Assembly (NCBI RefSeq): GCF_900089585.1
Contig: NZ_FLRH01000003.1
Span: 496,001 to 560,000, forward strand
Source of the DNA: Micromonospora sediminicola
GTDB lineage: Bacteria; Actinomycetota; Actinomycetes; Mycobacteriales; Micromonosporaceae
Length of the DNA: 64,000 nt
Direction: 5' to 3'
Positions 1 through 64,000 of this stretch are shown here, piece after piece. The notes beneath the pieces were generated by a model. It saw only the letters and a program-made list of their open reading frames with translations, was not told where the DNA came from and made no database searches. Each line of letters starts with the position of its first letter. Position 1 is the stretch's first letter. A program made the translations under genes and the position numbers.

Positions 1-419
1 AGCCCGGCCACCGTGACCACGGTGGCCAGTGCCGGCACGCTCACCAGCGCGGCGGCGAGCAGGCCGGTGACCAGGGTGCGGCGGGAGAGCGGGAGCAGCG
101 CGAACCGGGCCGGGTCCAGCGTCTCGTCCACGCCGAAGAAGACGAGGGGCAGGAGCAGCCAGCCGAGCGTCAGCACGCCGCCGCCGAACGCGGCGGCCAT
201 CAGCGCGTACCGGGACTCGCCGGCCAGGCCCGGCGCGGCCAGCAGGAAGAACCCGACCCCGGCGAACCAGAGCCCGAACAGGACGCCCAGCACGAACAGC
301 GCGATCCGCCACGCCTGGCCGCGGAAGTTGTTGCCCAGCACCCGCAGCTTGAGCCGGACGAAGTGCCGGGGCGAGACGGCCCGGGCCGGCGGTTCGACGG
401 CGGTCACCGGGACAGCCAC
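1..419 (-). CDS. ABC transporter permease, N-terminal part (runs off left edge)
   Basis: Only about 139 N-terminal residues lie inside the window. I start it at a GTG (419) preceded by GGAG; this start overlaps the end of the ATPase gene by 16 bases, which implies translational coupling. The visible part has a basic cytoplasmic leader (PRHFVRLKLRVLGNN), then three hydrophobic stretches at roughly residues 39-62, 72-95 and 118-138. This fits the membrane subunit of the ABC exporter whose ATPase lies immediately upstream. The substrate cannot be told from this fragment. The pairing is clear, but the family is assigned mainly from context. Confidence 0.7.
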   Translation of the reverse strand, partial: MAVPVTAVEPPARAVSPRHFVRLKLRVLGNNFRGQAWRIALFVLGVLFGLWFAGVGFFLLAAPGLAGESRYALMAAAFGGGVLTLGWLLLPLVFFGVDETLDPARFALLPLSRRTLVTGLLAAALVSVPALATVVTVAG

Positions 420-1168
420 GACAACTCCTCACCGGTCGCGGTCCGGCCGCCGACCACCTCGACGAAGACCTCCTCCAGCGACCGGTCGCCGCGCACCTCG
501 CCCAGCGTGCCCACCCGCTTGATCCGGCCGTCGGCCAGGATGGCCACGTGGGAGCAGAGCCGCTCGACCACCTCCATCACGTGGCTGGAGAAGATCACCG
601 TGCCGCCACCGGTCACGTAGCGGTGCAGGATGTCCCGGATCAGCGCCGCCGACACCGGGTCGACGGCCTCGAACGGCTCGTCGAGCACCAGCAGGCGCGG
701 GCCGTGCAGCAGCGCGCAGGCCAGGCCGATCTTCTTCTTCATGCCGGCCGAGTAGTCGACCACCAGCGTGCGGCCGGCGTCGGAGAGCGCCAGCACGTCG
801 AGCAGCTCCGCCGCCCGCTGGTCGACCACCTTCGGGTCCATGCCCCGCAGCAGACCGTGGTACGCCAGCAGCTCCGCCCCGCTGAGCCGGTCGAAGAGGC
901 GGACCCCGTCCGGCATCACGCCGAGCAGGCTCTTGGCGCGTACCGGATCGGCCCAGACGTCGTACCCGAGCACCCGCGCCTCGCCGGCGTCGGGCCGCAG
1001 CAGGCCGACGGCCATGGAGAGGGTCGTGGTCTTGCCGGCCCCGTTCGGGCCGAGCAGGCCGTAGAACGAGCCGGTCGGCACGGCCAGGTCGACGCCCGCC
1101 ACCGCGACCTTGGTGTCGAACCGCTTGGCCAGGCCACGCAGGGAGAGCGCCGGGTGCTGATCGGTCAT
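404..1168 (-). CDS. ABC transporter ATP-binding protein
   Basis: About 254 residues, the usual size for a single ABC ATPase. Walker A GPNGAGKT is at residues 40-47, a divergent signature (YSAGMKKKIGLA) near 140-150, Walker B LLVLDEPFEAVDP near 159-171, and an H-loop (SSHVMEVVERL) follows. The ATG at 1168 is preferred over an upstream GTG because homology to ABC domains begins right after it. The ABC-2-type layout (ATPase then permease, overlapping) suggests an exporter, but the substrate is unknown. The signature has KKK where LSGGQ-type ATPases have a Q-containing motif, a variant common in ABC-2 exporters. Confidence 0.88.
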   Translation of the reverse strand: MTDQHPALSLRGLAKRFDTKVAVAGVDLAVPTGSFYGLLGPNGAGKTTTLSMAVGLLRPDAGEARVLGYDVWADPVRAKSLLGVMPDGVRLFDRLSGAELLAYHGLLRGMDPKVVDQRAAELLDVLALSDAGRTLVVDYSAGMKKKIGLACALLHGPRLLVLDEPFEAVDPVSAALIRDILHRYVTGGGTVIFSSHVMEVVERLCSHVAILADGRIKRVGTLGEVRGDRSLEEVFVEVVGGRTATGEELSWLSR

Positions 1169-1247
1169 GGTCCGACCGTAGCCCGCGCCGGCCACCGCGC
1201 AGTCCGGCCCGAGGACGATCTTCCCGTCATACCTGAGAGGGACCGCG

Positions 1248-2888
1248 CTACAGGCGCAGCGACTCCGGGGTGTGCAGGCGGAGCATGGTGGCGCCCACGT
1301 CCCGGGGCAGTCGTCGCCGGCTGGCCATGGAGACCACCACCATCACGGTGAACGCCAGCGGCACCGTCCACGCGGCCGGTTGGGTGGTCAGCGTCGCGGG
1401 CCAGCCGCTCAGCGGCGGGCCGAGCACGGTGAGCAGCACCGCGCCGATCGCCGCGCCGCCGCCGACCAGCACCCCGGCGGCGGCGCCCAGGTCGGTCAGG
1501 CCACGCCACCAGATGCCCAGCACCAGCAGCGGGCAGAAGCTCGACGCGGCCACCGCGAACGCCAACCCGACCACCTGGGAGACGTCCAGCCCGGATACGT
1601 TCAACGCGAGCACCGCCGGCACCCCGCCGGCGATCACCGTGGCGATCCGGAAGCCGCGTACCGAGCCCCGGCCCAGGACGTCCGTGGAGATCACCCCCGC
1701 CACGCTGGTGAGCAGGCCGGACGAGGTGGACAGGAAGGCCGCGAACGCGCCGGCGGCGACCAGCGCGGCGAGCAGCCGGCCGGTGGTGCCGTCGCCCAGC
1801 GCCGCGCCGGGCAGCAGCACCACCACCGCGTCGGTCTGCCCGGTGACCAGCAGCTGCGGGGTGTAGATCCGGCCCAGCACGCCGTAGATGGTGGGTAACA
1901 GGTAGAAGACGCCGACCAGGGCCAGCACCACCAACGTGGTGCGGCGCGCGGCGGCGCCGTCCGGATTGGTGTAGAAGCGCACCAGCACGTGCGGCAACCC
2001 CATGGTGCCGAGAAACGTGGCCAGGATCAGCGAGTACGTGGCGAACAGGCTCCGGTCGTCGTCGCCGGCGGTGTCCGGCAGCAGCCAGTCGACGGCGGCG
2101 GTCGCCGCGCCGGACACCTCGGGCACCGGGTCACCGGCGGCGAAGTCGAGGCGGTCGCCGGGGCGTACCTCCCGGACGTCGCCGTCGGGCAGGGTGAGCG
2201 TGGCGCGGTGCTCGACCACCACGGTGGTCGCGGTCCGGAACGTCGGCCCGTCGGGCGGGGCCACCGCCGGACGGGCGTCGGCCTGCCACTGCAAGGCCAG
2301 GAAGATCGCGGGTACGGCGAGCGCGGTGAGCTTCAACCAGTACTGGAAGGCCTGCACGAAGGTGATCGCCCGCATCCCGCCCAGCGCCACGTTCGCGGTG
2401 ACCACCACGGCGACCAGGAGCGCGCCGACGGCGTAGGGCGCGCCGGTCAGCGTGGCCAGGGTCAGTCCGGCGCCCTGCAACTGCGGCACCAGGTAGAGCC
2501 ACCCGATGAAGATCACGAAGACGGTGGCCAGGGTGCGCAGCCGGCGCGAGCCGAGCCGCACCTCGCAGAAGTCGGGCAGGGTGAACGCGCCGGACCGGCG
2601 CAGCGGCGCGGCCACGAACAGCAGCAGCGCCAGATAGCCGGCGGCGAAACCGACCGGGTACCAGAGCACGTCCACGCCGTACTTGAGGATCAGCCCGGCG
2701 ACGCCCAGGAAGCTGGCCGCGGACAGGTACTCGCCGCCGATCGCGGCGGCGTTCCAGGTGGGGCTGACCGCGCGGGAGGCGACCAGGAAGTCGGAGGTGG
2801 TGCGGGCCAGCCGCAGCCCGTAGAAGCCGATGCCGAGGGTCACCAGGGTGACCGCCACGATCGCCGGGACCACGTAGCCGTTGGACAT
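1248..2888 (-). CDS. Sodium:solute symporter family permease (ActP-like)
   Basis: About 546 residues with more than a dozen hydrophobic segments. The N-terminal run WNAAAIGGEYLSAASFLG is characteristic of the SSS family, especially cation/acetate symporters, and FATYSLILATFLGTMGLPH is conserved further on. A soluble insert around residues 230-300 rich in D, E and V sits between membrane segments. The ATG at 2888 shares its A with the stop of the upstream small membrane protein (TGATG), so the two are translationally coupled. That arrangement mirrors DUF485-ActP pairs. A monocarboxylate substrate is plausible but inferred from family resemblance. Confidence 0.85.
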   Translation of the reverse strand: MSNGYVVPAIVAVTLVTLGIGFYGLRLARTTSDFLVASRAVSPTWNAAAIGGEYLSAASFLGVAGLILKYGVDVLWYPVGFAAGYLALLLFVAAPLRRSGAFTLPDFCEVRLGSRRLRTLATVFVIFIGWLYLVPQLQGAGLTLATLTGAPYAVGALLVAVVVTANVALGGMRAITFVQAFQYWLKLTALAVPAIFLALQWQADARPAVAPPDGPTFRTATTVVVEHRATLTLPDGDVREVRPGDRLDFAAGDPVPEVSGAATAAVDWLLPDTAGDDDRSLFATYSLILATFLGTMGLPHVLVRFYTNPDGAAARRTTLVVLALVGVFYLLPTIYGVLGRIYTPQLLVTGQTDAVVVLLPGAALGDGTTGRLLAALVAAGAFAAFLSTSSGLLTSVAGVISTDVLGRGSVRGFRIATVIAGGVPAVLALNVSGLDVSQVVGLAFAVAASSFCPLLVLGIWWRGLTDLGAAAGVLVGGGAAIGAVLLTVLGPPLSGWPATLTTQPAAWTVPLAFTVMVVVSMASRRRLPRDVGATMLRLHTPESLRL

Positions 2889-3343
2889 CAGCGCTCCGGC
2901 CGGTGGACCAGGTCGACGAAGTCCTGCTCGTTGCGCTCGGCCAGCCGCACGTACGCCCACCCGACCACGATCAGGAACGGGAAGGCGGCCACGCCGAGCA
3001 GCAGCCACGGCAGGTTGACCCCGAGCACGGTGACCCGGCCGACCGACGGCGCGATGGCGAACAGCCAGGGCAGCCCGCCCAGCCCGATCAGCACCAGCAG
3101 GCTGAGCCGCAACGCGAGCGAGAGTTGGGCCCGCACGAGCCCCTGCACCAGCGTCTCGCCGACCCGGGTCTGCTGGGTCAGCTCGGAGCGGGTGCGGTCG
3201 GCCCGGCTGCCGGACCGGGACACCTCGGCCAGCACGATCCGGGTCCGCCGCGGCGGGTCGGCCGGTCGCGGCGGGCGCGGGCCGGGCACCGGGGTCGCCT
3301 CGACGGGCCGCCCCGGCCGACGCTCTTCCTCGGCTCCGGTCAC
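2888..3343 (-). CDS. Small two-helix membrane protein paired with the symporter
   Basis: About 151 residues. A charged, proline-rich N-terminal half is followed by two hydrophobic segments (around LSLLVLIGLGGLPWLFAI and LPWLLLGVAAFPFLIVVGW) and a charged tail. In position and topology it corresponds to the DUF485 partner of acetate/cation symporters, but the sequence is divergent, so I do not assign that family outright. The GTG at 3343 is chosen because codons further upstream run into the DnaA-box-like intergenic region. Its TGA overlaps the ATG of the symporter by one base. Confidence 0.7.
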   Translation of the reverse strand: MTGAEEERRPGRPVEATPVPGPRPPRPADPPRRTRIVLAEVSRSGSRADRTRSELTQQTRVGETLVQGLVRAQLSLALRLSLLVLIGLGGLPWLFAIAPSVGRVTVLGVNLPWLLLGVAAFPFLIVVGWAYVRLAERNEQDFVDLVHRPER

Positions 3344-3396
3344 CCCCGGCAGTCTCGCCTGCTCAGCCCGAATGTCAAGAGCACGCCGACCACGCC

Positions 3397-3469
3397 TGTG
3401 CACAACCTGTGGATAACGCTCCGGACCTGTGGACAAGCCGGTGGACGAGCGGGAAGTCGTTGTGGACCG
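3397..3469. promoter_or_regulatory. Cluster of DnaA-box-like 9-mers
   Basis: Four 9-mers in the same orientation lie in the spacer between the symporter operon and the sigma gene: TGTGCACAA (3397-3405), TGTGGATAA (3408-3416), TGTGGACAA (3428-3436) and TGTGGACCG (3461-3469). The second and third are the reverse complements of TTATCCACA and TTGTCCACA, the classic and actinobacterial DnaA boxes. The first three start 11 and 20 bases apart, close to whole helical turns. No dnaA, dnaN or AT-rich unwinding element is nearby, so a DnaA-responsive promoter or titration site is likelier than an origin. Confidence 0.5.
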
Positions 3470-3492
3470 GGAACCTTCCAACCGCCCCGTGA
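3470..3492 (+). promoter_or_regulatory. Possible ECF-type promoter of the sigma gene
   Basis: GGAAC at 3470-3474 resembles the -35 element used by ECF sigma factors, and CGTGA at 3488-3492 could serve as the -10. The spacer of 13 bases is shorter than the usual 15-17, which weakens the call. If real it would make the sigma gene autoregulated with a very short leader. Confidence 0.25.
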
Positions 3493-3513
3493 GTGGACAG
3501 GTGGGGAGAGGGG

Positions 3514-4041
3514 GTGACGGTGTCCGACGGTGATCTGATCGCGGAGCTCTACGCGGGGTCCTTCCGCCGGTTGGTGGTCCAGCTCTACGCGGTGACCGGT
3601 GACCTGAGCGAGGCCCAGGAGGCGGTCCAGGAGGCGTTCACCAAGGCGTTGGTCGCACCCGGGCGGTTCGCCCGGCTGGACAACCCGGAGGCGTGGCTGC
3701 GGCGGGTGGCGGTGAACGTCGCCCGGAGCCGGCACCGGCGGCGGCGGGTCCTCGACCGGCTGCTGCTCCGGATCGGTCCCCCGCCCGCCGTCGCCGACCG
3801 GTCGCCGGAACACCTGGCCCTGCTGACCGCCATGCGGGATCTGCCCGAGGGGCAACGGACCGCGCTGGCGCTGCACTACCTGGTCGACCTGCCGGTGGAC
3901 GAGATCGCCGCGACTCTCGGCGTCTCCGCCGGCACGGTGAAGTCGCGGCTCTCCCGGGGGCGGCAGGCCCTCGCCGCGCTGCTCACCGAGCCCCACGTCA
4001 CCGGCGGCGCCGGCCAAGGGAGGATCGATGTCCGATCGTGA
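3514..4041 (+). CDS. ECF RNA polymerase sigma factor
   Basis: About 175 residues, normal for an ECF sigma factor. Region 2 runs from about residue 8 to 72 (ELYAGSFRRLVVQLYAV through WLRRVAVNVARSRHRRRR). Region 4 covers the C-terminal third, with the helix-turn-helix PVDEIAATLGVSAGTVKSRL. There is no long C-terminal SnoaL extension. Two GTG starts (3514 and 3520) fit the strong GGGGAGAGGGG Shine-Dalgarno; I list the upstream one. The stop overlaps the start of the next gene by 14 bases. A downstream membrane protein in this arrangement normally restrains or senses for the sigma factor, but no zinc-binding anti-sigma motif is present. Confidence 0.9.
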   Translation: MTVSDGDLIAELYAGSFRRLVVQLYAVTGDLSEAQEAVQEAFTKALVAPGRFARLDNPEAWLRRVAVNVARSRHRRRRVLDRLLLRIGPPPAVADRSPEHLALLTAMRDLPEGQRTALALHYLVDLPVDEIAATLGVSAGTVKSRLSRGRQALAALLTEPHVTGGAGQGRIDVRS

Positions 4042-5212
4042 GTTCTCCGGCTTCGAGGTCGAGACGATCGCCGACGCCGTCCGTCAGCCGCCGCTGCACG
4101 AGCTGCGTGCCGTGGCACGTTCCCGTCGCCGTCGATCGGCCGCCCTGGGGTCGGCCGCCCTGGCCCTGCTGCTGGCCGTGGTCGTCGCACCGGTGGCCGC
4201 GCACCCCGAGCGATTCGGGTCGCCGAGCCGGCCCGTCCCGTCACCCGAGCGGGTGCTGCCGGGCATGCCCGGCGACTTCACGCTCACCGGTCCGGAGTCC
4301 GGCGTCGACGTACGCGTCGAGCCCTGTGTGCTCCGCTTCGCCCGGACCATCGACCGGGGGCGGACCTGGACCGACTGGGACGAGGCGCGGTACGAGGCCG
4401 ACGACTGCGGGCCCGGCTCCACCCTGGAGTACTCGGTACTCGGCGACGGTACCTATCTGGTGCGCGACGGTCTGCGCCGTCTCTCCACCGACTACGGCCG
4501 CACCTGGCAGGACGCGGAGCGGGCGATCATCCCGGTGCGGGCGTTCCCCGCGAACACCCGCCCGGTGCACTGCCAATTCATCTGTCCGGCGATCGACGAA
4601 CCACTGGCGGTGGACCCGTCCACCGGTCTTGTCTACCGGCTCAGTGGAACGCCACCGTCGCCGCTCCAGCTCGCCAGCCTCTATCCCGCGTCGGACGGCA
4701 GCATCTGGACCACGTACGACCCCGGCCGCGGCACGGTCGCCGCCCGCAGCACCGACCGGGGGGCGACCTGGAAAACCTGGAGCCCGGCGGCGGGTCGGAG
4801 TGTGCTGGCGCTCGTGGGTGTCGACAGTCAGGAGGGCTACCAGGTCGTGTCCGGCCCGGACGGCGAGGTGGCACTGGAGCGGACCACCGACGGAGGGACG
4901 ACCTGGTCGACCACCGGGACCAGCCTGGGGAGAGGGCTCCAGTGGGACCTGACGGTGGGCGCGGACGGATCCCTGCTGGTCGTCACGCAGTCCGGTCCGG
5001 AGGGCAACCGGACGACGAAGATCCTGGTCAGCCGGGATGACGGACGGAGCTTCACGACGACCTACGACGACGGCATGCCGGTCGCGTCGGTGAGTGTCGC
5101 CCCCGGCTACGCCTGGCTCTTCAGCCCGGGTGGCCCGCGCGGCGAGGCGGATCACCTGTTGCTGACCCGGGACGGGCGTACCTGGGACCGGTTCCTGCTG
5201 GCGTCCCCCTGA
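4028..5212 (+). CDS. Membrane-anchored Asp-box (BNR) beta-propeller protein, putative sigma partner
   Basis: 394 residues starting at ATG 4028 after AAGGGAGG, overlapping the sigma gene. Residues 1-38 are cytoplasmic and basic (ending RSRRRR), one membrane helix follows at about 39-58, and the rest is extracellular. That part carries repeated Asp-box motifs of the S/T-x-D-x-G-x-T-W type: TIDRGRTW, STDYGRTW, STDRGATW, TTDGGTTW and SRDDGRSF, with a degenerate TRDGRTW near the end, as in sialidase or Vps10-like propellers. Sialidase catalytic residues are not evident, so a sensing or binding role is more likely than hydrolysis. It is probably the regulator of the sigma factor, by gene overlap only. 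Confidence 0.75.
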   Translation: MSDREFSGFEVETIADAVRQPPLHELRAVARSRRRRSAALGSAALALLLAVVVAPVAAHPERFGSPSRPVPSPERVLPGMPGDFTLTGPESGVDVRVEPCVLRFARTIDRGRTWTDWDEARYEADDCGPGSTLEYSVLGDGTYLVRDGLRRLSTDYGRTWQDAERAIIPVRAFPANTRPVHCQFICPAIDEPLAVDPSTGLVYRLSGTPPSPLQLASLYPASDGSIWTTYDPGRGTVAARSTDRGATWKTWSPAAGRSVLALVGVDSQEGYQVVSGPDGEVALERTTDGGTTWSTTGTSLGRGLQWDLTVGADGSLLVVTQSGPEGNRTTKILVSRDDGRSFTTTYDDGMPVASVSVAPGYAWLFSPGGPRGEADHLLLTRDGRTWDRFLLASP

Positions 5213-5216
5213 GCCG

Positions 5217-5252
5217 CCGCGAGGGCCGGTCCCACCGGACCGGCCCTCGCGG
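5217..5252. terminator. Bidirectional intrinsic terminator
   Basis: Perfect 16-bp inverted repeat (CCGCGAGGGCCGGTCC and its complement) around a 4-base CACC loop. It lies between the convergent ends of the propeller gene and the secreted repeat protein. No U-tract follows, as is usual in high-GC actinobacteria. Confidence 0.85.
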
Positions 5253-5264
5253 AGGTCGTCCGGA

Positions 5265-7349
5265 TCAGCTGGTCGGGACCACCAGGTCCGCGGTGAGCGT
5301 GCCGGTGGCCGGCACGACGAACAGCCCCAGCTTGCGGGTGCCGTCCGCGCCGGTCACCAGGTAGCGGCCGGAGTAGTCCTGGTCGGCGAGCCTGACGTCG
5401 TAGGTGAAGTAGACGCGCTGCTTGCCGGTGACCCGCATGGTGAACCGCCCGTCGGACATCCAGCCGGCGCCGGCGATGTCGCCGGTGTCGGCGCTGCGGG
5501 CGATGACCCAGCCGCTGGTGAACGGTGCGCCGTCCGGGTCGGTGAACGTGCCGGTCACCGTGGTGCCCGCCCGCATGGTGGTGTCGTGGGTCGCCGTGCC
5601 GCCGGCGGTCACCGTCACCGGCGTGGCGGTGTAGCGGCTGACCGCGTCACCGGACCAGTGGGGGGCGTACGGGTGGGCGCCGAACACCACCGGCCAGTCG
5701 TACGGGCCGAGCCGGTCGAGCGTGTACCGGCCCTGCTCGTCGGTGGTGGCATCGTTGACACCCACACCGGGGTGACCGGTCAGCACCGAGACGTCGACCG
5801 AGTTCGCCGGCTTGCCCGTGGCCGCGTCCGTGACCGTGCCGGTGATCCGGCCGGCCGGATCGAGCCGGACCTGCGGCCCGGCCGTCACCGTGCCGACGGT
5901 CGCGGCGACGGTGGCGGCCTGCCGCTCGTCACCGGTGCCGCCCTCGGCGCCCACCCACTGCCGGCCGTAGGAGGTCTGGCCCGGGTCGGCGAAGAGCCGG
6001 TAGGTGCCGGCGGCCAGCGGACCCACCCGGATCCGACCGGCCTGGTCGCTGCAGTTGCCGTGCCCGTCCACCAGCCTGGCCTGCTTGGGCAGGAAGGCGT
6101 CGAGGCAGACGTCGGCCACCGGCCGCCCGGTGGCCCGGTCGACGATGGTGGTGCTGATGGCCGCGCCCGGCCGCAGCTTCGGAGCGACCTCGGTGGTCTG
6201 GCCGGCCACCACCTTCACGCCGGTGAGCTGGCGGGCGAAGTGCAGGCCGTCGGGTGAGTGGAGGTAGAGGTCGTGCCGGCCCTGCGGCAGGCCGGTGAGG
6301 GTGACGACGCCGGTGCCTCCGCTGCACGTCTCGTCCGAGTTGACGCAGAAGTCGGCCACCGGGGCGCCGCTGACCGAGTCGACGGCGCGGATCCGCACGG
6401 ATCCGGTACCGACCAGCGCGTCGGTGATCCGGGTCCGCTGGCCGCCCCGCACCACCACCAGGTTCGCGTCGGTGTAGTCGAGCTTGCCGCGGTAGTACTG
6501 CGTCCGGTCGCCGGCCTCGAAGCGCACCTTGTAGGAGCCGGCCAGCAGCGCCGGGACGGTGAAGGTGCCGTCGGCCCCGGTCTGGGTGTCGACCCCGCCG
6601 TACATGTTGGCGGTGTTCACCGCGACCTGGGCGGAGGCGAGCGGCTCGCCGGCCGCGGTGGTGAAACGGCCGGTGAGGCTGCCGGTGGGCAGCACCGTCT
6701 CGTCGACGACGGTCTCCTCGTCGGCGGTCACCCGGTAACGGCCGGCGTCGACCTCGTCGAGCTTCCCGGGGACGTACTGGGTCTGGTAGGAGCCCTCGAT
6801 CGGCCGGAAGGAGAGGGTGTAGCTGCCGGGGACGGCGGCGATCCGGAAGCGGCCGTCCTCGTCGGTCGACCCGTAGGCGTGCTCCGAGTTCTCGGACTCG
6901 TCGGCGAAGACGCTCAGCCAGGCGACGGGTGCGCCGGCGGCGTCGGTGATCCGCCCGGTGAGCAGCCCGGTGGCGCGGAGCTGGTCGTCGGCGGTGACGC
7001 TCTCGCCGCTGCCGACCGTCACCGGGTCGGCGTCCCAGATCATGGCCTTCTGCCGGTAGTACTGGTCGGGGCGGTCGACCGGGTGGAAGCCGACGATGTA
7101 GCGACCGGCGTCCAGACCACCGACCGACCAGCGGCCGTCGTCGTCGGTGGTGGTCCAGCCCGCCGTGGCGTAGCTGTCGGCGTCGAACACCTCGACCTGG
7201 GCATCGGCCGCACCGGCGCCGGCGCTTGTGGTCAGTCGTCCGCTGACCGTGCTGGTCTCCGCGGCCTGCGCCGGGGTGACCCCGGGCAGGACCAGGAGGC
7301 CGGTGACGACGGCCGCCGCGGCGGCACGACGTGCGAGGGCAAAACGCAT
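5265..7349 (-). CDS. Secreted protein of tandem carboxypeptidase-regulatory-like (beta-sandwich) domains
   Basis: 694 residues. A Sec signal peptide (MRFALARRAAAAAVVTGLL..., cleavage after AQA near residue 29) precedes about six or seven repeats of 80-110 residues. Each has the pattern G-x-V/L-T-D-A-A-G-x-P-V...T-D-E-D-G-R-F-x-I/V-x-x-L-P/A-G-x-Y, typical of CarboxypepD_reg or CNA-B-like folds. No catalytic domain, sortase motif or C-terminal anchor is seen. It is probably an extracellular structural or adhesive protein. It is monocistronic and bounded by a strong terminator. Family assignment by repeat pattern is confident; function is not. Confidence 0.8.
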   Translation of the reverse strand: MRFALARRAAAAAVVTGLLVLPGVTPAQAAETSTVSGRLTTSAGAGAADAQVEVFDADSYATAGWTTTDDDGRWSVGGLDAGRYIVGFHPVDRPDQYYRQKAMIWDADPVTVGSGESVTADDQLRATGLLTGRITDAAGAPVAWLSVFADESENSEHAYGSTDEDGRFRIAAVPGSYTLSFRPIEGSYQTQYVPGKLDEVDAGRYRVTADEETVVDETVLPTGSLTGRFTTAAGEPLASAQVAVNTANMYGGVDTQTGADGTFTVPALLAGSYKVRFEAGDRTQYYRGKLDYTDANLVVVRGGQRTRITDALVGTGSVRIRAVDSVSGAPVADFCVNSDETCSGGTGVVTLTGLPQGRHDLYLHSPDGLHFARQLTGVKVVAGQTTEVAPKLRPGAAISTTIVDRATGRPVADVCLDAFLPKQARLVDGHGNCSDQAGRIRVGPLAAGTYRLFADPGQTSYGRQWVGAEGGTGDERQAATVAATVGTVTAGPQVRLDPAGRITGTVTDAATGKPANSVDVSVLTGHPGVGVNDATTDEQGRYTLDRLGPYDWPVVFGAHPYAPHWSGDAVSRYTATPVTVTAGGTATHDTTMRAGTTVTGTFTDPDGAPFTSGWVIARSADTGDIAGAGWMSDGRFTMRVTGKQRVYFTYDVRLADQDYSGRYLVTGADGTRKLGLFVVPATGTLTADLVVPTS

Positions 7350-7497
7350 CTGCGTCCCAACGTGAGAGTGGTCGGGGCGACCCCACGCAGGCTCCGCCCA
7401 CGCCGCCCCCCGCGCCCCGTCCGGGATCGGCTCGGAAAGGATAGCGACAAGGTGTGACAGGCATCGATCAGCCGTACCGGCGGGATCGACTGTGGAC

Positions 7498-8160
7498 TCA
7501 CTCCAGGCCGACCCGGACCGGGTGGGCGGTGGCGGAGCCGAGCCAGGTGTGCGGGTTGCCGAACCAGCACCAGCCGAGCTTCGGCGCGCCCTGGCTGATC
7601 CAGAGCGCCGGCACCCGCTTGTCGCCGCAGCGCGAACCGACCAGCGAGAAGCACCGGTTGCTGGCCAGCGCCTGCGGGCGCAGGGTGACGAGGGCCAGTC
7701 CCTCGTCGATGGTGATCGGCAGCCGGCCCTTCGCGGTCATGTCCTCCAGCGCGGCCGACGGTGTCTGGTTCCGGTACTCCTCGCCGCGGTCCACGTCGAA
7801 GAGCAGGTACGCCGGCCCGGGCGGCACCTCCAGCTCCTTGATCGGGTGGAACGTGGGCAGGTCGTCGGCGGGAAAGTTCCGGTCCAGCACGCCGGGCTTG
7901 CGTCGGCCGGCGAGCGTGGTGAGCGCGATCCGCTCCGGGACCGGCGTCAGCTCCCGCGTGGTCACCAGCAGGAACGGCGCTCGCGCGTCGGTGGGGGCGG
8001 CCAACCCGACGGCGCCGGCGACCGCCGCGTCGCGCAGCGGGCTGAGCAGGGTGCGGAACGCCTCCTCGGCGCGCCCGGCGAGGGCCGGGTAACCGAGCCG
8101 GACCAGGTGGTCGAGCTGGCGGTCGAATTCGGCGCCCGGGTCGAAGCGGTCGTCGGTCAT
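7498..8160 (-). CDS. DUF5701 family protein
   Basis: 220 residues starting at ATG 8160 after GGAGAGGGC. The N-terminal FDRQLDHLVRLGYPALAG and the C-terminal LGWCWFGNPHTWLGSATA with surrounding text match what I recall of the actinobacterial DUF5701 family, whose function is unknown. It is soluble, with no signal or membrane segment. The C-terminal half contains three cysteines (RCFSLVGSRCGDK and GWCWFG). A short perfect dyad lies upstream at 8189-8201. It stands alone, without an obvious operon partner. Confidence 0.7.
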   Translation of the reverse strand: MTDDRFDPGAEFDRQLDHLVRLGYPALAGRAEEAFRTLLSPLRDAAVAGAVGLAAPTDARAPFLLVTTRELTPVPERIALTTLAGRRKPGVLDRNFPADDLPTFHPIKELEVPPGPAYLLFDVDRGEEYRNQTPSAALEDMTAKGRLPITIDEGLALVTLRPQALASNRCFSLVGSRCGDKRVPALWISQGAPKLGWCWFGNPHTWLGSATAHPVRVGLE

Positions 8161-8188
8161 GCCCTCTCCGCTCTCTCGTACCGTCTGC

Positions 8189-8201
8189 CGTACATTGTAC
8201 G
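8189..8201. promoter_or_regulatory. 13-bp dyad, possible operator
   Basis: CGTACA-T-TGTACG is a perfect inverted repeat with a single central base. It lies 29 bases upstream of the DUF5701 start and immediately after the end of the response-regulator gene. It is AT-richer than its surroundings. Its regulator is unknown. Confidence 0.35.
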
Positions 8202-8209
8202 TCAGGGCG

Positions 8210-8974
8210 TCAGCGGCTCCAGTCCTGCTTGGCGGCGCGGACCAACTTGTCCTTCAACTCGCGGGTGTGCCGGCGGCTCACCGGCAGCTCGCTCCCGTCG
8301 ATCACCACCACGTAACCGGAGTTGACCAACCGCAGCTCGGCGATGAGCCGCAGCTGCACCAGGTAGGAGCGGTGGATCCGGACGAACCCCGCATCCGCCC
8401 AGCGCTCGGCGAGCGTGGCCAGCGAGACCCGGACCAGATGCGACCCCTCCGCGGTGTGCAGCCGGGCGTAGTCGCCCTGCGCCTCCACCCAGCGCACCGC
8501 CGACCGGGGCAGCATCCGGGTGGTCCCGGCCAGCTCCACCGGGATGGTCGGATCCTCCTCCGCCCGGGCCAGCGCCGCCGGGTGCGACGGCACCACCCGC
8601 GAGCCGATCACCCGGCGCAGCGACTCGGCCAACCGCTCGGCGCGGACCGGCTTGCGCACGTAGTCGGTGGCGCCCAGGTCGAACGCGTCCACCGCGCCGT
8701 CGTCGTACGCGGTGACGAAGACGATCGCCGGCGGCCGGGCGAACCGGCGCAGCACCCGGGCCAGCTCCATGCCGTCCAGCCCGGGCATCCGGATGTCGAG
8801 GAACACCACGTCCACGTCGTCGTCGCGGAGCACCCGCAGCGCCTCGGTGGCGTCCCCGGCGGTGTGCAGCCGGGCCACCCGGGGATCGGCGCGCAGGTGG
8901 TAGGCCAGCTCGTCGAGCGCCGGCGGCTCGTCGTCGACCGCCAGCACCCGCAGGAATCCGGAGGCGCTCACCAC
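8210..8974 (-). CDS. LytTR-family response regulator
   Basis: 254 residues: a receiver domain (about 7-122) with the acidic pocket DDE at 14-16, phospho-acceptor Asp60 in FLDIRMPG and the conserved Lys in YVRKPV. A linker and a C-terminal LytTR DNA-binding domain follow (SAVRWVEAQGDYARLHT through LPVSRRHTRELKDKL). It follows the sensor kinase gene after a short spacer that carries a GAGCGAGCG-type repeat. GTG 8974 or GTG 8971 could be the start. By family it binds promoter repeats, often controlling cell-envelope or extracellular polymer genes. Here it shares a direction with an exopolysaccharide initiator. Confidence 0.92.
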   Translation of the reverse strand: MVSASGFLRVLAVDDEPPALDELAYHLRADPRVARLHTAGDATEALRVLRDDDVDVVFLDIRMPGLDGMELARVLRRFARPPAIVFVTAYDDGAVDAFDLGATDYVRKPVRAERLAESLRRVIGSRVVPSHPAALARAEEDPTIPVELAGTTRMLPRSAVRWVEAQGDYARLHTAEGSHLVRVSLATLAERWADAGFVRIHRSYLVQLRLIAELRLVNSGYVVVIDGSELPVSRRHTRELKDKLVRAAKQDWSR

Positions 8975-8979
8975 GCCGA

Positions 8980-9003
8980 CCCGGTTCGCTCGCTCCGCTC
9001 GCT
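8980..9003. repeat. GAGCGAGCGGAGCGAGCG-type intergenic repeat
   Basis: Between the kinase stop and the regulator start lies an internally repetitive stretch (on the minus strand GAGCGAGCGGAGCGAGCG). It resembles the two copies at 12911-12968 and suggests a dispersed intergenic repeat family. Confidence 0.5.
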
Positions 9004-10226
9004 CACGACGACACCCGGACGCCCGGATGGAACTTCGGCACCCGCATGCTGACCTTCGTACCCGAGCCCAGGCCGGTCTCGACGACCAGGCCGAACCGGT
9101 CCCCGAAGGCCGACCGGAGCCGCTCGTCGACGTTGGAGAGGCCGACGTGCTGCCCCGGGTCGTCGGCCGGGTCGCTGCCCGCGCCGGAGACCTCGGCGAT
9201 GCCGGCGGTCAGCGTCGTCGGATCCATCCCCACTCCGTCGTCCTCCACCGTGATGTGACACTCGGCGCCCGCGTCCCGGGCCTCGATGCTCACCATGCCG
9301 GTGCCCGGCTTGCGGGACAACCCGTGCCGGACCGCGTTCTCCACCAACGGCTGGAGACAGAGGAACGGCAACGTCACCGGCAGCACCTCGGGGGCGATCT
9401 GCAGGCGCACCTGGAGCCGCTCGCCGAAGCGGGCCCGCTCGATGGTCAGGTAGCGGTCGATCGAGCGCAACTCCTCGGCGAGCGTGGTGAACTCCCCGTG
9501 CGCCCGGAACGAGTAGCGGGTGAACTCGGCGAACTCCAGGATCAGCTCCCGGGCCCGCTCCGGGTCGGTGCGCACGAACGAGCCGATCGCGGTCAGCGCG
9601 TTGTAGATGAAGTGCGGGCTGATCTGCGCGCGCAACGCACGGACCTCGGCCCGGGCCAGCCGCTCCCGCGACGAGTCCAACTCGGCCAGGGCGAGCTGGT
9701 CCCCCGCCCAGTGCGCGGTCTCCAGCGTGGCCTGCACCAGGCCCGGCGCCGGTCGCTCGTCGGCCACCGCCACCAGCGCCCCGACCACCCGCCCGTCCGC
9801 GCTCAGCGGCGCCACCACCGCGCCGCGCACCGGACAGTCGACCAGGTCGCAGTGCAACTCCGACTCGTGCAGCACGGTCGAGCGCCCGCTGCCGACCGCC
9901 CGCCGGGCCGCCGCGACCAGCTGGTCGGTGTGGTGCGCGCCGCGCCCGTCGATGGCCAGCAGTGCGTCCCGGTCGGTCAGCGCCAGGCCCGCCGCGCCCA
10001 CCAGGGCGCGCAGATGGCGTACGGCCTTCGCCGCGTCCGCGGTGCTCAGGCCCGCGCGCAGCGGCTCCGCGGCGAGGCCCGCCGTGTGCAGCACCTCGTA
10101 CGTGGCCCGCTGGGTGGCCGTGGCGATGCCCCGCCGGGCACGCAGGCGCAGCACCGCCCAGAGCGCCGCGGCCAACGCGGTGACCAGCGAGACGACGGCG
10201 AAGACGGCCGAGAGGTTGCCACCCAC
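9003..10226 (-). CDS. LytS-type sensor histidine kinase
   Basis: 407 residues. One N-terminal membrane helix (about 5-25) precedes a cytoplasmic GAF-like region (about 45-175). The His_kinase domain has ALRAQISPHFIYNAL, with the phospho-accepting His near residue 203. A GHKL ATPase domain follows with N-box LQPLVENAVRHGL and G-box VEDDGVGM. This is the LytS/YehU architecture that partners LytTR regulators, matching the gene just downstream. The GTG start lies 10 bases after the stop of the sugar transferase gene, so all three are probably co-transcribed. The signal is unknown; the GAF-like region may sense a small molecule. Confidence 0.9.
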   Translation of the reverse strand: MGGNLSAVFAVVSLVTALAAALWAVLRLRARRGIATATQRATYEVLHTAGLAAEPLRAGLSTADAAKAVRHLRALVGAAGLALTDRDALLAIDGRGAHHTDQLVAAARRAVGSGRSTVLHESELHCDLVDCPVRGAVVAPLSADGRVVGALVAVADERPAPGLVQATLETAHWAGDQLALAELDSSRERLARAEVRALRAQISPHFIYNALTAIGSFVRTDPERARELILEFAEFTRYSFRAHGEFTTLAEELRSIDRYLTIERARFGERLQVRLQIAPEVLPVTLPFLCLQPLVENAVRHGLSRKPGTGMVSIEARDAGAECHITVEDDGVGMDPTTLTAGIAEVSGAGSDPADDPGQHVGLSNVDERLRSAFGDRFGLVVETGLGSGTKVSMRVPKFHPGVRVSS

Positions 10227-10236
10227 GCAGCGAAGG

Positions 10237-11793
10237 CTAGTACGCGCCCTTGCGCGCCAGCACCACCCCGACGGTCCGCCACAGGATGCTCAGGTCGTAG
10301 GCCAGCGACCAGTTGTCGACGTAGTAGAGGTCGAGCCGGACCGCCTCGTCCCAGGAGAGGTCGGAGCGGCCGGAGACCTGCCACAGCCCGGTCATGCCCG
10401 GGCGCACCAGCAGCCGGCGCCGGACATCGCCCAGGAAGTCGCCGTCGTCGGCGGGGAGCGGACGCGGGCCGACCAGCGACATCTCGCCCCAGAGCACGTT
10501 GATCAGCTGGGGCAGCTCGTCCAGCGACGAGGCCCGCAGGAAACGGCCCACCGGGAAGACCCGGGGATCCTGCTTCATCTTGAACAGCATGCCGTCGGTC
10601 TCGTTCTGGTCGACCAGGCCGGCCAGCCGCTCCTCGGCGTCCACGTACATGGTGCGGAACTTCCAGACCCGGAAGGTACGCCCCTCGTGCCCGACCCGGG
10701 GCTGCCGGAAGAAGACCGGACCGGGGTCGGAGATCCGGATGGCCAGCGCGATCGCGGCGAACAGCGGGGTCAGCAGCAGCAGGCCCAGGCCGGCGGCGAC
10801 CCGGTCCATCAGGTTCTTGACCAGCAGCGCCGGCCCGGAGAGCGTCGGCTCCTCGACGTGCAGCAGCGGCAGGCCCTCGATGGGGCGGATGTGCACCCGG
10901 GGACCGGCGATGTCGGTGAGCTGGGGCGCGACCACCAGGTCCACGCCGGAGCCCTCCAGCTGCCAGGCCAGCCGGCGCAGCTCGCCCGGCTCGGCGCTGG
11001 CCGAACCGCAGACCGCGATGGTGTCGCCGCCGACCTCCCGGACCAGGGCCAGCACGTCGCGGCCGGCGTACACCGGCACCGGCGTCTCCATGCCCCGCGC
11101 GGCGGCGTACCCGTCGGTGAGGTGGATGGCCACCGGCACGAGACCGACGTTGGGGTTGCGGGTGACCGTGGTGAAGACCTCCAGGCACTCCGGCAGCGTG
11201 CCGACCAGCACCATCCGGTGCCCGGCCTGACCGATGCGGCGGCGCAGCGCGTGCAGGCAGGCCCGGGCGATCATCCGGCCGAACAGGATGAGCAGCATGG
11301 CGCCGAGCAGCGCGAACCCGACGGTCCACCGGGACAGCGTCGTCTTGGTGGCGAAGGCCAGGAACGAGACGGTGGCGGCGACCGCCACGCCGGAGCGGAT
11401 CACCCGCTTGTACTCGTCCGGCCCGAGCCCCAGGTAGCGCCGGTCGTACGTCCGGTTGCCCCAGAGGATGAGCACCCAGCCGAGCGGCAGCAGCAGGAAC
11501 GCCACGGTGTAGAACCAGGCGGCGGGCGCGTCCCGGAAGCCGGAGTCGGCCTGCTCGAAGATCTGCACCGCCAGGAAGCTGGCGAGAGCCGCCGCGCCGA
11601 AGTCGAGCAGCAGCAGAGCGGCGATGTAGGGGCGGTGCCAACGGGAGACCCGACGCCGGGCGCGGGCCCACGCCGACCGGGGTACGCCGTTGTGCGACGG
11701 CGGAGTCGGCGGCTGGATCTCAAAGCTGTCGACGTGCCGCACGCTCTTGCTCCGGCCTGTGTCGGTTACCGGGCGCTGGAGGCTTGTCGTCAC
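10237..11793 (-). CDS. Exopolysaccharide polyprenyl glycosylphosphotransferase (WbaP/WcaJ-like)
   Basis: 518 residues. There are four N-terminal membrane helices, a central nucleotide-binding-like region (around HRMVLVGTLPECLEVF), a fifth helix (AAGLGLLLLTPLFAAIALAI) and the C-terminal Bac_transf catalytic domain. That domain has KFRTMYVDAEERL, SSLDELPQLINVLWGEMSL, VGPRPL and RPGMTGLWQVSGRS. By family it moves a sugar-1-phosphate from a UDP-sugar to undecaprenyl phosphate, the first step of Wzx/Wzy-type polysaccharide assembly. The cognate Wzz, Wzx and polymerase-like genes are at 22-30 kb. It leads the LytS/LytTR operon. Confidence 0.92.
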   Translation of the reverse strand: MTTSLQRPVTDTGRSKSVRHVDSFEIQPPTPPSHNGVPRSAWARARRRVSRWHRPYIAALLLLDFGAAALASFLAVQIFEQADSGFRDAPAAWFYTVAFLLLPLGWVLILWGNRTYDRRYLGLGPDEYKRVIRSGVAVAATVSFLAFATKTTLSRWTVGFALLGAMLLILFGRMIARACLHALRRRIGQAGHRMVLVGTLPECLEVFTTVTRNPNVGLVPVAIHLTDGYAAARGMETPVPVYAGRDVLALVREVGGDTIAVCGSASAEPGELRRLAWQLEGSGVDLVVAPQLTDIAGPRVHIRPIEGLPLLHVEEPTLSGPALLVKNLMDRVAAGLGLLLLTPLFAAIALAIRISDPGPVFFRQPRVGHEGRTFRVWKFRTMYVDAEERLAGLVDQNETDGMLFKMKQDPRVFPVGRFLRASSLDELPQLINVLWGEMSLVGPRPLPADDGDFLGDVRRRLLVRPGMTGLWQVSGRSDLSWDEAVRLDLYYVDNWSLAYDLSILWRTVGVVLARKGAY

Positions 11794-12023
11794 CTCAACC
11801 CATGTCCTCCCGCATGACCCGCGTCCTCACTCGCCGTGAGGACCCGGGTCGCTCACCGTCCCAGTCTCCCACGTTGCCCGTGGGGATCTGGCCGGCTCCG
11901 AGTCAGTTGTGAAGCCGGGGACCGAGCCACTATACCGATGGATGGCGGCTCGGGTAGAGCCGGCGACCGGGACCTTCGGCGATCGCCGGACGATTCCGCT
12001 CAGTAGTCGGCGGGTGCGGTTAC

Positions 12024-12884
12024 TCACCGTACGAGACGGGACAACCTTCGGTCAGCCAGCGGTTTGCCGCCGGTCTGACAGGTGGGGCAGTACTGGAGGC
12101 TCGAGTCGGCGAACGAGACCTCCCGCACCGTGTCGCCACAGACCGGACAGGGCAGGCCCTTCCGGGCGTGCACCTTGAGGCCCGAGCGCTTCTCACCCTT
12201 CAGCTCCGCGGCCCGCTGCCCCATCGACCGCCGCACCGCGTCGCCGAGCACCGTCCGGGTCGCCGCGTGCAGGGTGGCGAGCTGGTCGTCGGTCAGCCGG
12301 TCGGTGATCGCGAACGGGGAGAGCCGCGCCGCGTGCAGGATCTCGTCCGAGTACGCGTTCCCGACGCCGGCGAGCACCGCCTGGTCGGTCAACACGCCCT
12401 TGACCTGCCCCCGGCGGCTGCGCAGCCGCTCGGCGAACATGGGCAGGTCCGCCTCCAGCGCGTCCGGACCCAGCTTCGCCACGCCCGGCACCTGGGCCGG
12501 GTCGGTGACCAGGTAGGCGGCCAGCTTCTTCTGCGTGCCGGCCTCGGTCAGGTCGAAGCCGGACCCGTCGTCGAGGCGGACCCGCACCGCGATCGGTCCC
12601 TTGCCGGGCCGCAGCGGCGTCGTGGACGCGAACGCCTCCCGGTAGTGCAGCCAGCCCGCCCGGGCCAGATGGACCACCAGGTGCAGGCCCTCGTCGAAGC
12701 GGACGTCGAGGAACTTGCCGTACCGGCCGGCTCCGGTGACCGTCCGCCCGGCGACCGTGCTCGGCGGCGGGTCGTACGTCTTCAGCGCGTTGATCGAGGC
12801 GACCTCGAAGCGGTCGACCCGCCGCCCCACCGCCCGCTCGCGCAGGTAACCGGCGAGCGCTTCCACCTCCGGTAGTTCAGGCAC
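12024..12884 (-). CDS. Fpg/Nei-family DNA glycosylase (AP lyase)
   Basis: About 286 residues. Start GTG 12884 puts the catalytic PELPEVEAL directly after the initiator (Pro2 nucleophile, Glu3), which decides the start. The helix-two-turn-helix appears as QAVLAGVGNAYSDEILHAARLSP. The C-terminal zinc finger CPVC...CPTC spans CPVCGDTVREVSFADSS and QYCPTCQ. By family it excises oxidised bases and cleaves the abasic site. The KKLAAYL region and finger spacing fit the actinobacterial Fpg/Nei group; Fpg versus Nei specificity cannot be settled here. It is divergent from the GT4 gene. Confidence 0.9.
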   Translation of the reverse strand: MPELPEVEALAGYLRERAVGRRVDRFEVASINALKTYDPPPSTVAGRTVTGAGRYGKFLDVRFDEGLHLVVHLARAGWLHYREAFASTTPLRPGKGPIAVRVRLDDGSGFDLTEAGTQKKLAAYLVTDPAQVPGVAKLGPDALEADLPMFAERLRSRRGQVKGVLTDQAVLAGVGNAYSDEILHAARLSPFAITDRLTDDQLATLHAATRTVLGDAVRRSMGQRAAELKGEKRSGLKVHARKGLPCPVCGDTVREVSFADSSLQYCPTCQTGGKPLADRRLSRLVR

Positions 12885-12910
12885 GGGACAACGGTAGCCT
12901 TCTTTTCCGT

Positions 12911-12968
12911 GAGCGCGAGGAATGAGCTTGCGAGTCCCATGCGCGAGCGCGAGGAGTGAGCTTGCGAG
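12911..12968. repeat. Tandem pair of 24-nt GAGCGCGAGG-type repeats
   Basis: GAGCGCGAGGAATGAGCTTG-CGAG (12911-12934) recurs at 12945-12968 with one substitution. A further partly related stretch (GTCGCGAGCAGAG, GTCGCGAACGAAGGG) follows up to the GT4 start. The unit resembles the one at 8980-9003. It forms the whole divergent spacer and would be in the GT4 leader. Confidence 0.65.
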
Positions 12969-13020
12969 CCTCGCAGTCGCGAGCAGAGATCGGCACAGTC
13001 GCGAACGAAGGGCAAGCTCC

Positions 13021-14289
13021 GTGAGAATCGTGGTGGCGCACAACCGGTACCGGGAAGCTCAGCCCTCCGGCGAGAACACCATCGTCGACGCGGAGATCGC
13101 CGAGCTCACCGCCGCCGGCGTGGAGGTGCTGCCGTTCCTGCGCAGCTCCGACGAGATCCCGTCGATGTCCAGGGCCGCCAAGGCGCTGCTGCCGATCTCG
13201 CCGATCTGGGCCCCGAAGGCCCAGCACGACCTCGACCGCCTGCTCACCGAGCACCGGCCGGACGTGCTGCACCTGCACAACCCGTACCCGTTGCTCTCGC
13301 CCTGGGTGGTGCGGACCGCGCACCGGCACGACGTGCCGGTGGTGCAGACGGTGCACAACTACCGGCAGGTGTGCTCCTCCGGCCTCTACTTCCGCGACGG
13401 CGTGATCTGCCAGGACTGCCGCGGCCGGGCGTTGGGCGTGCCGGCGGTCGTGCACCGCTGCTACCGCAACTCCCGGGCGCAGAGCGCGCTGATGGCCACC
13501 ACGCTCGCCGTGCACCGGCCCACCTGGAAGTCGGTGGACCGCTTCATCGCGCTGACCACGGCGGTCGCCGACCATCTGCGGGACTACGGCATCCCGGACG
13601 AGCGGATCGTGGTGAAACCCAACGCCGTGCCCGACCCGGGCACCCCGGCGCCGGTCGGGAACGGCTTCCTCTTCATGGGCCGGCTCAGCCCGGAGAAGGG
13701 GCTGGACCTGCTGCTGGCGGCGTGGCGGCGGCACCCGGTGGGCACGCTCGGCCCGCTGCGCATCGCGGGTGACGGCGAGCTGCGCCCGCTGGCCGAGGAG
13801 GCCGCCGCCGAGCGGCCCGACATCCACTACCTGGGCCAGCTCGACCGGGCCGGGGTGCGCGCCGCGCTGGCCGACAGCTCCGTGGTGCTGGCCACCTCGA
13901 CGTGGCACGACGTGCTGCCCACCGTGATCATCGAGGCGCTGGCCGCCGGCCGGCCGGTGCTCGGTACCGCGCTCGGCGGCATCCCGTACCTGGTGGGCGC
14001 GGACACCCCGCGCGAGCCCGCCGGCACCGGTCCGGCCGAGGTGGCCACGGCGGCCCCGGGCGACGGCCGGGTCGCGTTGCCGTCGGGGGTGCAGCGCGGC
14101 GAGGCCGGCTGGGTGGTGGCGCCGGAGGTCGAGGCGTTGGCCGCCGCCCTGCCGCTGGCCACGGCCGAGGCGCCGGTGCGGGCGGGCGCGGCGCGGAGCC
14201 GCTACGAGCGGACCTTCCACCCCGACGTGATCACCAAGCGCCTGATCGACATCTACGCCGGCCTGGCCGGCCGGCGGCTCTCGAGCTGA
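13021..14289 (+). CDS. Glycosyltransferase family 4 (GT-B)
   Basis: About 422 residues. The N-terminal Rossmann half starts VRIVVAHNRY and includes DVLHLHNPYP and VVQTVHNYRQVCSSGLYF. The C-terminal donor-binding half has FLFMGRLSPEKGLDLLL and the E-x7-E-type motif PTVIIEALAAGRPVL. GTG 13021 is preferred because residues upstream translate the repeat element. Cysteines (CSSGLYFRDGVICQDCRG) in the acceptor half are a feature of one subgroup of such enzymes. It probably adds a sugar to a lipid-linked or cell-wall glycan; donor and acceptor are unknown. An Ala/Pro/Gly-rich insert near residues 325-360 follows the donor-site motif. Confidence 0.87.
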   Translation: MRIVVAHNRYREAQPSGENTIVDAEIAELTAAGVEVLPFLRSSDEIPSMSRAAKALLPISPIWAPKAQHDLDRLLTEHRPDVLHLHNPYPLLSPWVVRTAHRHDVPVVQTVHNYRQVCSSGLYFRDGVICQDCRGRALGVPAVVHRCYRNSRAQSALMATTLAVHRPTWKSVDRFIALTTAVADHLRDYGIPDERIVVKPNAVPDPGTPAPVGNGFLFMGRLSPEKGLDLLLAAWRRHPVGTLGPLRIAGDGELRPLAEEAAAERPDIHYLGQLDRAGVRAALADSSVVLATSTWHDVLPTVIIEALAAGRPVLGTALGGIPYLVGADTPREPAGTGPAEVATAAPGDGRVALPSGVQRGEAGWVVAPEVEALAAALPLATAEAPVRAGAARSRYERTFHPDVITKRLIDIYAGLAGRRLSS

Positions 14290-14297
14290 CCGCTGTG

Positions 14298-14354
14298 AAA
14301 AAGGGGCCCTTCTTATGCACGAGGCGTTAAGAAGGGGCCCCTCCTTACACCTCA
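14298..14354. terminator. GGGGCCC hairpin, dispersed repeat and bidirectional terminator
   Basis: AAGGGGCCCTTCTTA pairs with TAAGAAGGGGCCCCT about 12 bases later, between the convergent GT4 and CDP-alcohol transferase genes. The right half (GAGGCGTTAAGAAGGGGCCC and onward to CTCA) is nearly identical to 54270-54302. In both places it ends on the stop codon of the minus-strand gene. Confidence 0.75.
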
Positions 14355-15074
14355 GCGCAGGGAGGCGCGGGCGGAGAACGCGATGCTGGCCAGCAGGAAG
14401 CCGCCGTTGACCACCGTGAACGCCACCACCACCCAGAACGCGAGCGCGGGCGCGAACACCAGCACCAGCCCGGCCAGGAAGATCACCGCGCCGTAGTCGC
14501 GGACCAACTTCACCACACGCACCGGGAACGAGGTCGAGGTGACCATGCTGGCCGCGTTCGGGCCCGCCTGCATCACCGAGGTGACCAGGTTGACCATCCA
14601 GGTGCCGGCGAAGACCGCGACCAGCCAGACCGGGGTGGACGGGCGCTGCGCCACGGCCGTGGCGGACAGCGCGGCCACCAGCGCGATCTGGGCGGCCACG
14701 TCGCAGAGCACGTCGACCCGGGCGCCCGCCGCGCTGCCCTGACCGGTGACCCGGGCGAGCTGCCCGTCGGCGCAGTCCAGCGCGTACGCGACCTGCCAGC
14801 CGACCAGGGCGACCAGCCCGACCAGCCAGGCCGGGACAGAGCCGGCGGCCACATCGTCGGCGAGCGCGACCACTGCCACCGAGGCCCCCAGCCCCAACAC
14901 CAGGTTGGTCAGCGTCAGCGCCGTCGGGCGCAGCCCCAGGCGCTGGGCGACCAGCGCGAAGGCCGCCCCGATCCACTGGCTGATCGACTCGCTGAACAGG
15001 CCGCCGCCCCGGTTGACCCGGTGGAAGTCGGCGACGGTGGGACGGGGCTCAGCCAAGGTGGTCGCGGAGGGCAC
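14352..15074 (-). CDS. CDP-alcohol phosphatidyltransferase family membrane enzyme
   Basis: 240 residues with about six membrane helices. The family signature D-x2-D-G-x2-A-R-x8-G-x3-D-x3-D is complete: DCADGQLAR, then Gly, then DVLCD, near residues 90-115. By family it transfers a phospho-alcohol from a CDP-alcohol to an acceptor hydroxyl, releasing CMP. The GTG start overlaps the end of the dehydrogenase gene by 26 bases. With the upstream nucleotidyltransferase and glycerol-1-phosphate-dehydrogenase-like enzyme it looks like the last step of a dedicated pathway. The stop lies in the GGGGCCC repeat. Confidence 0.88.
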   Translation of the reverse strand: MPSATTLAEPRPTVADFHRVNRGGGLFSESISQWIGAAFALVAQRLGLRPTALTLTNLVLGLGASVAVVALADDVAAGSVPAWLVGLVALVGWQVAYALDCADGQLARVTGQGSAAGARVDVLCDVAAQIALVAALSATAVAQRPSTPVWLVAVFAGTWMVNLVTSVMQAGPNAASMVTSTSFPVRVVKLVRDYGAVIFLAGLVLVFAPALAFWVVVAFTVVNGGFLLASIAFSARASLR

Positions 15075-16116
15075 CGGCGTAGTCTGCCAGCCGCTCCCGG
15101 GTCTCGGTAGACGACATCGCGAGGTGTTCGAGGATGGTGTAGCGGTCCGGTCGGGTGGCCGGCGCGAACTGCACCGCCTCGACGAACTGGTGGTCGGTCA
15201 ACCCCACCTCGGCCGGCAGCCGGGGCAGCCCGTGCCGGGCCAGGCAGGCCGACATCTCGGTGAACCGGCGCTCGTCGCCACGAAGGAACGTGCAGAACAG
15301 CGCGCCGAGCCCGGCCAGCTCGCCGTGCGAGGCGGTGCCGGGGAAGAGCGCGTCGACCGCGTGCATGATCTCGTGGCAGCCGCCGCTGCACGGGCGGCTG
15401 GTGCCCTCGATGGCCATCGCCAGACCGCTGGAGATCAGCGCGTCCGCGAGGACCGTGACGAATCCGTCGTCGGTCATGTCGCCCGGATGGTTCAGCACCG
15501 CCTCCGCGCCGGCCCGCGACAGCGAGGCGGCCAGCCCGTCGAACGGCTCGCCGCGGACCGTACGGGCCAGCTCCCAGTCGGCCAGGGCGCTGATGTTGCT
15601 CACCACGTCGCCCACGCCGGCGCGGTTGTGCCGCTCCGGGCCGGCCTCCACGAAGTCCAGGTCGACGATCACCGCGATCGGGATGTGCACGCCGTAGGAG
15701 CCCTTCAGGCCCTCGGTGATCAGGCTCGCCACCGGGGAGGCGATGCCGTCGTTGGCCAGGCTCGTCGCCACCGAGACCATCGGCAGCCCGCGCCGGGTGG
15801 CCGCGTACTTGGCCACGTCGATGGTCTTGCCGCCACCGATGCCGACCACCGCGTCGTACGAGCGGGCGCGCAGCTTGCCGCCCAGCTCGTCGGCGGCGTC
15901 CAGGGTGCCCCCGGCCACCGTGAACACGTCCGCCGAACGCAGCGACGGCCGGAGCAGTTCGGCGATCTTCTCGCCCTGCCCCGGACCGACCACCACGGCG
16001 ACGTCGCCGCCGGCCGAGATCCGGCCGTCGGAGAGGATCGCCGCCAGGTCCGCCACCGCGCCCCGCCGCACGTCGATGTGCAGCGGGGTGAGGACGCTAC
16101 GGGCTAGTAGCGGCAC
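15049..16116 (-). CDS. Iron-containing alcohol dehydrogenase, glycerol-1-phosphate dehydrogenase-like
   Basis: 355 residues. The NAD-binding region shows GGKTIDVAKYAAT and the family run SLANDGIASPVASL. Metal-ligand positions are present: Asp in GVGDVVSNISALADWELA, His in GGCHEIMHAVD and His in GTASHGELAGLG. This pattern matches the AraM/EgsA/dehydroquinate-synthase-like superfamily that makes sn-glycerol-1-phosphate from DHAP. The actual substrate is inferred; a related keto-polyol phosphate is possible. GTG 16116 overlaps the upstream nucleotidyltransferase by 13 bases. It probably supplies the alcohol phosphate that is then cytidylylated. Confidence 0.82.
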   Translation of the reverse strand: MPLLARSVLTPLHIDVRRGAVADLAAILSDGRISAGGDVAVVVGPGQGEKIAELLRPSLRSADVFTVAGGTLDAADELGGKLRARSYDAVVGIGGGKTIDVAKYAATRRGLPMVSVATSLANDGIASPVASLITEGLKGSYGVHIPIAVIVDLDFVEAGPERHNRAGVGDVVSNISALADWELARTVRGEPFDGLAASLSRAGAEAVLNHPGDMTDDGFVTVLADALISSGLAMAIEGTSRPCSGGCHEIMHAVDALFPGTASHGELAGLGALFCTFLRGDERRFTEMSACLARHGLPRLPAEVGLTDHQFVEAVQFAPATRPDRYTILEHLAMSSTETRERLADYAGALRDHLG

Positions 16117-16835
16117 GCGATCTCCCGCGCCCGGGCCAGGTCCTCGTGGTTGTCGACCTCGACCCAGGAGACGTCACCGATCGGCGCCGCCCGCACCTCG
16201 CCGCCCCGGTCGGCGAACTCCTGGTAGCCGTCCTCGTAGTAGAGGTTCGGGTCGCGTCGCCAGGTCGCCTCCAGCGCGTCCGCGAGCGCGTCGGCCACCT
16301 GCGGCTCGATCAGCGTCGCGCCGATGTACTCGCCGTACGCCTCGCCCGGGTCCATCAGCTTGGTGATCCGGGTGAGCTGGCCGGCGGCGTCGAAGGTGGT
16401 CTTCATCTCCTCCTCGGCCAGCGCCTTGAGCGTGTCGACGGCCAGCAGGATGCCGGGGCCACGCTCGGCCAGCAGCGTCTTCTCCACGCTCACCGGGTGC
16501 ACCGTGTCGCCGTTGACCAGCAGCACGCCGCGGGCGAAGTGCTCCCGGGCCAGCCAGAGCGAGTACGCGTTGTTCCACTCCTCGGCCTTGTCGTTGTGCA
16601 CCAGCGTGAGCGTCACGCCGTACTTCTGCTCCAGGTCGGCCTGCCGCTGCCGGACCGCGTCCGCCGCGTAGCCGACCACGATCACCACCTCGGTCAGCCC
16701 CACCTCGGCGAGGTTGCGCAGCGCGATGTCGAGGATGGTGGTCTCCCCGTCGACCGGCACCAGGGCCTTGGGCAGGGTGTCGGTGTACGGCCGCAGCCGG
16801 CGCCCCGCACCGGCGGCGAGCACCATCCCGATCAT
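16104..16835 (-). CDS. Sugar/alcohol-phosphate nucleotidyltransferase (phosphocholine/inositol-P cytidylyltransferase-like)
   Basis: About 243 residues. The N-terminal VLAAGAGRRLRPYTDTLPK (G-x-G-x-R...K) is the NTP-transferase signature. VHNDKAEEWNNAYSLWLAR and LLVNGDTVHP supply further active-site residues; Asp of NGD is the expected metal ligand. ATG 16835 follows GAGGAG at a good distance. The NxYSLWLA run is typical of the cytidylyltransferases that act on small alcohol phosphates rather than hexose-1-phosphates. It is first gene of a tightly overlapping operon with the dehydrogenase and CDP-alcohol transferase. That supports CTP plus an alcohol phosphate as substrates. Confidence 0.85.
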   Translation of the reverse strand: MIGMVLAAGAGRRLRPYTDTLPKALVPVDGETTILDIALRNLAEVGLTEVVIVVGYAADAVRQRQADLEQKYGVTLTLVHNDKAEEWNNAYSLWLAREHFARGVLLVNGDTVHPVSVEKTLLAERGPGILLAVDTLKALAEEEMKTTFDAAGQLTRITKLMDPGEAYGEYIGATLIEPQVADALADALEATWRRDPNLYYEDGYQEFADRGGEVRAAPIGDVSWVEVDNHEDLARAREIACRY

Positions 16836-16921
16836 GCCGACACGCTCCTCTTCTCGACCGGATTCCACGTGGCGAGGATATCGTCGGCGGCCGGACGGCC
16901 GTGGTGCAGCCCGTGATCGCC

Positions 16922-17371
16922 CTACAGCCCGATGGAACGGAGGGCGGCGAAGCCGTCCTCGGCGATCCGGCGGATCAAGCCGTCGTTGACGTCCCGGTGC
17001 TCGTCGAGCAGGGCGACGTCCGACTCGGCCAGCCAGCGGAACTCGGTGTGCTTGCCGGCCTCCAGCCGGGGCCGGCTGAGGTCGCCGTCCACCCGGACCA
17101 GGAAGTCGGTCTCGACCCGGGCCAGCCCGTCGTCGGCTGTGTACCGGTATTCGCCGACCAGGCCGAGCACGTGCGACACCGCCCAGCCGGTCTCCTCGGC
17201 GACCTCACGACGCAACGCGTCGTCGATCTCCTCGCCGGGTTCGAGGTGGCCGCCGACGATGTCCCAGCAGTTGGGGAAGATGCGCCGCTCGGGGGACCGG
17301 CGCTGGATGAAGATGCGGCCGTCGTCGTCGACGATCAGCGCGCCGGCACAGCGGAGGGGCTCGGTGGGCAC
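16922..17371 (-). CDS. Nudix hydrolase
   Basis: About 149 residues with a full Nudix box: GGHLEPGEEIDDALRREVAE followed directly by ETGW (G-x5-E-x7-R-E-V-x-E-E-x-G). This carries the catalytic and Mg-binding glutamates. The N-terminal strand PLRCAGALIVDDDGRIFIQRR is typical. The start is uncertain: GTG 17371 has GGAGG touching it, and ATG 17431 lacks a Shine-Dalgarno. The substrate is unknown; it could be a nucleotide sugar or an oxidised nucleotide. It lies upstream of, and in the same direction as, the CDP-alcohol operon but 86 bases away. Confidence 0.87.
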   Translation of the reverse strand: MPTEPLRCAGALIVDDDGRIFIQRRSPERRIFPNCWDIVGGHLEPGEEIDDALRREVAEETGWAVSHVLGLVGEYRYTADDGLARVETDFLVRVDGDLSRPRLEAGKHTEFRWLAESDVALLDEHRDVNDGLIRRIAEDGFAALRSIGL

Positions 17372-17480
17372 CCTCCGACAGTAGCCATCCGCACCGATTC
17401 CGGCGATGCCCGTTCTTGTCCCGGTACGCATCGATGGCCCACCATGTCCGTACCCAGTCGCCGTCCCACAGGAGTGATGT

Positions 17481-17876
17481 GTGATGCAGGTTCGGGAAGC
17501 GATGTCCAGTGAGGTTCTCGTGGTCGGCCCGGAGCACACGCTCCGCCAGGCGGCCCGGATGATGTCGGCCCGCGGTGTCGGGTCGGCGGTCGTGATCGAC
17601 CCGGACTCCGAGGGGGTCGGGATCATGACCGAGCGCGATGTGCTGAAGGCGATCGGCGCCGGGCTCGACCCGGACGTCGAGCGTACCGGTGCCCACCTGA
17701 CCTGGGACGTGGTCTACGCCGGCCCGGACTGGACGGTGGAGGAGGCGGCCGCGGCGATGGCCCGGGGTGGATTCCGCCACCTGGTGGTGCTCGACGGCCG
17801 GGAGGTCGCCGGGGTGATCTCGGTGCGGGACCTGATGCGGGTGTGGGCGCGGGAGCACGCGCCGACCGGGACCTGA
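17481..17876 (+). CDS. Protein with a pair of CBS domains
   Basis: 131 residues made almost only of two CBS motifs: VREAMSSEVLVVGPEHTL...GVGSAVVID...GIMTERDVLKAI and WTVEEAAAAMARGGFRHLVVLDGREVAGVISVRDLM. Such free-standing Bateman modules bind adenosine nucleotides and signal energy state to partners. AGGAG at 17470-17474 serves GTG 17481 or ATG 17484. It ends just before a perfect terminator hairpin. It has no clear functional link to its neighbours. Confidence 0.9.
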   Translation: MMQVREAMSSEVLVVGPEHTLRQAARMMSARGVGSAVVIDPDSEGVGIMTERDVLKAIGAGLDPDVERTGAHLTWDVVYAGPDWTVEEAAAAMARGGFRHLVVLDGREVAGVISVRDLMRVWAREHAPTGT

Positions 17877-17892
17877 CCCGGCCCGAAACGGG

Positions 17893-17924
17893 CGATGGCC
17901 CGGCCGATACCGGCCGGGCCATCG
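17893..17924. terminator. Bidirectional intrinsic terminator
   Basis: Perfect 14-bp stem (CGATGGCCCGGCCG and its complement) with an ATAC loop. It lies between the convergent CBS gene and the large secreted protein gene. Confidence 0.85.
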
Positions 17925-17959
17925 TCGCTTGCGGTGCTGTCAGGTCGTGTCCGCCCCGG

Positions 17960-20900
17960 TCAGGGGCCGACGAAGACCGCGGTGCCGCGCCAGTCCACGT
18001 CGTCCACGCCGGGACCGCTGCGGACCGTGGCGGAGCCGGTCGGCACGCCGTCCGACCACGCCATCGAGGACAGGTTGCCGGTGGTCCGGGAGACGACGTA
18101 GAGGTTGTCGCCGTCCAGGAACAGACCACCCGCGTCGGCGAACGCCGTGGTGCCGGCGACCGTGGCCCGCTCCGCGCCGACCGTGCCGGTGTCCGGCGTG
18201 AAATAGCGCCAGAACAGGGTGCTCTGACCGGCCAGCGAGTAGTAGAGCCGGCCGCTCTTGTAGAACATCGCGGTCACGTTCGGCAGCTCGGCGGCGAAGT
18301 TGACCGTCATGCCGGCGTACGTCTGGCCCTCCGGCGCGGAGCCGGTGATGACCGTGTCCCACTTCGCGTCGTGGTAGGGGTCCAGCTTCTTCGGGCTGCC
18401 GAACTCGGCACCGTCGAAGGAGCGCTTGTAGAGGTCGCCACCGACGCCGTAGAACAGGTCACCGCCGACCCAGAACGCGCCCTTGACGGTGGACCAGCGG
18501 GTGTTGTCCGGGTTCGCCACCGACATCGCGTTGCCGACCGTCGTCGCGCCGTCGTACGACCGCTTGGTGATGCTGTCCACCGTGGTGGCCGGCGGCACCG
18601 GCGGGAGCTTCACGATCTCGATGCCCTGCACCAGCGGGTTCTCCAGGACCCGACCGAAGTCGATGTCGATGTTGCCGTCGCTGGTGATCGAGAACGCCCG
18701 CATGGTGCCCTTGTTGGTGGCGCCGATCGCGGCGATCGGGTCGAAGCTGTTCAGCTTGAGCACACCGTCGATGCTCACGTTGAACTTGCGCTTGCCCGCG
18801 GTGGCGGTGCCGGCGTACCGGTTGGCCAGGTAGAGGCGCACCTGCACCGGCGTGCCGGCCGGGACCGGGAAGTCCCACTGCATGTCCGGCGTGGTCGTCT
18901 GGTCCCACCGCTCGCTGTTGAACAGCTCGACCGGGGTGCCGGCCGGGACGGTGGCGTCGACCGAGGCGTTCGTGGTGTACGTCGTGACCGTGCTGCCGTC
19001 GTTGTGGTAGGTGCTCGGCGCGGCCAGCGAGTCCCCGGCCCAGGCCGGGCCGTTCGCGCCGGCCAGCTGGTCGCCGCCCGCGTTCACCCGGTAGAGCACG
19101 TCCGAGGCGTCCGGCGTCGGGGCGGTCTTGACCACCTCGATGCCCTGGATGAGCGGGTTCTCCAGCACCCGGCCGAAGTCGATGTCGACCACGCCGTCGC
19201 TCACCAGCGAGAAGGACCGCATGGTGCCACGGTCGGTGCCACCGGCTTCGGCGACCGGGTCGAAGTCGTTCAGCTTGAGCACGCCGTCGATGGTGACGTC
19301 GAGCTTGCGCTTGCCCACCGTGGCGGTGCCGCTGTAGCGGTTGGCCAGGTAGAGGCGGACGTCGACCCGGGTGCCGGCCGCGACCGGGATGTCCCACTGC
19401 ATGTCCGGCGCGGTCGACTGGTCCCACCGCTCGGTGTTGAACAGCGTCGCCGGGGTGCTCGCCGGCACGGTGCTGTCGAACGTGGCGTTGGTGGTGTAGG
19501 CCTTCGCGCTGTTGCCGCCGTTGTGGTTCGGGCTCGGCGCGGCGTCGGTGTCGGCCGCCCAGTCCGGGCCGCCGTCGGTCGCCGGGATGGCCGGGCCACC
19601 CGCGTTCACCCGGTAGAGGACCTCGGTCTGCGCCGCCCGGCCGGCCTGGTAGACGTCGCCGGGCAGGCCCTTGGTGCTGGTCGAGTGGGGTGCGTCGCCG
19701 CCGTCCAGCGGGAAGAACGCGATCTTCTTGCGCAGGTGCTCGCCGGCGCCGATGTAGTCCTGGTCGCTGCCGAGCCAGAGACCCTGCGGGGTGACCATCA
19801 TCTCGGTCACGCCGTAGCCGCGCGGGTGGCGCCCCGGGTTCCAGGACAGCGGCAGGCCGCTGGCCGGGTCGAGGGCCGCGATGCTGGCCCGCGGCACCGC
19901 GCCCGGTCCGGCCTTGTCGCGGGCGATCGGGTTGTTCGACCAGCGGAAGTGACCACCGACGTAGATGGCCTTCTCACTGATGCCGACGGAGAGGAACGTG
20001 TCACCGCCGCTGAAGTTGGTCCAGGTCGGCTGCTGGCCGCCACCGGTGGCGTCGGCCTCCCAGCGGGCGGCCGAGTCGCAGAGCGTGCCCGGGTAGGACG
20101 CGCCGGTGGTGACCACCACGAAGTACTTGCCGTCCGGGGAGAACTGGACGTCGCGGACCCACGAGTCGAACGCGGCGTACTTGCAGGCGCCGGAGTAGCC
20201 GTCCGTGTTCCAGTCGGCGACGGTGGCTCCGCTGTCGCCCAGGTTGATCCGGACGATCTGGTCGTGCACGACGCCGTCGGCCTTCTTGAAGTTGCCGATG
20301 ACGACCATCTGCTTGCGGTCGGGCGAGACGGCGAGCTTCTCCGGACCCACGCCCGCCTTGGCGGTGCCGGTGCTGCCCTCGGTCCAGTTGTGGTTCTCGG
20401 TCAGGTTGGTGGTCAGGTAGTCGTCCACCGCGCCGGTGCTGGCGTCGATGGAGGCCAGGCCGCCGCGGTTCACGCCGGTGCCCGCGGTGGTGAAGATGCC
20501 ACCCACCAGCAGGCGGTCGCCGACCTTGACGATGTCGTTGACCAGACCGTTGAAGGCCGGTCCCTTGAACGTGGTGACCAGCGAGCCGTCGGCGATGTTG
20601 AGCAGCGCCAGCTTCCGGCGGTTGACGCCGTTGACGGTGTTGAACGAACCCGCGATGTAGACCGTGCCGGCGGTGGGCCCGGCGACGACGGCCGAGACGT
20701 CACCGTCGATGACGGGCGCGAACGCGGGGTCGACGATGCCGGTGGCCTTGTCGAAGGAGAGCAGCTTGGTGCGCGGGATGTCCTGGGACTTGTCGCGGTT
20801 GCGCACCTCGGTGAAGGACCCGCCCGCGATCACCTTGCTGCCGGCGTCGTAGATGGCGTAGACCGCGCCGTCCTTGATGTTCGGCGTGGTGGTGGCGGGG

Positions 20901-21031
20901 GCGCTGCTGACCATGGTGCTGTGGTCCGGTGCGGCCAGCGCGGGGCTGGCCGACAGCACACCACCGACACCGAGGAAGGCGGCGGTGACCAGCGCGAATG
21001 ATCGGCGCGTGGTCGCGGGAAGATTTAGCAC
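17960..21031 (-). CDS. Large secreted beta-propeller protein with two malectin-like domains
   Basis: About 1023 residues. GTG 21031 follows CCGGAG and gives a signal peptide (MLNLPATTRRSFALV..., cleavage near ALA-APDHS). Residues about 35-460 form a propeller-like region with motifs such as VYAIYDAGSKVIAGGSF and AVVAGPTAGTVYIAGSFNTV. Two successive malectin-like domains start near residues 470 and 644 (both LYRVNAGG...) and share long near-identical stretches (VRLYLANRY, GKRK, FGRVLENPL, QGIE). A C-terminal region (about 815-1023) looks like another propeller. Malectin-like folds bind carbohydrate, so a polysaccharide-binding surface role is plausible next to the exopolysaccharide locus. Confidence 0.8.
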   Translation of the reverse strand: MLNLPATTRRSFALVTAAFLGVGGVLSASPALAAPDHSTMVSSAPATTTPNIKDGAVYAIYDAGSKVIAGGSFTEVRNRDKSQDIPRTKLLSFDKATGIVDPAFAPVIDGDVSAVVAGPTAGTVYIAGSFNTVNGVNRRKLALLNIADGSLVTTFKGPAFNGLVNDIVKVGDRLLVGGIFTTAGTGVNRGGLASIDASTGAVDDYLTTNLTENHNWTEGSTGTAKAGVGPEKLAVSPDRKQMVVIGNFKKADGVVHDQIVRINLGDSGATVADWNTDGYSGACKYAAFDSWVRDVQFSPDGKYFVVVTTGASYPGTLCDSAARWEADATGGGQQPTWTNFSGGDTFLSVGISEKAIYVGGHFRWSNNPIARDKAGPGAVPRASIAALDPASGLPLSWNPGRHPRGYGVTEMMVTPQGLWLGSDQDYIGAGEHLRKKIAFFPLDGGDAPHSTSTKGLPGDVYQAGRAAQTEVLYRVNAGGPAIPATDGGPDWAADTDAAPSPNHNGGNSAKAYTTNATFDSTVPASTPATLFNTERWDQSTAPDMQWDIPVAAGTRVDVRLYLANRYSGTATVGKRKLDVTIDGVLKLNDFDPVAEAGGTDRGTMRSFSLVSDGVVDIDFGRVLENPLIQGIEVVKTAPTPDASDVLYRVNAGGDQLAGANGPAWAGDSLAAPSTYHNDGSTVTTYTTNASVDATVPAGTPVELFNSERWDQTTTPDMQWDFPVPAGTPVQVRLYLANRYAGTATAGKRKFNVSIDGVLKLNSFDPIAAIGATNKGTMRAFSITSDGNIDIDFGRVLENPLVQGIEIVKLPPVPPATTVDSITKRSYDGATTVGNAMSVANPDNTRWSTVKGAFWVGGDLFYGVGGDLYKRSFDGAEFGSPKKLDPYHDAKWDTVITGSAPEGQTYAGMTVNFAAELPNVTAMFYKSGRLYYSLAGQSTLFWRYFTPDTGTVGAERATVAGTTAFADAGGLFLDGDNLYVVSRTTGNLSSMAWSDGVPTGSATVRSGPGVDDVDWRGTAVFVGP

Positions 21032-21249
21032 GGGCAGCTCCGGAGGAGTGACGGAGAACGAGGTGGCCGGCCCGGCCGATCGGACGAGGGGTGCAGGGGT
21101 CGCCGATCGGGGGCGCACGGCCGGTTGACGCGTGATGGGCACACAATTCCGCATTTCAGCTATGGCGTCCACCCCGGATGACCTTTATACCCGTCCACAC
21201 GACCTGACGGATACCGGGAGAGGTGAACCGGCCACACGAACGGTGGAGG

Positions 21250-22296
21250 TCAGTTCACCGGGCCCCCCGGCGTGGCCGTCGGCGCGGGCGCCGAGAAGTA
21301 CGGGTCGCCGGCCAACTCGCGGTACGCGGCCAGACCCTCCGGGTCGTCGTCGAAGGTGCTGTCGTACGTGGTGCCCTTGGTCTGCTTGGCCGAGAAGTAG
21401 ACCACCGCCTTGATCTGCGGGTGCTGCTTGATGTAGGTGCGCGCCTCCCGCAGCCACGCCGCCCGCTGGCCCGGCCCGCCGTCGTGGGTGACGCCGAACT
21501 CGCCGATCAGCACCGGTCGCGGCCGCTGCCGGGCGAAGGCCATGAAGGTGTCCATCTGCTCGGCGAAGCCGTCGTAGTTCTTGCCCGGGTAGACGTCCGT
21601 GCACAGCCAGTCGACCTGGTCGTCACCAGGGTAGTAGGCGGCGGCGTCGCGGCTTGAGTCCACGAAGCCGAGCACGTGCGGGCACCACACCCAGCCGGCG
21701 TTCGTGGCCCCCTCCTCGGTGAAGATGGCCCGGATGTGCTTCCACGCGGCCACGTAGTCCTCGGGCGACCGGACGCTCTGGCGCAGGTTGGGCCGGTCCA
21801 TCTCCCACCGCCACCGCAGCAGCACCGGAACCCCGAAGTCCTTGATCTTCTTGGCCCGCTGCCGGATCAGCTGGTCGTACACGCCGTCGCTGATCGACCG
21901 GGTGTCCGCGCCGGACCAGGAGATCATCTGCAGCATCTGGGCGGCCTGGAACGCGTTCTCGGTCGGGCCGGGGAAGTCGTCCTCCCACTCGTGGAACATG
22001 TGCGCCAACGTCACCTTGCCGCCGGTCTGCTCGCCGAAGGCGGTGAGGGCGCTGACCCGACCGTCGGGCGTCTGCCAGGTCGGCTTCACCCACGCGCCGA
22101 GCCAGGCACCCTGCGCCGGCATCTCCGGGCCCCGCCCGGTGGTCTCCAGGCCGCCCACCGGCCGGGGCTTCACCGGCGCGGTCTGACCGCCGGTCGACGG
22201 GGCCGGGGTGAGGGGCGCGGGCGCCTCCCGCTGACAGGCGGTCAGGGCGAGTGTCGCTCCGATCAGGAGCGCCGCCGAACTGCGGACCCACTTCAT
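21250..22296 (-). CDS. GH26-like glycoside hydrolase lipoprotein
   Basis: About 348 residues. ATG 22296 follows GGGGAGG. The signal ends in a lipobox (LALTAC), so Cys21 should be lipidated, and a Pro/Thr-rich linker follows. The catalytic domain has RWRWEMDRPN (candidate acid/base Glu), the GH26-like run WVWCPHVLGF, YYPGDDQVDWLCTDVYPG, and LIGEFGVTHD (candidate nucleophile Glu). The family includes beta-mannanases and beta-glucanases. As the last gene of the Wzz-Wzx operon it probably trims or releases the polymer at the cell surface. The specific linkage cannot be predicted. Confidence 0.78.
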   Translation of the reverse strand: MKWVRSSAALLIGATLALTACQREAPAPLTPAPSTGGQTAPVKPRPVGGLETTGRGPEMPAQGAWLGAWVKPTWQTPDGRVSALTAFGEQTGGKVTLAHMFHEWEDDFPGPTENAFQAAQMLQMISWSGADTRSISDGVYDQLIRQRAKKIKDFGVPVLLRWRWEMDRPNLRQSVRSPEDYVAAWKHIRAIFTEEGATNAGWVWCPHVLGFVDSSRDAAAYYPGDDQVDWLCTDVYPGKNYDGFAEQMDTFMAFARQRPRPVLIGEFGVTHDGGPGQRAAWLREARTYIKQHPQIKAVVYFSAKQTKGTTYDSTFDDDPEGLAAYRELAGDPYFSAPAPTATPGGPVN

Positions 22297-22322
22297 GATT
22301 GCCGTGCCTCCCCGTGTTGGTG

Positions 22323-22341
22323 CCACCGGCCGGGCCGGTGG
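22323..22341. terminator. Hairpin between flippase and GH26 genes
   Basis: CCACCGGCC-G-GGCCGGTGG: 9-bp perfect arms with one central base, inside the 68-base spacer of an otherwise overlapping operon. It may attenuate transcription into the lipoprotein gene or stabilise the upstream mRNA. Confidence 0.4.
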
Positions 22342-22364
22342 TCGATGTCGTGTGGAGTCGCCGG

Positions 22365-23930
22365 TCATCGCCCCCGGTTGCGCCGCAGCGCCCGCAGGGC
22401 GTCGAGCTGGAGCACGCCACGGAGCCGCCAGACCGCCACGGCGTAGCCGGCGCCGCCCAGTGCGGCGACCACCAGCAGGGACGCCATACCCGGATCGGTG
22501 ACCGCGTGCAGCGCCAACGACGGCGCACCGAAGCAGGCCAGCGCCAGCCCGGCGGCGGTGAGCGTGCCCCGACCGAACGGATGCAGCCGGAACGCGCGGT
22601 GCAGCTGGACCAGCGGCACCAGATTGGTGATCAGGATGGACGCGGACCAGGCGATCGCCGCACCCATGACGCCGTAGCGCGGGATGAGCAGCACGTTGGC
22701 GACCACGTTGACCACCGTGCCGGAGAGCGCGTTGTAGAACGTCCAGGCCGTCTTCCCGGCCATGTTCAGCACGGTGTCGACCATGCCGCAGCCGGTGGCG
22801 ACCAGCATCGTCAGGGCCAGGTAGACGGTGACCGTCCGCCCGGCGTCGTAACCGGAGCCGAACAGGGACAGCATGGGCTCGGCGAACGAGGCGAACAGCA
22901 GGTAGGCGGGCCAGGCCAGCAGCACCAGCCACGCGGTCGCGGCCTGGTACAGCCGTCCGGCCGCGGCCCGGTCGTCCCGGGCCAGATGCTCCGCCAGCCG
23001 GTGCTGGACGGCGGTCGACAGGGCCTGACCGGAGAGCTGACCGAGGGTCAGGAACCGGGTGGCCGCCGTGTAGAGCGCCGCCTCGGACAGCCCGCGCAGC
23101 GCGCCCAGCAGGACGATGTCGAGCCGTTGCACCACCATCTGGGCGAGCCCGCTCAACGCGCGCGGCCCGCTGTACCGCCAGTACGGGACGAACTCCTGCC
23201 GCCAGCTCACCGGCGGCGGCGCGTCCGGGCCGGCCGAGCGTTCCGCCCGCCGGACCAGGCGGGCCAGCCAGAACACGGCGGCGAGCGCGGCCGGCACGTA
23301 CGGCAGCGCCCACGCCAGCGGCAGCGCCGTGGTGGCGGAGAGGCCGAGCACGGCGACCACCAGCACGGCGAGGAACTGGAGCAGGGTGCGGCCGAGCCGC
23401 TCGATGAGCAGCAGCGGACGCATCTTGCCGAAGCCCCGGCAGGCGGACAGCGTGAAGTCGCAGAGCGCGGCCACCGGTACGAAGAGCAGCAGCGCACGCA
23501 GCGCGGGCACCGCGCCCGGGACCGGCTCGGCGAAGGTCAGCTCGACGATCCGCGGGGTGAACAGCCAGCCGACCGTCGTGAGCAGAACGCCCATGACCAG
23601 CAGCGGAAGCAGTCCGGCCAGCACCGAGGCCCGGATCCGCTCCGGCTGCCCCAGCGTCCGGTAGCGGCTGATGAAGTAGACCGAGCCGATGCCCGTGCCG
23701 AGGCGGGCGGCCGCGTACGCGATCATGAACGCGCTGGTGGCGGCGAAGAACAGACCCGCGTCCGCCATCGACCAGCCACGGGTGACCACGATGTTCAGCC
23801 CGAAGCCGGCGACCGCCGCCACCGCCACGCCGAGCAGGTTCAGCACCCCGTGCCGGGCGGCCCCGCCCAGCTCGGCGCCCGCCGCCGGTCGGGTGGGAGT
23901 TACCGTCGCCACGACGGTACGCGTCCCCAC
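22365..23930 (-). CDS. Wzx/MurJ-type polysaccharide flippase
   Basis: 521 residues with about 12-14 membrane helices. The N-terminal half shows LNIVVTRGWSMADAGLFFA, the middle loop YWRYSGPRALSGLAQMVVQR precedes LDIVLLG, and later VANVLLIPRYGVMGAAIAW. This pattern belongs to the oligosaccharide flippase (MATE/Wzx) superfamily. It is expected to flip undecaprenyl-linked repeat units across the membrane. The GTG start (23930, or an internal GTG at 23912) overlaps the sulfotransferase stop, so coupling is likely. The neighbouring ligase-like and Wzz-like genes support a Wzx/Wzy-type export route. Confidence 0.85.
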   Translation of the reverse strand: MGTRTVVATVTPTRPAAGAELGGAARHGVLNLLGVAVAAVAGFGLNIVVTRGWSMADAGLFFAATSAFMIAYAAARLGTGIGSVYFISRYRTLGQPERIRASVLAGLLPLLVMGVLLTTVGWLFTPRIVELTFAEPVPGAVPALRALLLFVPVAALCDFTLSACRGFGKMRPLLLIERLGRTLLQFLAVLVVAVLGLSATTALPLAWALPYVPAALAAVFWLARLVRRAERSAGPDAPPPVSWRQEFVPYWRYSGPRALSGLAQMVVQRLDIVLLGALRGLSEAALYTAATRFLTLGQLSGQALSTAVQHRLAEHLARDDRAAAGRLYQAATAWLVLLAWPAYLLFASFAEPMLSLFGSGYDAGRTVTVYLALTMLVATGCGMVDTVLNMAGKTAWTFYNALSGTVVNVVANVLLIPRYGVMGAAIAWSASILITNLVPLVQLHRAFRLHPFGRGTLTAAGLALACFGAPSLALHAVTDPGMASLLVVAALGGAGYAVAVWRLRGVLQLDALRALRRNRGR

Positions 23931-24760
23931 CAGGCGGCGAGCCGTTCGTCGTACGGCGTGAAGTGCGCCTCCAGCCGGGCACGCAGCTCCGGGTCCATCG
24001 CCGAGCGGGACCGCGAGTTGTGCTTGCCGAACGAGATGTCCGCCCAGTGCGGCAGGCCGAGGAAGTCGCAGACCCCGTCGAAGGCCGGCCGCGGGTCGGC
24101 GAAGAAGTCGTCGGCGTCGATCACGTGCAGCCGGTCCCGCCCGAAGATCGACTCCAGCCGCTCCAGCTGCTCGACGTACTGCCCCCGGGTCAGGTAGGCG
24201 TTGTGCTGGTAGTGGTGGCTGTGCGCGGTCGGGTCGGCGAGCAGGCGCTCCCGCTCGCCGGCGATCCGGCTCTGCTCCAGTTCGAGTGCCCGCTCGAACG
24301 TCTCCGACTCGAAGCCCCGGGCCGACTCGTGCGCGTGCGCCGAGTACGCCCGCTCCACCGGGTCGCGCAGCAGCACCAGCAGCCGGACCTCGGGCAGGTC
24401 GGCGGCGATCCGCTCACCGGCCAGCGGGTGGAACATGTAGTACGGGCTCGACTCGCCGGTCACCCCGCGCACACCGAGCTGCGCGCGTACCGCCTCGGCC
24501 CGGCGGTTCGTCGGGAAGTGCCCGAGGTACCAGTCCATGCCCCGGTCGTAGCCGGTGTCGAAGTAGTGGACGCCCTTGTGGTAGACCGCCGGCAGCACGC
24601 CCGGGTGCTGGGAGAGCGTCTTGAACAGCGACGTCGTGCCGCACCGCTGGGCGCCCACGATCAGGAAGTCGGGGGTCATCCGCGAGTTCGCCGTCCACCG
24701 ACCGACCGTCCGCGTCACCGACCGCACGGCCCGTCGGGCCTTGGCCTTGGCCAGCGTCAT
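23900..24760 (-). CDS. PAPS-dependent sulfotransferase
   Basis: 286 residues. The 5'-phosphosulfate-binding motif FLIVGAQRCGTTSLFKTL is near residues 32-49, and the 3'-phosphate motif LLRDPVERAYSAHAHE lies around 130. Both match the sulfotransferase 1/heparan-type fold. HYQHNAYLTRGQYVEQLERL is also typical of carbohydrate sulfotransferases. Its ATG overlaps the stop of the APH-like kinase gene (ATGA). Located between kinase and flippase, it probably sulfates the lipid-linked repeat unit on the cytoplasmic side. The acceptor is inferred. Confidence 0.9.
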   Translation of the reverse strand: MTLAKAKARRAVRSVTRTVGRWTANSRMTPDFLIVGAQRCGTTSLFKTLSQHPGVLPAVYHKGVHYFDTGYDRGMDWYLGHFPTNRRAEAVRAQLGVRGVTGESSPYYMFHPLAGERIAADLPEVRLLVLLRDPVERAYSAHAHESARGFESETFERALELEQSRIAGERERLLADPTAHSHHYQHNAYLTRGQYVEQLERLESIFGRDRLHVIDADDFFADPRPAFDGVCDFLGLPHWADISFGKHNSRSRSAMDPELRARLEAHFTPYDERLAAWWGRVPSWRR

Positions 24761-25983
24761 CTCAGCACTCCTCCCGCACCCGGCCGGGTCGCCAGGTGAT
24801 CCTCCACCGCCGGCAACAGCCAGGCGGCCACGTGTCCCAGCCGGGCGCCGGCCTCGGCCTGCCGGTCGCGCAGGTAGCGCGCGGCCAGCTCGACCAGGTA
24901 GAGCACCGCCACCAGGTCCTCGGTGCGGGCCGGCGGCGCGAACGGGGCGAGCGTGCCCGCCGCCCCGCCCAGCAGCTCGCGGGCCGCCGTCGTCGGCTCC
25001 ACCCCGGCCTTGGTGATCGCCGTCTGGAGCCGTCGGTGCAGCGCGTCGTAGCCGACCGGCACGCCCGCCGCGAACCGCTCCCAGTCCCAGACGAGCATCC
25101 GCCCGTCGGCCAGCGCCGCGCTGTTGCCGCCGTTCCAGTCGCCGTGCCAGGCGCCGAGGTCGAGCGTCGGGTCGAGGTCGACGACGGTGGCCAGCACCGC
25201 GCGCAGCCGCGCGGTCTCCGGCCGGTCACCCAGCGCCTCGACCTCGGCGGCGAGACGGTCGGCGTAGCCGCTGCCCGCGAGGGGTCGGCGGTCGACGCCC
25301 AGGCAGCGGCTGACCGCCACCATCGCCTCGCGTTCCCGCTCGGCGGCCGCCGCCGGCGTCGCCCGGGGCAGCCCCACGGGAAGTGCGCTCTGCACGAGCA
25401 GGGCGTGCGGGCCCCAGGCGCCGTGGTGCAACACGTCGGCCACCACGATCCCGGGCAGGTCGACGGTGGCCAGCCGGCGCAGGACCTCGGCCTCGGCGTC
25501 GACCAGGCCACGGGTGAGCGGGTCCACGCCCAGTTTGGCGTACCCCAACGGTCGGCCGTGGTCGTCGAGCAGCTGGATCACCGGCTTGCGGTTGGCGCGG
25601 GCCGGACCGATGTGCACGCTCAGCAACGCCGGGCGGCCGAGCACCTCGGTCAGGTGCTCCTCCAGCGTTCCGCCGGTCGCCCCGACCTGGAGACGGTCCC
25701 GGAAGGCGAGCCGGCCGAGACCGGTGCGGAAGGCGGTGGCCAGCAGCGACCGGCGCAGCCGGGCCCTCGTACCCACCGCCTCCGTCGAGTGCCGGACCGC
25801 GCTGGCCGCGGCCCGCCGCGAGCCGGCGGGCACCAGCAGCCGGGGTCGCGCGGCCGAGGGCACCACGGCGTAGCCGGCGCCGCCGCGGCGCAGCGTCGGG
25901 CCGGCCGGTTCCGGCCAGACCACGGCCGCCAGCTCGGGCAGGTACGCCGCGCGCGCGTCATCGACTCGTGGGGTTGCGGTCAT
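24757..25983 (-). CDS. Aminoglycoside-phosphotransferase-like kinase in the exopolysaccharide operon
   Basis: About 408 residues. The C-terminal half has the APH/choline-kinase catalytic loop LGAWHGDWNGGNSAAL (HGDxxxxN) and the metal-binding MLVWDWERFAAG in place of the usual DxD/DWE. The N-terminal lobe has HIGPARANRKPVIQLL and a Lys in GYAKLGVD. Start ATG 25983 is fused to the ligase stop as TGATG, and its own stop overlaps the sulfotransferase start. It could phosphorylate a sugar, the lipid-linked glycan or another small molecule; nothing in the sequence fixes this. Antibiotic modification is unlikely from context. Confidence 0.75.
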   Translation of the reverse strand: MTATPRVDDARAAYLPELAAVVWPEPAGPTLRRGGAGYAVVPSAARPRLLVPAGSRRAAASAVRHSTEAVGTRARLRRSLLATAFRTGLGRLAFRDRLQVGATGGTLEEHLTEVLGRPALLSVHIGPARANRKPVIQLLDDHGRPLGYAKLGVDPLTRGLVDAEAEVLRRLATVDLPGIVVADVLHHGAWGPHALLVQSALPVGLPRATPAAAAEREREAMVAVSRCLGVDRRPLAGSGYADRLAAEVEALGDRPETARLRAVLATVVDLDPTLDLGAWHGDWNGGNSAALADGRMLVWDWERFAAGVPVGYDALHRRLQTAITKAGVEPTTAARELLGGAAGTLAPFAPPARTEDLVAVLYLVELAARYLRDRQAEAGARLGHVAAWLLPAVEDHLATRPGAGGVLR

Positions 25984-27449
25984 CAGCGGGTCCGTTCCCG
26001 TCGGTTGGTCGGCACGGCGGACGCCACCGCGGCGAGCGCCTCCCGGCGCAGCGTCCGCAGGTACTGGTCGTTGCGGGCCAGCACCGCCACGCTGATCAGG
26101 CCGTACGCCAGCGTGGTGTTCAGGGCGCCGTAGAGGAACTGGAAGAACAGCATCAGGATCAGCACCGCGCTGCCGGCGATGCCGATGGCGGTATGGTCGC
26201 GTCGGAACCGCCACAGGCACCAGAGGAAGAACGCGCTGTAGCAGAACGCGCCGACCCAGCCCTGGCCCACGAGCAGGTTCCAGACCTGCCCGTTGCTGCC
26301 CAGCTCCCGGTTGCCGCACTGCTGGCAGTCGGCCGACTTGCCGATCGCGATCGACCGGTTGCTGCCGATCAGCGCCCGGTTGGCGCCGTAACCCAGCACC
26401 GGCGAGTGGTTGGCCGCCTCGACCGCCCCGTTGGACAGGGTGGCCCGGATCTCGTCACTGTGCCCGTTCTGCATCCGCTCGTCGAGCAGCCCGCCCAGCG
26501 GTGAGGCCAGCACCAGCACCCCGGCCAGCGCGGTAGCCAGCGCCATGCCGGCGAGGACCGCGATCCGGCCGCGCAGCGCCAGCCGCAGGGCGACGTAGAC
26601 GGCGGCGATCACCAGCCCGATCCAGAGACCGCGGTTGAGGGAGAACACGATCGGGAAGATCGCGGCGGCCACCATCAGGTATCCGCCGAGCCGGCGCAGC
26701 CCTCGGCCGTACACCACCCAGCCGACGAGGAACCAGATGAGCAGGATGCCCATGTTCTCGCCCCAGGTGTTCGTGTACTCGAACGGGGCGGCCGGACGCG
26801 GGGAACTGGCTTCGCCCTCCAGCACCTCCTGCACCTGGGCCACCTCGACGTGCATGAGCCGGTTGACGAACGGCTCCTTGGCGATGACGTCGGGCAGGAT
26901 GTAGTTGAGCGGGGCGGTGAACTTCAGGTCGGGCAGCAGCGCGCCGACGTAGCCGCCGATCACGGTGACCACGGCCAGGAACCCGAAGAGCCGCAGCATC
27001 CGGATCCGCGGCAGCTCCTTCTCGCTCAGGTTGAGCACGTAGAGCATCGTGATGGTCAGCGCCGTGTAGTTCATCACCCGGATGCCCCAGCCGATGTACC
27101 GGCCGAAACCGTCCGGGGCCAGCGTGTTCGGCGCGGTGACGTCCAGCATCAGCCCGGAGAGCACCACCCAGGCGAGCAGGATCAGCCAGAACCCGAAGCC
27201 GGGGGGCACCCGGATGCGGTCGCGCCGGCGCAGTTGGAACGCCATCGGCACGGCGAGGATGGCGAAGATGAACGACGGCAGGCCGAGCGCCCACCACACC
27301 GGGTAGAGCACGAAGAGCGCGATCAGCGGCCACGCGGTGGGCAGACCTCGACGTCCGGCGGCGCGTACGCCGGCCGGCGCCCCCGTCGGCACCGGATCAC
27401 TCGGCACCGGCTCCGGCCGCGAGGGCTGGAGCGGGACGAGCGTCTTCAT
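25983..27449 (-). CDS. O-antigen ligase/polymerase-like membrane protein
   Basis: About 488 residues with 11-12 membrane helices. A large extracytoplasmic loop before the last helices contains GYGANRALIGSNRS and QVWNLLVGQGWVGAFCY. The helix MVAAAIFPIVFSLNRGLWIGLV is the conserved Wzy_C/WaaL core. By family it polymerises or ligates undecaprenyl-linked repeats on the outer face of the membrane. The start overlaps the DUF3048 stop (ATGA) and its stop overlaps the kinase start. The loop CQQCG pair (SADCQQCGNRE) could form an extracytoplasmic disulfide. Confidence 0.87.
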   Translation of the reverse strand: MKTLVPLQPSRPEPVPSDPVPTGAPAGVRAAGRRGLPTAWPLIALFVLYPVWWALGLPSFIFAILAVPMAFQLRRRDRIRVPPGFGFWLILLAWVVLSGLMLDVTAPNTLAPDGFGRYIGWGIRVMNYTALTITMLYVLNLSEKELPRIRMLRLFGFLAVVTVIGGYVGALLPDLKFTAPLNYILPDVIAKEPFVNRLMHVEVAQVQEVLEGEASSPRPAAPFEYTNTWGENMGILLIWFLVGWVVYGRGLRRLGGYLMVAAAIFPIVFSLNRGLWIGLVIAAVYVALRLALRGRIAVLAGMALATALAGVLVLASPLGGLLDERMQNGHSDEIRATLSNGAVEAANHSPVLGYGANRALIGSNRSIAIGKSADCQQCGNRELGSNGQVWNLLVGQGWVGAFCYSAFFLWCLWRFRRDHTAIGIAGSAVLILMLFFQFLYGALNTTLAYGLISVAVLARNDQYLRTLRREALAAVASAVPTNRRERTR

Positions 27450-28441
27450 GTGACCGCTACCCGGGCCGTCGTCGGCGCGTAGACGATCCAGGTGGTGCCC
27501 GGCTGCGGGCGGACCTGGAATCCGGCCAGGTCGGTGACGTTGCAGACGAGCTTCTGCCCGGGCTTGCTCCACTGCGCCTTGGCGCTCGACGGCCCGGACA
27601 CGACCAGGGCCGCGCCCTTGCCGTAGACGTTGGCGCTCGGCAGGGAGCGCGGGCTGGGCTTGCGGACGTTCAGCGTCCGGTATTCCATCGTGAGCACGAC
27701 CACCGAGGCGGCGGTCACGGAGGTCTTGCCGACCCGTCCCGACCACTGCTGCTTCGCCTGGTCGTACGTCCAGGTCTGGGTGCGGTGACCGGACGCCGAG
27801 ACGGTGAGTTTGCTGGCGGGCGCGACGTCCCGGGTGGCCAGCGCCGTGCCCGTGGTGGCGTAGTCGAACAGCGGCGCCGGTGCGGCGCCGCCCTTCGGCG
27901 CGGTGGCCCGCAGTGCCGTCGTGGAGGTGTTTCCGCCCGGGAACGCGGAGCTGCGCTGCGCCGGCGTCACGCCGCTCAGGTCGGCGGCCTTGAGCTGGCT
28001 GACGAAACCGGTGGGACCACCGTCGTAGCCGAGCCAGGGGCGGAGCACGCCGACGCTGCGGATGTCGACCGGGCGGATCTCGGCCACCGGGCCGATCTTC
28101 GCGGCGTCGCGGGACTGGTAGACCGCGCTCAGGTGCAGGCTGCCCGACTCGGCGAACTCCTGGTAGACCAGGTCCGCCGCGTCGAGGCCGGTCGCGGTGC
28201 CGGACTCGCTCACCCGGATCGGCACCGCCAGCGCCTGCCGCGCCTCCACTCCCGGCTGGGTCAGCGGCTGCCCGGAGAGCGGCCCCGCCGGCAGGCTGGG
28301 CGTCGGGCTGGGCTTCGGCGCCGGGGTGCCCGGGTCGACCAGGTCGGTCGCACCCGGGGGCGGCGGGTCGCTGCACGCGGCGCCCAGCGCGACGATCAGC
28401 ACCCCGACGGCCGACGCCACGACAGACCGTCGGAGCCTCAC
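27446..28441 (-). CDS. DUF3048 (YerB-like) lipoprotein
   Basis: 331 residues. The signal ends LGAAC (lipidated Cys23) and a Pro/Ala-rich linker follows. The body matches what is known of YerB/DUF3048: the N-terminal part has GLDAADLVYQEFAESGS and AAKIGPVAEIRPVDIRSV, and the C-terminal part LDYRTL-like segments and QKLVCNVTDLAGFQV. It is exported and membrane-anchored. Family function is poorly known. Its position between the Wzz-like and polymerase genes, with 4-base overlaps on both sides (GTGA and ATGA), argues for a role in the same polymer pathway. Confidence 0.8.
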   Translation of the reverse strand: MRLRRSVVASAVGVLIVALGAACSDPPPPGATDLVDPGTPAPKPSPTPSLPAGPLSGQPLTQPGVEARQALAVPIRVSESGTATGLDAADLVYQEFAESGSLHLSAVYQSRDAAKIGPVAEIRPVDIRSVGVLRPWLGYDGGPTGFVSQLKAADLSGVTPAQRSSAFPGGNTSTTALRATAPKGGAAPAPLFDYATTGTALATRDVAPASKLTVSASGHRTQTWTYDQAKQQWSGRVGKTSVTAASVVVLTMEYRTLNVRKPSPRSLPSANVYGKGAALVVSGPSSAKAQWSKPGQKLVCNVTDLAGFQVRPQPGTTWIVYAPTTARVAVT

Positions 28442-30336
28442 TCCTGGTCCTCCACCGGGTCGAAGGCCATCGAGAGCCGGCCCTGGCCGTCGACACCGTC
28501 GATGTCACGCTTCGACCGGTAGACGGTGGACGGCGGCTGCCGGACCGCGCCGCCGGCCTGGACCGGCGCGGGCGGGCCGGGCTTGGCGGCGGGCACGGCG
28601 CTCGGGGCCGGGTTCGGGTTCGAGGTCGGCTTGCGAGGGCCCGGGGCCGGCTTGCGCGGGGCGGAACCACCGGACGACGAGCCGACCGGCCGGGGCAGGA
28701 TCATCGTGCTGTCGCTGGTCGGCTGGCCACCACCCGGGCGGAAGACAGGCTCCGGGCGCGGTCGGGGCGACGGCCGGCGCTCGTCCCGCTGGTTCTCGGC
28801 GGCGGGGGTACCGCCGGCGGCCGGGCTGCCGGCCTGCTCCGGCAGGCGGGGCGCCATCACGCTGCCCAGCACCGGCGCGTCCACCTGCTCGAACTGCTGG
28901 AGGGCGGCGGTGATCTCGCTGGTCCGGGTCCGCCCGCTCTCGATCACGAGGATCACTCCGTCGACGTGCCGGGCCAGGGCCTGCGCCTCGACGGCCTGGG
29001 TGGGTCGGGCGGTCTCGATCAGCACGTGGTCGAAGCGGTCGGCGAGCTCGTCGAGGATCCCCAGCATGGTGGCGACCGGCAGCTCCACGTCGGTGTCCAG
29101 CTCGCCGGGCAGCAGGGCGCGCAGCGTGTTCAGCCCGGGGGCGGGGGTGAGCGCGGCGAGCGCGCCGACGTCGTGCCGCAGCACGTCGGCGAGGGTGTGC
29201 CGGGGCTTCGCCCCGCCGAACATGGCGGTCAGCGGCGAGTCGGGCCGGGTGGTGACGATCGCGACCTGGGCGCCGGTGCGGGCGTACGCGGCGGCCAGGT
29301 TACCGGCGACGAAACCGGCGGCCGGGCCGGGCGAGGTGTCGGTGAGCAGCAGTTGGCGGCCGCGCCCCGGCCGGGGCTCCGACATGATCGAGAGCAGCAC
29401 GTTGCGCAGCCGGCCCAACTCACGCGAGACCCGGTGGGTGGGCGGCAGGATGCTCAGCGACGGCGCGCGGAGCGGCAGCTCCAGCAGCGTCGACAGGCCC
29501 GTGCGGGCGGTCACGTCACGACCCCGCCGGACGCGGGTGTCGAGCCGGTCCAGGACCAGGGCGAGCACGATGCCGAAGAGCAGCCCGGCGCCCATCCCGC
29601 TGGCCAGGTTCAGCGTGCGGTTCGGCGAACTGGGCTTCCGGGGCAGGGCCGCGTCGGAGATGATCTGGCCGGCGTCGGGCGCGTTGTCCTGCAGCGGGCT
29701 GAGCCGCTCGTTGAGTCGGGTCAGCTGGTTGGTGAGGACCTGCTTGCTGGCCTCGGCCTGGGCCCGGGCGGCGGAGTTGGCCGGCGCCGCGGCGATCTTG
29801 CCGGCGGTCGCGGTCAGCTGCTTGTTGACCTCGGCGATCTGCTGGGTGATCGAGGTGATCTCGTTCTCCACCGCCTTGGCCGCCGTGGCGAGCCGCAGGT
29901 CGAGGTACGCCTGCGCGAACGAGTGCGAGCCGTTCTGCGCCGCCTGCGGCGTGGTGCCCTCGTACGAGATCTGGAGCACCTGGCTGTTCGGCGGCACGGT
30001 GACCGACAGCGACCGCACCAGGTCCTCGTTGCTGGTGCTGGTCTTCAGCAGGGCGCGGGCCCGCTCGGCCACCACCAGGGAGCGGACCACCTGCGCCTCG
30101 GTGTCGAGGTTGACCTTGGTGCCCGGCACCGCGTCGGGGCCGACCTGGCGCACCAGCACCGACGTGGTGGAGGTGTAGGTGGGCGTCTGCAGCTTGGTGA
30201 CGAGCAGACCCGATCCGATGCCGAGCAGGGCCGCGAGCGCGAGGATCCACCATCGGCGGCGGAGCCACTCGAGGTAGGACATCAGCGTGGGCCCGTCCGC
30301 GTCGTGCTGCACATCGGGGCGGTGAGGTGAGGGCAT
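28438..30336 (-). CDS. Wzz/chain-length regulator fused to a degenerate BY-kinase-like domain
   Basis: 632 residues. The Wzz domain has helix 1 (WWILALAALLGIGSGLLVT, about 29-47), an extracytoplasmic coiled region, and helix 2 (about 231-255). Residues about 300-490 resemble a tyrosine autokinase, but the Walker A site reads DTSPGPAAGFVAGNLA with no GK[S/T], and the Walker B-like strand reads VLIETARP rather than an Asp-containing motif. A Pro/Ser/Gly-rich tail (about 500-632) lacks a Tyr cluster. It therefore probably controls chain length without kinase activity. It is first gene of the seven-gene operon; start ATG 30336, with ATG 30282 as the alternative. Confidence 0.85.
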   Translation of the reverse strand: MPSPHRPDVQHDADGPTLMSYLEWLRRRWWILALAALLGIGSGLLVTKLQTPTYTSTTSVLVRQVGPDAVPGTKVNLDTEAQVVRSLVVAERARALLKTSTSNEDLVRSLSVTVPPNSQVLQISYEGTTPQAAQNGSHSFAQAYLDLRLATAAKAVENEITSITQQIAEVNKQLTATAGKIAAAPANSAARAQAEASKQVLTNQLTRLNERLSPLQDNAPDAGQIISDAALPRKPSSPNRTLNLASGMGAGLLFGIVLALVLDRLDTRVRRGRDVTARTGLSTLLELPLRAPSLSILPPTHRVSRELGRLRNVLLSIMSEPRPGRGRQLLLTDTSPGPAAGFVAGNLAAAYARTGAQVAIVTTRPDSPLTAMFGGAKPRHTLADVLRHDVGALAALTPAPGLNTLRALLPGELDTDVELPVATMLGILDELADRFDHVLIETARPTQAVEAQALARHVDGVILVIESGRTRTSEITAALQQFEQVDAPVLGSVMAPRLPEQAGSPAAGGTPAAENQRDERRPSPRPRPEPVFRPGGGQPTSDSTMILPRPVGSSSGGSAPRKPAPGPRKPTSNPNPAPSAVPAAKPGPPAPVQAGGAVRQPPSTVYRSKRDIDGVDGQGRLSMAFDPVEDQE

Positions 30337-30490
30337 CGGAGTGTGTCGCTCCCTTTCGACCGGACCGGCCAGTCAGCCGTGGGACGTCCGCGCCACGGTG
30401 AATTCTGAGTCTCCCTGATCGGAGCGGAGAGTGGAAGTCGCCGAGGGTCCGCCACTTCTGCCCGGAGGGTGCCGGGACGATAATGCACTG

Positions 30491-31429
30491 GTGCGCTTCT
30501 GCTATCACATCCAGAGTCACCGTTCGCCCGACCAGCTGACCAGGCTGGTCCACGCGGTGAAGCGGTACAGTCCGGACAGTATCGTGCACATCAGCCATGA
30601 CGTGAACGGGGCTCCGCTCGACCTCTCCGAGCTGCGCACACTACGCGACGTGACGGTTCAGTACCACGAGGGTGGTTACGGCGACTTCAGTCACGTCGAT
30701 CGCTACATGGCGGCCGTGGACTGGCTGAACGGTGAGGGTGTGCAGGTCGACTGGTTGGTGAACATCACCGGTCAGGACTACCCGATCCGTCCGCTCGACC
30801 AGGCGGAGGCCGAGCTGATCGGCTCCGGCGCCGACGGGTTCATGGAGTACTGGGACGCGTTCGGTCCGGAGAGCCACTGGCCGCAACGTCGGGTCCGCTC
30901 CCGCTACCACTTCCAGCACCGTCGGCTGCGCGGGCTCAGCCCGCGGGCCAAGAAGCTGCTCCGGCCGGTGCAGGCGGTCAACCGGATCCAGCCGCTGATG
31001 CGGGTGCACGTGTCGTACGGGCTGGTGGTGGGTCGGCGGGCCCGCACCCCGTTCGGGCCCGACCTGCGGCTGCACGGCGGGTCGGCGTTCTCGTCGTTGA
31101 CCTGGCCGGTGGTGGCCTACCTGCGGGAATACTTCGACCGGCGGCCGGACGTGGTCGACTACTTCCGGCACTGCCTCTCGCCGGTGGAGGCGGTCTTCCA
31201 GACCATCGTGTGCAGCGCGGACCGGTTCAACCTGGTGCCGGACTGCAAGCGCTACTTCGACTTCCGGAACAGCACGTTCAACCACCCGAAGTCGCTCACC
31301 GCCGACGACCTGCCCCGGGCGTTGGCCAGCGGCGCCCACTTCGCCCGCAAGTTCGACTACGAGCGCAACCCGGAGCTGCTCGACGTCCTCGACGCCCACC
31401 TGGCCGCCGCGGCGACCCCGAGGGCCTGA
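30491..31429 (+). CDS. GT14 (core-2/I-branching type) glycosyltransferase
   Basis: About 312 residues. It starts VRFCYHIQSHRSPDQLTRLV and continues IVHISHDVNG, DWLVNITGQDYPIRPL, and LRLHGGSAFSSLTWPVVAYL. These are the hallmarks of the Branch/GT14 family (beta-1,6-GlcNAc or xylosyl-type transferases). VEAVFQTIVC matches the conserved E-x-x-F-Q-T motif, whose Glu is the likely catalytic base. GTG 30491 is chosen because homology starts there. It is divergent from the Wzz operon across a 154-base promoter region. It may add a branch to the surface polymer. Confidence 0.83.
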   Translation: MRFCYHIQSHRSPDQLTRLVHAVKRYSPDSIVHISHDVNGAPLDLSELRTLRDVTVQYHEGGYGDFSHVDRYMAAVDWLNGEGVQVDWLVNITGQDYPIRPLDQAEAELIGSGADGFMEYWDAFGPESHWPQRRVRSRYHFQHRRLRGLSPRAKKLLRPVQAVNRIQPLMRVHVSYGLVVGRRARTPFGPDLRLHGGSAFSSLTWPVVAYLREYFDRRPDVVDYFRHCLSPVEAVFQTIVCSADRFNLVPDCKRYFDFRNSTFNHPKSLTADDLPRALASGAHFARKFDYERNPELLDVLDAHLAAAATPRA

Positions 31430-31435
31430 CCGGTT

Positions 31436-31462
31436 CCGGCGGGCCGGCGACCGGCCCGCCGG
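31436..31462. terminator. Bidirectional intrinsic terminator
   Basis: CCGGCGGGCCGG and its complement CCGGCCCGCCGG (12-bp perfect arms) around a CGA loop. It lies between the convergent GT14 and sulfotransferase genes. Confidence 0.8.
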
Positions 31463-31471
31463 ACCGGCGGC

Positions 31472-32461
31472 TCAGCGGTAGTCGTACCGCCGACGCAGCG
31501 GCCAGGTCATCGCACCGACCATCCGGCGGCGGCCGGGCGCGTACTCACGACGCCACTTCTCGTCGAGGCTGAGCGCGATCGGCCCGGTGCGCATCCGGAT
31601 CCGTCCGCCGGCCACCGCGTGCGACCCGGCCTGCTCGAACTCGGTGCCGTGCAGGAACGACAGCGGGTCGACCTGGCCGGTCACGTCGGCCGTCAGGGCG
31701 GCGATCCGGCCCAGCTCCGTCCGTGGGTCGCGGACCAGGTCCTCGTACCGGACGACCACCCGCGGGACGCCGGACCGGGCGAGCGACGAGATCATCGCGT
31801 TGACGGTGACCCAGCGCCGCGCGGTCAGCCGGGCCGAGCGCTGGTTCATCCGGCCCTTGGTGGAGGTGCCCTCGGGCAGCTCGACGAGCTGGCTCCAGGA
31901 GTAGGCCACCCCGCGCGGGTCGCGGAGGATGTGCACCAGCCGCAGGTCGATCTCCGGCGCGCGGGCCAGGATGTACGCCAGCGAGGGGCGCTTGGTCGAG
32001 TCGACCACCACCTTGGCGCCGGACACCTCGGCGATCGCCCGGTAGAGCTTCGTGATCAGCGTCGTGTAGCGCTCCAGGTCCTGCCGGAAACCCGGCACGA
32101 CCCGGGCCCCCTTGATCATCGGAACCTTGCCGGTGGCGTCGACCCGGCGTTGCAGGGCGCGGACCTCCTGCACGTCGATGTTCGCCCAGCCGCCGTACGC
32201 GCGCCGGCCGACCTCACCCCAGAACGGGCACTCGTCGAAGTGTTCCCCGCAGGCGCAGCGGAAGTTCCGTTCCACCCCGGACTGCCACAGGTAGAACAAC
32301 TCGCCGACGTCGCAGTGGTCGACGAACTGGCCGAGCATCAGGTCGAGCAGGGTGGAACCGCTGCGCGGCATCCCGCAGACGTAGAGCACCGTCACCCGGT
32401 CGGTGCCGGACGGAGCGCCCGCCCCGGAACCGTCCGCTGCCGCAGGCTGCTGGGCCGTCAT
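31472..32461 (-). CDS. Sulfotransferase, second copy
   Basis: About 329 residues. ATG 32461 follows GAGGAGAAG. The PAPS 5' motif VCGMPRSGSTLLDLML is near residue 28, and the 3' motif HILRDPRGVAYSWSQL is in the middle. A Cys pair lies in FRCACGEHFDECPFWGE. It is clearly paralogous to the plus-strand enzyme at 33725, with the same GRSGST/PRSGST, CGCGE and AYSW landmarks. It stands alone, convergent with GT14 and divergent from the Alg14-like gene. It probably sulfates another position of the same glycan. Confidence 0.87.
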   Translation of the reverse strand: MTAQQPAAADGSGAGAPSGTDRVTVLYVCGMPRSGSTLLDLMLGQFVDHCDVGELFYLWQSGVERNFRCACGEHFDECPFWGEVGRRAYGGWANIDVQEVRALQRRVDATGKVPMIKGARVVPGFRQDLERYTTLITKLYRAIAEVSGAKVVVDSTKRPSLAYILARAPEIDLRLVHILRDPRGVAYSWSQLVELPEGTSTKGRMNQRSARLTARRWVTVNAMISSLARSGVPRVVVRYEDLVRDPRTELGRIAALTADVTGQVDPLSFLHGTEFEQAGSHAVAGGRIRMRTGPIALSLDEKWRREYAPGRRRMVGAMTWPLRRRYDYR

Positions 32462-32679
32462 CGATCGCTTCTCCTCGTCCCCGGTGGATGTCAAGCGGCA
32501 GTGTAGGCGCGATCGGAGGAGCCGGGGATTGGCGGAATGCGTGAAGGAATCCGACCGGCAGGACGTGAATCGTGACTCCCACTTCTGTTCCGCGTGCGCT
32601 GCCGTTAGATTGTTCCGGCGCTCAGCTGACCGTCCCACGGAAGTGGCACGGGTGTGCGGTGGGGGAGGCGGTTGGAGAC

Positions 32680-33138
32680 GTGGAGCCCGGTGAAGTCATG
32701 CTCGTGGGTTCCAGTGGCGGGCACCTTGCCCAGCTGCTGGCGCTCGCACCCTGGTATCGCAACCGCGCTCGTTCCTGGGTGACCTTCGACACCCCGGACG
32801 CGCGCTCGCTGCTCGACGGGGAGCAGGTCGTGTGGGCGCACCACCCCACCACCCGCAACGTGAAGAACCTGGCCCGGAACATGCTGCTCGCGGTCCGGAC
32901 GCTCAAGCGCCGCAACATCGACGCGGTGGTCACCACCGGCGCCGGTGTCGCGTTGCCGTTCGTCGTGGTGGCGCGGCTGCGCGGGATCCCCACCGTCTAC
33001 ATCGAGGTGTACGACCGGATCGACAGCCCCACGCTCACCGCCCGGCTCTGCCGCCCGTTCCTCTCGGCGATGCTGGTGCAGTGGGAGGAGCAGCGCCGCT
33101 TCTATCCCGACGGCACCGTGGTGGGGAATCTCCTGTGA
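32680..33138 (+). CDS. Alg14/PssD-like glycosyltransferase subunit
   Basis: About 152 residues. VMLVGSSGGHLAQLLAL is the conserved N-terminal glycine motif, and VVTTGAGVALPFVVVARLRG and PTVYIEVYDRIDSPTL follow. This is the membrane-associated, acceptor-side half of a split GT28-type transferase. GTG 32680 (after GGAG) or ATG 32698 may start it. Its stop overlaps the start of the donor-side half as GTGA. In other bacteria such pairs (PssD/PssE) build exopolysaccharide repeat units. Confidence 0.87.
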   Translation: MEPGEVMLVGSSGGHLAQLLALAPWYRNRARSWVTFDTPDARSLLDGEQVVWAHHPTTRNVKNLARNMLLAVRTLKRRNIDAVVTTGAGVALPFVVVARLRGIPTVYIEVYDRIDSPTLTARLCRPFLSAMLVQWEEQRRFYPDGTVVGNLL

Positions 33139-33728
33139 CCTCGTTCATCCCCCGGCAGCGGCAGACCGACCCGGAGCCGGACACCGTGCTGGCCATGGTC
33201 GGCACCGACGTGCACAGGTTCGACCGGCTGGTCGGCTGGCTGGAACGCTGGTGGACCGCCCGCGCCGACGGTCCGCGGCAGGTCCGGCTGGTCCTCCAGT
33301 ACGGCAGCAGCACCCCGCCGGACCTGCCGGACGCGGTGCCGTTCCTGGCCCACGACGAGTTGCAGCGGGCGATCGCCGAGGCGAACGTCGTGGTCTGCCA
33401 CGGCGGGCCGGCCACCATCACCGAGGCCCGACGCAACGGCCACCTGCCGATCGTGGTCCCGCGCGACCCCGCCCACCACGAGCACGTCGACAACCACCAG
33501 CAGCTCTTCTCCCGCCGGCTCGGCTCCGCCGGCATGGTGCGGCTGGTCGAGACCGAGGCCGACCTGGTCGAGGCGCTCGACAAGGCGCTCGTCGACCCGG
33601 CGACCTTCCGGCTGGACGCCGACCCGGACCGCCCCGACCCCCGCGCCGCCGCGGCGGCGCGCGTCGGCCAGATCGTCGAGGACCTGGTACGCCAGCGTGC
33701 GTCGGGACGACGCCGGTGGTGGCGGTGA
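33135..33728 (+). CDS. Alg13/PssE-like glycosyltransferase subunit
   Basis: About 197 residues. AMVGTDVHRFDRLVGWLE opens the domain. The GT28 donor motif VVCHGGPATITEARRNG, followed by PIVVPRDPAHHEHVDNHQ, identifies the UDP-sugar-binding half, which pairs with the Alg14-like protein encoded just upstream. The GTG shares bases with the upstream stop. Together they should transfer one sugar to a lipid-linked intermediate at the inner membrane face. The sugar is unknown. Confidence 0.88.
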   Translation: MTSFIPRQRQTDPEPDTVLAMVGTDVHRFDRLVGWLERWWTARADGPRQVRLVLQYGSSTPPDLPDAVPFLAHDELQRAIAEANVVVCHGGPATITEARRNGHLPIVVPRDPAHHEHVDNHQQLFSRRLGSAGMVRLVETEADLVEALDKALVDPATFRLDADPDRPDPRAAAAARVGQIVEDLVRQRASGRRRWWR

Positions 33729-34687
33729 CCGCGCCGGTCCGCGTGCTCTTCGTCGGCGGCCTCGGACGCAGCGGCTCCACCCTGCTGGAGCTGATCCTCG
33801 CCCAGCACCCCGACGTCTGTGCCGTCGGTGAGGTGGTGCACCTCTGGGAGCGGGCCCTCGGTGGCGACGAACGCTGCGGCTGCGGCGAGCGCTTCACGGT
33901 CTGTGGCTTCTGGCAGCAGGTCGGCGACCACGCGTTCGGCGGTTGGGACGCGGTCGACCGGGACGAGGTGCTGGCGCTCAAGGCCGAGGTCGACCGGACC
34001 CGGCACATCCCGCAGCTGGCCCGGGGCGACCTGCCGGCCGAGCAGTTGGCCGCCGTGCGCCGCTACGCCGACCTCTACACCCGCATCTACCGGGCGGCGA
34101 CCGAGGTCACCGGCGCCGAGGTGGTGGTGGACTCCAGCAAGCACGCCTCGACGGCGTTCGCCCTGCGCTGGGCGCCCGATCTCGACCTGCGGGTCGTCCA
34201 CCTGGTCCGGGACAGCCGGGCGGTCGCCTACTCCTGGGCCAAGCAGGTCCGCCGCCCCGAGGTGGTGGACGGCGAGGCCTACATGCCGACCTTCTCCCCG
34301 TTCACGGTGAGCAGCCTGTGGACCGCGCAGAACGCGGCGTTCCACCTGCTCGCCCAGCGGGTGCCGGTGGTCCGGCTGCGCTACGAGGACTTCACCGCCG
34401 ACCCGCGCGGCACCGTGACCCGGGTGCGCCGGTTCGCCGGTCTCACCGACACCCCGGACGCGCTGCGGGTCCTCGACGAGCCGCCCGTGCCGCTGGTCCG
34501 GGCGCACAGCATCGCCGGCAACCCGCTGCGGTTCAGCGCGGGTCCGCTGAAGGTGCGCCAGGACAACGCCTGGCGGGAGAACCTGCCGACGCGCAGCCGG
34601 GCCGTGGTCAGTGCCGCGACGCTGCCGCTGCGCCTGCGCTACGGATACCTCGGCGGCGGCCGAACCAACAGCACGGAGGCGTCGTGA
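33725..34687 (+). CDS. Sulfotransferase, third copy
   Basis: About 320 residues starting GTG 33725 (GTGA overlap with the Alg13-like stop). It carries LFVGGLGRSGSTLLELIL (5'-PSB), VVDSSKHASTAFAL, HLVRDSRAVAYSWAKQV (3'-PB) and LRYEDFTADPRG. Cysteines in RCGCGERFTVCGFW match those in the paralogue at 31472. Because it is translationally coupled to the Alg13/14 pair and the GT2, it probably modifies the sugar that those enzymes install. Confidence 0.88.
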   Translation: MTAPVRVLFVGGLGRSGSTLLELILAQHPDVCAVGEVVHLWERALGGDERCGCGERFTVCGFWQQVGDHAFGGWDAVDRDEVLALKAEVDRTRHIPQLARGDLPAEQLAAVRRYADLYTRIYRAATEVTGAEVVVDSSKHASTAFALRWAPDLDLRVVHLVRDSRAVAYSWAKQVRRPEVVDGEAYMPTFSPFTVSSLWTAQNAAFHLLAQRVPVVRLRYEDFTADPRGTVTRVRRFAGLTDTPDALRVLDEPPVPLVRAHSIAGNPLRFSAGPLKVRQDNAWRENLPTRSRAVVSAATLPLRLRYGYLGGGRTNSTEAS

Positions 34688-35598
34688 CCGGGAGCAACCC
34701 ACCGCAGGTGACCGCCGTGGTCCCCACCCGGGACCGGCCGGTGCTGCTGCGCGCCGCCCTCGACGCGATCCTGGGACAGGACTACCCGGGCGGGATCGAC
34801 GTGGTGGTCGTCTACGACCAGTCCGAGCCCGACCACACCCTCGCCGAGGACCCGCGGATCCGGGTGATCACCAACAGCCGTACCCCCGGCCTCGCGGGTG
34901 CCCGCAACACCGGCATCCTCGCCGCCGAGGGTGAGCTGGTCGCGTTCTGCGACGACGACGACGAGTGGCTGCCCGGCAAGCTGGCCGCCCAGGTCGCCGC
35001 GCTGGAGGCGACGGCGGACGGCGCGTTCGTCAGCTGCGGCATCCGGGTCGACTACGACGGCCGCCAGGTCGACCGCTCGTTGTCGATGGAGCGGGTGCCG
35101 CTGGCGTCGCTGCTGCGCGACCGGCACACCGAACTGCACCCGTCCACGTTCCTGATCCGGCGGGACGCGCTGGTCGACGCGATCGGGCTGGTCGACGAGG
35201 AGATCCCGGGCAGCTACGCGGAGGACTACGAGTTCCTGCTCCGGGCCGCCCGGCACGCGCCGCTGGTCAACCTGACCGAGCCGTACGTGACGGTGCGCTG
35301 GCACAAGCGGTCATACTTCGCCCAGCGCTGGGAGACCATCTCCACCGCGTTGCAGTGGTTGCTGGAGCGCTACCCCGAGTTCGCCACGGTGCCGGCGGGG
35401 GAGGCCCGGGTCGCCGGGCAGATCGCCTTCGCCCAGGCCGCGATGGGCAACCGTCGGGAGGCCGTCCGCTGGGCCCGCCGCACGCTGGCCGGCAACCCGA
35501 AGGAGGCCCGCGCCTACCTGGCGCTCGCCGTGGCCAGCAAGGCCGTGGACCCCGACCGCGTCCTGCGTACGCTGCACAAGCGCGGCCGGGGCATCTGA
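34684..35598 (+). CDS. Glycosyltransferase family 2
   Basis: About 304 residues. GT-A fold: VTAVVPTRDRPVLLRAAL, DVVVVYDQS, PGLAGARNTGILAAEGELVAF, then CDDDDEW, the metal-binding DxD region near residue 100. EEIPGSYAEDYEFLLRAAR supplies the ED catalytic-base motif. The start overlaps the sulfotransferase stop (GTGA). A C-terminal helical extension after residue about 240 has repeated Ala/Arg helices. It is last gene of the four-gene operon. Confidence 0.9.
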   Translation: MTGSNPPQVTAVVPTRDRPVLLRAALDAILGQDYPGGIDVVVVYDQSEPDHTLAEDPRIRVITNSRTPGLAGARNTGILAAEGELVAFCDDDDEWLPGKLAAQVAALEATADGAFVSCGIRVDYDGRQVDRSLSMERVPLASLLRDRHTELHPSTFLIRRDALVDAIGLVDEEIPGSYAEDYEFLLRAARHAPLVNLTEPYVTVRWHKRSYFAQRWETISTALQWLLERYPEFATVPAGEARVAGQIAFAQAAMGNRREAVRWARRTLAGNPKEARAYLALAVASKAVDPDRVLRTLHKRGRGI

Positions 35599-35608
35599 GC
35601 CGGAGCGG

Positions 35609-36760
35609 TCAGGCGGACGCCGAGCACCAGGCGCGCCAGGCGTCCCTGCTGGGTTGGTCGGTGAGCCGGAAGTCTCCGCCGGACACCTGGTAGTCGTAGT
35701 ACGCCACCCAGAGCGGGCGCTGCCCGTTCAGGTAGCTGCTCATCGATCGGATCCAGGCGGCGCGGCCGGTGCCGCTGTCCCCGGCGATCCGCACGCTGCC
35801 GGTCTCGGCGAGGCCCCAGGGCTTGCCGAGCTCCTTCGACTTGCTGATCATCGGTCCGAAGACCTTGGCCGGCTCGGTGTAGCGGTTGTACTTGCCGCCG
35901 CTGTTGTAGCAGTCCCAGCCGAGCACGTCGACGACGTCGCCGCCGGGGTAGTAGTCGGTGAAGCTGCGCCGGGAGTTCGGGTTCAGCGTCCAGCACATGA
36001 GGATCAGCGTCGCCCGCAGCCGCGGGTTCTGGGCCCGGTCGGCGAGGCCGGCCACCCGGCGCCAGGCGGCCCGGAACTGGGCGGTGGTGTAGTTGCCGCT
36101 CTCCACGTCGTTCTCCGGCTCGTGGAAGTACGACCAGTAGACGTCGTGGTCGCGCGGGATCGAGGCGAACCACTGCGTCAGCCGGGCGTCGTGCTTACCG
36201 GCGGCGACCTCCGCCGGCGGCGCCTTGAAGGACACCACCACGGTCCGGTTGACCACGTCGGCGCGGCTGCCCGACCAGGCGGGCGGCAGACCCGGGTAGA
36301 ACACCCGGACCATCCGCAACGGGCCGTAGGTGCGGTCGGAACGGGCCACGCCGGCGCTGAAGCTCTCGCCGCCGACCAGGTGGATGCTCGCCCCGGGCAG
36401 GGTGGCCCGCGGCGCCGGGAACGGCTGGAAGCCGGGCCTGGCCGACGGGGACTGGCCGGGCGAGAGGCTCGGGTTGGCGCCGAGCCCGGCGACCCCACCG
36501 GTCGGACGGGCGGACAGGGACGCGGCCCCGCCGGGCGTGGCCGCGACGCTTCCCGGCCCGTTCGCCTCCGGGGCCGGCTGCCGTGCGGGCTCCCGCTCCT
36601 GCGTGACCGCGACGGCGACCGTCGTGCTGAGCAGGACGACGGTCGCGGTGACGGCGACGAGCCAGCCGCGCCGGTAGAGGCGGCGTGGCCGCCGGCCCGG
36701 GGGTGGGGTCGGGGCCGGGTGGGCATCGCGAACGGGGGCGATTGACGGGCCGGGTCCCAT
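35609..36760 (-). CDS. Membrane-anchored GH26-like hydrolase, second copy
   Basis: About 383 residues. ATG 36760 follows GAGGAGG. A short cytoplasmic stretch, one helix (WLVAVTATVVLLSTTVAVAV, about 33-52) and a Pro/Ala/Ser-rich linker lead to a catalytic-like domain from about residue 125. DHDVYWSYFHEPEND holds the candidate acid/base Glu and PWGLAETGSVR the candidate nucleophile. YYPGGDVVDVLGWDCYNSG parallels the lipoprotein at 21250. It is convergent with the GT2 operon and follows cysQ. It is probably a surface enzyme acting on the same polymer. Confidence 0.75.
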   Translation of the reverse strand: MGPGPSIAPVRDAHPAPTPPPGRRPRRLYRRGWLVAVTATVVLLSTTVAVAVTQEREPARQPAPEANGPGSVAATPGGAASLSARPTGGVAGLGANPSLSPGQSPSARPGFQPFPAPRATLPGASIHLVGGESFSAGVARSDRTYGPLRMVRVFYPGLPPAWSGSRADVVNRTVVVSFKAPPAEVAAGKHDARLTQWFASIPRDHDVYWSYFHEPENDVESGNYTTAQFRAAWRRVAGLADRAQNPRLRATLILMCWTLNPNSRRSFTDYYPGGDVVDVLGWDCYNSGGKYNRYTEPAKVFGPMISKSKELGKPWGLAETGSVRIAGDSGTGRAAWIRSMSSYLNGQRPLWVAYYDYQVSGGDFRLTDQPSRDAWRAWCSASA

Positions 36761-36856
36761 GATCCTCCTCCGGATCGGCGTGTCAGCTGTCTCCCGGCTC
36801 AGCACCGGCGTCACCGCATAGTGCAACGAGCGAGGCGGCAGGTCGGTGCGGTGCCG

Positions 36857-37684
36857 TCACAGCAACCGGTCGATGGCCTTCAGCAGCTGCTCGGCCTGCT
36901 CGGGCCGGCAGACGAGCAGGTCGGGCAGGCGGGGGTTGGCGGCGTTGTAGCGCAGCGGTGACCCGTCGATCCGGGACGCGTGCATCCCCGCCCCGAGCGC
37001 GACCGCCACCGGGGCGGCGGAGTCCCACTCGTACTGCCCGCCGGCGTGCACGTACGCGTCGGCCTGGCCGGTCACCACCGCGCAGACCTTGACACCGGCG
37101 GAGCCCATCGGCACCGCCTGCGCGCCGAGGTCCTCGATGAGCTGGGGGACGAACGCGGGCGGCCGGCTGCGGCTGACCGCGATCCGCAGCGGACCGTCGA
37201 CCGCGGCGGGTGTCGGCTCGCCCGTGCCCAGGATCAGCGGGGTGCCGTCCGCGCCGGTCCGCGCCGGCATGCCGACGGCGCCGGCGGTCAGACCGCCGTC
37301 CGGGCCGGCCGAGCGCTCCCAGAGGGCCACGTGGACGGCCCAGTCGGTGCGCCCCTCCTCCGAGAACTCCCGGGTGCCGTCCAGCGGGTCGATGATCCAC
37401 ACCCGGTCGGCGTCGAGGCGGGCCGCCCGGTCGCCGGTGGAGAAGTCCTGTCGGGAGTCCGCCTGCTCCTCGGAGAGCACCGCGTCGGTCGGCCGGTAGC
37501 GGGCCAGCGCGGCCAGCATCAGCTCGTGCGAGGCCTGGTCGCCGGCGTCCTTGAGCGCCCGCGGGTCGGCGAAGCCCTGGCCGGCGCGCAGCGCGGTCAG
37601 CGCCTCGCCGGCGCGTCCGGCCAGCCAGCGCGCGAAGGCCTGATCGTCGAGCCGGTCGATGTCGTCGGACACCTTGCCATCCAC
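36857..37684 (-). CDS. cysQ: 3'(2'),5'-bisphosphate nucleotidase (CysQ-type, FIG superfamily)
   Basis: About 275 residues. Metal-binding motifs of the inositol-monophosphatase superfamily are present: AVLSEEQADS (motif with Glu), WIIDPLDGTREFSEEGRTDW (DPxDGT) and GGQYEWDSAAPVAVALGAG (WDxAA). DGTxEF rather than DGTxNF is typical of CysQ. By family it hydrolyses PAP, the by-product of PAPS-dependent sulfation. Its place beside three sulfotransferase genes supports that role directly. The start is uncertain: GTG 37684 or GTG 37672. Confidence 0.87.
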   Translation of the reverse strand: MDGKVSDDIDRLDDQAFARWLAGRAGEALTALRAGQGFADPRALKDAGDQASHELMLAALARYRPTDAVLSEEQADSRQDFSTGDRAARLDADRVWIIDPLDGTREFSEEGRTDWAVHVALWERSAGPDGGLTAGAVGMPARTGADGTPLILGTGEPTPAAVDGPLRIAVSRSRPPAFVPQLIEDLGAQAVPMGSAGVKVCAVVTGQADAYVHAGGQYEWDSAAPVAVALGAGMHASRIDGSPLRYNAANPRLPDLLVCRPEQAEQLLKAIDRLL

Positions 37685-37861
37685 CACCTTGTCTGATGTC
37701 GACGGGCGGCCGGCGGGTGCCCGCCGCCCGGACCGCACCATCTTGGCCGGTGGGGCGAGTGGACAACAAGTACGGGGGCCGAAACGGTACGCCCGGCCCA
37801 CCGAGTTCTGCCCGCATGTTGAACTTCGCGTGTATGCCGGTCGGACCGCCGGATGCAGGCC

Positions 37862-37867
37862 CTAGGC
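37862..37867 (+). promoter_or_regulatory. -10 element of a probable leaderless transcript
   Basis: TAGGCT ends 7 bases before ATG 37875, so transcription would start at or very near the initiator. No Shine-Dalgarno is present before that ATG, which agrees with a leaderless aminotransferase mRNA. Confidence 0.5.
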
Positions 37868-37874
37868 TCTGCGC

Positions 37875-38969
37875 ATGACCGCCGAGCAGCTGATCTCCTT
37901 CGCCCGTGGGGCTCCTTCGCTGGACATCGTCGATGTCGAGGGGCTCAAGGCCGCCGCCGTCCGCGCCTTCGACGCCGACCCCGCCGGGGTCACGGCGTAC
38001 GGCACCTCCGTCGGTTACCCGCCCCTCCGCCGCTGGATCGCCGAGAAGCACGGTGTCGAGGCGGATCAGGTGCTGGTCACGAACGGCTCGCTGCAGGCCG
38101 ACGCGTTCCTCTTCGACCACCTGGTCCGGCGCGGCGACGCGGTGGTCGTCGAGCGCCCCACGTACGACCGCACGCTGCTCAACCTCCAGCAGATGGGCGG
38201 CGAGGTGCACGGCGTGACCATCCAGCCGGACGGCCTCGACACCGCCGAGCTGCGCAAGCTGCTGGAGTCCGGGGTCCGGCCGAAGCTGGCCCACGTGATC
38301 CCGAACTACCAGAACCCGGCCGGCGTGACGCTCTCCCTGGAGAAGCGCCGTGAGCTGCTCGATCTCGCCGCCGAGTACGAGTTCACCATCTTCGAGGACG
38401 ACCCGTACGCGGACATCCGCTTCCGGGGCGAGCCGCTGCCGTCGATGCTGTCGATGGACAGCCGCGGCGTGGTGGTGCACGCCTCCAGCTTCACCAAGAC
38501 GGTCTGCCCGGGCGTGCGGGTCGGCTACCTGGTCGGCCCGGCGGAGCTGATCGCGGCGATCGCCAAGCGGGCCACCAACCTCTACATCTCGCCGGGCATG
38601 GTGGCCCAGGCGATCGTGCACCAGTTCTGCGTCTCCGGGTCGATCGAGCAGTCCATCCGGACGGTCCGTACGGCGCTCGGCGAGCGGGCCGCGGTGCTGG
38701 CCGAGTCGCTGCGCCGGCACATTCCGGAGGCCCGGTTCGTCGAGCCGGACGGTGGCTACTTCCTCTGGGTCGAACTGCCGGAGGACGTCGAGGTCGACCG
38801 GCTGGCGCCGGCCGCCGCCGAGCGCGGCGTCGCGGTGGTGAAGGGCAGCGACTTCATGGTCGACGGCGGCCGGCACGCGCTGCGGTTGGCCTACTCCGCC
38901 GTGACGGCGGACCGGATCGACGAGGGTGTCCGGCGGCTCGCCGAGGCGATGGCGGCGGTTCGCGGCTAG
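37875..38969 (+). CDS. PLP-dependent class I/II aminotransferase (LysN/MocR-type fold)
   Basis: 364 residues. GVTAYGTSVGYPPLRRWIAE, VTNGSLQADAF, VIPNYQNPAGVTLSLEKR (Asn/Pro pocket) and FEDDPYADIRF (Asp that pairs with the pyridine N) are family landmarks. ASSFTKTVCPGVRVGYLV carries the PLP Schiff-base Lys. It lacks the N-terminal GntR helix-turn-helix of MocR regulators, so it is an enzyme. 2-aminoadipate, aromatic or branched-chain amino acids are possible substrates; none can be chosen from sequence. It is divergent from cysQ. Confidence 0.9.
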   Translation: MTAEQLISFARGAPSLDIVDVEGLKAAAVRAFDADPAGVTAYGTSVGYPPLRRWIAEKHGVEADQVLVTNGSLQADAFLFDHLVRRGDAVVVERPTYDRTLLNLQQMGGEVHGVTIQPDGLDTAELRKLLESGVRPKLAHVIPNYQNPAGVTLSLEKRRELLDLAAEYEFTIFEDDPYADIRFRGEPLPSMLSMDSRGVVVHASSFTKTVCPGVRVGYLVGPAELIAAIAKRATNLYISPGMVAQAIVHQFCVSGSIEQSIRTVRTALGERAAVLAESLRRHIPEARFVEPDGGYFLWVELPEDVEVDRLAPAAAERGVAVVKGSDFMVDGGRHALRLAYSAVTADRIDEGVRRLAEAMAAVRG

Positions 38970-39331
38970 TTTTCTGTCGGGTTTTTGACAGAACGGCCCT
39001 GCTGGCCGGCTCGGCTCTCCCGCTGGGCCGGCTGGCGGCCCACAATGCTGCGAGCGCCGCTCACCTTTTCCCGGTGACCGGCCCGCACGCCCCGGGCGGC
39101 AGTTCCCCGCCCCGGGCCGGGCCGGGGGCGCGCCCAGGCATCACTCCCGCCCCCAAGGGGTGCCGGGTGGGCCGTGTCGCCCCTCACCCCCCTGACGCGG
39201 CCCGGCCCGCCCGGCGCCACACCGCGTGACGCCCGTCGCAGCCGCCCGTCCGGGCCCGCGTCCGCCCGTGCCGCGCCCGCTCCCGATCGGCGTAACCTGC
39301 AAGCCGCAGCTTCGCGGAGAGGGGGCGAGAG
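38970..39331. other. 362-base intergenic region, corA leader
   Basis: No gene is evident. Right after the aminotransferase stop, TCTGTC-GGGTTTTT-GACAGA (38973-38992) can form a 6-bp hairpin with a T-rich loop, a weak terminator candidate. The rest is strongly C-rich with many CCCGCC/GGGCCGGG runs up to about 39290. A cleaner segment (CGGCGTAACCTGCAAG) precedes the CorA Shine-Dalgarno. The long leader could hold a magnesium-responsive RNA, but I see no recognisable M-box or other riboswitch pattern. Confidence 0.4.
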
Positions 39332-40480
39332 ATGACGGACCGGGTGGCACGCGACCGCACCGCCGGGGAGAACGGCGGCCGGGCACTCCGGCCACGCGCC
39401 TGGGCCGCCCCGGTACGCGCGATGTCCCGCATCCTCAACGCCGACGGCTCCCCGCGTACGCCCCAGCCGGCCGGCCCCGGCCGCAGCGGCATCGTCGACT
39501 GCGGGCTCTACGTCGACGGCGAGCGTCAGCCCGGCCGCCCGCAGTACGCCGAGGCCCTGGCCGCCGCCCGCCGGGAGCGGGACGGCTTCGTCTGGCTCGG
39601 CCTGCACGAGCCGGACCTGGCCGAGATGACCGAGATCGCCGCCACGTTCGGCCTGCACGAACTGGCGGTGGAGGACGCGGTCAAGGCCGAGCAGCGCCCG
39701 AAGCTGGAGCACTTCGGGGAGATCGTCTTCCTGGTGCTGCGCACCGCCCGCTACTGCGAGCACACCGAGCTGACCGAGAACTCCGAGGTGGTGGAGACCG
39801 GCCAGGTGATGCTCTTCATCGGGCCGAACTTCGTGATCAGCGTCCGGCACGGGGACGCCTGCCGGCTGTCGCCGGTCCGGGCCGACCTGGAGGCGAAGCG
39901 GGACCTGCTCCGGCAGGGGCCGTGGGCGGTCGCGTACGCGATCACCGACCGGGTGGTCGACCTCTACCTGGAGGTCGCCGACCGGCTGGAGGACGACCTC
40001 GACGTGCTGGAGGCGGACGTCTTCGACCGCCAGAGCAGCGGCCGGATCCAGCGGATCTACCAGATGAAGCGGGAGCTGGTCGAGTTCAAGCGCGCGGTGG
40101 TGCCGTTGCAGCGCCCGCTGATGACGCTCACCTCCCAGGTCAACCGCGCGGTGCCGCAGGAGGTGCGCCGCTACTTCCGGGACGTGCAGGACCACCTCAG
40201 CCGCACGGTCGAGCAGGTGAACTCCTACGACGACCTGCTCAACTCGATCCTCCAGGCCCGGCTGGCCCAGGTCACCGTCGACCAGAACAACGACATGCGC
40301 AAGATCGCCGCCTGGGCCGCGATCGGTGCGGTGTGGACGGCGATCGCCGGCATCTACGGCATGAACTTCGACAACATGCCCGAGCTGAGGTGGACGTACG
40401 GCTATCCGGGCGTGTGGGCGCTGATGCTGGCGGCGTCCTTCACGCTCTACCGCCTGTTCCGCCGCAACGGCTGGCTGTAG
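39332..40480 (+). CDS. corA: CorA-family magnesium/cobalt transporter
   Basis: 382 residues. A long soluble N-terminal domain (FVWLGLHEPDLAEM, FGLHELAVEDAVKAEQRPK) and a helical stalk end in two membrane helices. The signature YGMNFDNMPE lies between them (G-M-N followed by the usual acidic loop). ATG 39332 follows AGAGGGGGCGAGAG. By family it is a homopentameric channel for Mg2+ and Co2+. Residues 1-45 form an extra basic N-terminal extension. A convergent terminator follows. Confidence 0.94.
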   Translation: MTDRVARDRTAGENGGRALRPRAWAAPVRAMSRILNADGSPRTPQPAGPGRSGIVDCGLYVDGERQPGRPQYAEALAAARRERDGFVWLGLHEPDLAEMTEIAATFGLHELAVEDAVKAEQRPKLEHFGEIVFLVLRTARYCEHTELTENSEVVETGQVMLFIGPNFVISVRHGDACRLSPVRADLEAKRDLLRQGPWAVAYAITDRVVDLYLEVADRLEDDLDVLEADVFDRQSSGRIQRIYQMKRELVEFKRAVVPLQRPLMTLTSQVNRAVPQEVRRYFRDVQDHLSRTVEQVNSYDDLLNSILQARLAQVTVDQNNDMRKIAAWAAIGAVWTAIAGIYGMNFDNMPELRWTYGYPGVWALMLAASFTLYRLFRRNGWL

Positions 40481-40500
40481 GCACGCCGCCCGCAACGGGA

Positions 40501-40538
40501 AGCGCCGGCCACGCGGGACGTACCCGCGCGCCGGCGCT
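40501..40538. terminator. Bidirectional intrinsic terminator
   Basis: Nested inverted repeat: outer arms AGCGCCGGC/GCCGGCGCT and inner arms GCGGG/CCCGC around ACGTA. It lies between corA and the convergent gene at 40556. Confidence 0.75.
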
Positions 40539-40555
40539 GCTCCGAGAACCGGGGG

Positions 40556-41344
40556 TCAGCGGCGACCGCTGGCCTTCGCGGCGCTCTTGCCGTTCTGGGT
40601 GGCCTTGGTGATGTCGTCGGCCGGACGGCCGCTGACGTCCCGGGCGCCCTCGGCGACCGAGGGGACCTTGCTGTTCGGGTGGATCACCGGGTCACCGGCG
40701 GGGGCGGTGGTCGACGAGCTGCTGCCGTTGGCGACGGCGGAGCTGCCGGCGCCGGTCGGGCCGGCCTGGGTCACCTTCGCGCTCGCGTCGGGGGTGTCCA
40801 CCACGATCGTGTCCACGTCCTCCCGCATCGGCTCCAGCTTGTCCTGGCCGGTCGGGCCGAGCGTGCCGGTCGGGTCGTACTCGGCCCACTCCTGCTGCTC
40901 GCGGCGGCGGCGCATGGCCATCGCCCCGGCCAGGCCGGCCACGGTGCCGGCGATCAGCAGGCCGGTGGTCATGCCGCGCGACCTGCGCTGCTTCTTCTTG
41001 CCCACCTTCATGTTCTTCGCCTTCTTCGTCATCGCGGACTGCTTCGCCGCCACGGCCCGGCGACCGGTCGACGCCTTGCCGGCGGCCTCGGTCCGCGCGT
41101 TGCGCACGGCGAGGACCACCGGGGCGAGAGCGGCGACGCTCGACGCGACGCCGCTGGACGCCCGATCCCGGACCAGGACGGCGGTGGGTGCGACGGCGAC
41201 CCGGGCTGCCTGGACCCGCGGACCGACAGTGGCCCCGGCGCCCTTCGCCGCGTGCGTGGCGGCCTGCCGCAGGTGACCGATGCCCTGGTTCAGCTCGGCC
41301 TTCGCGAGCTGGCCCTGGGTCTTTCGCCGCCCGATTCCAAACAC
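40556..41344 (-). CDS. Conserved hypothetical single-helix membrane protein
   Basis: About 262 residues; I do not recognise a named family. GTG 41344 follows AGGAGG. The first half is Ala/Val/Arg-rich amphipathic sequence (GIGRRKTQGQLAKAEL, VRDRASSGVASSVAALAP). A very basic stretch (KKAKNMKVGKKKQRRSRG) leads to one membrane helix (MTTGLLIAGTVAGLAGAMAM, about 130-149). An acidic Ser/Thr/Gly-rich disordered tail (TIVVDTPDASAKVTQAG...) follows. The basic-helix-acidic layout suggests a membrane-tethered nucleoid- or envelope-associated protein. This is speculation. Confidence 0.65.
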   Translation of the reverse strand: MFGIGRRKTQGQLAKAELNQGIGHLRQAATHAAKGAGATVGPRVQAARVAVAPTAVLVRDRASSGVASSVAALAPVVLAVRNARTEAAGKASTGRRAVAAKQSAMTKKAKNMKVGKKKQRRSRGMTTGLLIAGTVAGLAGAMAMRRRREQQEWAEYDPTGTLGPTGQDKLEPMREDVDTIVVDTPDASAKVTQAGPTGAGSSAVANGSSSSTTAPAGDPVIHPNSKVPSVAEGARDVSGRPADDITKATQNGKSAAKASGRR

Positions 41345-41461
41345 GGTCCCACCTCCTGGGAGTTGTTCCTTCGTCATCCTCCACCTTCGGATGCCTCCGC
41401 ATGGCCAGATCGGGCACATGGGAGGATCCGCAAGGAACTGACCAACGAGTGAGGAGTACCC

Positions 41462-41992
41462 GTGGCCGAGGCTGTCTACGCCACCTTGCACACCAACGCC
41501 GGCCCGATCCGGCTGGAGCTCTTCCCGAACCACGCGCCGAAGACCGTCCGCAACTTCGTGGAGCTGGCCGAGGGCACCCGGGAGTACACCGACCCGCGGA
41601 CCGGCCAGCCGGGCAGCGGGCCCTACTACGACGGCACCATCTCGCACCGCGTGATCAGCGGCTTCATGGTCCAGATGGGCGACCCGACCGGCACCGGGCG
41701 CGGCGGCCCGGGCTACAAGTTCGCCGACGAGTTCCACCCGGAGCTGCGCTTCGACCGGCCGTACCTGCTGGCGATGGCGAACGCCGGGCCGGGCACCAAC
41801 GGCTCGCAGTTCTTCATCACCGTGGGGCCGACCCCGCACCTGAACAACCGGCACACCATCTTCGGCCAGGTGGCCGACGAGCAGTCCGCGAAGGTGGTCG
41901 ACTCGATCGCCAACACCCCGACCGGGCCGAGCGACCGGCCGCTGCAGGACGTGGTGATCGAGCGGGTCGAGATCGAGCGGCAGCCGTCCTGA
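41462..41992 (+). CDS. Cyclophilin-type peptidyl-prolyl cis-trans isomerase
   Basis: 176 residues, cytoplasmic. Conserved cyclophilin residues are visible: FPNHAPKTVRNFVELA, ISHRVISGFMVQMGDPTGTG (catalytic Arg and the FxxxxGD run), LLAMANAGPGTNGSQFFIT and HTIFGQV. It has no signal peptide, unlike secreted homologues. GTG 41462 follows GAGGAG. By family it accelerates Xaa-Pro isomerisation in protein folding. Confidence 0.94.
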   Translation: MAEAVYATLHTNAGPIRLELFPNHAPKTVRNFVELAEGTREYTDPRTGQPGSGPYYDGTISHRVISGFMVQMGDPTGTGRGGPGYKFADEFHPELRFDRPYLLAMANAGPGTNGSQFFITVGPTPHLNNRHTIFGQVADEQSAKVVDSIANTPTGPSDRPLQDVVIERVEIERQPS

Positions 41993-42017
41993 GCGTCACG
42001 CGGGTACCTTTGCTCGC

Positions 42018-42962
42018 ATGACTGAGCGCTCCGGGCAGGCAGGTGACGCCACCGAGGGGCCGGTGCCGACCACTCCGGTCTGCTACCGGCACCCCGATCG
42101 GGAGACGTACATCCGGTGCACCCGCTGCGACCGGCCGATCTGCCCCGAGTGCATGCGGGACGCCTCCGTCGGCCACCAGTGCCCGGAGTGCGTCGCCGAG
42201 GGACGCCGCAGCGTGCGGCCGGCGCGTACCGCCTTCGGTGGCGGTGCCGCCGGCCGCCAGGGCTATGTGACCAAGGCCCTGATCGCGCTGAACGTGCTGG
42301 TCATGCTGCTCTCCATCGCCTCCGACCGGGGAGGTGACGCGGCCGCCGGTGGCTCCGGCTTCGGCGGCCTGATGGGCGGCTCGACGCCGCTGACCAACTG
42401 GGGTGCGGTGCTCGGCCAGGCGATGTTCCCCGACGGCACGGTCGGCGGGGTGGCCGAGGGCCAGTGGTACCGGCTGGTCACCGCGATGTTCCTGCACTAC
42501 GGCCTGGTGCACCTGCTGCTCAACATGTGGGCGCTCTGGGTGCTCGGCCGGACGCTGGAGGCGGTGCTCGGGCCGCTGCGCTTCCTGGCGCTCTACCTGA
42601 TCGCCGGGCTCGGCGGCAACGTCGCGGTCTATCTCTTCAGCGCCCCGAACCAGCCCGCGGTCGGCGCGTCGACGGCCATCTTCGGCCTGTTCGCCGCCAT
42701 CTTCGTGATCATGCGTCGGCTCGGCCGGGACACCTCGGCGATCGTGCCGATCCTGGTGATCAACCTGATCTTCACGTTCACCGTGCCGGGCATCTCCGTG
42801 GCCGGGCACCTCGGTGGGCTGGTGGTCGGCGCGGTGATGGCCCTGGTCCTGGCGTACGCCCCGCGGATGCGGCGGACCGTCTTCCAGGCGGCGGGCGGCG
42901 CGATCCTGCTGGTGGCGCTGATCGGCCTGGCCGTCGTCCGCACCGCGGCGCTGCTCGGCTGA
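42018..42962 (+). CDS. Rhomboid intramembrane serine protease with N-terminal zinc-binding B-box-like domain
   Basis: 314 residues. Residues about 10-55 hold paired Cys/His (CYRHPDR, IRCTRCDRPICPECM, HQCPECV), a B-box/zinc-ribbon-like module common on actinobacterial rhomboids. Six helices follow, with LVHLLLNMWAL, the catalytic Ser in VGASTAIFGL and the catalytic His in SVAGHLGGLVVGAV. The Ser-His dyad is complete, so it should be active. No Shine-Dalgarno precedes ATG 42018, and TACCTT about 9 bases upstream could be a -10, so the mRNA may be leaderless. Substrates are unknown. Confidence 0.92.
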   Translation: MTERSGQAGDATEGPVPTTPVCYRHPDRETYIRCTRCDRPICPECMRDASVGHQCPECVAEGRRSVRPARTAFGGGAAGRQGYVTKALIALNVLVMLLSIASDRGGDAAAGGSGFGGLMGGSTPLTNWGAVLGQAMFPDGTVGGVAEGQWYRLVTAMFLHYGLVHLLLNMWALWVLGRTLEAVLGPLRFLALYLIAGLGGNVAVYLFSAPNQPAVGASTAIFGLFAAIFVIMRRLGRDTSAIVPILVINLIFTFTVPGISVAGHLGGLVVGAVMALVLAYAPRMRRTVFQAAGGAILLVALIGLAVVRTAALLG

Positions 42963-43090
42963 CCCGCTGCCGCTGCCGCGGCTGACGACGCCGGTTTCGC
43001 GCGAGCAGGTCCGGCGGTCGAGGTCTGACACTGCGCGGGCAGGGCCGTGCAGTGGGGCACCGCTCGGCCACGTTGCCGTCGGCCAGGTTG

Positions 43091-43233
43091 CCTTGGGGGC
43101 TTCCTCTTCGGCGGTTCCCTTGGGACGCGTCCCCCTCGGGCTTGTTCCTCTGGGCGCGTCCACCTCGGGCGTGGCCCTTGAGACGTCGCGTCTCGGGCGT
43201 GTTCCCTCGAGGCATGTCGCGTCTCGGCGGCAG
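43091..43233. repeat. Degenerate ~29-nt tandem array, five copies
   Basis: Units begin near 43092, 43118, 43148, 43176 and 43205. They share the pattern C-T-T-G-G-G-a-C-G-c-G-T-C, then CTCGGGC, then TGTTCC. Unit lengths are 26-30 bases and copies 2-4 are most alike. No unique spacers separate them, so this is not a CRISPR array. Confidence 0.6.
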
Positions 43234-43242
43234 TGTGCCCGA

Positions 43243-43290
43243 GAGCGATATACCGCTCAGTCATAATTATGACTGAGCGGTATATCGCTC
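43243..43290. repeat. Perfect 48-bp palindrome, twin operator-like arms
   Basis: Left arm 43243-43266 (GAGCGATATACCGCTC, then AGTCATAA) is the exact reverse complement of 43267-43290, with no loop. Each arm also contains its own imperfect dyad (GAGCG...CGCTC), so the element could be two operators back to back. It is AT-rich in a very GC-rich setting. A second perfect dyad, CTCATCA-G-TGATGAG, overlaps its right end (43288-43302). Confidence 0.85.
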
Positions 43291-43294
43291 ATCA

Positions 43295-43621
43295 GTGATG
43301 AGTTGTCCCGGTGGCTCCCGCTCCTGCGGCTTCCACCGCCATTCCCGGTCCGGCTCCGCCCTTCCCGGGCCGGCCCTTATCGGCCCGGCACTTCCCGGCT
43401 CGGCCCGCTTCGGCCCAGGCCCGCCCGGCCCGCCCGGCCCGCCCGGCCCGCCCGGCCCGCCCGGCCCGCCCGGCCCGCCCGGCCCGCCCGGGCCCGCCCG
43501 GGCCCGCCCGGGCCCGCCCGGTACGCCCGGTACGGCCCGCTCGGCTCGGCCCGTCTCGGTCCCGTCCGAGCCGCGACGCCCGGCTCTGGCGACCGGCTCG
43601 GTCCGCCGGGCCCGCGCCTGA
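43295..43621 (+). other. Doubtful reading frame encoding Gly-Pro-Pro repeats
   Basis: A 108-codon frame begins just after the palindrome (GTG 43295/ATG 43298). It would encode about eight GPP triplets within Arg/Ser/Pro-rich flanks. There is no Shine-Dalgarno, and the opposite strand is equally open (GGP triplets), as expected of G+C-only repeats. I list it only because a palindromic operator sits directly upstream. I consider it probably non-coding. Confidence 0.12.
43421..43520. repeat. GC-only minisatellite (9-mer, then 10-mer)
   Basis: Eight tandem copies of CCGCCCGGC (43421-43492; seven exact, the last ending in G) run into about three 10-base copies of CCCGCCCGGG, and then a GTACGCCCG variant. 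It could form very stable G-rich structures on the minus strand. Confidence 0.85.
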
Positions 43622-43683
43622 AGGCGCGCGATCACCCGAGCCTGACGGCGGCGGGCGGCGCGCGTGAACGGTCGGTGTGTGGG

Positions 43684-44118
43684 TCAGCGTGCGGCGGCGC
43701 GGGCGGCGGTGAGCGCGGCGGCCACCTCGTCCAGCGGCGCGTCCAGGTCGCGCCGGCCGTACAGGTGCAGCGACTCCCCCGCGTCGATCTCGAGGGTCTC
43801 GGCGGTGAGTCCGCGGCGGCTGCGCCGGTCCAGCCGGATCGCCTCCACGGTCGCCCAGGGCAGCCGGCGGCGCCCGGCGAACCCGCGGAGCACGGTGATC
43901 CCCTCCGGGTCCACGGCGAGTCGGACCGGCGCGACGACGTCGCGCAGCGCCCAGACGAGCAGCCCGGCGGCGGCCAGGCCGGCGAGCGCCGGGCGGACCG
44001 GGTCGCCGGCGGCGAGCAGCAGGCCCAGGGCCAGCAGGAGCAGCGCGCCGAGCGCCTTGACCACCGGCGACGTGCGCGGCACCCGCCACTGTCGGGCCGG
44101 TGACGACTGTGGATCCAT
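43684..44118 (-). CDS. PH-domain-like membrane protein
   Basis: About 144 residues. ATG 44118 opens a short leader, then two hydrophobic segments (VVKALGALLLLALGLLLAAG and the following Ala/Leu-rich stretch). A cytoplasmic beta-rich domain follows (RLAVDPEGITVLRGFAGRRRLPWATVEAIRLDRR, split here by family strands) that resembles the bacterial PH (bPH) fold. Many actinobacterial genomes carry such small proteins of unknown function. It is divergent from the thiolase gene. Confidence 0.72.
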   Translation of the reverse strand: MDPQSSPARQWRVPRTSPVVKALGALLLLALGLLLAAGDPVRPALAGLAAAGLLVWALRDVVAPVRLAVDPEGITVLRGFAGRRRLPWATVEAIRLDRRSRRGLTAETLEIDAGESLHLYGRRDLDAPLDEVAAALTAARAAAR

Positions 44119-44218
44119 CCGACCAGCATGCCAGCCGCCGGTGTCCGCAGGGCGGGGGAGGACGACCGGTCGGGTCAGCACGTAGGATCGGGGCAAGCGA
44201 GGTTACCGGGGAGTAGAC

Positions 44219-45391
44219 ATGAGTGACGCGGTCATCGTCGGCGCGGTGCGGACCCCGGTCGGGCGACGCAAGGGCAGTCTCGCCGGCGTGCATCCGGTCG
44301 ACCTGTCGGCGCACGTGCTGCGCGCGCTCGCCGAGCGCACCGGCATCGACCCGGGCCAGGTCGACGACGTGATGTGGGGCTGCGTGTCGCAGGTCGGCGA
44401 GCAGTCCTGGAACGTGGCGCGCAACGCGGTGCTGGCCGCCGGCTGGCCGGAGTCGGTCCCCGGCACCACGCTCGACCGGCAGTGCGGGTCCAGCCAGCAG
44501 GCGCTGCACTTCGCCGCCGCCACCGTCCTCTCCGGCCAGGCCGACCTGGTCGTCGCCGGCGGCGTCGAGTCGATGACCCGGGTGCCGATGGGCTCCAGCG
44601 TGGCCGGCGGGTTGCCGTTCAGCCCGGCGATCCTGGAGCGCTACCGCGGCGTCGAGGGCGTCGCCGAGGACTCGCCGCTGCCGTTCAACCAGGGCGTCGG
44701 CGCCGAGCTGATCGCGCAGCGGTGGCGGTTCTCGCGTACCCAGCTGGACGATTTCGCGCTGGCCAGCCACGAGAAGGCGGCCGCCGCGCAGGACGCCGGC
44801 GCGTTCGACCCGGAGCTGGCGCCGGTGGCGCTCGCCGACGGCGGCAAGTTCGCCGCCGACGAGGGCATCCGTCGCGACACCTCGCTGGCCAAGCTCGGCG
44901 AGCTGGCCACCCCGTTCCGCCCCGACGGCGTGGTCACCGCCGGGTCCGCGTCGCAGATCTCCGACGGCGCCGCCGCGCTCGCGGTGACCACGAGCGAGTG
45001 GGCCAGCCGGCACGGCCTGCGTCCACTCGCCCGGGTGCACACCGCCGTGGTCGCCGCCGACGACCCGGTCGCCATGCTCACCGCGCCCATCCCGGCCACC
45101 GCGAAGGCGCTGCGCCGCGCGGGGCTGGGCATCGAGGAGATCGGGGTGTACGAGGTGAACGAGGCGTTCGCGCCGGTGCCGCTGGCCTGGCTGGCCGAGA
45201 CCGAGGCCGACCCGGAGCGGCTCAACCCCCGCGGCGGGGCGATCGCGCTCGGCCACCCGCTCGGCGGGTCCGGCGCGCGGATCATGACGACGATGCTCCA
45301 GCACATGCGGGACAACGGCATCCGCTACGGCCTCCAGACGATGTGCGAGGGCGGCGGGATGGCCAACGCCACCATCGTCGAGCTGCTCTGA
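44219..45391 (+). CDS. Thiolase family acetyl-CoA acyltransferase
   Basis: 390 residues. Acylated Cys in TTLDRQCGSSQQALHFAA (near residue 90), VAGGVESMTRVPMGS, YEVNEAFAPVPLAW, catalytic His in GGAIALGHPLGGSGAR and second Cys in TMCEGGGMANATIVE: all active-site residues are present. ATG 44219 follows GGGGAG, and TAGGAT at 44183-44188 may be its -10. By family it works in beta-oxidation or in acetoacetyl-CoA formation; no fatty-acid genes flank it, so direction is unknown. Confidence 0.94.
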   Translation: MSDAVIVGAVRTPVGRRKGSLAGVHPVDLSAHVLRALAERTGIDPGQVDDVMWGCVSQVGEQSWNVARNAVLAAGWPESVPGTTLDRQCGSSQQALHFAAATVLSGQADLVVAGGVESMTRVPMGSSVAGGLPFSPAILERYRGVEGVAEDSPLPFNQGVGAELIAQRWRFSRTQLDDFALASHEKAAAAQDAGAFDPELAPVALADGGKFAADEGIRRDTSLAKLGELATPFRPDGVVTAGSASQISDGAAALAVTTSEWASRHGLRPLARVHTAVVAADDPVAMLTAPIPATAKALRRAGLGIEEIGVYEVNEAFAPVPLAWLAETEADPERLNPRGGAIALGHPLGGSGARIMTTMLQHMRDNGIRYGLQTMCEGGGMANATIVELL

Positions 45392-45497
45392 GCCGGAGTC
45401 GGCGGAGTCGCACCGCGGGTGCGATTTGCACGGGTGGAAGTTCCAAAAATCGGGCGTGACCCATATCACCCCTGGTCAGCCGCTCGTTGCACCGGGC

Positions 45498-46010
45498 ATG
45501 GACGTGTTCTCGCGAACGTTCCTTCCGGCCGCCGCCGAGACCGGCCTGGCCACCCAGACCGTCACCCGACACATGCCGGTGTTCCGCCGGTGCGTCGGCT
45601 CCGGCGACGCCACCATCCTGGTCACCCGGTGCAGCCGCCCGGACCACCCGGTCGGCGGCGAGTACCTGATGCTCCTCACCCACCGCCGGCTGGTGGTCAC
45701 CCGGCAGACCCGGGTGTTGCACCGGCTCCGTCTGCACCTCAACACCGAGCTGCGGGAGCTGAGCAACGTCACCTGGAGCCCCGACCCGCGGGCGCACAGC
45801 CTGGAGCTGGCGGCCACCGCGATCGACGGGGTCCGTGAGCGGTTCCTCATCCGTACCCACCACCCGAAGCAGGTGTGGCAGCTCGACGCCCTGCTGAACC
45901 ACGCCTTCCGCACCCGGCTGCGGACACCGGCGGAACGGCTCGTCGCCACCATCGGCGACTCCCCGACCGCCGCCCGACCCGCCGTGCTCCACCCGGCGCG
46001 GGCGCGCTGA
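45498..46010 (+). CDS. Conserved hypothetical actinobacterial protein
   Basis: About 170 residues, soluble, no recognised family. It has alternating beta-rich text: GDATILVTRCSRPDHPVGGEYLMLLTHRRLVV (in two strands), VLHRLRLHLNTELRELSNVTW and RFLIRTHHPKQVWQLDALL. That suggests a PH-like or small beta-barrel fold with one C-terminal helix. ATG 45498 lacks a convincing Shine-Dalgarno; an upstream start at 45426 is possible. It lies just upstream of, and in the same direction as, the two-component system, 69 bases away. Confidence 0.6.
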   Translation: MDVFSRTFLPAAAETGLATQTVTRHMPVFRRCVGSGDATILVTRCSRPDHPVGGEYLMLLTHRRLVVTRQTRVLHRLRLHLNTELRELSNVTWSPDPRAHSLELAATAIDGVRERFLIRTHHPKQVWQLDALLNHAFRTRLRTPAERLVATIGDSPTAARPAVLHPARAR

Positions 46011-46079
46011 CGTTCTTCTTACCTGACCCGAACGTTCCCCAGACCTTCCCGGGCACCACCGAGCGGTCATCATGGGCCG

Positions 46080-46772
46080 GTGACCGCCGACGCCGCACAG
46101 CGCGGGCTCGTCCTCGTGGTGGAGGACGAGCCGGCCATCGCCGACCTGGTCCGGCTCTACCTGACCCGGGACGGGTTCGGCGTACACCTGGAACGGGACG
46201 GCGACGCCGGCCTGGCCGCCGCGCGGCGCCTGCGCCCGGTGGCCTGCGTGCTCGACATCGCGCTGCCCGGCCTGGCCGGCACCGAGATCTGCCGGCGGCT
46301 GCGCACGTCGGGCGACTGGACGCCGGTCATCTTCCTCACCGCCCGCGACGACGAGGTGGACCGGGTGGTCGGGCTGGAGCTGGGCGCGGACGACTACGTC
46401 ACCAAGCCGTTCAGCCCGCGCGAGCTGGTCGCCCGGGTCCGCGCGGTGCTGCGCCGCACCTCGGGCACACCGGCGACCGCCGAGCGACCACGGGTGCTCG
46501 GCGCGGTCACCCTCGACCCGGGCCGCCGCACGGTCACCGCCGGCGGCGTTCCGGTGCAGCTCACCTCCACCGAGTTCGACCTGCTCGCCCACCTGATGGC
46601 CCGGCCCGGCCGGGTGTTCACCCGGGAGGAGCTGCTGGCCGGCGTCTGGGGGTACGCGGCGCACGCCGGCACCCGGACCGTCGACGTGCACGTGGCGCAG
46701 GTCCGGGCGAAGCTCGGCCCGGCCAGCGTGATCCGCACCCACCGCGGCGTCGGGTACGCGGCCGATGCCTGA
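46080..46772 (+). CDS. OmpR/PhoB-family response regulator
   Basis: 230 residues. Receiver domain: VVEDEPAIADLVRLYL acidic pair, phospho-acceptor Asp in CVLDIALPG (near residue 60), Lys in YVTKPFSPREL. The winged-helix C-terminus has STEFDLLAHLMARPGRVFTR, TVDVHVAQVRAKLG and IRTHRGVGY. It overlaps the kinase gene by 8 bases. By family it activates promoters with direct repeats; a likely target is the lipoprotein gene at 48264, by position only. Confidence 0.94.
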   Translation: MTADAAQRGLVLVVEDEPAIADLVRLYLTRDGFGVHLERDGDAGLAAARRLRPVACVLDIALPGLAGTEICRRLRTSGDWTPVIFLTARDDEVDRVVGLELGADDYVTKPFSPRELVARVRAVLRRTSGTPATAERPRVLGAVTLDPGRRTVTAGGVPVQLTSTEFDLLAHLMARPGRVFTREELLAGVWGYAAHAGTRTVDVHVAQVRAKLGPASVIRTHRGVGYAADA

Positions 46773-48207
46773 CCACCCCACCGTCGCGCTGCCGGTCGTC
46801 GGCCCGCCTGCGCCGCCCGCCCGCCGCCGGAGCGCGCACACGCTGACCGCCCGCGCGGTGCTCGTCACCTGCGCCGTCGCGCTGGTCTCGGTGCTGGTCA
46901 CCGCGCTGGTCGCGGTTCCCCTGGCGGTGCGCGGCGCCGAACGGCGGGACCAGGAGGCGCTGGCCGCCCAGGCCCGACTCGCCGCCGAGGTGCTCCGCGT
47001 CCGGGCGGTACGCCAGCGGGACAGCGCCGGGGACCGGCTCATCCGCCAGCTCCGCCAGCAGCAGATCGAGGTGTACGTGATCCGAGGTGGCCGGGTCGAC
47101 CGCCCCGGCCTGCCCGCACCGCTGGTCACCCGGGTCACCGCCGGCAAGAACGTCTCCGGTCGACGGCTGGTCGACGGGGAACGCCGGCTGGTCGAGGCGC
47201 GGGCGCTGCCGGGCGGTGACGGCGTGGTGCTCACCCGGGCCGTCACCACCGGCCCGTGGCGGCAGGTGCTGCGCGGTCTCTGGCTGCCGCTGCTCGCCGG
47301 CCTCGCCGCCGGCGCGGCCGCCGGGCTGCTGCTCGCCCGTCGGCTGGCCCGACCGATCCGCGTCGCGGCCACCGCCGCCGCCCGGCTCCGGGCCGGTGAC
47401 CGGGCGGTCCGGGTGCCGGTCGAGCCGCCCGACGAGGTGGCCGACCTGGCGTACGCGCTGAACGGGCTGGCCGCCGCGCTGGCCACCAGCGAGGGTCGGC
47501 AGCGCGAGTTCCTCCTCTCCGTCTCGCACGAGCTGCGCACCCCGCTCACCGCCATCCGGGGCTATGCCGAGGCGCTGGCCGACGGCGTGATCGACGCCGA
47601 CGCGGTGCCGGCGACCGGCCGGACCGTGCTCGCCGAGGCGGAGCACCTGGACCGGCTGGTCAGCGACCTGCTCGCACTGGCCCGGTTGGAGGCCGCCGAC
47701 TTCCCGCTGGATCCCGGGCCGGTGGACCTGACCCGGCTCGCCGCCGACGCGGAGCGGACCTGGTCGGACCGGTGCGCGGCGGTCGGGGTGCCGTTCCGGG
47801 TCGAGTCGCCGGGCGCGCCGGTGCCCGCGTACACCGATCCGGGTCGGATCCGGCAGGTGGTGGACGGGTTGCTGGAGAACGCGCTGCGGGTCGTACCCCC
47901 GGGGGCGCCGGTGGTGCTCGCGGTCCGGGCCGCCGGCGCGGACCCGGCGGCCGGCGGCGTGCTGGAGGTCCGGGACGGCGGCCCCGGCTTCACCGACGAC
48001 GACCTGGCGGTGGCGTTCGAACGGGGCGCGTTGCACCAGCGGTACCGGGGGGTGCGCAAGGTGGGCAGCGGCCTCGGGCTGGCGCTCGCCGCCGGGCTGG
48101 TACGCCGGCTCGGCGGCGACATCACCGCCGCACACGCCCCGGAGGGCGGGGCGGCCTTCACCGTCCGGCTGCCCGGAGATCCTTACCTGGCTCGAACATC
48201 GGCCTGA
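46765..48207 (+). CDS. HAMP-containing sensor histidine kinase
   Basis: 480 residues. Helix 1 lies at about 28-52, followed by an extracytoplasmic sensor of about 115 residues. Helix 2 (LPLLAGLAAGAAAGLLLA) leads to HAMP and HisKA with the H-box LLSVSHELRTPLTAIRGY. HATPase_c has VDGLLENALRVVPPG (N), VRDGGPGF (G1) and GSGLGLALAAGLV (G2). All catalytic boxes are intact. It is paired by overlap with the regulator upstream. The small sensor has an Arg/Gln-rich coiled stretch (QRDSAGDRLIRQLRQQQ). Confidence 0.93.
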   Translation: MPDHPTVALPVVGPPAPPARRRSAHTLTARAVLVTCAVALVSVLVTALVAVPLAVRGAERRDQEALAAQARLAAEVLRVRAVRQRDSAGDRLIRQLRQQQIEVYVIRGGRVDRPGLPAPLVTRVTAGKNVSGRRLVDGERRLVEARALPGGDGVVLTRAVTTGPWRQVLRGLWLPLLAGLAAGAAAGLLLARRLARPIRVAATAAARLRAGDRAVRVPVEPPDEVADLAYALNGLAAALATSEGRQREFLLSVSHELRTPLTAIRGYAEALADGVIDADAVPATGRTVLAEAEHLDRLVSDLLALARLEAADFPLDPGPVDLTRLAADAERTWSDRCAAVGVPFRVESPGAPVPAYTDPGRIRQVVDGLLENALRVVPPGAPVVLAVRAAGADPAAGGVLEVRDGGPGFTDDDLAVAFERGALHQRYRGVRKVGSGLGLALAAGLVRRLGGDITAAHAPEGGAAFTVRLPGDPYLARTSA

Positions 48208-48263
48208 CGCTCCGCTCGTGGGGGTGGGGAACGCTGACGTCACCACCGACGAGAGGAACACAG

Positions 48264-48863
48264 ATGGCACGCCAGCGAATCGTCACCGGCGCCACCGCGC
48301 TGCTCACCGCCGCGGCGCTCGGCCTGTCCGGGTGCGGCGCGGGCCGGGTCGGCGCCGAGCCGGTCCGGGAGACCGCGGTCGAGGTGGCCGCCGCGATGGG
48401 CGCGGACGGTCAGGCGCTCGCCGCGCTCGGGGTGGACGCCGCCGACCTGGACGTCGACCCGGTCGCCGCGCCCGCGCCGTCCGCCTCCGGCACCCCGGAC
48501 GAGCAGGCCCGACCGGACCGCAAGGCCGGTGCGCAGGAGTGGCGCAAGCGACACCGCGCCCGGGTGCTGCTGCGCAAGAACACCCTGCACGGCGAGGTCG
48601 TGGTGCAGACCAAGGAGGGCACGAAGACCGTCGCGGTGCAGCGGGGTCAGGTCACCGCCATCGATGACCGTTCGATGACCGTGAAGTCCACCGACGGCTT
48701 CACGAAGACCTGGACGTTCGACGAGAAGCTGCGGGTGGTGGAGCGCCGATCCACCGTTCGGTCGAGTGACATCAAGGTCGGCACCACGGTGGGAGTGGCC
48801 GGGGCTACCCAGGGTGACGGTGGGGTCGCGCGCCTGGTCGTGGTGCCGCTCAAGCAGGGCTGA
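48264..48863 (+). CDS. Secreted lipoprotein, beta-rich C-terminal domain
   Basis: About 199 residues. ATG 48264 follows GAGAGGAA. The signal ends LGLSGC, a good lipobox with Cys25. A Pro/Ala linker and a basic patch (RKAGAQEWRKRHRARVLLRK) precede a beta-strand domain like DUF5666 (GEVVVQTKEGTKTVAVQRG, ITVDDRSMTVKS-like strands, TTVGVAGATQGDGGVARLV). It lies 56 bases after the kinase stop. It is likely part of the same envelope-sensing unit, either as accessory sensor or as output. Confidence 0.75.
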   Translation: MARQRIVTGATALLTAAALGLSGCGAGRVGAEPVRETAVEVAAAMGADGQALAALGVDAADLDVDPVAAPAPSASGTPDEQARPDRKAGAQEWRKRHRARVLLRKNTLHGEVVVQTKEGTKTVAVQRGQVTAIDDRSMTVKSTDGFTKTWTFDEKLRVVERRSTVRSSDIKVGTTVGVAGATQGDGGVARLVVVPLKQG

Positions 48864-48878
48864 CGAGGACGGCTGTGG

Positions 48879-48907
48879 GTGACCTCAGGGATCTGCCAGG
48901 CTAGGCT
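48879..48907 (+). promoter_or_regulatory. Probable housekeeping promoter of the GT2 gene
   Basis: GTGACC (48879-48884) and TAGGCT (48902-48907) are 17 bases apart and resemble -35 and -10 elements. They precede the GT2 start by 35 bases. Confidence 0.5.
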
Positions 48908-48942
48908 ATGCCCCGACCTGCCGCCGCCTTTGTGGAGAACCC

Positions 48943-49653
48943 GTGAAGCTCTCGATCCTCATGCCGGTCTACAACGAGGAAGAACGCATCGCGGACGCCC
49001 TCAAGCAGGCGTTGGCGGTGGACTACCCCTGCGAGATCGAGCTGGTCGTCGTGGACGACGGCAGCCGGGACGGCACCGGCGAGGTGCTCGGCCGGGTGGA
49101 CGACGCCCGCCTGCGGGTGATCACCCACCCGCGTAACGCCGGCAAGGGCGCGGCCATCAAGACCGCCGTGGACAACGCCGAGGGTGAGTACATGGTCATC
49201 CTCGACGCCGACCTGGAGTACGACCCGCAGGACATCCCGCGCCTGCTGGAGCCGGTGCTCGACGGCCGGGCCACCGTGGTCTACGGCAATCGCACCTTCG
49301 GCAGCCACAGCTCCTACAGCTTCTGGTACGTGATGGGCAACAAGGGCGTCACGCTGGCGGCCAACGTGCTCTACAACTCGTACATCGGCGACCTGGAGAC
49401 CTGCTTCAAGCTGATGCCGCTGGCGCTCTACCGCTCGCTCCAGGTGCGCTCGCGCGGCTTCGGCATGGAGGCCGAGGTCACCGGCAAGCTGCTCCGCCAG
49501 CGGATCCGCCCCTACGAGGTGCCGATCAGCTACCGGGCCCGGGGCCGCGAGGAGGGCAAGAAGATCACCTGGAAGGACGGCGTCGAGGCGATCTGGATCC
49601 TGGCCCGCGAGCGCGCCCGGCGCCGCCCGGTCGGCCCCGCCGCCGCGCGCTGA
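48943..49653 (+). CDS. GT2 polyprenyl-phosphate glycosyltransferase (DPM1-like)
   Basis: 236 residues. KLSILMPVYNEEERIADAL, VVVDDGSRDGTGEVL, ITHPRNAGKGAAIKTAV and MVILDADLEYDPQDIP (DAD metal motif) are textbook. YIGDLETCFKLMPLALY and RGFGMEAEVTGKLLR complete the family pattern. It has no C-terminal membrane helices, as in the soluble dolichyl/polyprenyl-phosphate mannose or glucose synthases. It probably makes a lipid-phosphate-sugar donor for extracytoplasmic glycosylation. A hairpin terminator follows. Confidence 0.9.
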   Translation: MKLSILMPVYNEEERIADALKQALAVDYPCEIELVVVDDGSRDGTGEVLGRVDDARLRVITHPRNAGKGAAIKTAVDNAEGEYMVILDADLEYDPQDIPRLLEPVLDGRATVVYGNRTFGSHSSYSFWYVMGNKGVTLAANVLYNSYIGDLETCFKLMPLALYRSLQVRSRGFGMEAEVTGKLLRQRIRPYEVPISYRARGREEGKKITWKDGVEAIWILARERARRRPVGPAAAR

Positions 49654-49720
49654 CCCGAACGACACGAGGACCCCGCATCCCGGCGCCGGCCGGGGTCGCG
49701 GGGTCCTGTCGTGTCCGGGT
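49653..49720. terminator. Bidirectional terminator hairpin
   Basis: AGGACCCCGC (left) pairs with GCGGGGTCCT (right), extended by partly matching ACCCGAACGACACG/CGTGTCCGGGT flanks. It lies between convergent GT2 and transketolase genes. Confidence 0.75.
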
Positions 49721-50623
49721 TCAGGCGGTGGGTCCGAGGAACGCGTCGACCGAGCGGCGCAGCCCGGCGGCGTCCAGTCCGTGCCAGCGGTCGTGGTCCT
49801 CCGGCCCGCCGTAGCGGCGCAGGTCCGCCCGGCCGACGCCGAGGGCGAGCAGCCGGTGCGGCCGGTCGGCCAGCGCCTCGCTCACCACCCGGGTCGAGGT
49901 GCCGGCCAGGTACGGCTCGACGAGGATCACCTCGGCGCCGGCCAGCGCCCGCAGCCCGGCGGTGTCGAACGGCCGGGGCCGGTGGGTGTAGGCCACCGTG
50001 ACCGGCCGGTCGGCCACCGCCTCCAGCGCCGCGTCCAGCGTCGGCCCGACCGCCACCAGCAGCGGCGCGCCCGCTCCGGCGTCCCGGACGACCCGCAGCT
50101 CACCCGCCTCCGGGTACGCGGTCGCGTTGCTCCGGGTGGACAACCGCAGGTACGCCGAACCCAGCCCGCACACCGCCGCGCGCAGCAGCGGTCGCACCTC
50201 GTCCGGGTGGCCCGGCACGTGCACGGTCCAGCCGTCGAGCGTGTCGACCAGGGCCACGTCGGCCGGCCCGAGGTGGGTGCGCCCGGACGCCGCCCGGTCG
50301 TAGGAGGCGCCGATGCCCACCAGCACCGCACCCACCCCCTGGTGGCCGAGGTCGAGTTTGATCTGCTCGTAGGCGCGCTCGACGAGGAACGGGGCGTAGC
50401 TGTGCACGATCGGCCGCTGCCCGGTCAACGCCAGTCCGCCGGCCACGCCGATCATGAGCTGTTCCCGGATGCCGACGTTGACCACCCGGTCCGGGTGGCG
50501 GGCGGCGGCCGGCTCGAAGGCGGCGGCGGAGATGTCGGCGAGCACGATCACGCTCCGGGGGTCGGCGAGCACCTCCTCGGCCGTGCGGACGAACTCCTCG
50601 CGCATGGTCGTGGTCATGGTCAC
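49721..50623 (-). CDS. Transketolase, C-terminal subunit
   Basis: About 300 residues. The pyrimidine-binding domain shows VIVLADISAAAFEPAA, VVNVGIREQLMIGVAGGLAL (conserved Glu that activates thiamine) and IVHSYAPFLVERAYEQIKLD. A transketolase C-terminal domain (LLVAVGPTLDAALEAV) follows. It overlaps the N-terminal subunit gene as GTGA, so the two form a split transketolase as in many actinobacteria and archaea. The substrate may be a specialised sugar phosphate rather than pentose-pathway sugars. That is unproven. Confidence 0.87.
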   Translation of the reverse strand: MTMTTTMREEFVRTAEEVLADPRSVIVLADISAAAFEPAAARHPDRVVNVGIREQLMIGVAGGLALTGQRPIVHSYAPFLVERAYEQIKLDLGHQGVGAVLVGIGASYDRAASGRTHLGPADVALVDTLDGWTVHVPGHPDEVRPLLRAAVCGLGSAYLRLSTRSNATAYPEAGELRVVRDAGAGAPLLVAVGPTLDAALEAVADRPVTVAYTHRPRPFDTAGLRALAGAEVILVEPYLAGTSTRVVSEALADRPHRLLALGVGRADLRRYGGPEDHDRWHGLDAAGLRRSVDAFLGPTA

Positions 50624-51303
50624 TCCCCGTTGTCGACGACCGCGACGACGACGTGCGGCCGGTGGTGGTCGTGTCCGGTGAGGGCACGGTGCAGGGCGTC
50701 GTGGTCGCGCCCGTCGACGGTGGCGGCGCTCCACCCGTGCACGGTGAACCGGCTCGCCACGCCGCCCGGCCAGCCGTGCGTGGCCGAGTGGTTGTCCACC
50801 ACGATCGCGGTCAGGTCGGCCAGGCCCGTCGCCCCGGCGTACGCGATCGCCTCGTGGTTGGATCCCTCGTCCAGTTCGGCGTCGCCGAGCAGCACGTACA
50901 CCCGGGGGCCGGTCCGTCCCTGGGCCCGCAGGCCGAGCGCGGTGCCGACGCCCAACCCGAGGCCGTGACCGAGCGAGCCGGATCCGATCTCGACCCCCGG
51001 CACGAGGGTGCGGTCCGGATGGTCGCCGAGCCGGCTCGCCGGGCCGCCCTGGTCGTCGAGCCACTCGACCGGTACGAAGCCGCGGGCGGCGAGCAGCGCG
51101 TAGTAGCCGGCGACCGCGTGCCCCTTGGAGAGCAGGAACCGGTCCCGGTCGGGGTCGTCCACGGTGGCCGGGGTGATCCGGAGCACCCGGTCGTAGAGCA
51201 CCTGGAGCACGTCCAGCGTCGAGTACACGTTCGGGCCGAACTCGCGGCCGGCGCGGACCCGGTCCAGCAGCGCGGCCAGCTCGGTGGCGGTGGTCGTCGT
51301 CAT
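50620..51303 (-). CDS. Transketolase, N-terminal (TPP-binding) subunit
   Basis: 227 residues. VYVLLGDAELDEGSNHEAIAYA with later VDNHS is the TPP/Mg motif (GD-x...N). FLLSKGHAVAGYYALL and GSLGHGLGLGVGTAL supply the conserved His residues. ATG 51303 has no Shine-Dalgarno, and a candidate -10 ends only two bases upstream, suggesting a leaderless or near-leaderless mRNA. It is divergent from the SoxR-type regulator across 43-46 bases that contain a dyad. Confidence 0.87.
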   Translation of the reverse strand: MTTTTATELAALLDRVRAGREFGPNVYSTLDVLQVLYDRVLRITPATVDDPDRDRFLLSKGHAVAGYYALLAARGFVPVEWLDDQGGPASRLGDHPDRTLVPGVEIGSGSLGHGLGLGVGTALGLRAQGRTGPRVYVLLGDAELDEGSNHEAIAYAGATGLADLTAIVVDNHSATHGWPGGVASRFTVHGWSAATVDGRDHDALHRALTGHDHHRPHVVVAVVDNGE

Positions 51304-51304
51304 A

Positions 51305-51337
51305 CGGATAGCCTCGGACCTGAAGCGAACTTCAACT
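51305..51337. promoter_or_regulatory. SoxR/MerR-type promoter-operator between transketolase and regulator
   Basis: On the minus strand TTGAAG (51335-51330) and TATCCG (51310-51305) are separated by 19 bases, the long spacer typical of MerR-family promoters. The dyad TGAAG-CGAA-CTTCA lies at 51321-51334. The core CCTGAAGCGAACTTCA resembles a SoxR box (CCTCAAG...CTTGAGG) with a matched base swap in each arm. The dyad overlaps the -35 rather than sitting mid-spacer, which keeps confidence moderate. Confidence 0.5.
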
Positions 51338-51349
51338 CAAGGCCCTGTG

Positions 51350-51793
51350 ATGCATGAGGCAACCCTGACCATCGGCCAGCTCGCCGACCGGAGCGGCGTG
51401 GCGCCCTCCGCGCTGCGCTACTACGAACGGCTGGGCCTGATCCGCGCCGCCCGTACCGGCGGCAACCAGCGTCGCTACGCCCGCACCGAGCTGCGCCGGG
51501 TGGCCTTCGTCCGGATCTCCCAGCAGGTCGGCGTGTCGTTGGACGAGATCCGGGAGGCGCTGGACTCGCTGCCCGCCGGGCGTACGCCGACCCCCGACGA
51601 CTGGGCCGCGCTGTCCCGGGCCTGGCGGGACCGGCTGGACGAACGGATCCGGCTGCTCGGCAAGCTCCGCGACGACCTGGACGGCTGCATCGGCTGCGGC
51701 TGCCTGTCGTTGCAGCGCTGCACGCTCTACAACCCCGGCGACTCGCTCGCCGCCGAGGGCCCGGGCGCCCGCCTGGTGCTCCCCCGGGATTGA
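51350..51793 (+). CDS. soxR: SoxR-type MerR-family redox regulator
   Basis: About 147 residues. ATG 51350 (or GTG 51347). The MerR helix-turn-helix LTIGQLADRSGVAPSALRYYE and wing LIRAARTGGNQRRYART are followed by a dimerisation helix and the cysteine cluster CIGCGCLSLQRC (C-x2-C-x-C-x5-C). That cluster is the exact [2Fe-2S] pattern of SoxR. By family it is activated when redox-cycling compounds oxidise the cluster. Neighbouring targets could be the transketolase pair and the quinone oxidoreductase. Confidence 0.93.
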   Translation: MHEATLTIGQLADRSGVAPSALRYYERLGLIRAARTGGNQRRYARTELRRVAFVRISQQVGVSLDEIREALDSLPAGRTPTPDDWAALSRAWRDRLDERIRLLGKLRDDLDGCIGCGCLSLQRCTLYNPGDSLAAEGPGARLVLPRD

Positions 51794-51797
51794 GGCG

Positions 51798-52772
51798 TCA
51801 CCGCACCAGCAGCACCTTGCCGAGGTGGTCGTTGGTCTCCACCAGCCGGTGAGCGTCCGCGGCGTCCGCCATCCGCACCCGGGCGTGCACCACCGGGCGC
51901 ACCCGACCGGCCTCCACCAGCGGCCACACCTGCTCGCGGACGCCGCGCGTGATCGCCGCCTTCTCCGCCACCGGACGGGACCGCAGCGCGGTGGCGTGCA
52001 CCGAGCCGCGCTTGGCCAGCAGCATCCCCAGGTCGAGTTCGCCCTTGCGGCCACCCTGCATGCCGATCACCACGAGCCGCCCGCCGGTCGCCAGCGCCGC
52101 CACGTTCCGGGGCAGGTAGGACGCGCCCATGATGTCGAGGACCACGTCCGCGCCGCGCCCGTCGGTGACCCGGCGTACCTCCTCGACGAAGTCCTGCTCC
52201 CGGTAGTCGATCGTGTGCGCGGCCCCCAGCTCGCGCAGCCGGTCGTGCTTGGCCGACCGGGCGGTCACCACCACCGTCGCGCCCAGCGCCACCCCGAGCT
52301 GGATCGCGAACGTGCCGATCCCGCTGCCGCCGCCGTGCACCAGCAGCGTGTCGCCCTCGGCCAGCCGGGCCAGGTCGACCACGTTCGACCAGACCGTGCA
52401 GGCCACCTCCGGCAGGGCGGCGGCGTCGACCAGGTCCACCCCGGCCGGCACCGGCAACAGCTGCCCGGCCGGCACGGCGACCTGCTCGGCGTATCCGCCG
52501 CCGGCCAGCAGCGCGCAGACCTCCTGGCCCACCGACCAGCCGGTCACGTCGGGACCGAGCGCGCGGACCGTCCCCGAGCACTCCAACCCGGGGTACGCGG
52601 GCGCACCCGGCGGCGGCGGGTAGTGGCCCTGCCGCTGGAGCAGGTCGGCCCGGTTGACCGCGCTGGCCCGCACCTCGACGACGACCTCGCCGGGGCCGGG
52701 CTCGGGGTCGGGCACCTCCGTCCAGACGAGGGCCTCGGGTCCGCCGGGTTCGGTGATCGTGATCGCGCGCAT
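51798..52772 (-). CDS. NAD(P)H:quinone oxidoreductase, zinc-independent MDR family
   Basis: 324 residues. GroES-like N-terminus (VVEVRASAVNRADLLQRQG; the family Asn-Arg-Ala-Asp motif) and Rossmann domain with GDTLLVHGGGSGIGTFAIQ. There are no catalytic or structural zinc Cys/His sets, which is typical of PIG3/QOR-like quinone reductases. It is convergent with soxR, four bases apart. In many actinobacteria SoxR controls such reductases, so a shared redox role is plausible, though its promoter is at the far end. Confidence 0.9.
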   Translation of the reverse strand: MRAITITEPGGPEALVWTEVPDPEPGPGEVVVEVRASAVNRADLLQRQGHYPPPPGAPAYPGLECSGTVRALGPDVTGWSVGQEVCALLAGGGYAEQVAVPAGQLLPVPAGVDLVDAAALPEVACTVWSNVVDLARLAEGDTLLVHGGGSGIGTFAIQLGVALGATVVVTARSAKHDRLRELGAAHTIDYREQDFVEEVRRVTDGRGADVVLDIMGASYLPRNVAALATGGRLVVIGMQGGRKGELDLGMLLAKRGSVHATALRSRPVAEKAAITRGVREQVWPLVEAGRVRPVVHARVRMADAADAHRLVETNDHLGKVLLVR

Positions 52773-52843
52773 GGCTCAGTCTTACCCGATCCCGGGTTCG
52801 TGGCAGACTATGCGCGGTCGGGTTCCCCTCGGGGAGCACGTCG

Positions 52844-52930
52844 GGAGGGTTCGCCTAGTGGCCGATGGCGCTGGTCTTGAAAACCGGTAAGGCAGCGATG
52901 TCTTCGTGGGTTCGAATCCCACACCCTCCG
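52844..52930 (+). tRNA. tRNA-Ser (anticodon TGA)
   Basis: 87 nt. Acceptor GGAGGGT pairs with ACCCTCC. The anticodon loop CTTGAAA gives TGA. A long variable arm (GGCAGCGATGTCTT) precedes the T-arm GTGGGTTCGAATCCCAC. No CCA is encoded. Confidence 0.96.
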
Positions 52931-52953
52931 CCCGCAACGCCCTGGAGGCCGAG

Positions 52954-53631
52954 GTGACGGACGCGGCGTTGGCCGAGGTGATGGCCGAGTTGGTCGCGCT
53001 GGAGGACCCGAAGGTCCGCGCGGTCAACGAACGGCACGGCGACGACCACGGGGTGAACCTGGGCAGGCTGCGGGCGGTCGCGAAGCGGCTGAGGACGCAG
53101 CAGGAGCTGGCCCGCGAGCTGTGGGCGACCGGTGACAGCGCGGCCCGGCTGTTGGCGCTGCTGGTCTGCCGGCCGAAGGCGTTCGGGGCGGACGAGCTGG
53201 ACGCCATGCTGCGCGAGGCGCGCACGCCCAAGGTGCACGACTGGCTCGTGACCTACGTGGTGAAGAAGAGCCCGCACGCCGAGCGGCTGCGGCTGGCCTG
53301 GCTCGCCGACCCGGATCCGGTGGTGGCGAGCGCCGGTTGGGCGTTGACCACCGAGCGGGTGGCGCGCAAGCCCGACGGGCTCGACCTGGCCGGCCTGCTG
53401 GACGTGATCGAGGCGGAGATGCGGGACGCCCCGGACCGCCTCCAGTGGGCGATGAACCACTGCCTGGCCCAGATCGGGATCGACCACGCGGGGCACCGTG
53501 ACCGGGCGATCGCCGTCGGCGAGCGCCTGGCGGTGCTGAAGGACTATCCGACGCCGCCGGGCTGCACGTCGCCGTACGCGCCGATCTGGATCACCGAGAT
53601 GGTGCGCCGGCAGCACGAGAGCGGGGTATGA
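52954..53631 (+). CDS. DNA alkylation repair-type HEAT-repeat protein
   Basis: About 225 residues. GTG 52954 follows GGAGG, 24 bases after the tRNA. It is almost all helical. [45 protein letters not shown] and [33 protein letters not shown] fit the HEAT-like repeats and conserved Trp/Asp patches of the AlkD/COG4912 family. Some family members are non-catalytic, so glycosylase activity is not certain. The next gene begins 41 bases downstream. Confidence 0.8.
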
Positions 53632-53672
53632 AGGGGCGCAGAACATTTCGCGCACCCGGAAGGACCGTTTCG

Positions 53673-54206
53673 ATGACCCTGGAACGACCGATCGCCCCGG
53701 ACCCGTACGAGCTGCTGCCGACGGTGTCGGCGTTCGACCTGACCAGCGACGACGTGCACAACGGCGAGCCGATGGACGCGCGGTACGCGCACGGCAGCGC
53801 CGGCGGCGAGAACGTGTCGCCGCACCTGTCCTGGTCCGGCTTCCCGGCGGAGACGAAGAGCTTCGTGGTCACCTGCTTCGACCCGGACGCCCCGACCGGC
53901 AGCGGGTTCTGGCACTGGGTGCTGGTGGACGTGCCCGCGTCCGTCACCGAGCTGCCCACCGGGGCGGCGGAGGCCGACCTCGGGGGCGCGTTCAGCATCC
54001 GCAACGACTACGGCGACACCGGTTACGGCGGCGCGGCGCCGCCCCCGGGGGACCGACCGCACCGGTACGTCTTCGCGGTGCACGCGGTCGACGTCGAGCG
54101 CCTGGACGTGGGCAAGGACGCCAGCCCGGCCTTCGTCGGCTTCAACCTGGCGTTCCACACCCTGGCCCGCGCGGTGATCCGCCCGACCTACCAGGTCAAG
54201 GACTGA
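53673..54206 (+). CDS. YbhB/YbcL-family PEBP (Raf kinase inhibitor-like) protein
   Basis: About 177 residues. Ligand-site motifs of the PEBP fold are present: [39 protein letters not shown] (DPDAP and the His) and [14 protein letters not shown] 53673 follows AAGGA. By family these small cytoplasmic proteins bind phospho-ligands; their function in bacteria is unclear. Same direction as the DNA repair gene and probably co-transcribed. It ends at a repeat-type terminator. Confidence 0.92.
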
Positions 54207-54213
54207 CCAGAGG

Positions 54214-54302
54214 TAAGCAGGGGCCCCTTCTTAACACGTGGGTGTGAGAGGGGGCCCCATCTATACCGGAGGCGTTAAGAGGGGGCCCCTCCTTTCGCCT
54301 CA
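54214..54302. terminator. Triple GGGGCCCC repeat, bidirectional terminator
   Basis: Three GGGGCCCC cores (54220-54227, 54251-54258, 54282-54289), each 31 bases apart. The outer two pair through GGGGCCCCTTCTTAA and TTAAGAGGGGGCCCC. The right third (GAGGCGTTAAGA to CCTCA) matches 14320-14354 and also ends on a minus-strand stop codon. Confidence 0.8.
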
Positions 54303-55010
54303 GGCGGGGACGCGAGCGACCGCGAAGACGGACTGGCCGAACGGCGGCCGGACCCGCTGCTCCGCCGCCTTGGTCGCGGGCAGCACCAGCGTGTCGTAGA
54401 CCTTCACCATCGGGCCCTCCTTCGGCATCAGCCGGAAGACCTTGGTGGCCATGAAGTAGCCGATCAGGCCGAGCGCGTTCGCGTAGTGGATCTTCTCCAC
54501 GGTGAGCCCGGCCTCGGTCATCGCCGCGCCGAGCGTCTTCTTCGTGTAGCGCCGCACGTGGCCGGTGGCGATGTCCGCCGGGCTCATCGCGAACTGGAAC
54601 GCCGGCACGATGATGACCACCGCGCCGCCGGGCCGGACCAGGTCGCGCATGCTGCGCAGCGCGCCCACGTGGTCGTCGATGTGCTCCAGCACGTTGTAGG
54701 AGACGGCGGCGCTGTAGTCGCCCCGCTCGGTGTGCGGCAGCAGCATCTGCCGGACCTCGACGCCCGGGTGGTCGGCCAGCCGTTCCTTGAGCTTGATCAG
54801 CCGCTCCGGGTCTGCCTCGGTGGCGGTGATCCGGGGGAGGTGCTCGGCCCACTCCAACGCGTAGTCGCCGAGGCCGCTGCCGATCTCGATGGGGTTGTCA
54901 CCGAGGTAGGGCACGGCCAGCTCGACGAACCACCGTCGGTGGTTGACCGCCGTCGCCAGGCCTTCGAGCACCTCCGACTGGACGCGCTGATCCCCAGTGA
55001 TTTCTGCCAT
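54300..55010 (-). CDS. Class I SAM-dependent methyltransferase
   Basis: About 236 residues. Motif I NPIEIGSGLGDYALEWA, acidic motif II ITATEADPERL, motif post-I AAVSYNVLEHIDDHVGAL and VRPGGAVVIIVPAF are standard. ATG 55010. The following RRYTKKTLGAAMTEAGL and HYANALGLIGYF are typical of lipid-linked glycan or small-molecule methyltransferases. The substrate is unknown. It is divergent from the multi-pass membrane gene. Confidence 0.88.
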   Translation of the reverse strand: MAEITGDQRVQSEVLEGLATAVNHRRWFVELAVPYLGDNPIEIGSGLGDYALEWAEHLPRITATEADPERLIKLKERLADHPGVEVRQMLLPHTERGDYSAAVSYNVLEHIDDHVGALRSMRDLVRPGGAVVIIVPAFQFAMSPADIATGHVRRYTKKTLGAAMTEAGLTVEKIHYANALGLIGYFMATKVFRLMPKEGPMVKVYDTLVLPATKAAEQRVRPPFGQSVFAVARVPA

Positions 55011-55217
55011 GCGTCGATTCCTCACGATATGACTGACCCGCGCCTGGACCGTCAGAGTCAACCATCTGGATGGCTGGTGGGGAAATCGGGGCACCGGGGT
55101 GGCCGAATTGCGGTCGGGTGGGGCACGTGATCGGCGGTCGGCGAACTCGGCACATAGTACGTGAGTCCCGGAAACATGTCACGGGCCCGTCATACCCTGA
55201 CTACGCTCTGAAATGTC

Positions 55218-56984
55218 ATGACTACTCCGGAATCGGACGTCGGCCCACGGGGCCGGCGGTTCGACGCCCTCGCCGTGCTCAGCTTCGTGCTGCTCGCGTT
55301 CTGGCTCACCGCTCGCCTGTGGGTGGATCCGGCGAACGGGGTCCGGGACAATCGCACCGATCAGGCGCAATTCGAATGGATGATGGCGCACGGTGCGCGC
55401 GTCGTCACGGACTTCGCCTATCCATTCACGTCGGACCGGATGAATGTGCCGGACGTGGTCAATCTCATGGCCAATACGTCCGTATTATCCATTTCGGTAC
55501 CGCTGTCGCCGATAACGCTGTGGTGCGGGCCGCGGTGGTCCTTTCTCATTTTCCTCACCCTCGGCCTCGCCGCCACCGGAGCGGCCTGGTATTTCCTGCT
55601 CTCCCGCGTGGTGATCGGCGCGCGCGGGCCGGCCTGGCTGGGCGCCGGCTTCTGCGCGTTCGCGCCCGCGATGGTGTCGCACGCCAACGCCCATCCGAAC
55701 ATCGTCAGCCAGTTCGTGGTGCCGCTGATCGTCTGGCGGACGCTGCGGCTGGCGCAGCCCGGCCGCTGGCTGCGCAACGGCGTGCTGCTCGGCCTGGTGA
55801 TCGTCTGGCAGGCGTTCCTCAACCTGGAGATCCTGCTGATGGCCGCCATCGGCCTGGGCGTGGTGGTGCTCGCGCTCGCGCTCGGGCGGCCCGCGCTGCG
55901 GTCGGCGGCACGCCCGTTCGCCGCCGGGCTCGGGGTGGCCGCCGTGGTCGCCGGGGCGCTGCTCGCGTACCCGCTCTGGGTGCAGTTCTTCGGCCCCGGC
56001 GCCTACAGCGGGCTCTCCACCCTGATCCGGGGCTACTCCACCGACCTCGCCGCGTACGTCGCGTGGTCCCGGGAGTCGGTGGCCGGCGACGCCCGGGGCA
56101 GCGAACCGCTGGTGAAGAACGCGACCGAGGAGAACGCGTTCTTCGGGTGGCCGCTCGTGGTGCTGGTGGCCGCGCTGGTCTGGTGGCTGCGCCGGGACGC
56201 GGTGGTGCTCGGGCTGGCCGCGGTGGGGCTGGTGTTCGCGCTCTTCTCGCTCGGCCGGGAGGTCCGGTTCGACGGGCGGGACACCGGCGTCCCGGGCCCG
56301 TGGGCCGCGCTGGAGAACCTGCCGGTCCTGCACTCGGTGGTGCCCACCCGCTGGTCGCTCGCGCTCACCCCGATCGTCGGCGTGCTGCTCGCGCTCGGGG
56401 CCGACCGGGCCCGACGTCTCGCCGCGCGTCACCCGGCGGCGCGCGGGCAGATCCGGTTCGCCACCGGCACCGTGCTGGCCATGGCGCTGCTGCCGATCCT
56501 GCCCACCCCGCTGCCGGCCAAGCGACTCGACCCGACACCGGTGTTCGTCACCTCCGGGGCCTGGCGTCCCTACGTCGCCGACGGGCGGAGCGTCGTCACG
56601 CTCCCCCTGCCCGACACCACGTACGCGGTCCCGCTGCGCTGGTCCGCCGAGACCGGGCTGGACATGCCGCTGGCCCGGGGCTACTTCCTCTATCCGGACA
56701 CCCGCCCGGGCGGCGACCGGATCGCCCTCTTCACCGCGCCACCGCGTCCCACCAGCACGTTCTTCGACACGGTGCGGCGCACCGACGCGGTGCCCCCGAT
56801 CACTCCGCAGGACCGGGTGGCCGCCGTCGACGACCTGCGGTACTGGCGGGCCGGCGTGGTGATCCTCGACCCCCGGCTGCGGCAGGCCGAGGCGCTGCGC
56901 CGGGCGATGACCGAGTTGACCGGGATCACGCCCACCCGCTCCGGCGGGGTGTGGCTGTGGGACGTCCGGCCACTTGCCGACTGA
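55218..56984 (+). CDS. Polytopic membrane protein, GT-C-like
   Basis: 588 residues with about ten to eleven helices in the first 430 residues and a soluble extracytoplasmic C-terminal domain of roughly 150. The first loop holds RDNRTDQAQFEWMMAHGARV, with Asp residues where GT-C glycosyltransferases keep their catalytic acid. AFAPAMVSHANAHPNIVSQF lies in a later loop. I do not recognise the exact family; the topology fits lipid-linked-sugar-dependent mannosyl or arabinosyl transferases. ATG 55218 has a weak Shine-Dalgarno. Monocistronic. Confidence 0.7.
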   Translation: MTTPESDVGPRGRRFDALAVLSFVLLAFWLTARLWVDPANGVRDNRTDQAQFEWMMAHGARVVTDFAYPFTSDRMNVPDVVNLMANTSVLSISVPLSPITLWCGPRWSFLIFLTLGLAATGAAWYFLLSRVVIGARGPAWLGAGFCAFAPAMVSHANAHPNIVSQFVVPLIVWRTLRLAQPGRWLRNGVLLGLVIVWQAFLNLEILLMAAIGLGVVVLALALGRPALRSAARPFAAGLGVAAVVAGALLAYPLWVQFFGPGAYSGLSTLIRGYSTDLAAYVAWSRESVAGDARGSEPLVKNATEENAFFGWPLVVLVAALVWWLRRDAVVLGLAAVGLVFALFSLGREVRFDGRDTGVPGPWAALENLPVLHSVVPTRWSLALTPIVGVLLALGADRARRLAARHPAARGQIRFATGTVLAMALLPILPTPLPAKRLDPTPVFVTSGAWRPYVADGRSVVTLPLPDTTYAVPLRWSAETGLDMPLARGYFLYPDTRPGGDRIALFTAPPRPTSTFFDTVRRTDAVPPITPQDRVAAVDDLRYWRAGVVILDPRLRQAEALRRAMTELTGITPTRSGGVWLWDVRPLAD

Positions 56985-56998
56985 ACGCGCCCGGGGGG

Positions 56999-57793
56999 TC
57001 AGGTCTGGCGGACGCAGCAGCCCTGGCAGACCTTGGGCCGGGGCAGCGTGAACGCGAGGCAGCAGGTGCGTCGCTGCACGGTCGGTTCGCCGGTCGGGCC
57101 GGGCACCAGCTCGACCAGGTCGCCCAGGTCGAGCGCGTCCAGCAGCGTGGTCACGGTCGCGGCCGACGGGCCGGGCAGCGCGTCCGCCGCGCGCAGGATG
57201 CCGTGCGCGATGCCGGACGCCACCGAGCCGAGCAGCGTACGGGTGCCGATCCGGACCTCGCCCTGGATGGCGGTGATCAGCGGGGCGAAGTGCGCGTCGA
57301 GCAGCGACGCGCGCAGCTCGCCGAGCAGTGCCGTCTCGTCGGCGACCACCCGGATCCCCGGCGCGCCGCTGAGGGCGAGCGGGTCACCCGGCAGCACCGC
57401 CACCGGGGTCGAGGCGCGCAGCCCCAGGGTGAGCAACTGGTGGTGGTCCTCGAAGTGCACCAGCACGTGGGCCGGGTCGAGCAGCGGCACCCGGCGGGCC
57501 GAGGCCCAGCCGAGCACGGCCGGCAGCGCGGTCCAGTAGCTGTAGGACTTCCAGGCCAGCGCGGCGCAGGCGTGCGGGGTGCCGCCCCAGCGCCGGCCCG
57601 CGGCGGTGAGGAACTCGGGCAGCAGCGTGCCGTCGACCAGGCGGGCGGCCGGGGTCCAGCGGTCCAGCTCGTCGCGGACCAGCAGGCCGGGCGCGAGCCC
57701 GGGCAGGTCGTCGGTGCCGAACATGACGCGCAGGGTCGCGGTCACCGGGGCGAACGGGGTGGCGACGTCGCGCCCCGGCATCACCGCAGTCAC
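56999..57793 (-). CDS. FhuF-like (2Fe-2S) siderophore-iron reductase
   Basis: 264 residues. The C-terminal cluster CCLAFTLPRPKVCQGCC gives C-C-x10-C-x2-C, the unusual [2Fe-2S] ligand pattern of FhuF. Upstream, GRRWGGTPHACAALAWKSY and VLVHFEDHHQLLTLGL are also FhuF-like. By family it reduces ferric siderophores in the cytoplasm. An IdeR/DmdR-type iron box lies 55 bases before the GTG start, so expression should rise in iron starvation. No siderophore transport genes are in the window. Confidence 0.9.
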   Translation of the reverse strand: MTAVMPGRDVATPFAPVTATLRVMFGTDDLPGLAPGLLVRDELDRWTPAARLVDGTLLPEFLTAAGRRWGGTPHACAALAWKSYSYWTALPAVLGWASARRVPLLDPAHVLVHFEDHHQLLTLGLRASTPVAVLPGDPLALSGAPGIRVVADETALLGELRASLLDAHFAPLITAIQGEVRIGTRTLLGSVASGIAHGILRAADALPGPSAATVTTLLDALDLGDLVELVPGPTGEPTVQRRTCCLAFTLPRPKVCQGCCVRQT

Positions 57794-57848
57794 CTGGCCG
57801 TCCCCTGTCTGGTCGCCCTGCCGGCCGGCGCGTGCCGTCGACCGAAGC

Positions 57849-57867
57849 TAAGGCTAGCCTAACCACA
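57849..57867. promoter_or_regulatory. IdeR/DmdR iron box
   Basis: TAAGGCTAGCCTAACCACA matches the 19-bp actinobacterial iron-box consensus (TWAGGTTAGSCTAACCTWA) at 16 positions, with a perfect central AGGCTAGCCT palindrome. It lies upstream of fhuF. Confidence 0.85.
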
Positions 57868-58103
57868 TTCCCCGGCGGAGGGAAAGTGGTGCCACGGGCT
57901 TCAGGGGGAGGTCCCGGTCACTCCGTCGCCGTCGCGTACTACCCGGCGGGGTGGGCGGAAAACGCCGCCGGGCGAGCCGGGCGGGTCGCGCAAGCATCGA
58001 CGCGCGCCGTTGAATTGTCAAGGCGAGTGTCGAATACGAGGCAGTTTCCGTACACGTCCGGCCACCCAACGTGAAAATGGTCGTCCCGGCTACGAGGAAG
58101 CTG
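57868..58103. other. Intergenic leader of the HTH-deformylase gene
   Basis: With the fhuF promoter this makes a 310-base gene-free spacer. It holds a weak 8-bp hairpin (CCCGGCGG...CCGCCGGG, near 57940-57970) and an AT-richer stretch TTGAATTGTCAAGGCG near 58012-58027 that may contain a -35 element. No RNA gene is evident. Confidence 0.35.
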
Positions 58104-59633
58104 ATGACGACCTCACCGATCGAGCGTGCCGCCGACTCGTTCGCGGCCGAACTCGCCCGGCACCGGACCGGCCGAGGGCTGTCCAAGAAACAGTTGGCGA
58201 CGCTGATGGGCTTCGACCCGTCCTACGTCAGCCACGTCGAAGGGCGCCGCCACCGGCCCACCGAGGACTTCGCCCGCCGGGCCGAGGCCGTCCTGGAGGC
58301 CAGCGGCGCGATCTGGCAGCGCTTCCGGGAGTACGACGAGCTGCGGCACGGCCGGGCCGCCGGCGCGCACCGGGATCCGCCGGTACCCGGCCAGTGGCTG
58401 CCGCCCGGCACCGGCCTGGTGGTCGAGCGCGAGGTCGCCACGCTCACCCACACCGGCGACGGCTACCACTGCGCCATCCGCCGGGAGCTCTACAACGCCG
58501 GCACCGAGCCGGTCACCCGCTACCTGGTCCGGGTCGCGGTCGACCGCTACCCGAACGATCCGGGGCGCTCCAACCGGCACCACCGGGAGCATCCGCTCAC
58601 CTTCGCCGAGCTGCAACTCACCGCGTACCGGGACGACGGCAGCGGGCGGGAGCCGATGCACTGGCGGGCCAAACACGACCGGGACGCGTTCAAGGAGATC
58701 TGGCTGCTCTTCGAGAACGACGAGGGCCGCTTCCCGCTCTACCCGGGCGACCGGGTCACCATCGAGTACGCGTACCAGGTCGGCCGGGACAAGTGGGGCC
58801 CCTGGTTCCAGCGCGCCGTACGCCTGCCCACCCGGCACCTGGCGGTGCGCCTCGACCTGCCCGCGGACCTCGACCCGAAGGTGTGGGGCGCGGAGACCTC
58901 GCTGTCGGCGGAGGAGGGACCGCTGCGGACGCCGATCCAGCGCACCACTGCCGACGACCGGCTGATCTTCGACTGGGGGACCGACGACCCGCCGCTGAAC
59001 GCCCGCTACCGGTTGCAGTGGCGGTTCCGCAGTCCGGCGCCGGAGGCCGAGCCGGACGGCCCGCCGGCCGGCGGCCGGGTGCGGGCCAGCGACCGGATGC
59101 GCGCGGTGGGCATCGTGCAACGCGGCGACGACCTGCTCCGGCAACCGGCCCGCCCGTTCGACCTGCCGGCCGAGGAGCCGCACGCCCGGAAGGTGGTCGA
59201 CCGGCTCGCCGGCATGCTGGTCCGCCTGGACGAGCTGCACCCGTTCAGCAAGGGCGTCGGCCTCGCCGCCCCCCAGCTCGGCCTCGGCTGGTCCGCCGCC
59301 CTGGTCCGCCCCGCCGACCGGGCGGCCGAACCGGTGGTGCTGCTCAACCCCCGCGTGGTGGACGCCGCCGCCGAGACCGACGAGCAGTACGAGGGCTGCC
59401 TCTCCTACTTCGACCACCGCGGCCTGGTGCCCCGGCCGCTGCGGATCGACGTGGAACACGCCCTCTGGGACGGCAGTCGGGTGATCACGTCCTTCGAGTA
59501 CGCGATGGCCCGGCTGGTCGCCCACGAGATCGACCACCTGGAGGGGCGCCTGTACGTCGACCGGATGGCCCCCGGCGTACCGCTGGTGCCGGTGGAGGAA
59601 TACCGCGAGACCGGTACCCCCTGGCGCTACTGA
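58104..59633 (+). CDS. XRE-type helix-turn-helix protein fused to a peptide deformylase domain
   Basis: About 509 residues starting at ATG 58104 after GAGGAAG. Residues about 8-70 are an XRE helix-turn-helix (LSKKQLATLMGFDPSYVSHVEG). Residues about 95-335 form a beta-rich region of unknown family. Residues about 345-500 are a deformylase with all three motifs: GVGLAAPQLG (near 384), EGCLSY (near 430) and HEIDHLEG (near 473). The metal ligands Cys, His and His and the catalytic Glu are therefore present. Canonical deformylases are 170-200 residues and lack the first two parts. The role is unclear: a regulator with enzymatic output, or a deformylase with a specialised substrate. Confidence 0.85.
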   Translation: MTTSPIERAADSFAAELARHRTGRGLSKKQLATLMGFDPSYVSHVEGRRHRPTEDFARRAEAVLEASGAIWQRFREYDELRHGRAAGAHRDPPVPGQWLPPGTGLVVEREVATLTHTGDGYHCAIRRELYNAGTEPVTRYLVRVAVDRYPNDPGRSNRHHREHPLTFAELQLTAYRDDGSGREPMHWRAKHDRDAFKEIWLLFENDEGRFPLYPGDRVTIEYAYQVGRDKWGPWFQRAVRLPTRHLAVRLDLPADLDPKVWGAETSLSAEEGPLRTPIQRTTADDRLIFDWGTDDPPLNARYRLQWRFRSPAPEAEPDGPPAGGRVRASDRMRAVGIVQRGDDLLRQPARPFDLPAEEPHARKVVDRLAGMLVRLDELHPFSKGVGLAAPQLGLGWSAALVRPADRAAEPVVLLNPRVVDAAAETDEQYEGCLSYFDHRGLVPRPLRIDVEHALWDGSRVITSFEYAMARLVAHEIDHLEGRLYVDRMAPGVPLVPVEEYRETGTPWRY

Positions 59634-59641
59634 CACGGGGG

Positions 59642-59683
59642 GCCGGGTCGCGTGCCCCAGGGGGCGGGGGCACGCGACCCGGC
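59642..59683. terminator. Bidirectional intrinsic terminator
   Basis: GCCGGGTCGCGTGCCC pairs exactly with 59668-59683 (16 bp), extended by one further C-G pair around an 8-base loop. It lies between the convergent HTH-deformylase and flavohaemoglobin genes. Confidence 0.87.
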
Positions 59684-59699
59684 TCGGGGGGAGAAAGGT

Positions 59700-60821
59700 T
59701 CAGAGGTTGCCGAACGTGTCGTAGCGGATGTTGTCCGGCGGGACGTCGTCGGCGGCGAGCGCCCGCAGCGTCGCCCGGACCATGGCCGCCGAACCGGAGA
59801 CGTAACAGTCGTGCGTGGTCCACGGGCCGTACCGGGTGACCACCTCGGAGACGTCACCCTGCTCACCGGCGTAGTCCGCGTCCTCGCTGCACGCCGGCGT
59901 CACCGACAGCCAGGGGTGGGTCGCCACCAGCTCCTCCAGACCGGCCAGCCCGTACAGCTCCTCGGGGCGGCGGGCGCCGTAGAAGACGTGCACCCAGCGG
60001 GTTCGGTTGACCCGGGCCAGCTCCTCCACCAGCGCCTTGATCGGGGCCAGCCCGACGCCGCCGGCCACGCAGAGGATGTCCCGGGTGGAATCCGGGTCCA
60101 GCGTCATCGAGCCCATCGGCGCGGCCACCCGCAGCAGGTCACCCGGCTTGGTCCGGCGGACCAGCGCGCCGGAGACCCAGCCCGCCGCCCCGGGCGGTGT
60201 CCGGACGTGGAACTCCAGCACGTTCTCCTCGTTCGGGGCGTTCGCCACCGAGTACGTCCGCCACACCCGGGGGTGGTAGCGGGGCACCTCCACGCTCACG
60301 TACTGACCGGCCTTCCAGGGGAGCGGATCCTGGAGGGCGCGGACGGTCAGCACCGCCGTGTCCGGGCCGTGCCGCTCGTGGGTGAGCACCTCGGCGTGCC
60401 AGAACGGCGGGTTCCCGTCCGCCTCCGCGCCGGCGAGCATCCGCTCGCTGATGCTCGCGTACGCCTCCCGCCACGCCTGGTCGTACTCCAGGTTCCAGCC
60501 GTCGCCGGCGGTGCTGCGCAGCGCGTCGAGCAGGGCGACGCCCATGGTCTCGTAGTGGGCGGACGACACGTGGAACTTCCGGTGGTCCCGACCCAGCGCG
60601 CGCAGGTACTCGTCGAAGCTCTCCGGGTCGTCCACCGTCTGGGTGGCCGTGACGATGGCCTCCAGGATCCGGTCGCCCTGCCCGTTCATCTGCACCGGGA
60701 AGAGCGCGCGCAGCTCCGGGTCGAGGAGGAACAGCCGGGCGTAGAAGTGGCCGCTGAGCCGCTCCCGGTGCTCCTCCACCAGGGCCCAGCTCTCCTTCAG
60801 CAGCCGCGCGAAGTTCTCCAC
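59700..60821 (-). CDS. hmp: Flavohaemoglobin-like protein (globin plus FAD/NAD reductase)
   Basis: 373 residues. The globin domain (1-135) begins FARLLKESWALVEEHRERL and has the proximal His in RALGRDHRKFHVSSAHY. The reductase has RTYSVANAPNEENVLEF (R-x-Y-S FAD motif), VAGGVGLAPIKALVEEL (NAD) and a C-terminal CYVSGSAAMV. By family it oxidises nitric oxide to nitrate using O2 and NAD(P)H. It is slightly shorter than E. coli Hmp. A 23-bp inverted repeat lies in the divergent promoter region. Confidence 0.9.
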   Translation of the reverse strand: MENFARLLKESWALVEEHRERLSGHFYARLFLLDPELRALFPVQMNGQGDRILEAIVTATQTVDDPESFDEYLRALGRDHRKFHVSSAHYETMGVALLDALRSTAGDGWNLEYDQAWREAYASISERMLAGAEADGNPPFWHAEVLTHERHGPDTAVLTVRALQDPLPWKAGQYVSVEVPRYHPRVWRTYSVANAPNEENVLEFHVRTPPGAAGWVSGALVRRTKPGDLLRVAAPMGSMTLDPDSTRDILCVAGGVGLAPIKALVEELARVNRTRWVHVFYGARRPEELYGLAGLEELVATHPWLSVTPACSEDADYAGEQGDVSEVVTRYGPWTTHDCYVSGSAAMVRATLRALAADDVPPDNIRYDTFGNL

Positions 60822-60886
60822 AGGGGCACGCTCCTTCTCCGTACGGGCGGATCGGCCCCCATAGAATGTCCACGCAGCGTGTCCGT

Positions 60887-60909
60887 CGGTCGCACACGAT
60901 GTGCGACCG
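60887..60909. promoter_or_regulatory. 23-bp inverted repeat, candidate operator for hmp
   Basis: CGGTCGCACA-CGA-TGTGCGACCG: 10-bp perfect arms and a 3-base centre, in the 122-base spacer between hmp and the CPBP gene. The site is 66 bases upstream of hmp and 35 upstream of the CPBP start. It does not match the NsrR consensus I know. Confidence 0.6.
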
Positions 60910-60943
60910 GCCCCCCTCGTCGCCGAGGTGGTTTCATGGTCCG

Positions 60944-61717
60944 GTGACGGTTGACGAGCTGGCCCGGCCGGTCTCCCGCCGGGTGCTGGGCACCGAGACG
61001 CTGCTCGTGCTCGGTCTCTCCCTCGGCCAGTCGGCCGTGTACGCGCTGGTCTCGCTGGTCGCCAAGCTCACCGCGTCGGGCGGGCTGTCGAAGCAGACCG
61101 CCGCGCTGAACACCTCCGCGTCCGCCCGGCCCTACCTCGACCTCACCTACCAGCTGCTCGGGATCGTCTTCGCGCTGCTGCCGGTGCTGCTCGCCGTACA
61201 CCTGCTGGCGCGCGACCCCGGCGACCCGGCGCGGACGCTCGGCGTCGACCTCCGCCGGCCCGGCTCCGACCTGGTCCGCGGCGCGGGCCTGGCCGCGCTC
61301 ATCGGCCTGCCCGGCCTGGCGCTGTTCTGGGTGGCGGCGCAGCTCGGCATCAACGCCACCCTCGTTCCGGCCGCCCTGCCGGACCTCTGGTGGGCGGTGC
61401 CGGTGCTGATCCTCGCCGCCGTGCAGAACGCCGTGCTGGAGGAGGTGATCGTGGTCGGCTATCTGGTCACTCGGCTGCGCCAGCTCAACTGGCGGCTCGG
61501 CGCGGTGCTCGCGACCAGCGCGGTGCTGCGCGGCTCGTACCACCTCTACCAGGGCTTCGGCGCGTTCGTCGGCAACGCCGTGATGGGGCTGATCTTCGGG
61601 TGGTTCTACCTGCGCACGCGTCGGGTGGCCCCGCTGATCGTCGCGCACACCCTGCTCGACGTGGTCGCCTTCGTCGGCTACGCGCTGCTGCCGAGGTCCT
61701 GGTTCGGCTGGCTCTGA
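60944..61717 (+). CDS. CPBP-family intramembrane metalloprotease-like protein
   Basis: About 257 residues with about six to seven helices. Conserved blocks are NAVLEEVIVVGYL (Glu-Glu pair), SAVLRGSYHLYQGFGAFVGN (His) and PLIVAHTLLDV (His/Asp). The first block usually reads EExxxRG; here Val replaces Arg, as in some actinobacterial members. By family (Rce1/Abi) it may cleave membrane substrates or modulate partners. GTG 60944. It is divergent from hmp. Confidence 0.85.
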   Translation: MTVDELARPVSRRVLGTETLLVLGLSLGQSAVYALVSLVAKLTASGGLSKQTAALNTSASARPYLDLTYQLLGIVFALLPVLLAVHLLARDPGDPARTLGVDLRRPGSDLVRGAGLAALIGLPGLALFWVAAQLGINATLVPAALPDLWWAVPVLILAAVQNAVLEEVIVVGYLVTRLRQLNWRLGAVLATSAVLRGSYHLYQGFGAFVGNAVMGLIFGWFYLRTRRVAPLIVAHTLLDVVAFVGYALLPRSWFGWL

Positions 61718-61731
61718 GCGTTGCGCCAGGT

Positions 61732-61765
61732 CGGCGAGGTGGCGGGTGATGCCACCACCTCGCCG
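61732..61765. terminator. Bidirectional intrinsic terminator
   Basis: CGGCGAGGTGG pairs with CCACCTCGCCG (11-bp arms) around 12 bases, between convergent genes. Confidence 0.8.
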
Positions 61766-61777
61766 TACCGGTGTCGA

Positions 61778-63481
61778 TCAGGCGCGGGTGGGCCGGTAGC
61801 GGGCGACCGCCCGGGCGGCGAGCCGCTCGGCGGCGGCCGTACCACCGGTCGCGGCCGCCAGCGCCGCCGCGCCCGGCAGCAACCGGGCGGCCAGCCGCAA
61901 CCCGAGCCACCCACCCGCCTGCGCGGCCACCGGCGTGGCCAGCCGCCAGGCCGCCTCGGCCACCCGCCCCCACGGCCCGTCCGCCGGCTCGTCGGCCGCC
62001 CGGGCCGCCGCCAGCGCCGCCCGGGCCGTGCCGTCGTCCGGATGTACCGACGTCAGCACCAGCAACTCGGCCGCCCGGTCCGGATGCGCCGGCTCCCGCC
62101 CGTAGGCGGCGGCCAGGTGCAGCACCAGGTTCGCCTGGGTCCAGAGCACGGCGGTCAGCTCCGCGACCGGCGCGAACAGCCCGGCGCCCGCCGCCAACGC
62201 GCCGCCCGTGCCGGCCATCCGGACGAACCGCCGGGTCGCCAGCCGGGCCACCCCGTCCGCGTCCGCCTGCGGGTAGGCCCGGCGGACCTGCTCCACCCAG
62301 TCCCGGGCACGCGGACCGAGGGCGTCCACCGCGGCCAGGGCCAGCAACTCCGGCGCGAACCCGGGGTGGTCGCGCAACCTCGGCCCCACCGCCCGCCAGC
62401 CCTCCACCGGGGTACGCGCCACCGCCGCCGACCCGTCGGCCGGCCCGGTGCTCCGCTCACCCGTGCCCGCCGGGGTCGGCTGCGCGACGTCTCCACCGAC
62501 GCGCTCCGGCCCGGCGGTCTCCGCGCCCGGCCCGGCGGTCTCCGCGCCCGGCCCGGCGGTCTCCGCGCCCGGTCCGGCGGTCTCCGCGCCCGGTCCGGCG
62601 TCCGGAGCGACGTCCGCGGCGGCCTGCTCGGCGGTGCGCTTCGCCGGGCTGGTCCGCGCCGCCGGGGCGGCCTTGGTGGTCCGGCGGGCGCGCGCGGGGC
62701 GGGACGTTGCCCCCGATTCCTCGGCCGTGACCGGCAGGGCGTCGTCGGGCCGCGGCCCGGCCGTGGACGGTTCGGTCCCGGCCGGGGCGGTGAACTCGGG
62801 CGCGCCGGAGGTCTTCCGGGTCGCGCCGGCCGCCTTCCGGGCGGCGGGCGCCGCCTTCTTTGCGGCCGGGGCGGTCCTCTTGCCGGCCGGGGTGACCTCC
62901 ACAGCGGCAGCGGTCCCGTCCTCGGTGGCGGCCGTCCCGGTGGAGGCGCGTCGCGCCCGCTTCGGCGTCCCCTTCGCGACCGGGGCCGGCCCGGTCGCCG
63001 TCGCCCCGACCGGGGACTCCCCGGACGTCGTACTCCCGGCGGAAACCTCGCCCGGCATGGGATTGCCGGCCGCCGGTGGTGGGGCGGGCACCGCCGGCTC
63101 GCCGGGGAGCACGGCCGGCGGCGCACCGGGATCGGTGTCGTCCGGCTCGGTGGCGGCCCCGCCGGGCCGCGTGCCCGGACCGGTGTCGCCCGCCTCGGCG
63201 GCGGCCGTGCCGGCGCGCGAGGCCGGATCGGGCCCGGACAGGGCGCCGCCGGCGCGTGGACGAGGGGCCGGCGCCGTCTCGGTGACCGGGGTCGGCGGCT
63301 GGAAGACGACGGTCGGCGGGGTCCGACGCGACCGCCCGCGCGGTGGGGTGTCCTCCGTCGCCTCCACCGGAGCGGGCTCCGGCGCGGGTGGCGGACTGAA
63401 GGTCGGTCGGGGGGAGCGGCTCCGCCGGGCCTTGGCGGCGGGCTCGCGACGGGGCGGATCGCTCGGCGGGTGCTCCTGCAT
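61778..63481 (-). CDS. Ala/Pro-rich protein with C-terminal EcsC-like hydrophobic domain
   Basis: About 567 residues. ATG 63481 opens MQEHPPSDPPRRE. Residues about 1-350 are low-complexity Ala/Pro/Gly/Thr/Arg with lysine-rich histone H1-like patches (GKRTAPAAKKAAPAARKAAG). Four exact GPGAETA repeats, encoded by a 21-bp tandem repeat, follow. The last 200 residues are ordered: RLATRRFVRMAGTGGALAAG with an EcsC-like hydrophobic segment, FAPVAELTAVLWTQANLVLHLAAAYG. It is possibly DNA- or membrane-associated; function unknown. Confidence 0.7.
   Translation of the reverse strand: MQEHPPSDPPRREPAAKARRSRSPRPTFSPPPAPEPAPVEATEDTPPRGRSRRTPPTVVFQPPTPVTETAPAPRPRAGGALSGPDPASRAGTAAAEAGDTGPGTRPGGAATEPDDTDPGAPPAVLPGEPAVPAPPPAAGNPMPGEVSAGSTTSGESPVGATATGPAPVAKGTPKRARRASTGTAATEDGTAAAVEVTPAGKRTAPAAKKAAPAARKAAGATRKTSGAPEFTAPAGTEPSTAGPRPDDALPVTAEESGATSRPARARRTTKAAPAARTSPAKRTAEQAAADVAPDAGPGAETAGPGAETAGPGAETAGPGAETAGPERVGGDVAQPTPAGTGERSTGPADGSAAVARTPVEGWRAVGPRLRDHPGFAPELLALAAVDALGPRARDWVEQVRRAYPQADADGVARLATRRFVRMAGTGGALAAGAGLFAPVAELTAVLWTQANLVLHLAAAYGREPAHPDRAAELLVLTSVHPDDGTARAALAAARAADEPADGPWGRVAEAAWRLATPVAAQAGGWLGLRLAARLLPGAAALAAATGGTAAAERLAARAVARYRPTRA
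62511..62594. repeat. 21-bp tandem repeat, four copies, inside a gene
   Basis: CCGGCGGTCTCCGCGCCCGG plus one base (C, C, T, T) repeated four times. It encodes the heptapeptide GPGAETA in tandem on the minus strand. Length keeps the frame, so copy number could vary without disrupting the gene. Confidence 0.9.
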
Positions 63482-63615
63482 ATCGATGGAGCGTAGCCGT
63501 GGAGGTGATCTGGCACACGGTGGAAACACGGTGGCCGGGTCGGGTACCGGTAGTCGCTTTGCTCCGGGCGGGTGCGGACCTGTATTCTCGGGCGCGGTGA
63601 CCTCCGGGCCACCAG

Positions 63616-63706
63616 GGAGACTTCGCCTAGTCTGGTCTATGGCGCCGCACTGCTAATGCGGTTGGGGTCTTAAAGCCCCTCCCGGGTTCGAATCCCGGAG
63701 TCTCCG
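63616..63706 (+). tRNA. tRNA-Ser (anticodon GCT)
   Basis: 91 nt. Acceptor GGAGACT pairs with AGTCTCC. The anticodon loop CTGCTAA gives GCT. The variable arm is long, and the T-arm is CCGGGTTCGAATCCCGG. No CCA is encoded. Confidence 0.96.
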
Positions 63707-63742
63707 CGCGAAAGCCGGTTGTGTAGACTGGCCGAGCACCGG

Positions 63743-63815
63743 GCGCCCGTAGCTCAATGGATAGAGCATCTGACTACGGATCAGAAGGTTAGGGGTTCGA
63801 GTCCCTTCGGGCGCA
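63743..63815 (+). tRNA. tRNA-Arg (anticodon ACG)
   Basis: 73 nt. Acceptor GCGCCCG pairs with CGGGCGC. D-arm AGCTCAATGGATAGAGC, anticodon loop CTACGGA (ACG, read as ICG), T-arm GGGGTTCGAGTCCCT. It lies 36 bases after tRNA-Ser and is probably processed from the same transcript. No CCA is encoded. Confidence 0.96.
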
Positions 63816-63823
63816 CAGGATTG

Positions 63824-63863
63824 ATAAGGGCCCGAACTGCGGAAACGCGGTTCGGGCCCTTAT
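63824..63863 (+). terminator. Terminator after the tRNA pair
   Basis: ATAAGGGCCCGAACTGCG pairs with its complement (18-bp arms, one G-U) around a GAAA tetraloop, followed by TATTGCTGTT. The last 137 bases of the window hold no feature that I can support. Confidence 0.9.
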
Positions 63864-64000
63864 TGCTGTTCGGCCTGTGCGGACAGCGGATGCGACGTGG
63901 TGCGGCTCCTCCGCGGCCTGCGGCAGTCGAGGGCCAGCCGGCCGGGGCGGGCGCGATCGGTCCGGCCGCGGTGCCCACTCCGTGATCGGCCACCCGGGCG

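What the first reader, a model, noticed from the sequence alone, without database searches (positions are those of the whole stretch)
21250..37684. Locus for a sulfated surface polysaccharide, with PAP recycling built in
Seven overlapping minus-strand genes (Wzz-like, DUF3048 lipoprotein, WaaL/Wzy-like, APH-like kinase, sulfotransferase, Wzx, GH26-like) lie beside GT14, a lone sulfotransferase, and a GTGA-coupled operon of Alg14-like, Alg13-like, sulfotransferase and GT2 genes. A second GH26-like gene and cysQ follow. Three sulfotransferases plus a PAP phosphatase beside a flippase and polymerase point to a polymer sulfated on its lipid carrier before export. Sulfated exopolysaccharide is rarely described in actinobacteria. 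Motifs are seen directly; the product is inference.
Basis: partly seen in the sequence, partly recalled or inferred. Interest (0 to 1): 0.85.

Follow-up and report, generated by a model that had tools for sequence, protein, structure and literature searches.

The report
Sulfated surface-sugar island in Micromonospora
A 20-kilobase island that some Micromonospora carry and others lack encodes a predicted assembly line for a surface polysaccharide that is likely sulfated, with three sulfotransferase genes and an extra gene that would clear their by-product; relatives of its core genes occur across the family, so a sulfated coat thought nearly unique to cyanobacteria among bacteria may be common in these soil bacteria.

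Summary
The reading is largely supported; sulfate itself is unshown, here and in print. The unit is larger than drawn: in 15 of 15 Micromonospora genomes examined that lack this version, the chromosome closes up before an aminotransferase gene, so the island spans ~17.9-37.8 kb, malectin protein and cysQ included. PAP recycling is borne out: a window-type second cysQ is in 13 of 16 genomes with the island, 0 of 45 without. The core recurs family-wide: 140 of 145 Wzy matches have the sulfotransferase within 6 kb; in 72 of 122 genomes (22 genera) the ATP-sulfurylase/APS-kinase gene lies within 20 kb of Wzy. The kind is in print: wps-1 of Actinoplanes missouriensis, needed for normal sporangia, has the same core order, and its authors also predict sulfation without proof (PMC13390465; L214). 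New here: the island, the dedicated cysQ, the PAPS-gene linkage (which would explain the published AMIS_7390 mutant) and the presence in a genus without sporangia. Verdict: new variant of a known kind.

The parts
17960..21172 (-). MAL: large, predicted secreted protein, beta-propeller (DUF5122/Rax2-like) plus two malectin domains; first gene inside the island; probably starts near 21031
   Evidence: Pfam Malectin 90 bits; missing from the site in 15 of 15 genomes without the island; MAL-like protein in 77 of 120 loci
21250..22296 (-). GH26a: lipoprotein-type glycoside hydrolase, WpsE-like; E165 and E266 of the putative catalytic pair kept
   Evidence: PF02156 25.8 bits over cut-off 20.2; both Glu in 11 of 11 GH26a rows; 41% to L214 WpsE
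22365..23930 (-). WZX: flippase, WpsG-like
   Evidence: MatE, Polysacc_synt, MurJ over cut-offs; 10 TM-like segments
23900..24760 (-). ST1: sulfotransferase, WpsH-like, heparan-sulfate-sulfotransferase type
   Evidence: PF00685 48.5, PF13469 48.0 bits; profile finds heparan sulfate 3-OST-5 at 6.7e-24 and NDST at 5.8e-21; invariant R41, E105, R134, S142 (first-row numbering, 26 rows)
24757..25983 (-). APH-like kinase of unknown substrate, WpsI-like
   Evidence: No Pfam hit of its own; ortholog in L087 PF01636 22.8 bits, cut-off 23.2; HGD, N and WD.E invariant in 27 rows
25983..27449 (-). WZY: polymerase/ligase-like membrane protein, WpsJ-like
   Evidence: PF04932 33.5 bits over cut-off 31.7; 8 TM-like segments
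27446..28441 (-). DUF3048 protein with TM-like N terminus
   Evidence: PF11258 46.3, PF17479 41.4 bits; in 31 of 120 loci
28438..30336 (-). WZZ: chain-length determinant with Wzc-like ATPase part, WpsK-like
   Evidence: PF02706 34.9 bits; NCBIfam matches to polysaccharide co-polymerases, below their cut-offs
30491..31429 (+). GT14/Branch-like glycosyltransferase candidate
   Evidence: PF02485 E 0.084, below cut-off; in 3 of 150 family genomes, own included; with ST2 in 5 of 5 named Micromonospora loci that carry it
31472..32461 (-). ST2: sulfotransferase, cassette partner of the GT14-like gene
   Evidence: PF13469 51.0 bits
32698..33138 (+). PssD/Alg14-like glycosyltransferase half
   Evidence: PF08660 35.8 bits over cut-off 27; NF041549 PssD 101.6, just under 110
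33135..33728 (+). PssE/Alg13-like glycosyltransferase half (likely glucuronosyl transfer with PssD)
   Evidence: PF04101 55.3 bits; WelK 73.4 and PssE 50.0 bits, below cut-offs
33725..34687 (+). ST3: sulfotransferase, WpsB-like
   Evidence: PF13469 63.4 bits; 54% to L214 WpsB
34684..35598 (+). GT2 glycosyltransferase, WpsA-like
   Evidence: PF00535 77.3 bits; 51% to L214 WpsA
35609..36760 (-). GH26b: second GH26-like protein, N-terminal membrane anchor
   Evidence: PF02156 18.0 bits, below cut-off 20.2; 24% to GH26a
36857..37687 (-). CysQ-like PAP phosphatase, island-borne second copy
   Evidence: PF00459 101.1 bits; TIGR01331 95.0 bits, below cut-off 228.8; 63% to the copy beside the genome's cysD-cysN; window-type copy only in island-bearing genomes
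17850..18010 (.). left border of the island (place varies with the empty site compared)
   Evidence: blastn of the flank against 15 empty sites, 10 with a left match
37797..37810 (.). right border of the island, just upstream of the aminotransferase gene
   Evidence: identity to empty sites resumes here in 8 of 15, in the other 7 at ~37874
10237..11742 (-). outside the island: constant-flank sugar-phosphate transferase (PGT), candidate priming enzyme
   Evidence: PF02397 225.1 bits; present in the flank in 14 of 15 empty-site genomes; PGT-like protein within the span of 14 of 120 loci

Best explanation
The window carries a 20-kb chromosomal island, present in some Micromonospora and absent at the same site in others, that encodes a predicted Wzx/Wzy pathway likely to build, sulfate and export a surface polysaccharide, with its own extra CysQ-like gene that would remove the sulfotransfer by-product PAP. 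Likely working: (1) a priming transferase, probably the one at 10.2-11.7 kb in the constant flank, loads the lipid carrier [inferred]; (2) PssD/PssE, GT2 and the GT14-like enzyme add sugars, one likely glucuronic acid [inferred from family]; (3) ST1, ST2 and ST3, which lack TM-like segments [shown], sulfate the lipid-linked unit in the cytoplasm with PAPS from the genome's single APS kinase [reaction inferred], while CysQ hydrolyses PAP, which would otherwise inhibit them [inferred]; (4) Wzx flips, Wzy polymerises, Wzz sets length [inferred from family]; (5) the anchored GH26 proteins trim or release chains and the malectin protein binds them outside [weakest inference].
For: Families over curated cut-offs for Wzx, Wzy, Wzz, three sulfotransferases and GH26a. 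Operon unity: 104 of 120 loci keep Wzy-kinase-ST1 adjacent on one strand (the loci were chosen by ST1, and at least four genomes occur twice). Independent of that choice: 140 of 145 Wzy match rows have an ST1-family match within 6 kb. PAPS link: in 72 of 122 genomes with both (22 genera) the ATP-sulfurylase/APS-kinase gene lies within 20 kb of a Wzy match; by my arithmetic chance gives ~0.5% a genome. Island-borne cysQ: 13 of 16 versus 0 of 45; the 3 exceptions are assemblies of 380-890 contigs. Borders: 15 of 15 empty sites. Published mutants of a cluster with the same core order (wpsA-K and AMIS_7390; all but wpsD needed).
Against: No sulfate has been measured, here or in A. missouriensis. 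PF04932 also holds ligases, so Wzy could attach the unit rather than polymerise it. The island lacks its own priming enzyme. CysQ, PssD/E (NCBIfam), the kinase, GH26b and the GT14-like protein miss curated cut-offs. In Micromonospora the PAPS-making gene is not linked (own copy ~0.85 Mb away), and 0 of 10 B-type loci carry a sulfate-activation gene in the stretch read. An extra CysQ-like gene is not by itself a mark of the island: five genomes without it also have two, at 62-65% to the window copy. One published sulfotransferase mutant (wpsB) had normal-looking sporangia and only a tenfold loss of released spores. Outside the family the module is patchy: ST1 (E <= 1e-60) in 14 and kinase (E <= 1e-40) in 5 of 198 phylum-wide genomes, own included.
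Confidence: 0.78

Rival explanations
1. The sulfotransferases decorate a short lipid-linked oligosaccharide that a WaaL-type ligase attaches to a protein, lipid or wall polymer; there is no long sulfated polysaccharide.
For: The membrane enzyme belongs to PF04932, named O-antigen ligase; the ST2/ST3 profile finds small-molecule and tyrosine sulfotransferases rather than polysaccharide ones, at weak scores.
Against: A Wzz-type chain-length protein is present in 110 of 120 loci and GH26-type proteins in 107 of 120; both make more sense with a polymer.
Confidence: 0.12
2. The sulfotransferase-fold proteins no longer use PAPS, and the polymer is unsulfated; cysQ and sulfate-activation genes are neighbours for other reasons.
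For: ST1 has Arg where heparan sulfotransferases have Lys in the PAPS loop; no chemistry.
Against: Motif residues invariant over 26 sequences; PAPS/PAP genes of several kinds (APS-kinase proteins mostly fused to ATP-sulfurylase, CysD, CysN, CysQ) sit in the span of 45 of 120 loci; the window-type cysQ rides only with the island.
Confidence: 0.06
3. A sporangium-matrix locus, as in Actinoplanes, that in Micromonospora is a relic without function.
For: Same core as wps-1; Micromonospora forms single spores, not sporangia (recalled; Verrucosispora, a close relative, is described as lacking sporangia in PMC5754459, passages seen).
Against: The window's genes are open over their length and 91 to 99.7% alike in M. 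maritima; 59 of 61 Micromonospora genomes have an A- or B-type ST1, which a relic would not.
Confidence: 0.04

Closest known systems
wps-1 cluster (wpsA-wpsK, with AMIS_7390) of Actinoplanes missouriensis, PMC13390465 (abstract, Results and first part of Discussion read; rest by passages)
   Same: Same core in the same order: Wzz, Wzy, kinase-like, sulfotransferase, Wzx, then GH26, with a second sulfotransferase plus GT2 alongside; L214 (8,773,466-base contig, taken as that genome by its size [recalled] and by gene order) gives 36-54% identity for the eight shared proteins.
   Different: The window has PssD/PssE instead of the GT26 gene WpsC, no methyltransferase or DUF4262 gene, a third sulfotransferase with a GT14-like partner, DUF3048, a malectin protein, a second GH26-like protein and its own cysQ; its PAPS-making gene is elsewhere; it sits on an island that comes and goes; the genus makes no sporangia (recalled).
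xss cluster for synechan in Synechocystis PCC 6803, PMC8205485 (passages read)
   Same: Wzx/Wzy/PCP pathway with two sulfotransferases of different subfamilies; there sulfate was measured in the product.
   Different: Cyanobacterial, plasmid-borne, eight glycosyltransferases, outer-membrane exporter, no cysQ in the passages seen; homology protein by protein not tested here.
Heparan sulfate 3-O- and N-sulfotransferases (PDB 3bd9, 1nst)
   Same: ST1 profile finds them at 6.7e-24 and 5.8e-21; the Glu of the ESSP/EKSP motif is aligned with that of 3-OST-5.
   Different: Animal enzymes acting on finished chains (recalled); the PAPS-loop Lys is Arg in ST1.
PssD/PssE and WelK glucuronosyltransferases
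   Same: Alg14/Alg13-type split pair in an exopolysaccharide locus.
   Different: Scores just below or well below the curated cut-offs; acceptor unknown.

Membership tests
Wzx/Wzy-dependent polysaccharide locus | flippase, polymerase and chain-length protein encoded together | tested here: met
   MatE/Polysacc_synt, Wzy_C and Wzz over Pfam cut-offs in one operon
Wzx/Wzy-dependent polysaccharide locus | priming sugar-phosphate transferase in the locus | tested here: inconclusive
   None inside the island; a PF02397 protein lies 6 kb outside in the constant flank
Wzx/Wzy-dependent polysaccharide locus | polymer product | not testable with these tools
   needs glycan analysis
wps-1-type cluster | adjacent Wzz-Wzy-kinase-sulfotransferase-Wzx core | tested here: met
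   same order in window (DUF3048 inserted after Wzz) and L214
wps-1-type cluster | second sulfotransferase and GT2 beside the core | tested here: met
   ST3 54%, GT2 51% to L214
wps-1-type cluster | GT26 (WpsC) and methyltransferase (WpsF) | tested here: not met
   no gene called between 17.96 and 38.97 kb matched these families; so filed as a variant, not the same cluster
wps-1-type cluster | role in the spore-bearing structure | not testable with these tools
   mutants needed
sulfated-EPS cluster (synechan kind) | two or more sulfotransferases of different subfamilies inside a Wzx/Wzy locus | tested here: met
   ST1 versus ST2/ST3, all over the PF13469 cut-off; different nearest PDB entries
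sulfated-EPS cluster (synechan kind) | sulfate in the product | not testable with these tools
   no chemistry
CysQ (TIGR01331) | score over equivalog cut-off | tested here: not met
   95.0 against 228.8; the Actinomadura copy between cysD and a PGT gene also scores only 89.5, so the cut-off seems set for another branch
CysQ (TIGR01331) | functional context of sulfate activation | tested here: met
   63% identical paralog is followed by cysD and cysN in this genome (L198); window-type copy only with the ST1 island
GH26 | Pfam cut-off and catalytic Glu pair | tested here: met
   GH26a 25.8 over 20.2, E165 and E266 kept; GH26b falls below at 18.0
GT14 / Branch | Pfam cut-off | tested here: not met
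   12.9 against 23.4
APH kinase | Pfam cut-off | tested here: not met
   no hit in the window; of two orthologs scanned one has none and one 22.8 against 23.2; motif kept

The most novel reading that the evidence does not exclude
Micromonosporaceae as a family make a bacterial counterpart of a sulfated glycosaminoglycan: a glucuronate-containing polymer sulfated by heparan-type sulfotransferases, with the whole PAPS cycle (ATP-sulfurylase/APS-kinase or CysDN to make the donor, CysQ to clear PAP) drawn into the locus, and exchanged between species as alternative, mutually exclusive islands like capsule types.
Probability: 0.15. Interest if true: 0.88.

Novelty: new variant of a known kind. Interest (0 to 1): 0.62.

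Why it matters
Two papers state that sulfated polysaccharides among bacteria are a cyanobacterial trait (PMC8205485, passage; PMC13390465, passage). If this reading is right, the capacity is very widespread in a main antibiotic-producing family, also in a genus without sporangia, so its role is wider than the sporangium matrix. The linkage of the PAPS-making gene offers a simple reason for the published but unexplained sporangium defect of the AMIS_7390 mutant: the sulfotransferases would lose their donor. Island and empty-site relatives give natural contrasts for testing what a sulfated coat does (water holding, metal binding, escape from phage or predators).

Tried and rejected
One conserved gene order in Micromonosporaceae: rejected; the GT14-like gene is in 3 of 150 family genomes, own included, and versions differ. 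CysQ beside the locus by accident: rejected. Phylogenetic profile of the ATP-sulfurylase/APS-kinase gene: uninformative, since 149 of 150 genomes have a match; only its position tells. My first count of that linkage used ST1-family matches (77 of 123 genomes, 23 genera); six of those genomes have the gene beside an ST1-like gene that is not the one near Wzy, so I recounted against Wzy matches (72 of 122, 22 genera) and use that. That the genes at 10-17 kb (PGT, GT4, CDP-alcohol transferase, Fe-ADH, nucleotidyltransferase) belong to the unit: rejected, they stay when the island is absent (PGT seen in 14 of 15). A single gain of the island: not supported; on the NTPtr tree (22 island rows, of which two are one genome, and 15 empty rows; island locus L129, a MAG, dropped) well-supported branches force at least 4 changes, on the AAT tree (5 and 15 rows; two further island loci too short) 2; single-gene trees, gain and loss not told apart. 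Mobile-element signatures were not searched for. Family names of clustered genes (ATPS-APSK, CysN, CysD, CysQ, GT26, PAP2, RCC1) rest on one scanned representative each; for the first four I checked every member by BLAST: all match their representative at 48-100% identity, but about ten of the 29 in the first cluster match only over the APS-kinase part.

That nothing in print describes this for Micromonospora rests (0 papers for Micromonospora + sulfotransferase + polysaccharide + Wzx), in an open-licence library. One EPS with measured sulfate from Streptomyces rochei OF1 appears in a search listing (PMC9911575, listing only). Fold of the kinase and of ST1: not obtained.

The ST1 match list was truncated by the tool, so the count is a lower bound; rows of the own genome were left out. 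The 80 named loci are the best 80 of at least 565. The 15 empty-site genomes were picked by me from those without A-type ST1 (13 B-type, 2 with neither), mostly with few contigs.


Full report
What is there. Gene calls by codon usage and Pfam/NCBIfam scans give, from right to left on the minus strand, Wzz, DUF3048, Wzy, an APH-like kinase, sulfotransferase ST1, Wzx and GH26a; then a GT14-like gene, ST2, PssD, PssE, ST3, GT2, GH26b and a CysQ-like gene. The GTGA overlaps are in the sequence. Several names rest on sub-threshold scores: GT14-like 12.9 of 23.4 bits, GH26b 18.0 of 20.2, CysQ 95 of 228.8, PssD 101.6 of 110; the kinase has no hit of its own. Three of the genome's four PF13469 matches lie here.

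What genome. The window lies on a 4.6-Mb contig of a 6.9-Mb genome. Its genus group contains contigs whose lengths equal those of Micromonospora sp. AMSO31t, M. chaiyaphumensis and M. humi, so the genus is Micromonospora.

The unit is an island. I looked at the aminotransferase neighbourhood in 15 Micromonospora genomes without this version of the locus (13 with a B-type ST1, 2 with neither). In 15 of 15 the nucleotidyltransferase gene and the aminotransferase gene are separated only by one to three small genes (the CBS-domain gene labelled in 12), and nothing from the malectin gene to cysQ appears in the stretch. Flank identity ends near 17.85-18.0 kb on the left (10 of 15 with a match) and resumes at 37,797-37,810 (8 of 15) or ~37,874 (7 of 15) on the right. 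So the malectin protein and cysQ belong to the unit, and the priming-type transferase at 10.2-11.7 kb does not. On trees of flank genes, island and empty rows interleave (at least 4 forced changes on one gene, 2 on the other), which fits repeated exchange, loss or both.

The cysQ link. All 61 Micromonospora genomes examined (own included) have a CysQ-like gene at 59-66% identity to the island copy; in this genome it is followed by cysD and cysN. A copy 79-100% alike is found in 13 genomes. All 13 are among the 16 with the A-type ST1 (77-100%), at 11.5-13.0 kb from it in the 12 where both lie on one contig; the other three of the 16 are assemblies of 380, 800 and 890 contigs. None of the other 45 genomes has it (Fisher p = 8.5e-11; relatedness ignored). 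Five of those 45 do have two CysQ-like genes, but both at 62-65%.

Spread of the core. In 150 genomes of the family, ST1 matches at E <= 1e-10 occur in 133 and Wzy matches in 123, own genome counted. Of 145 Wzy match rows in 122 other genomes, 140 have an ST1-family match within 6 kb (median 2.5 kb). In 120 loci picked by ST1 homology (40 unnamed, 80 named; at least four genomes twice), Wzy and the kinase are found in 117 each, Wzz in 110, Wzx and GH26 in 107 each, GT2 in 82, malectin protein in 77, ST2/ST3-type in 71; many loci are cut by contig ends. Named holders outside the family include Actinomadura, Acrocarpospora, Sphaerisporangium, Modestobacter, Geodermatophilus and Thermomonospora. 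In a phylum-wide draw of 198 genomes ST1 (E <= 1e-60) is in 14 and the kinase (E <= 1e-40) in 5, own included: common in this family, patchy elsewhere. In Micromonospora an A type of ST1 (16 of 61) and a B type (43, 41-45% identity) were not found together; 2 have neither; ten B loci were read and have the same kinds of genes in another order. Within the A version the third sulfotransferase varies: GT14-like plus ST2 (together in 5 of 5 named loci with either), or another sulfotransferase between Wzx and GH26a, never both in 25 locus records, of which 5 are cut short and three genomes occur twice.

The PAPS link. The bifunctional ATP-sulfurylase/APS-kinase gene is matched in 149 of 150 family genomes. 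In 72 of the 122 other genomes that also have a Wzy match it lies within 20 kb of it, in 22 genera. CysD, CysN or CysQ genes sit in further loci; 45 of 120 loci carry at least one such gene, 0 of the 10 B-type loci among them. In Micromonospora the gene is elsewhere (own copy ~0.85 Mb away, the only APS-kinase match in the genome).

Against what is known. L214, from a contig of 8,773,466 bases, has the order published for wps-1 of Actinoplanes missouriensis: GT2, sulfotransferase, opposite-strand GT26, a 179-residue protein, GH26, methyltransferase, Wzx, sulfotransferase, kinase, Wzy, Wzz, then the ATP-sulfurylase/APS-kinase gene (the size of that genome is recalled). The paper deleted each gene: all but wpsD are needed for normal sporangia or full spore release; wpsA, C, G, H, I, J and K gave squashed sporangia; wpsB looked normal but released ten times fewer spores; wpsE was mild; AMIS_7390 was unexpectedly severe. 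The authors predict sulfated polysaccharide and say it awaits proof. My reading that AMIS_7390 supplies PAPS to the cluster is not in the parts I read; they note that a link of this enzyme family to development was unreported, and that the gene is under different transcriptional control.

Sulfotransferase type. The ST1 profile finds a bacterial sulfotransferase (3rnl, 6.4e-30), then heparan sulfate 3-OST-5 (6.7e-24) and NDST (5.8e-21). The ST2/ST3 profile finds 4gox, CurM and tyrosine sulfotransferases at weaker scores. None of the three has a TM-like segment, so sulfation before the flippase is the simplest order; it is inferred.

What remains inferred. That the product is a polymer, that it is sulfated, the sugars in it, the kinase's substrate, and the roles of GH26, DUF3048 and the malectin protein. 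A ligase reading of the Wzy-type protein is the main rival.

Verdict. A real, well-bounded locus; the chemistry is likely but unproven; a new variant of a kind that reached print in 2026, with a stronger case for sulfation than the published parts I read make, because of the PAPS and PAP gene linkages.

Noticed in passing
window 14352-16835: CDP-alcohol transferase, Fe-ADH_2 (glycerol-1-phosphate-dehydrogenase-like) and nucleotidyltransferase genes in a row, kept in 15 of 15 empty-site genomes; looks like a small CDP-polyol pathway of its own.
   Followed up: partly
window 8210-11742: Priming-type sugar transferase gene next to a histidine kinase and LytTR-type regulator; possibly controls the start of surface polysaccharides.
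   Followed up: no
L215 8114-10527, L216 7071-15323: A third kind of ST1-like gene (42-43% to ST1) beside a Wzx-like gene with further sulfotransferase-like genes nearby; in 14 of 61 Micromonospora genomes, with A or B type.
   Followed up: partly
L098-L107: B version of the locus in Micromonospora: PssD, malectin protein, Wzz, Wzy, Wzx, ST1-like and kinase in another order; a PAP2-type phosphatase gene in 7 of these 10.
   Followed up: partly
G000 C4:1947993 (L002, L197): Fourth sulfotransferase of the genome; none of the 19 other genes called around it matched a Wzx, Wzy or Wzz protein of the window.
   Followed up: partly
L149 16323-18982 and like loci: Actinomadura/Thermomonospora versions carry an RCC1-repeat protein and a weakly methyltransferase-like protein after Wzx.
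   Followed up: no
G034 C1:3711182-3712991 and five more genomes of that genus: An ST1-like gene (45-47%) directly beside the ATP-sulfurylase/APS-kinase gene, away from the Wzy match.
   Followed up: no
window 17960-21172: Predicted secreted beta-propeller protein with two malectin domains; malectin-type proteins recur in 77 of 120 loci, a candidate binder of the polymer.
   Followed up: partly
G003, G156, G169, G179, G191: Micromonospora genomes without the island that have two CysQ-like genes at 62-65%; all five are among the 14 with the third kind of ST1-like gene, though in G003 the two lie ~165 kb apart.
   Followed up: no
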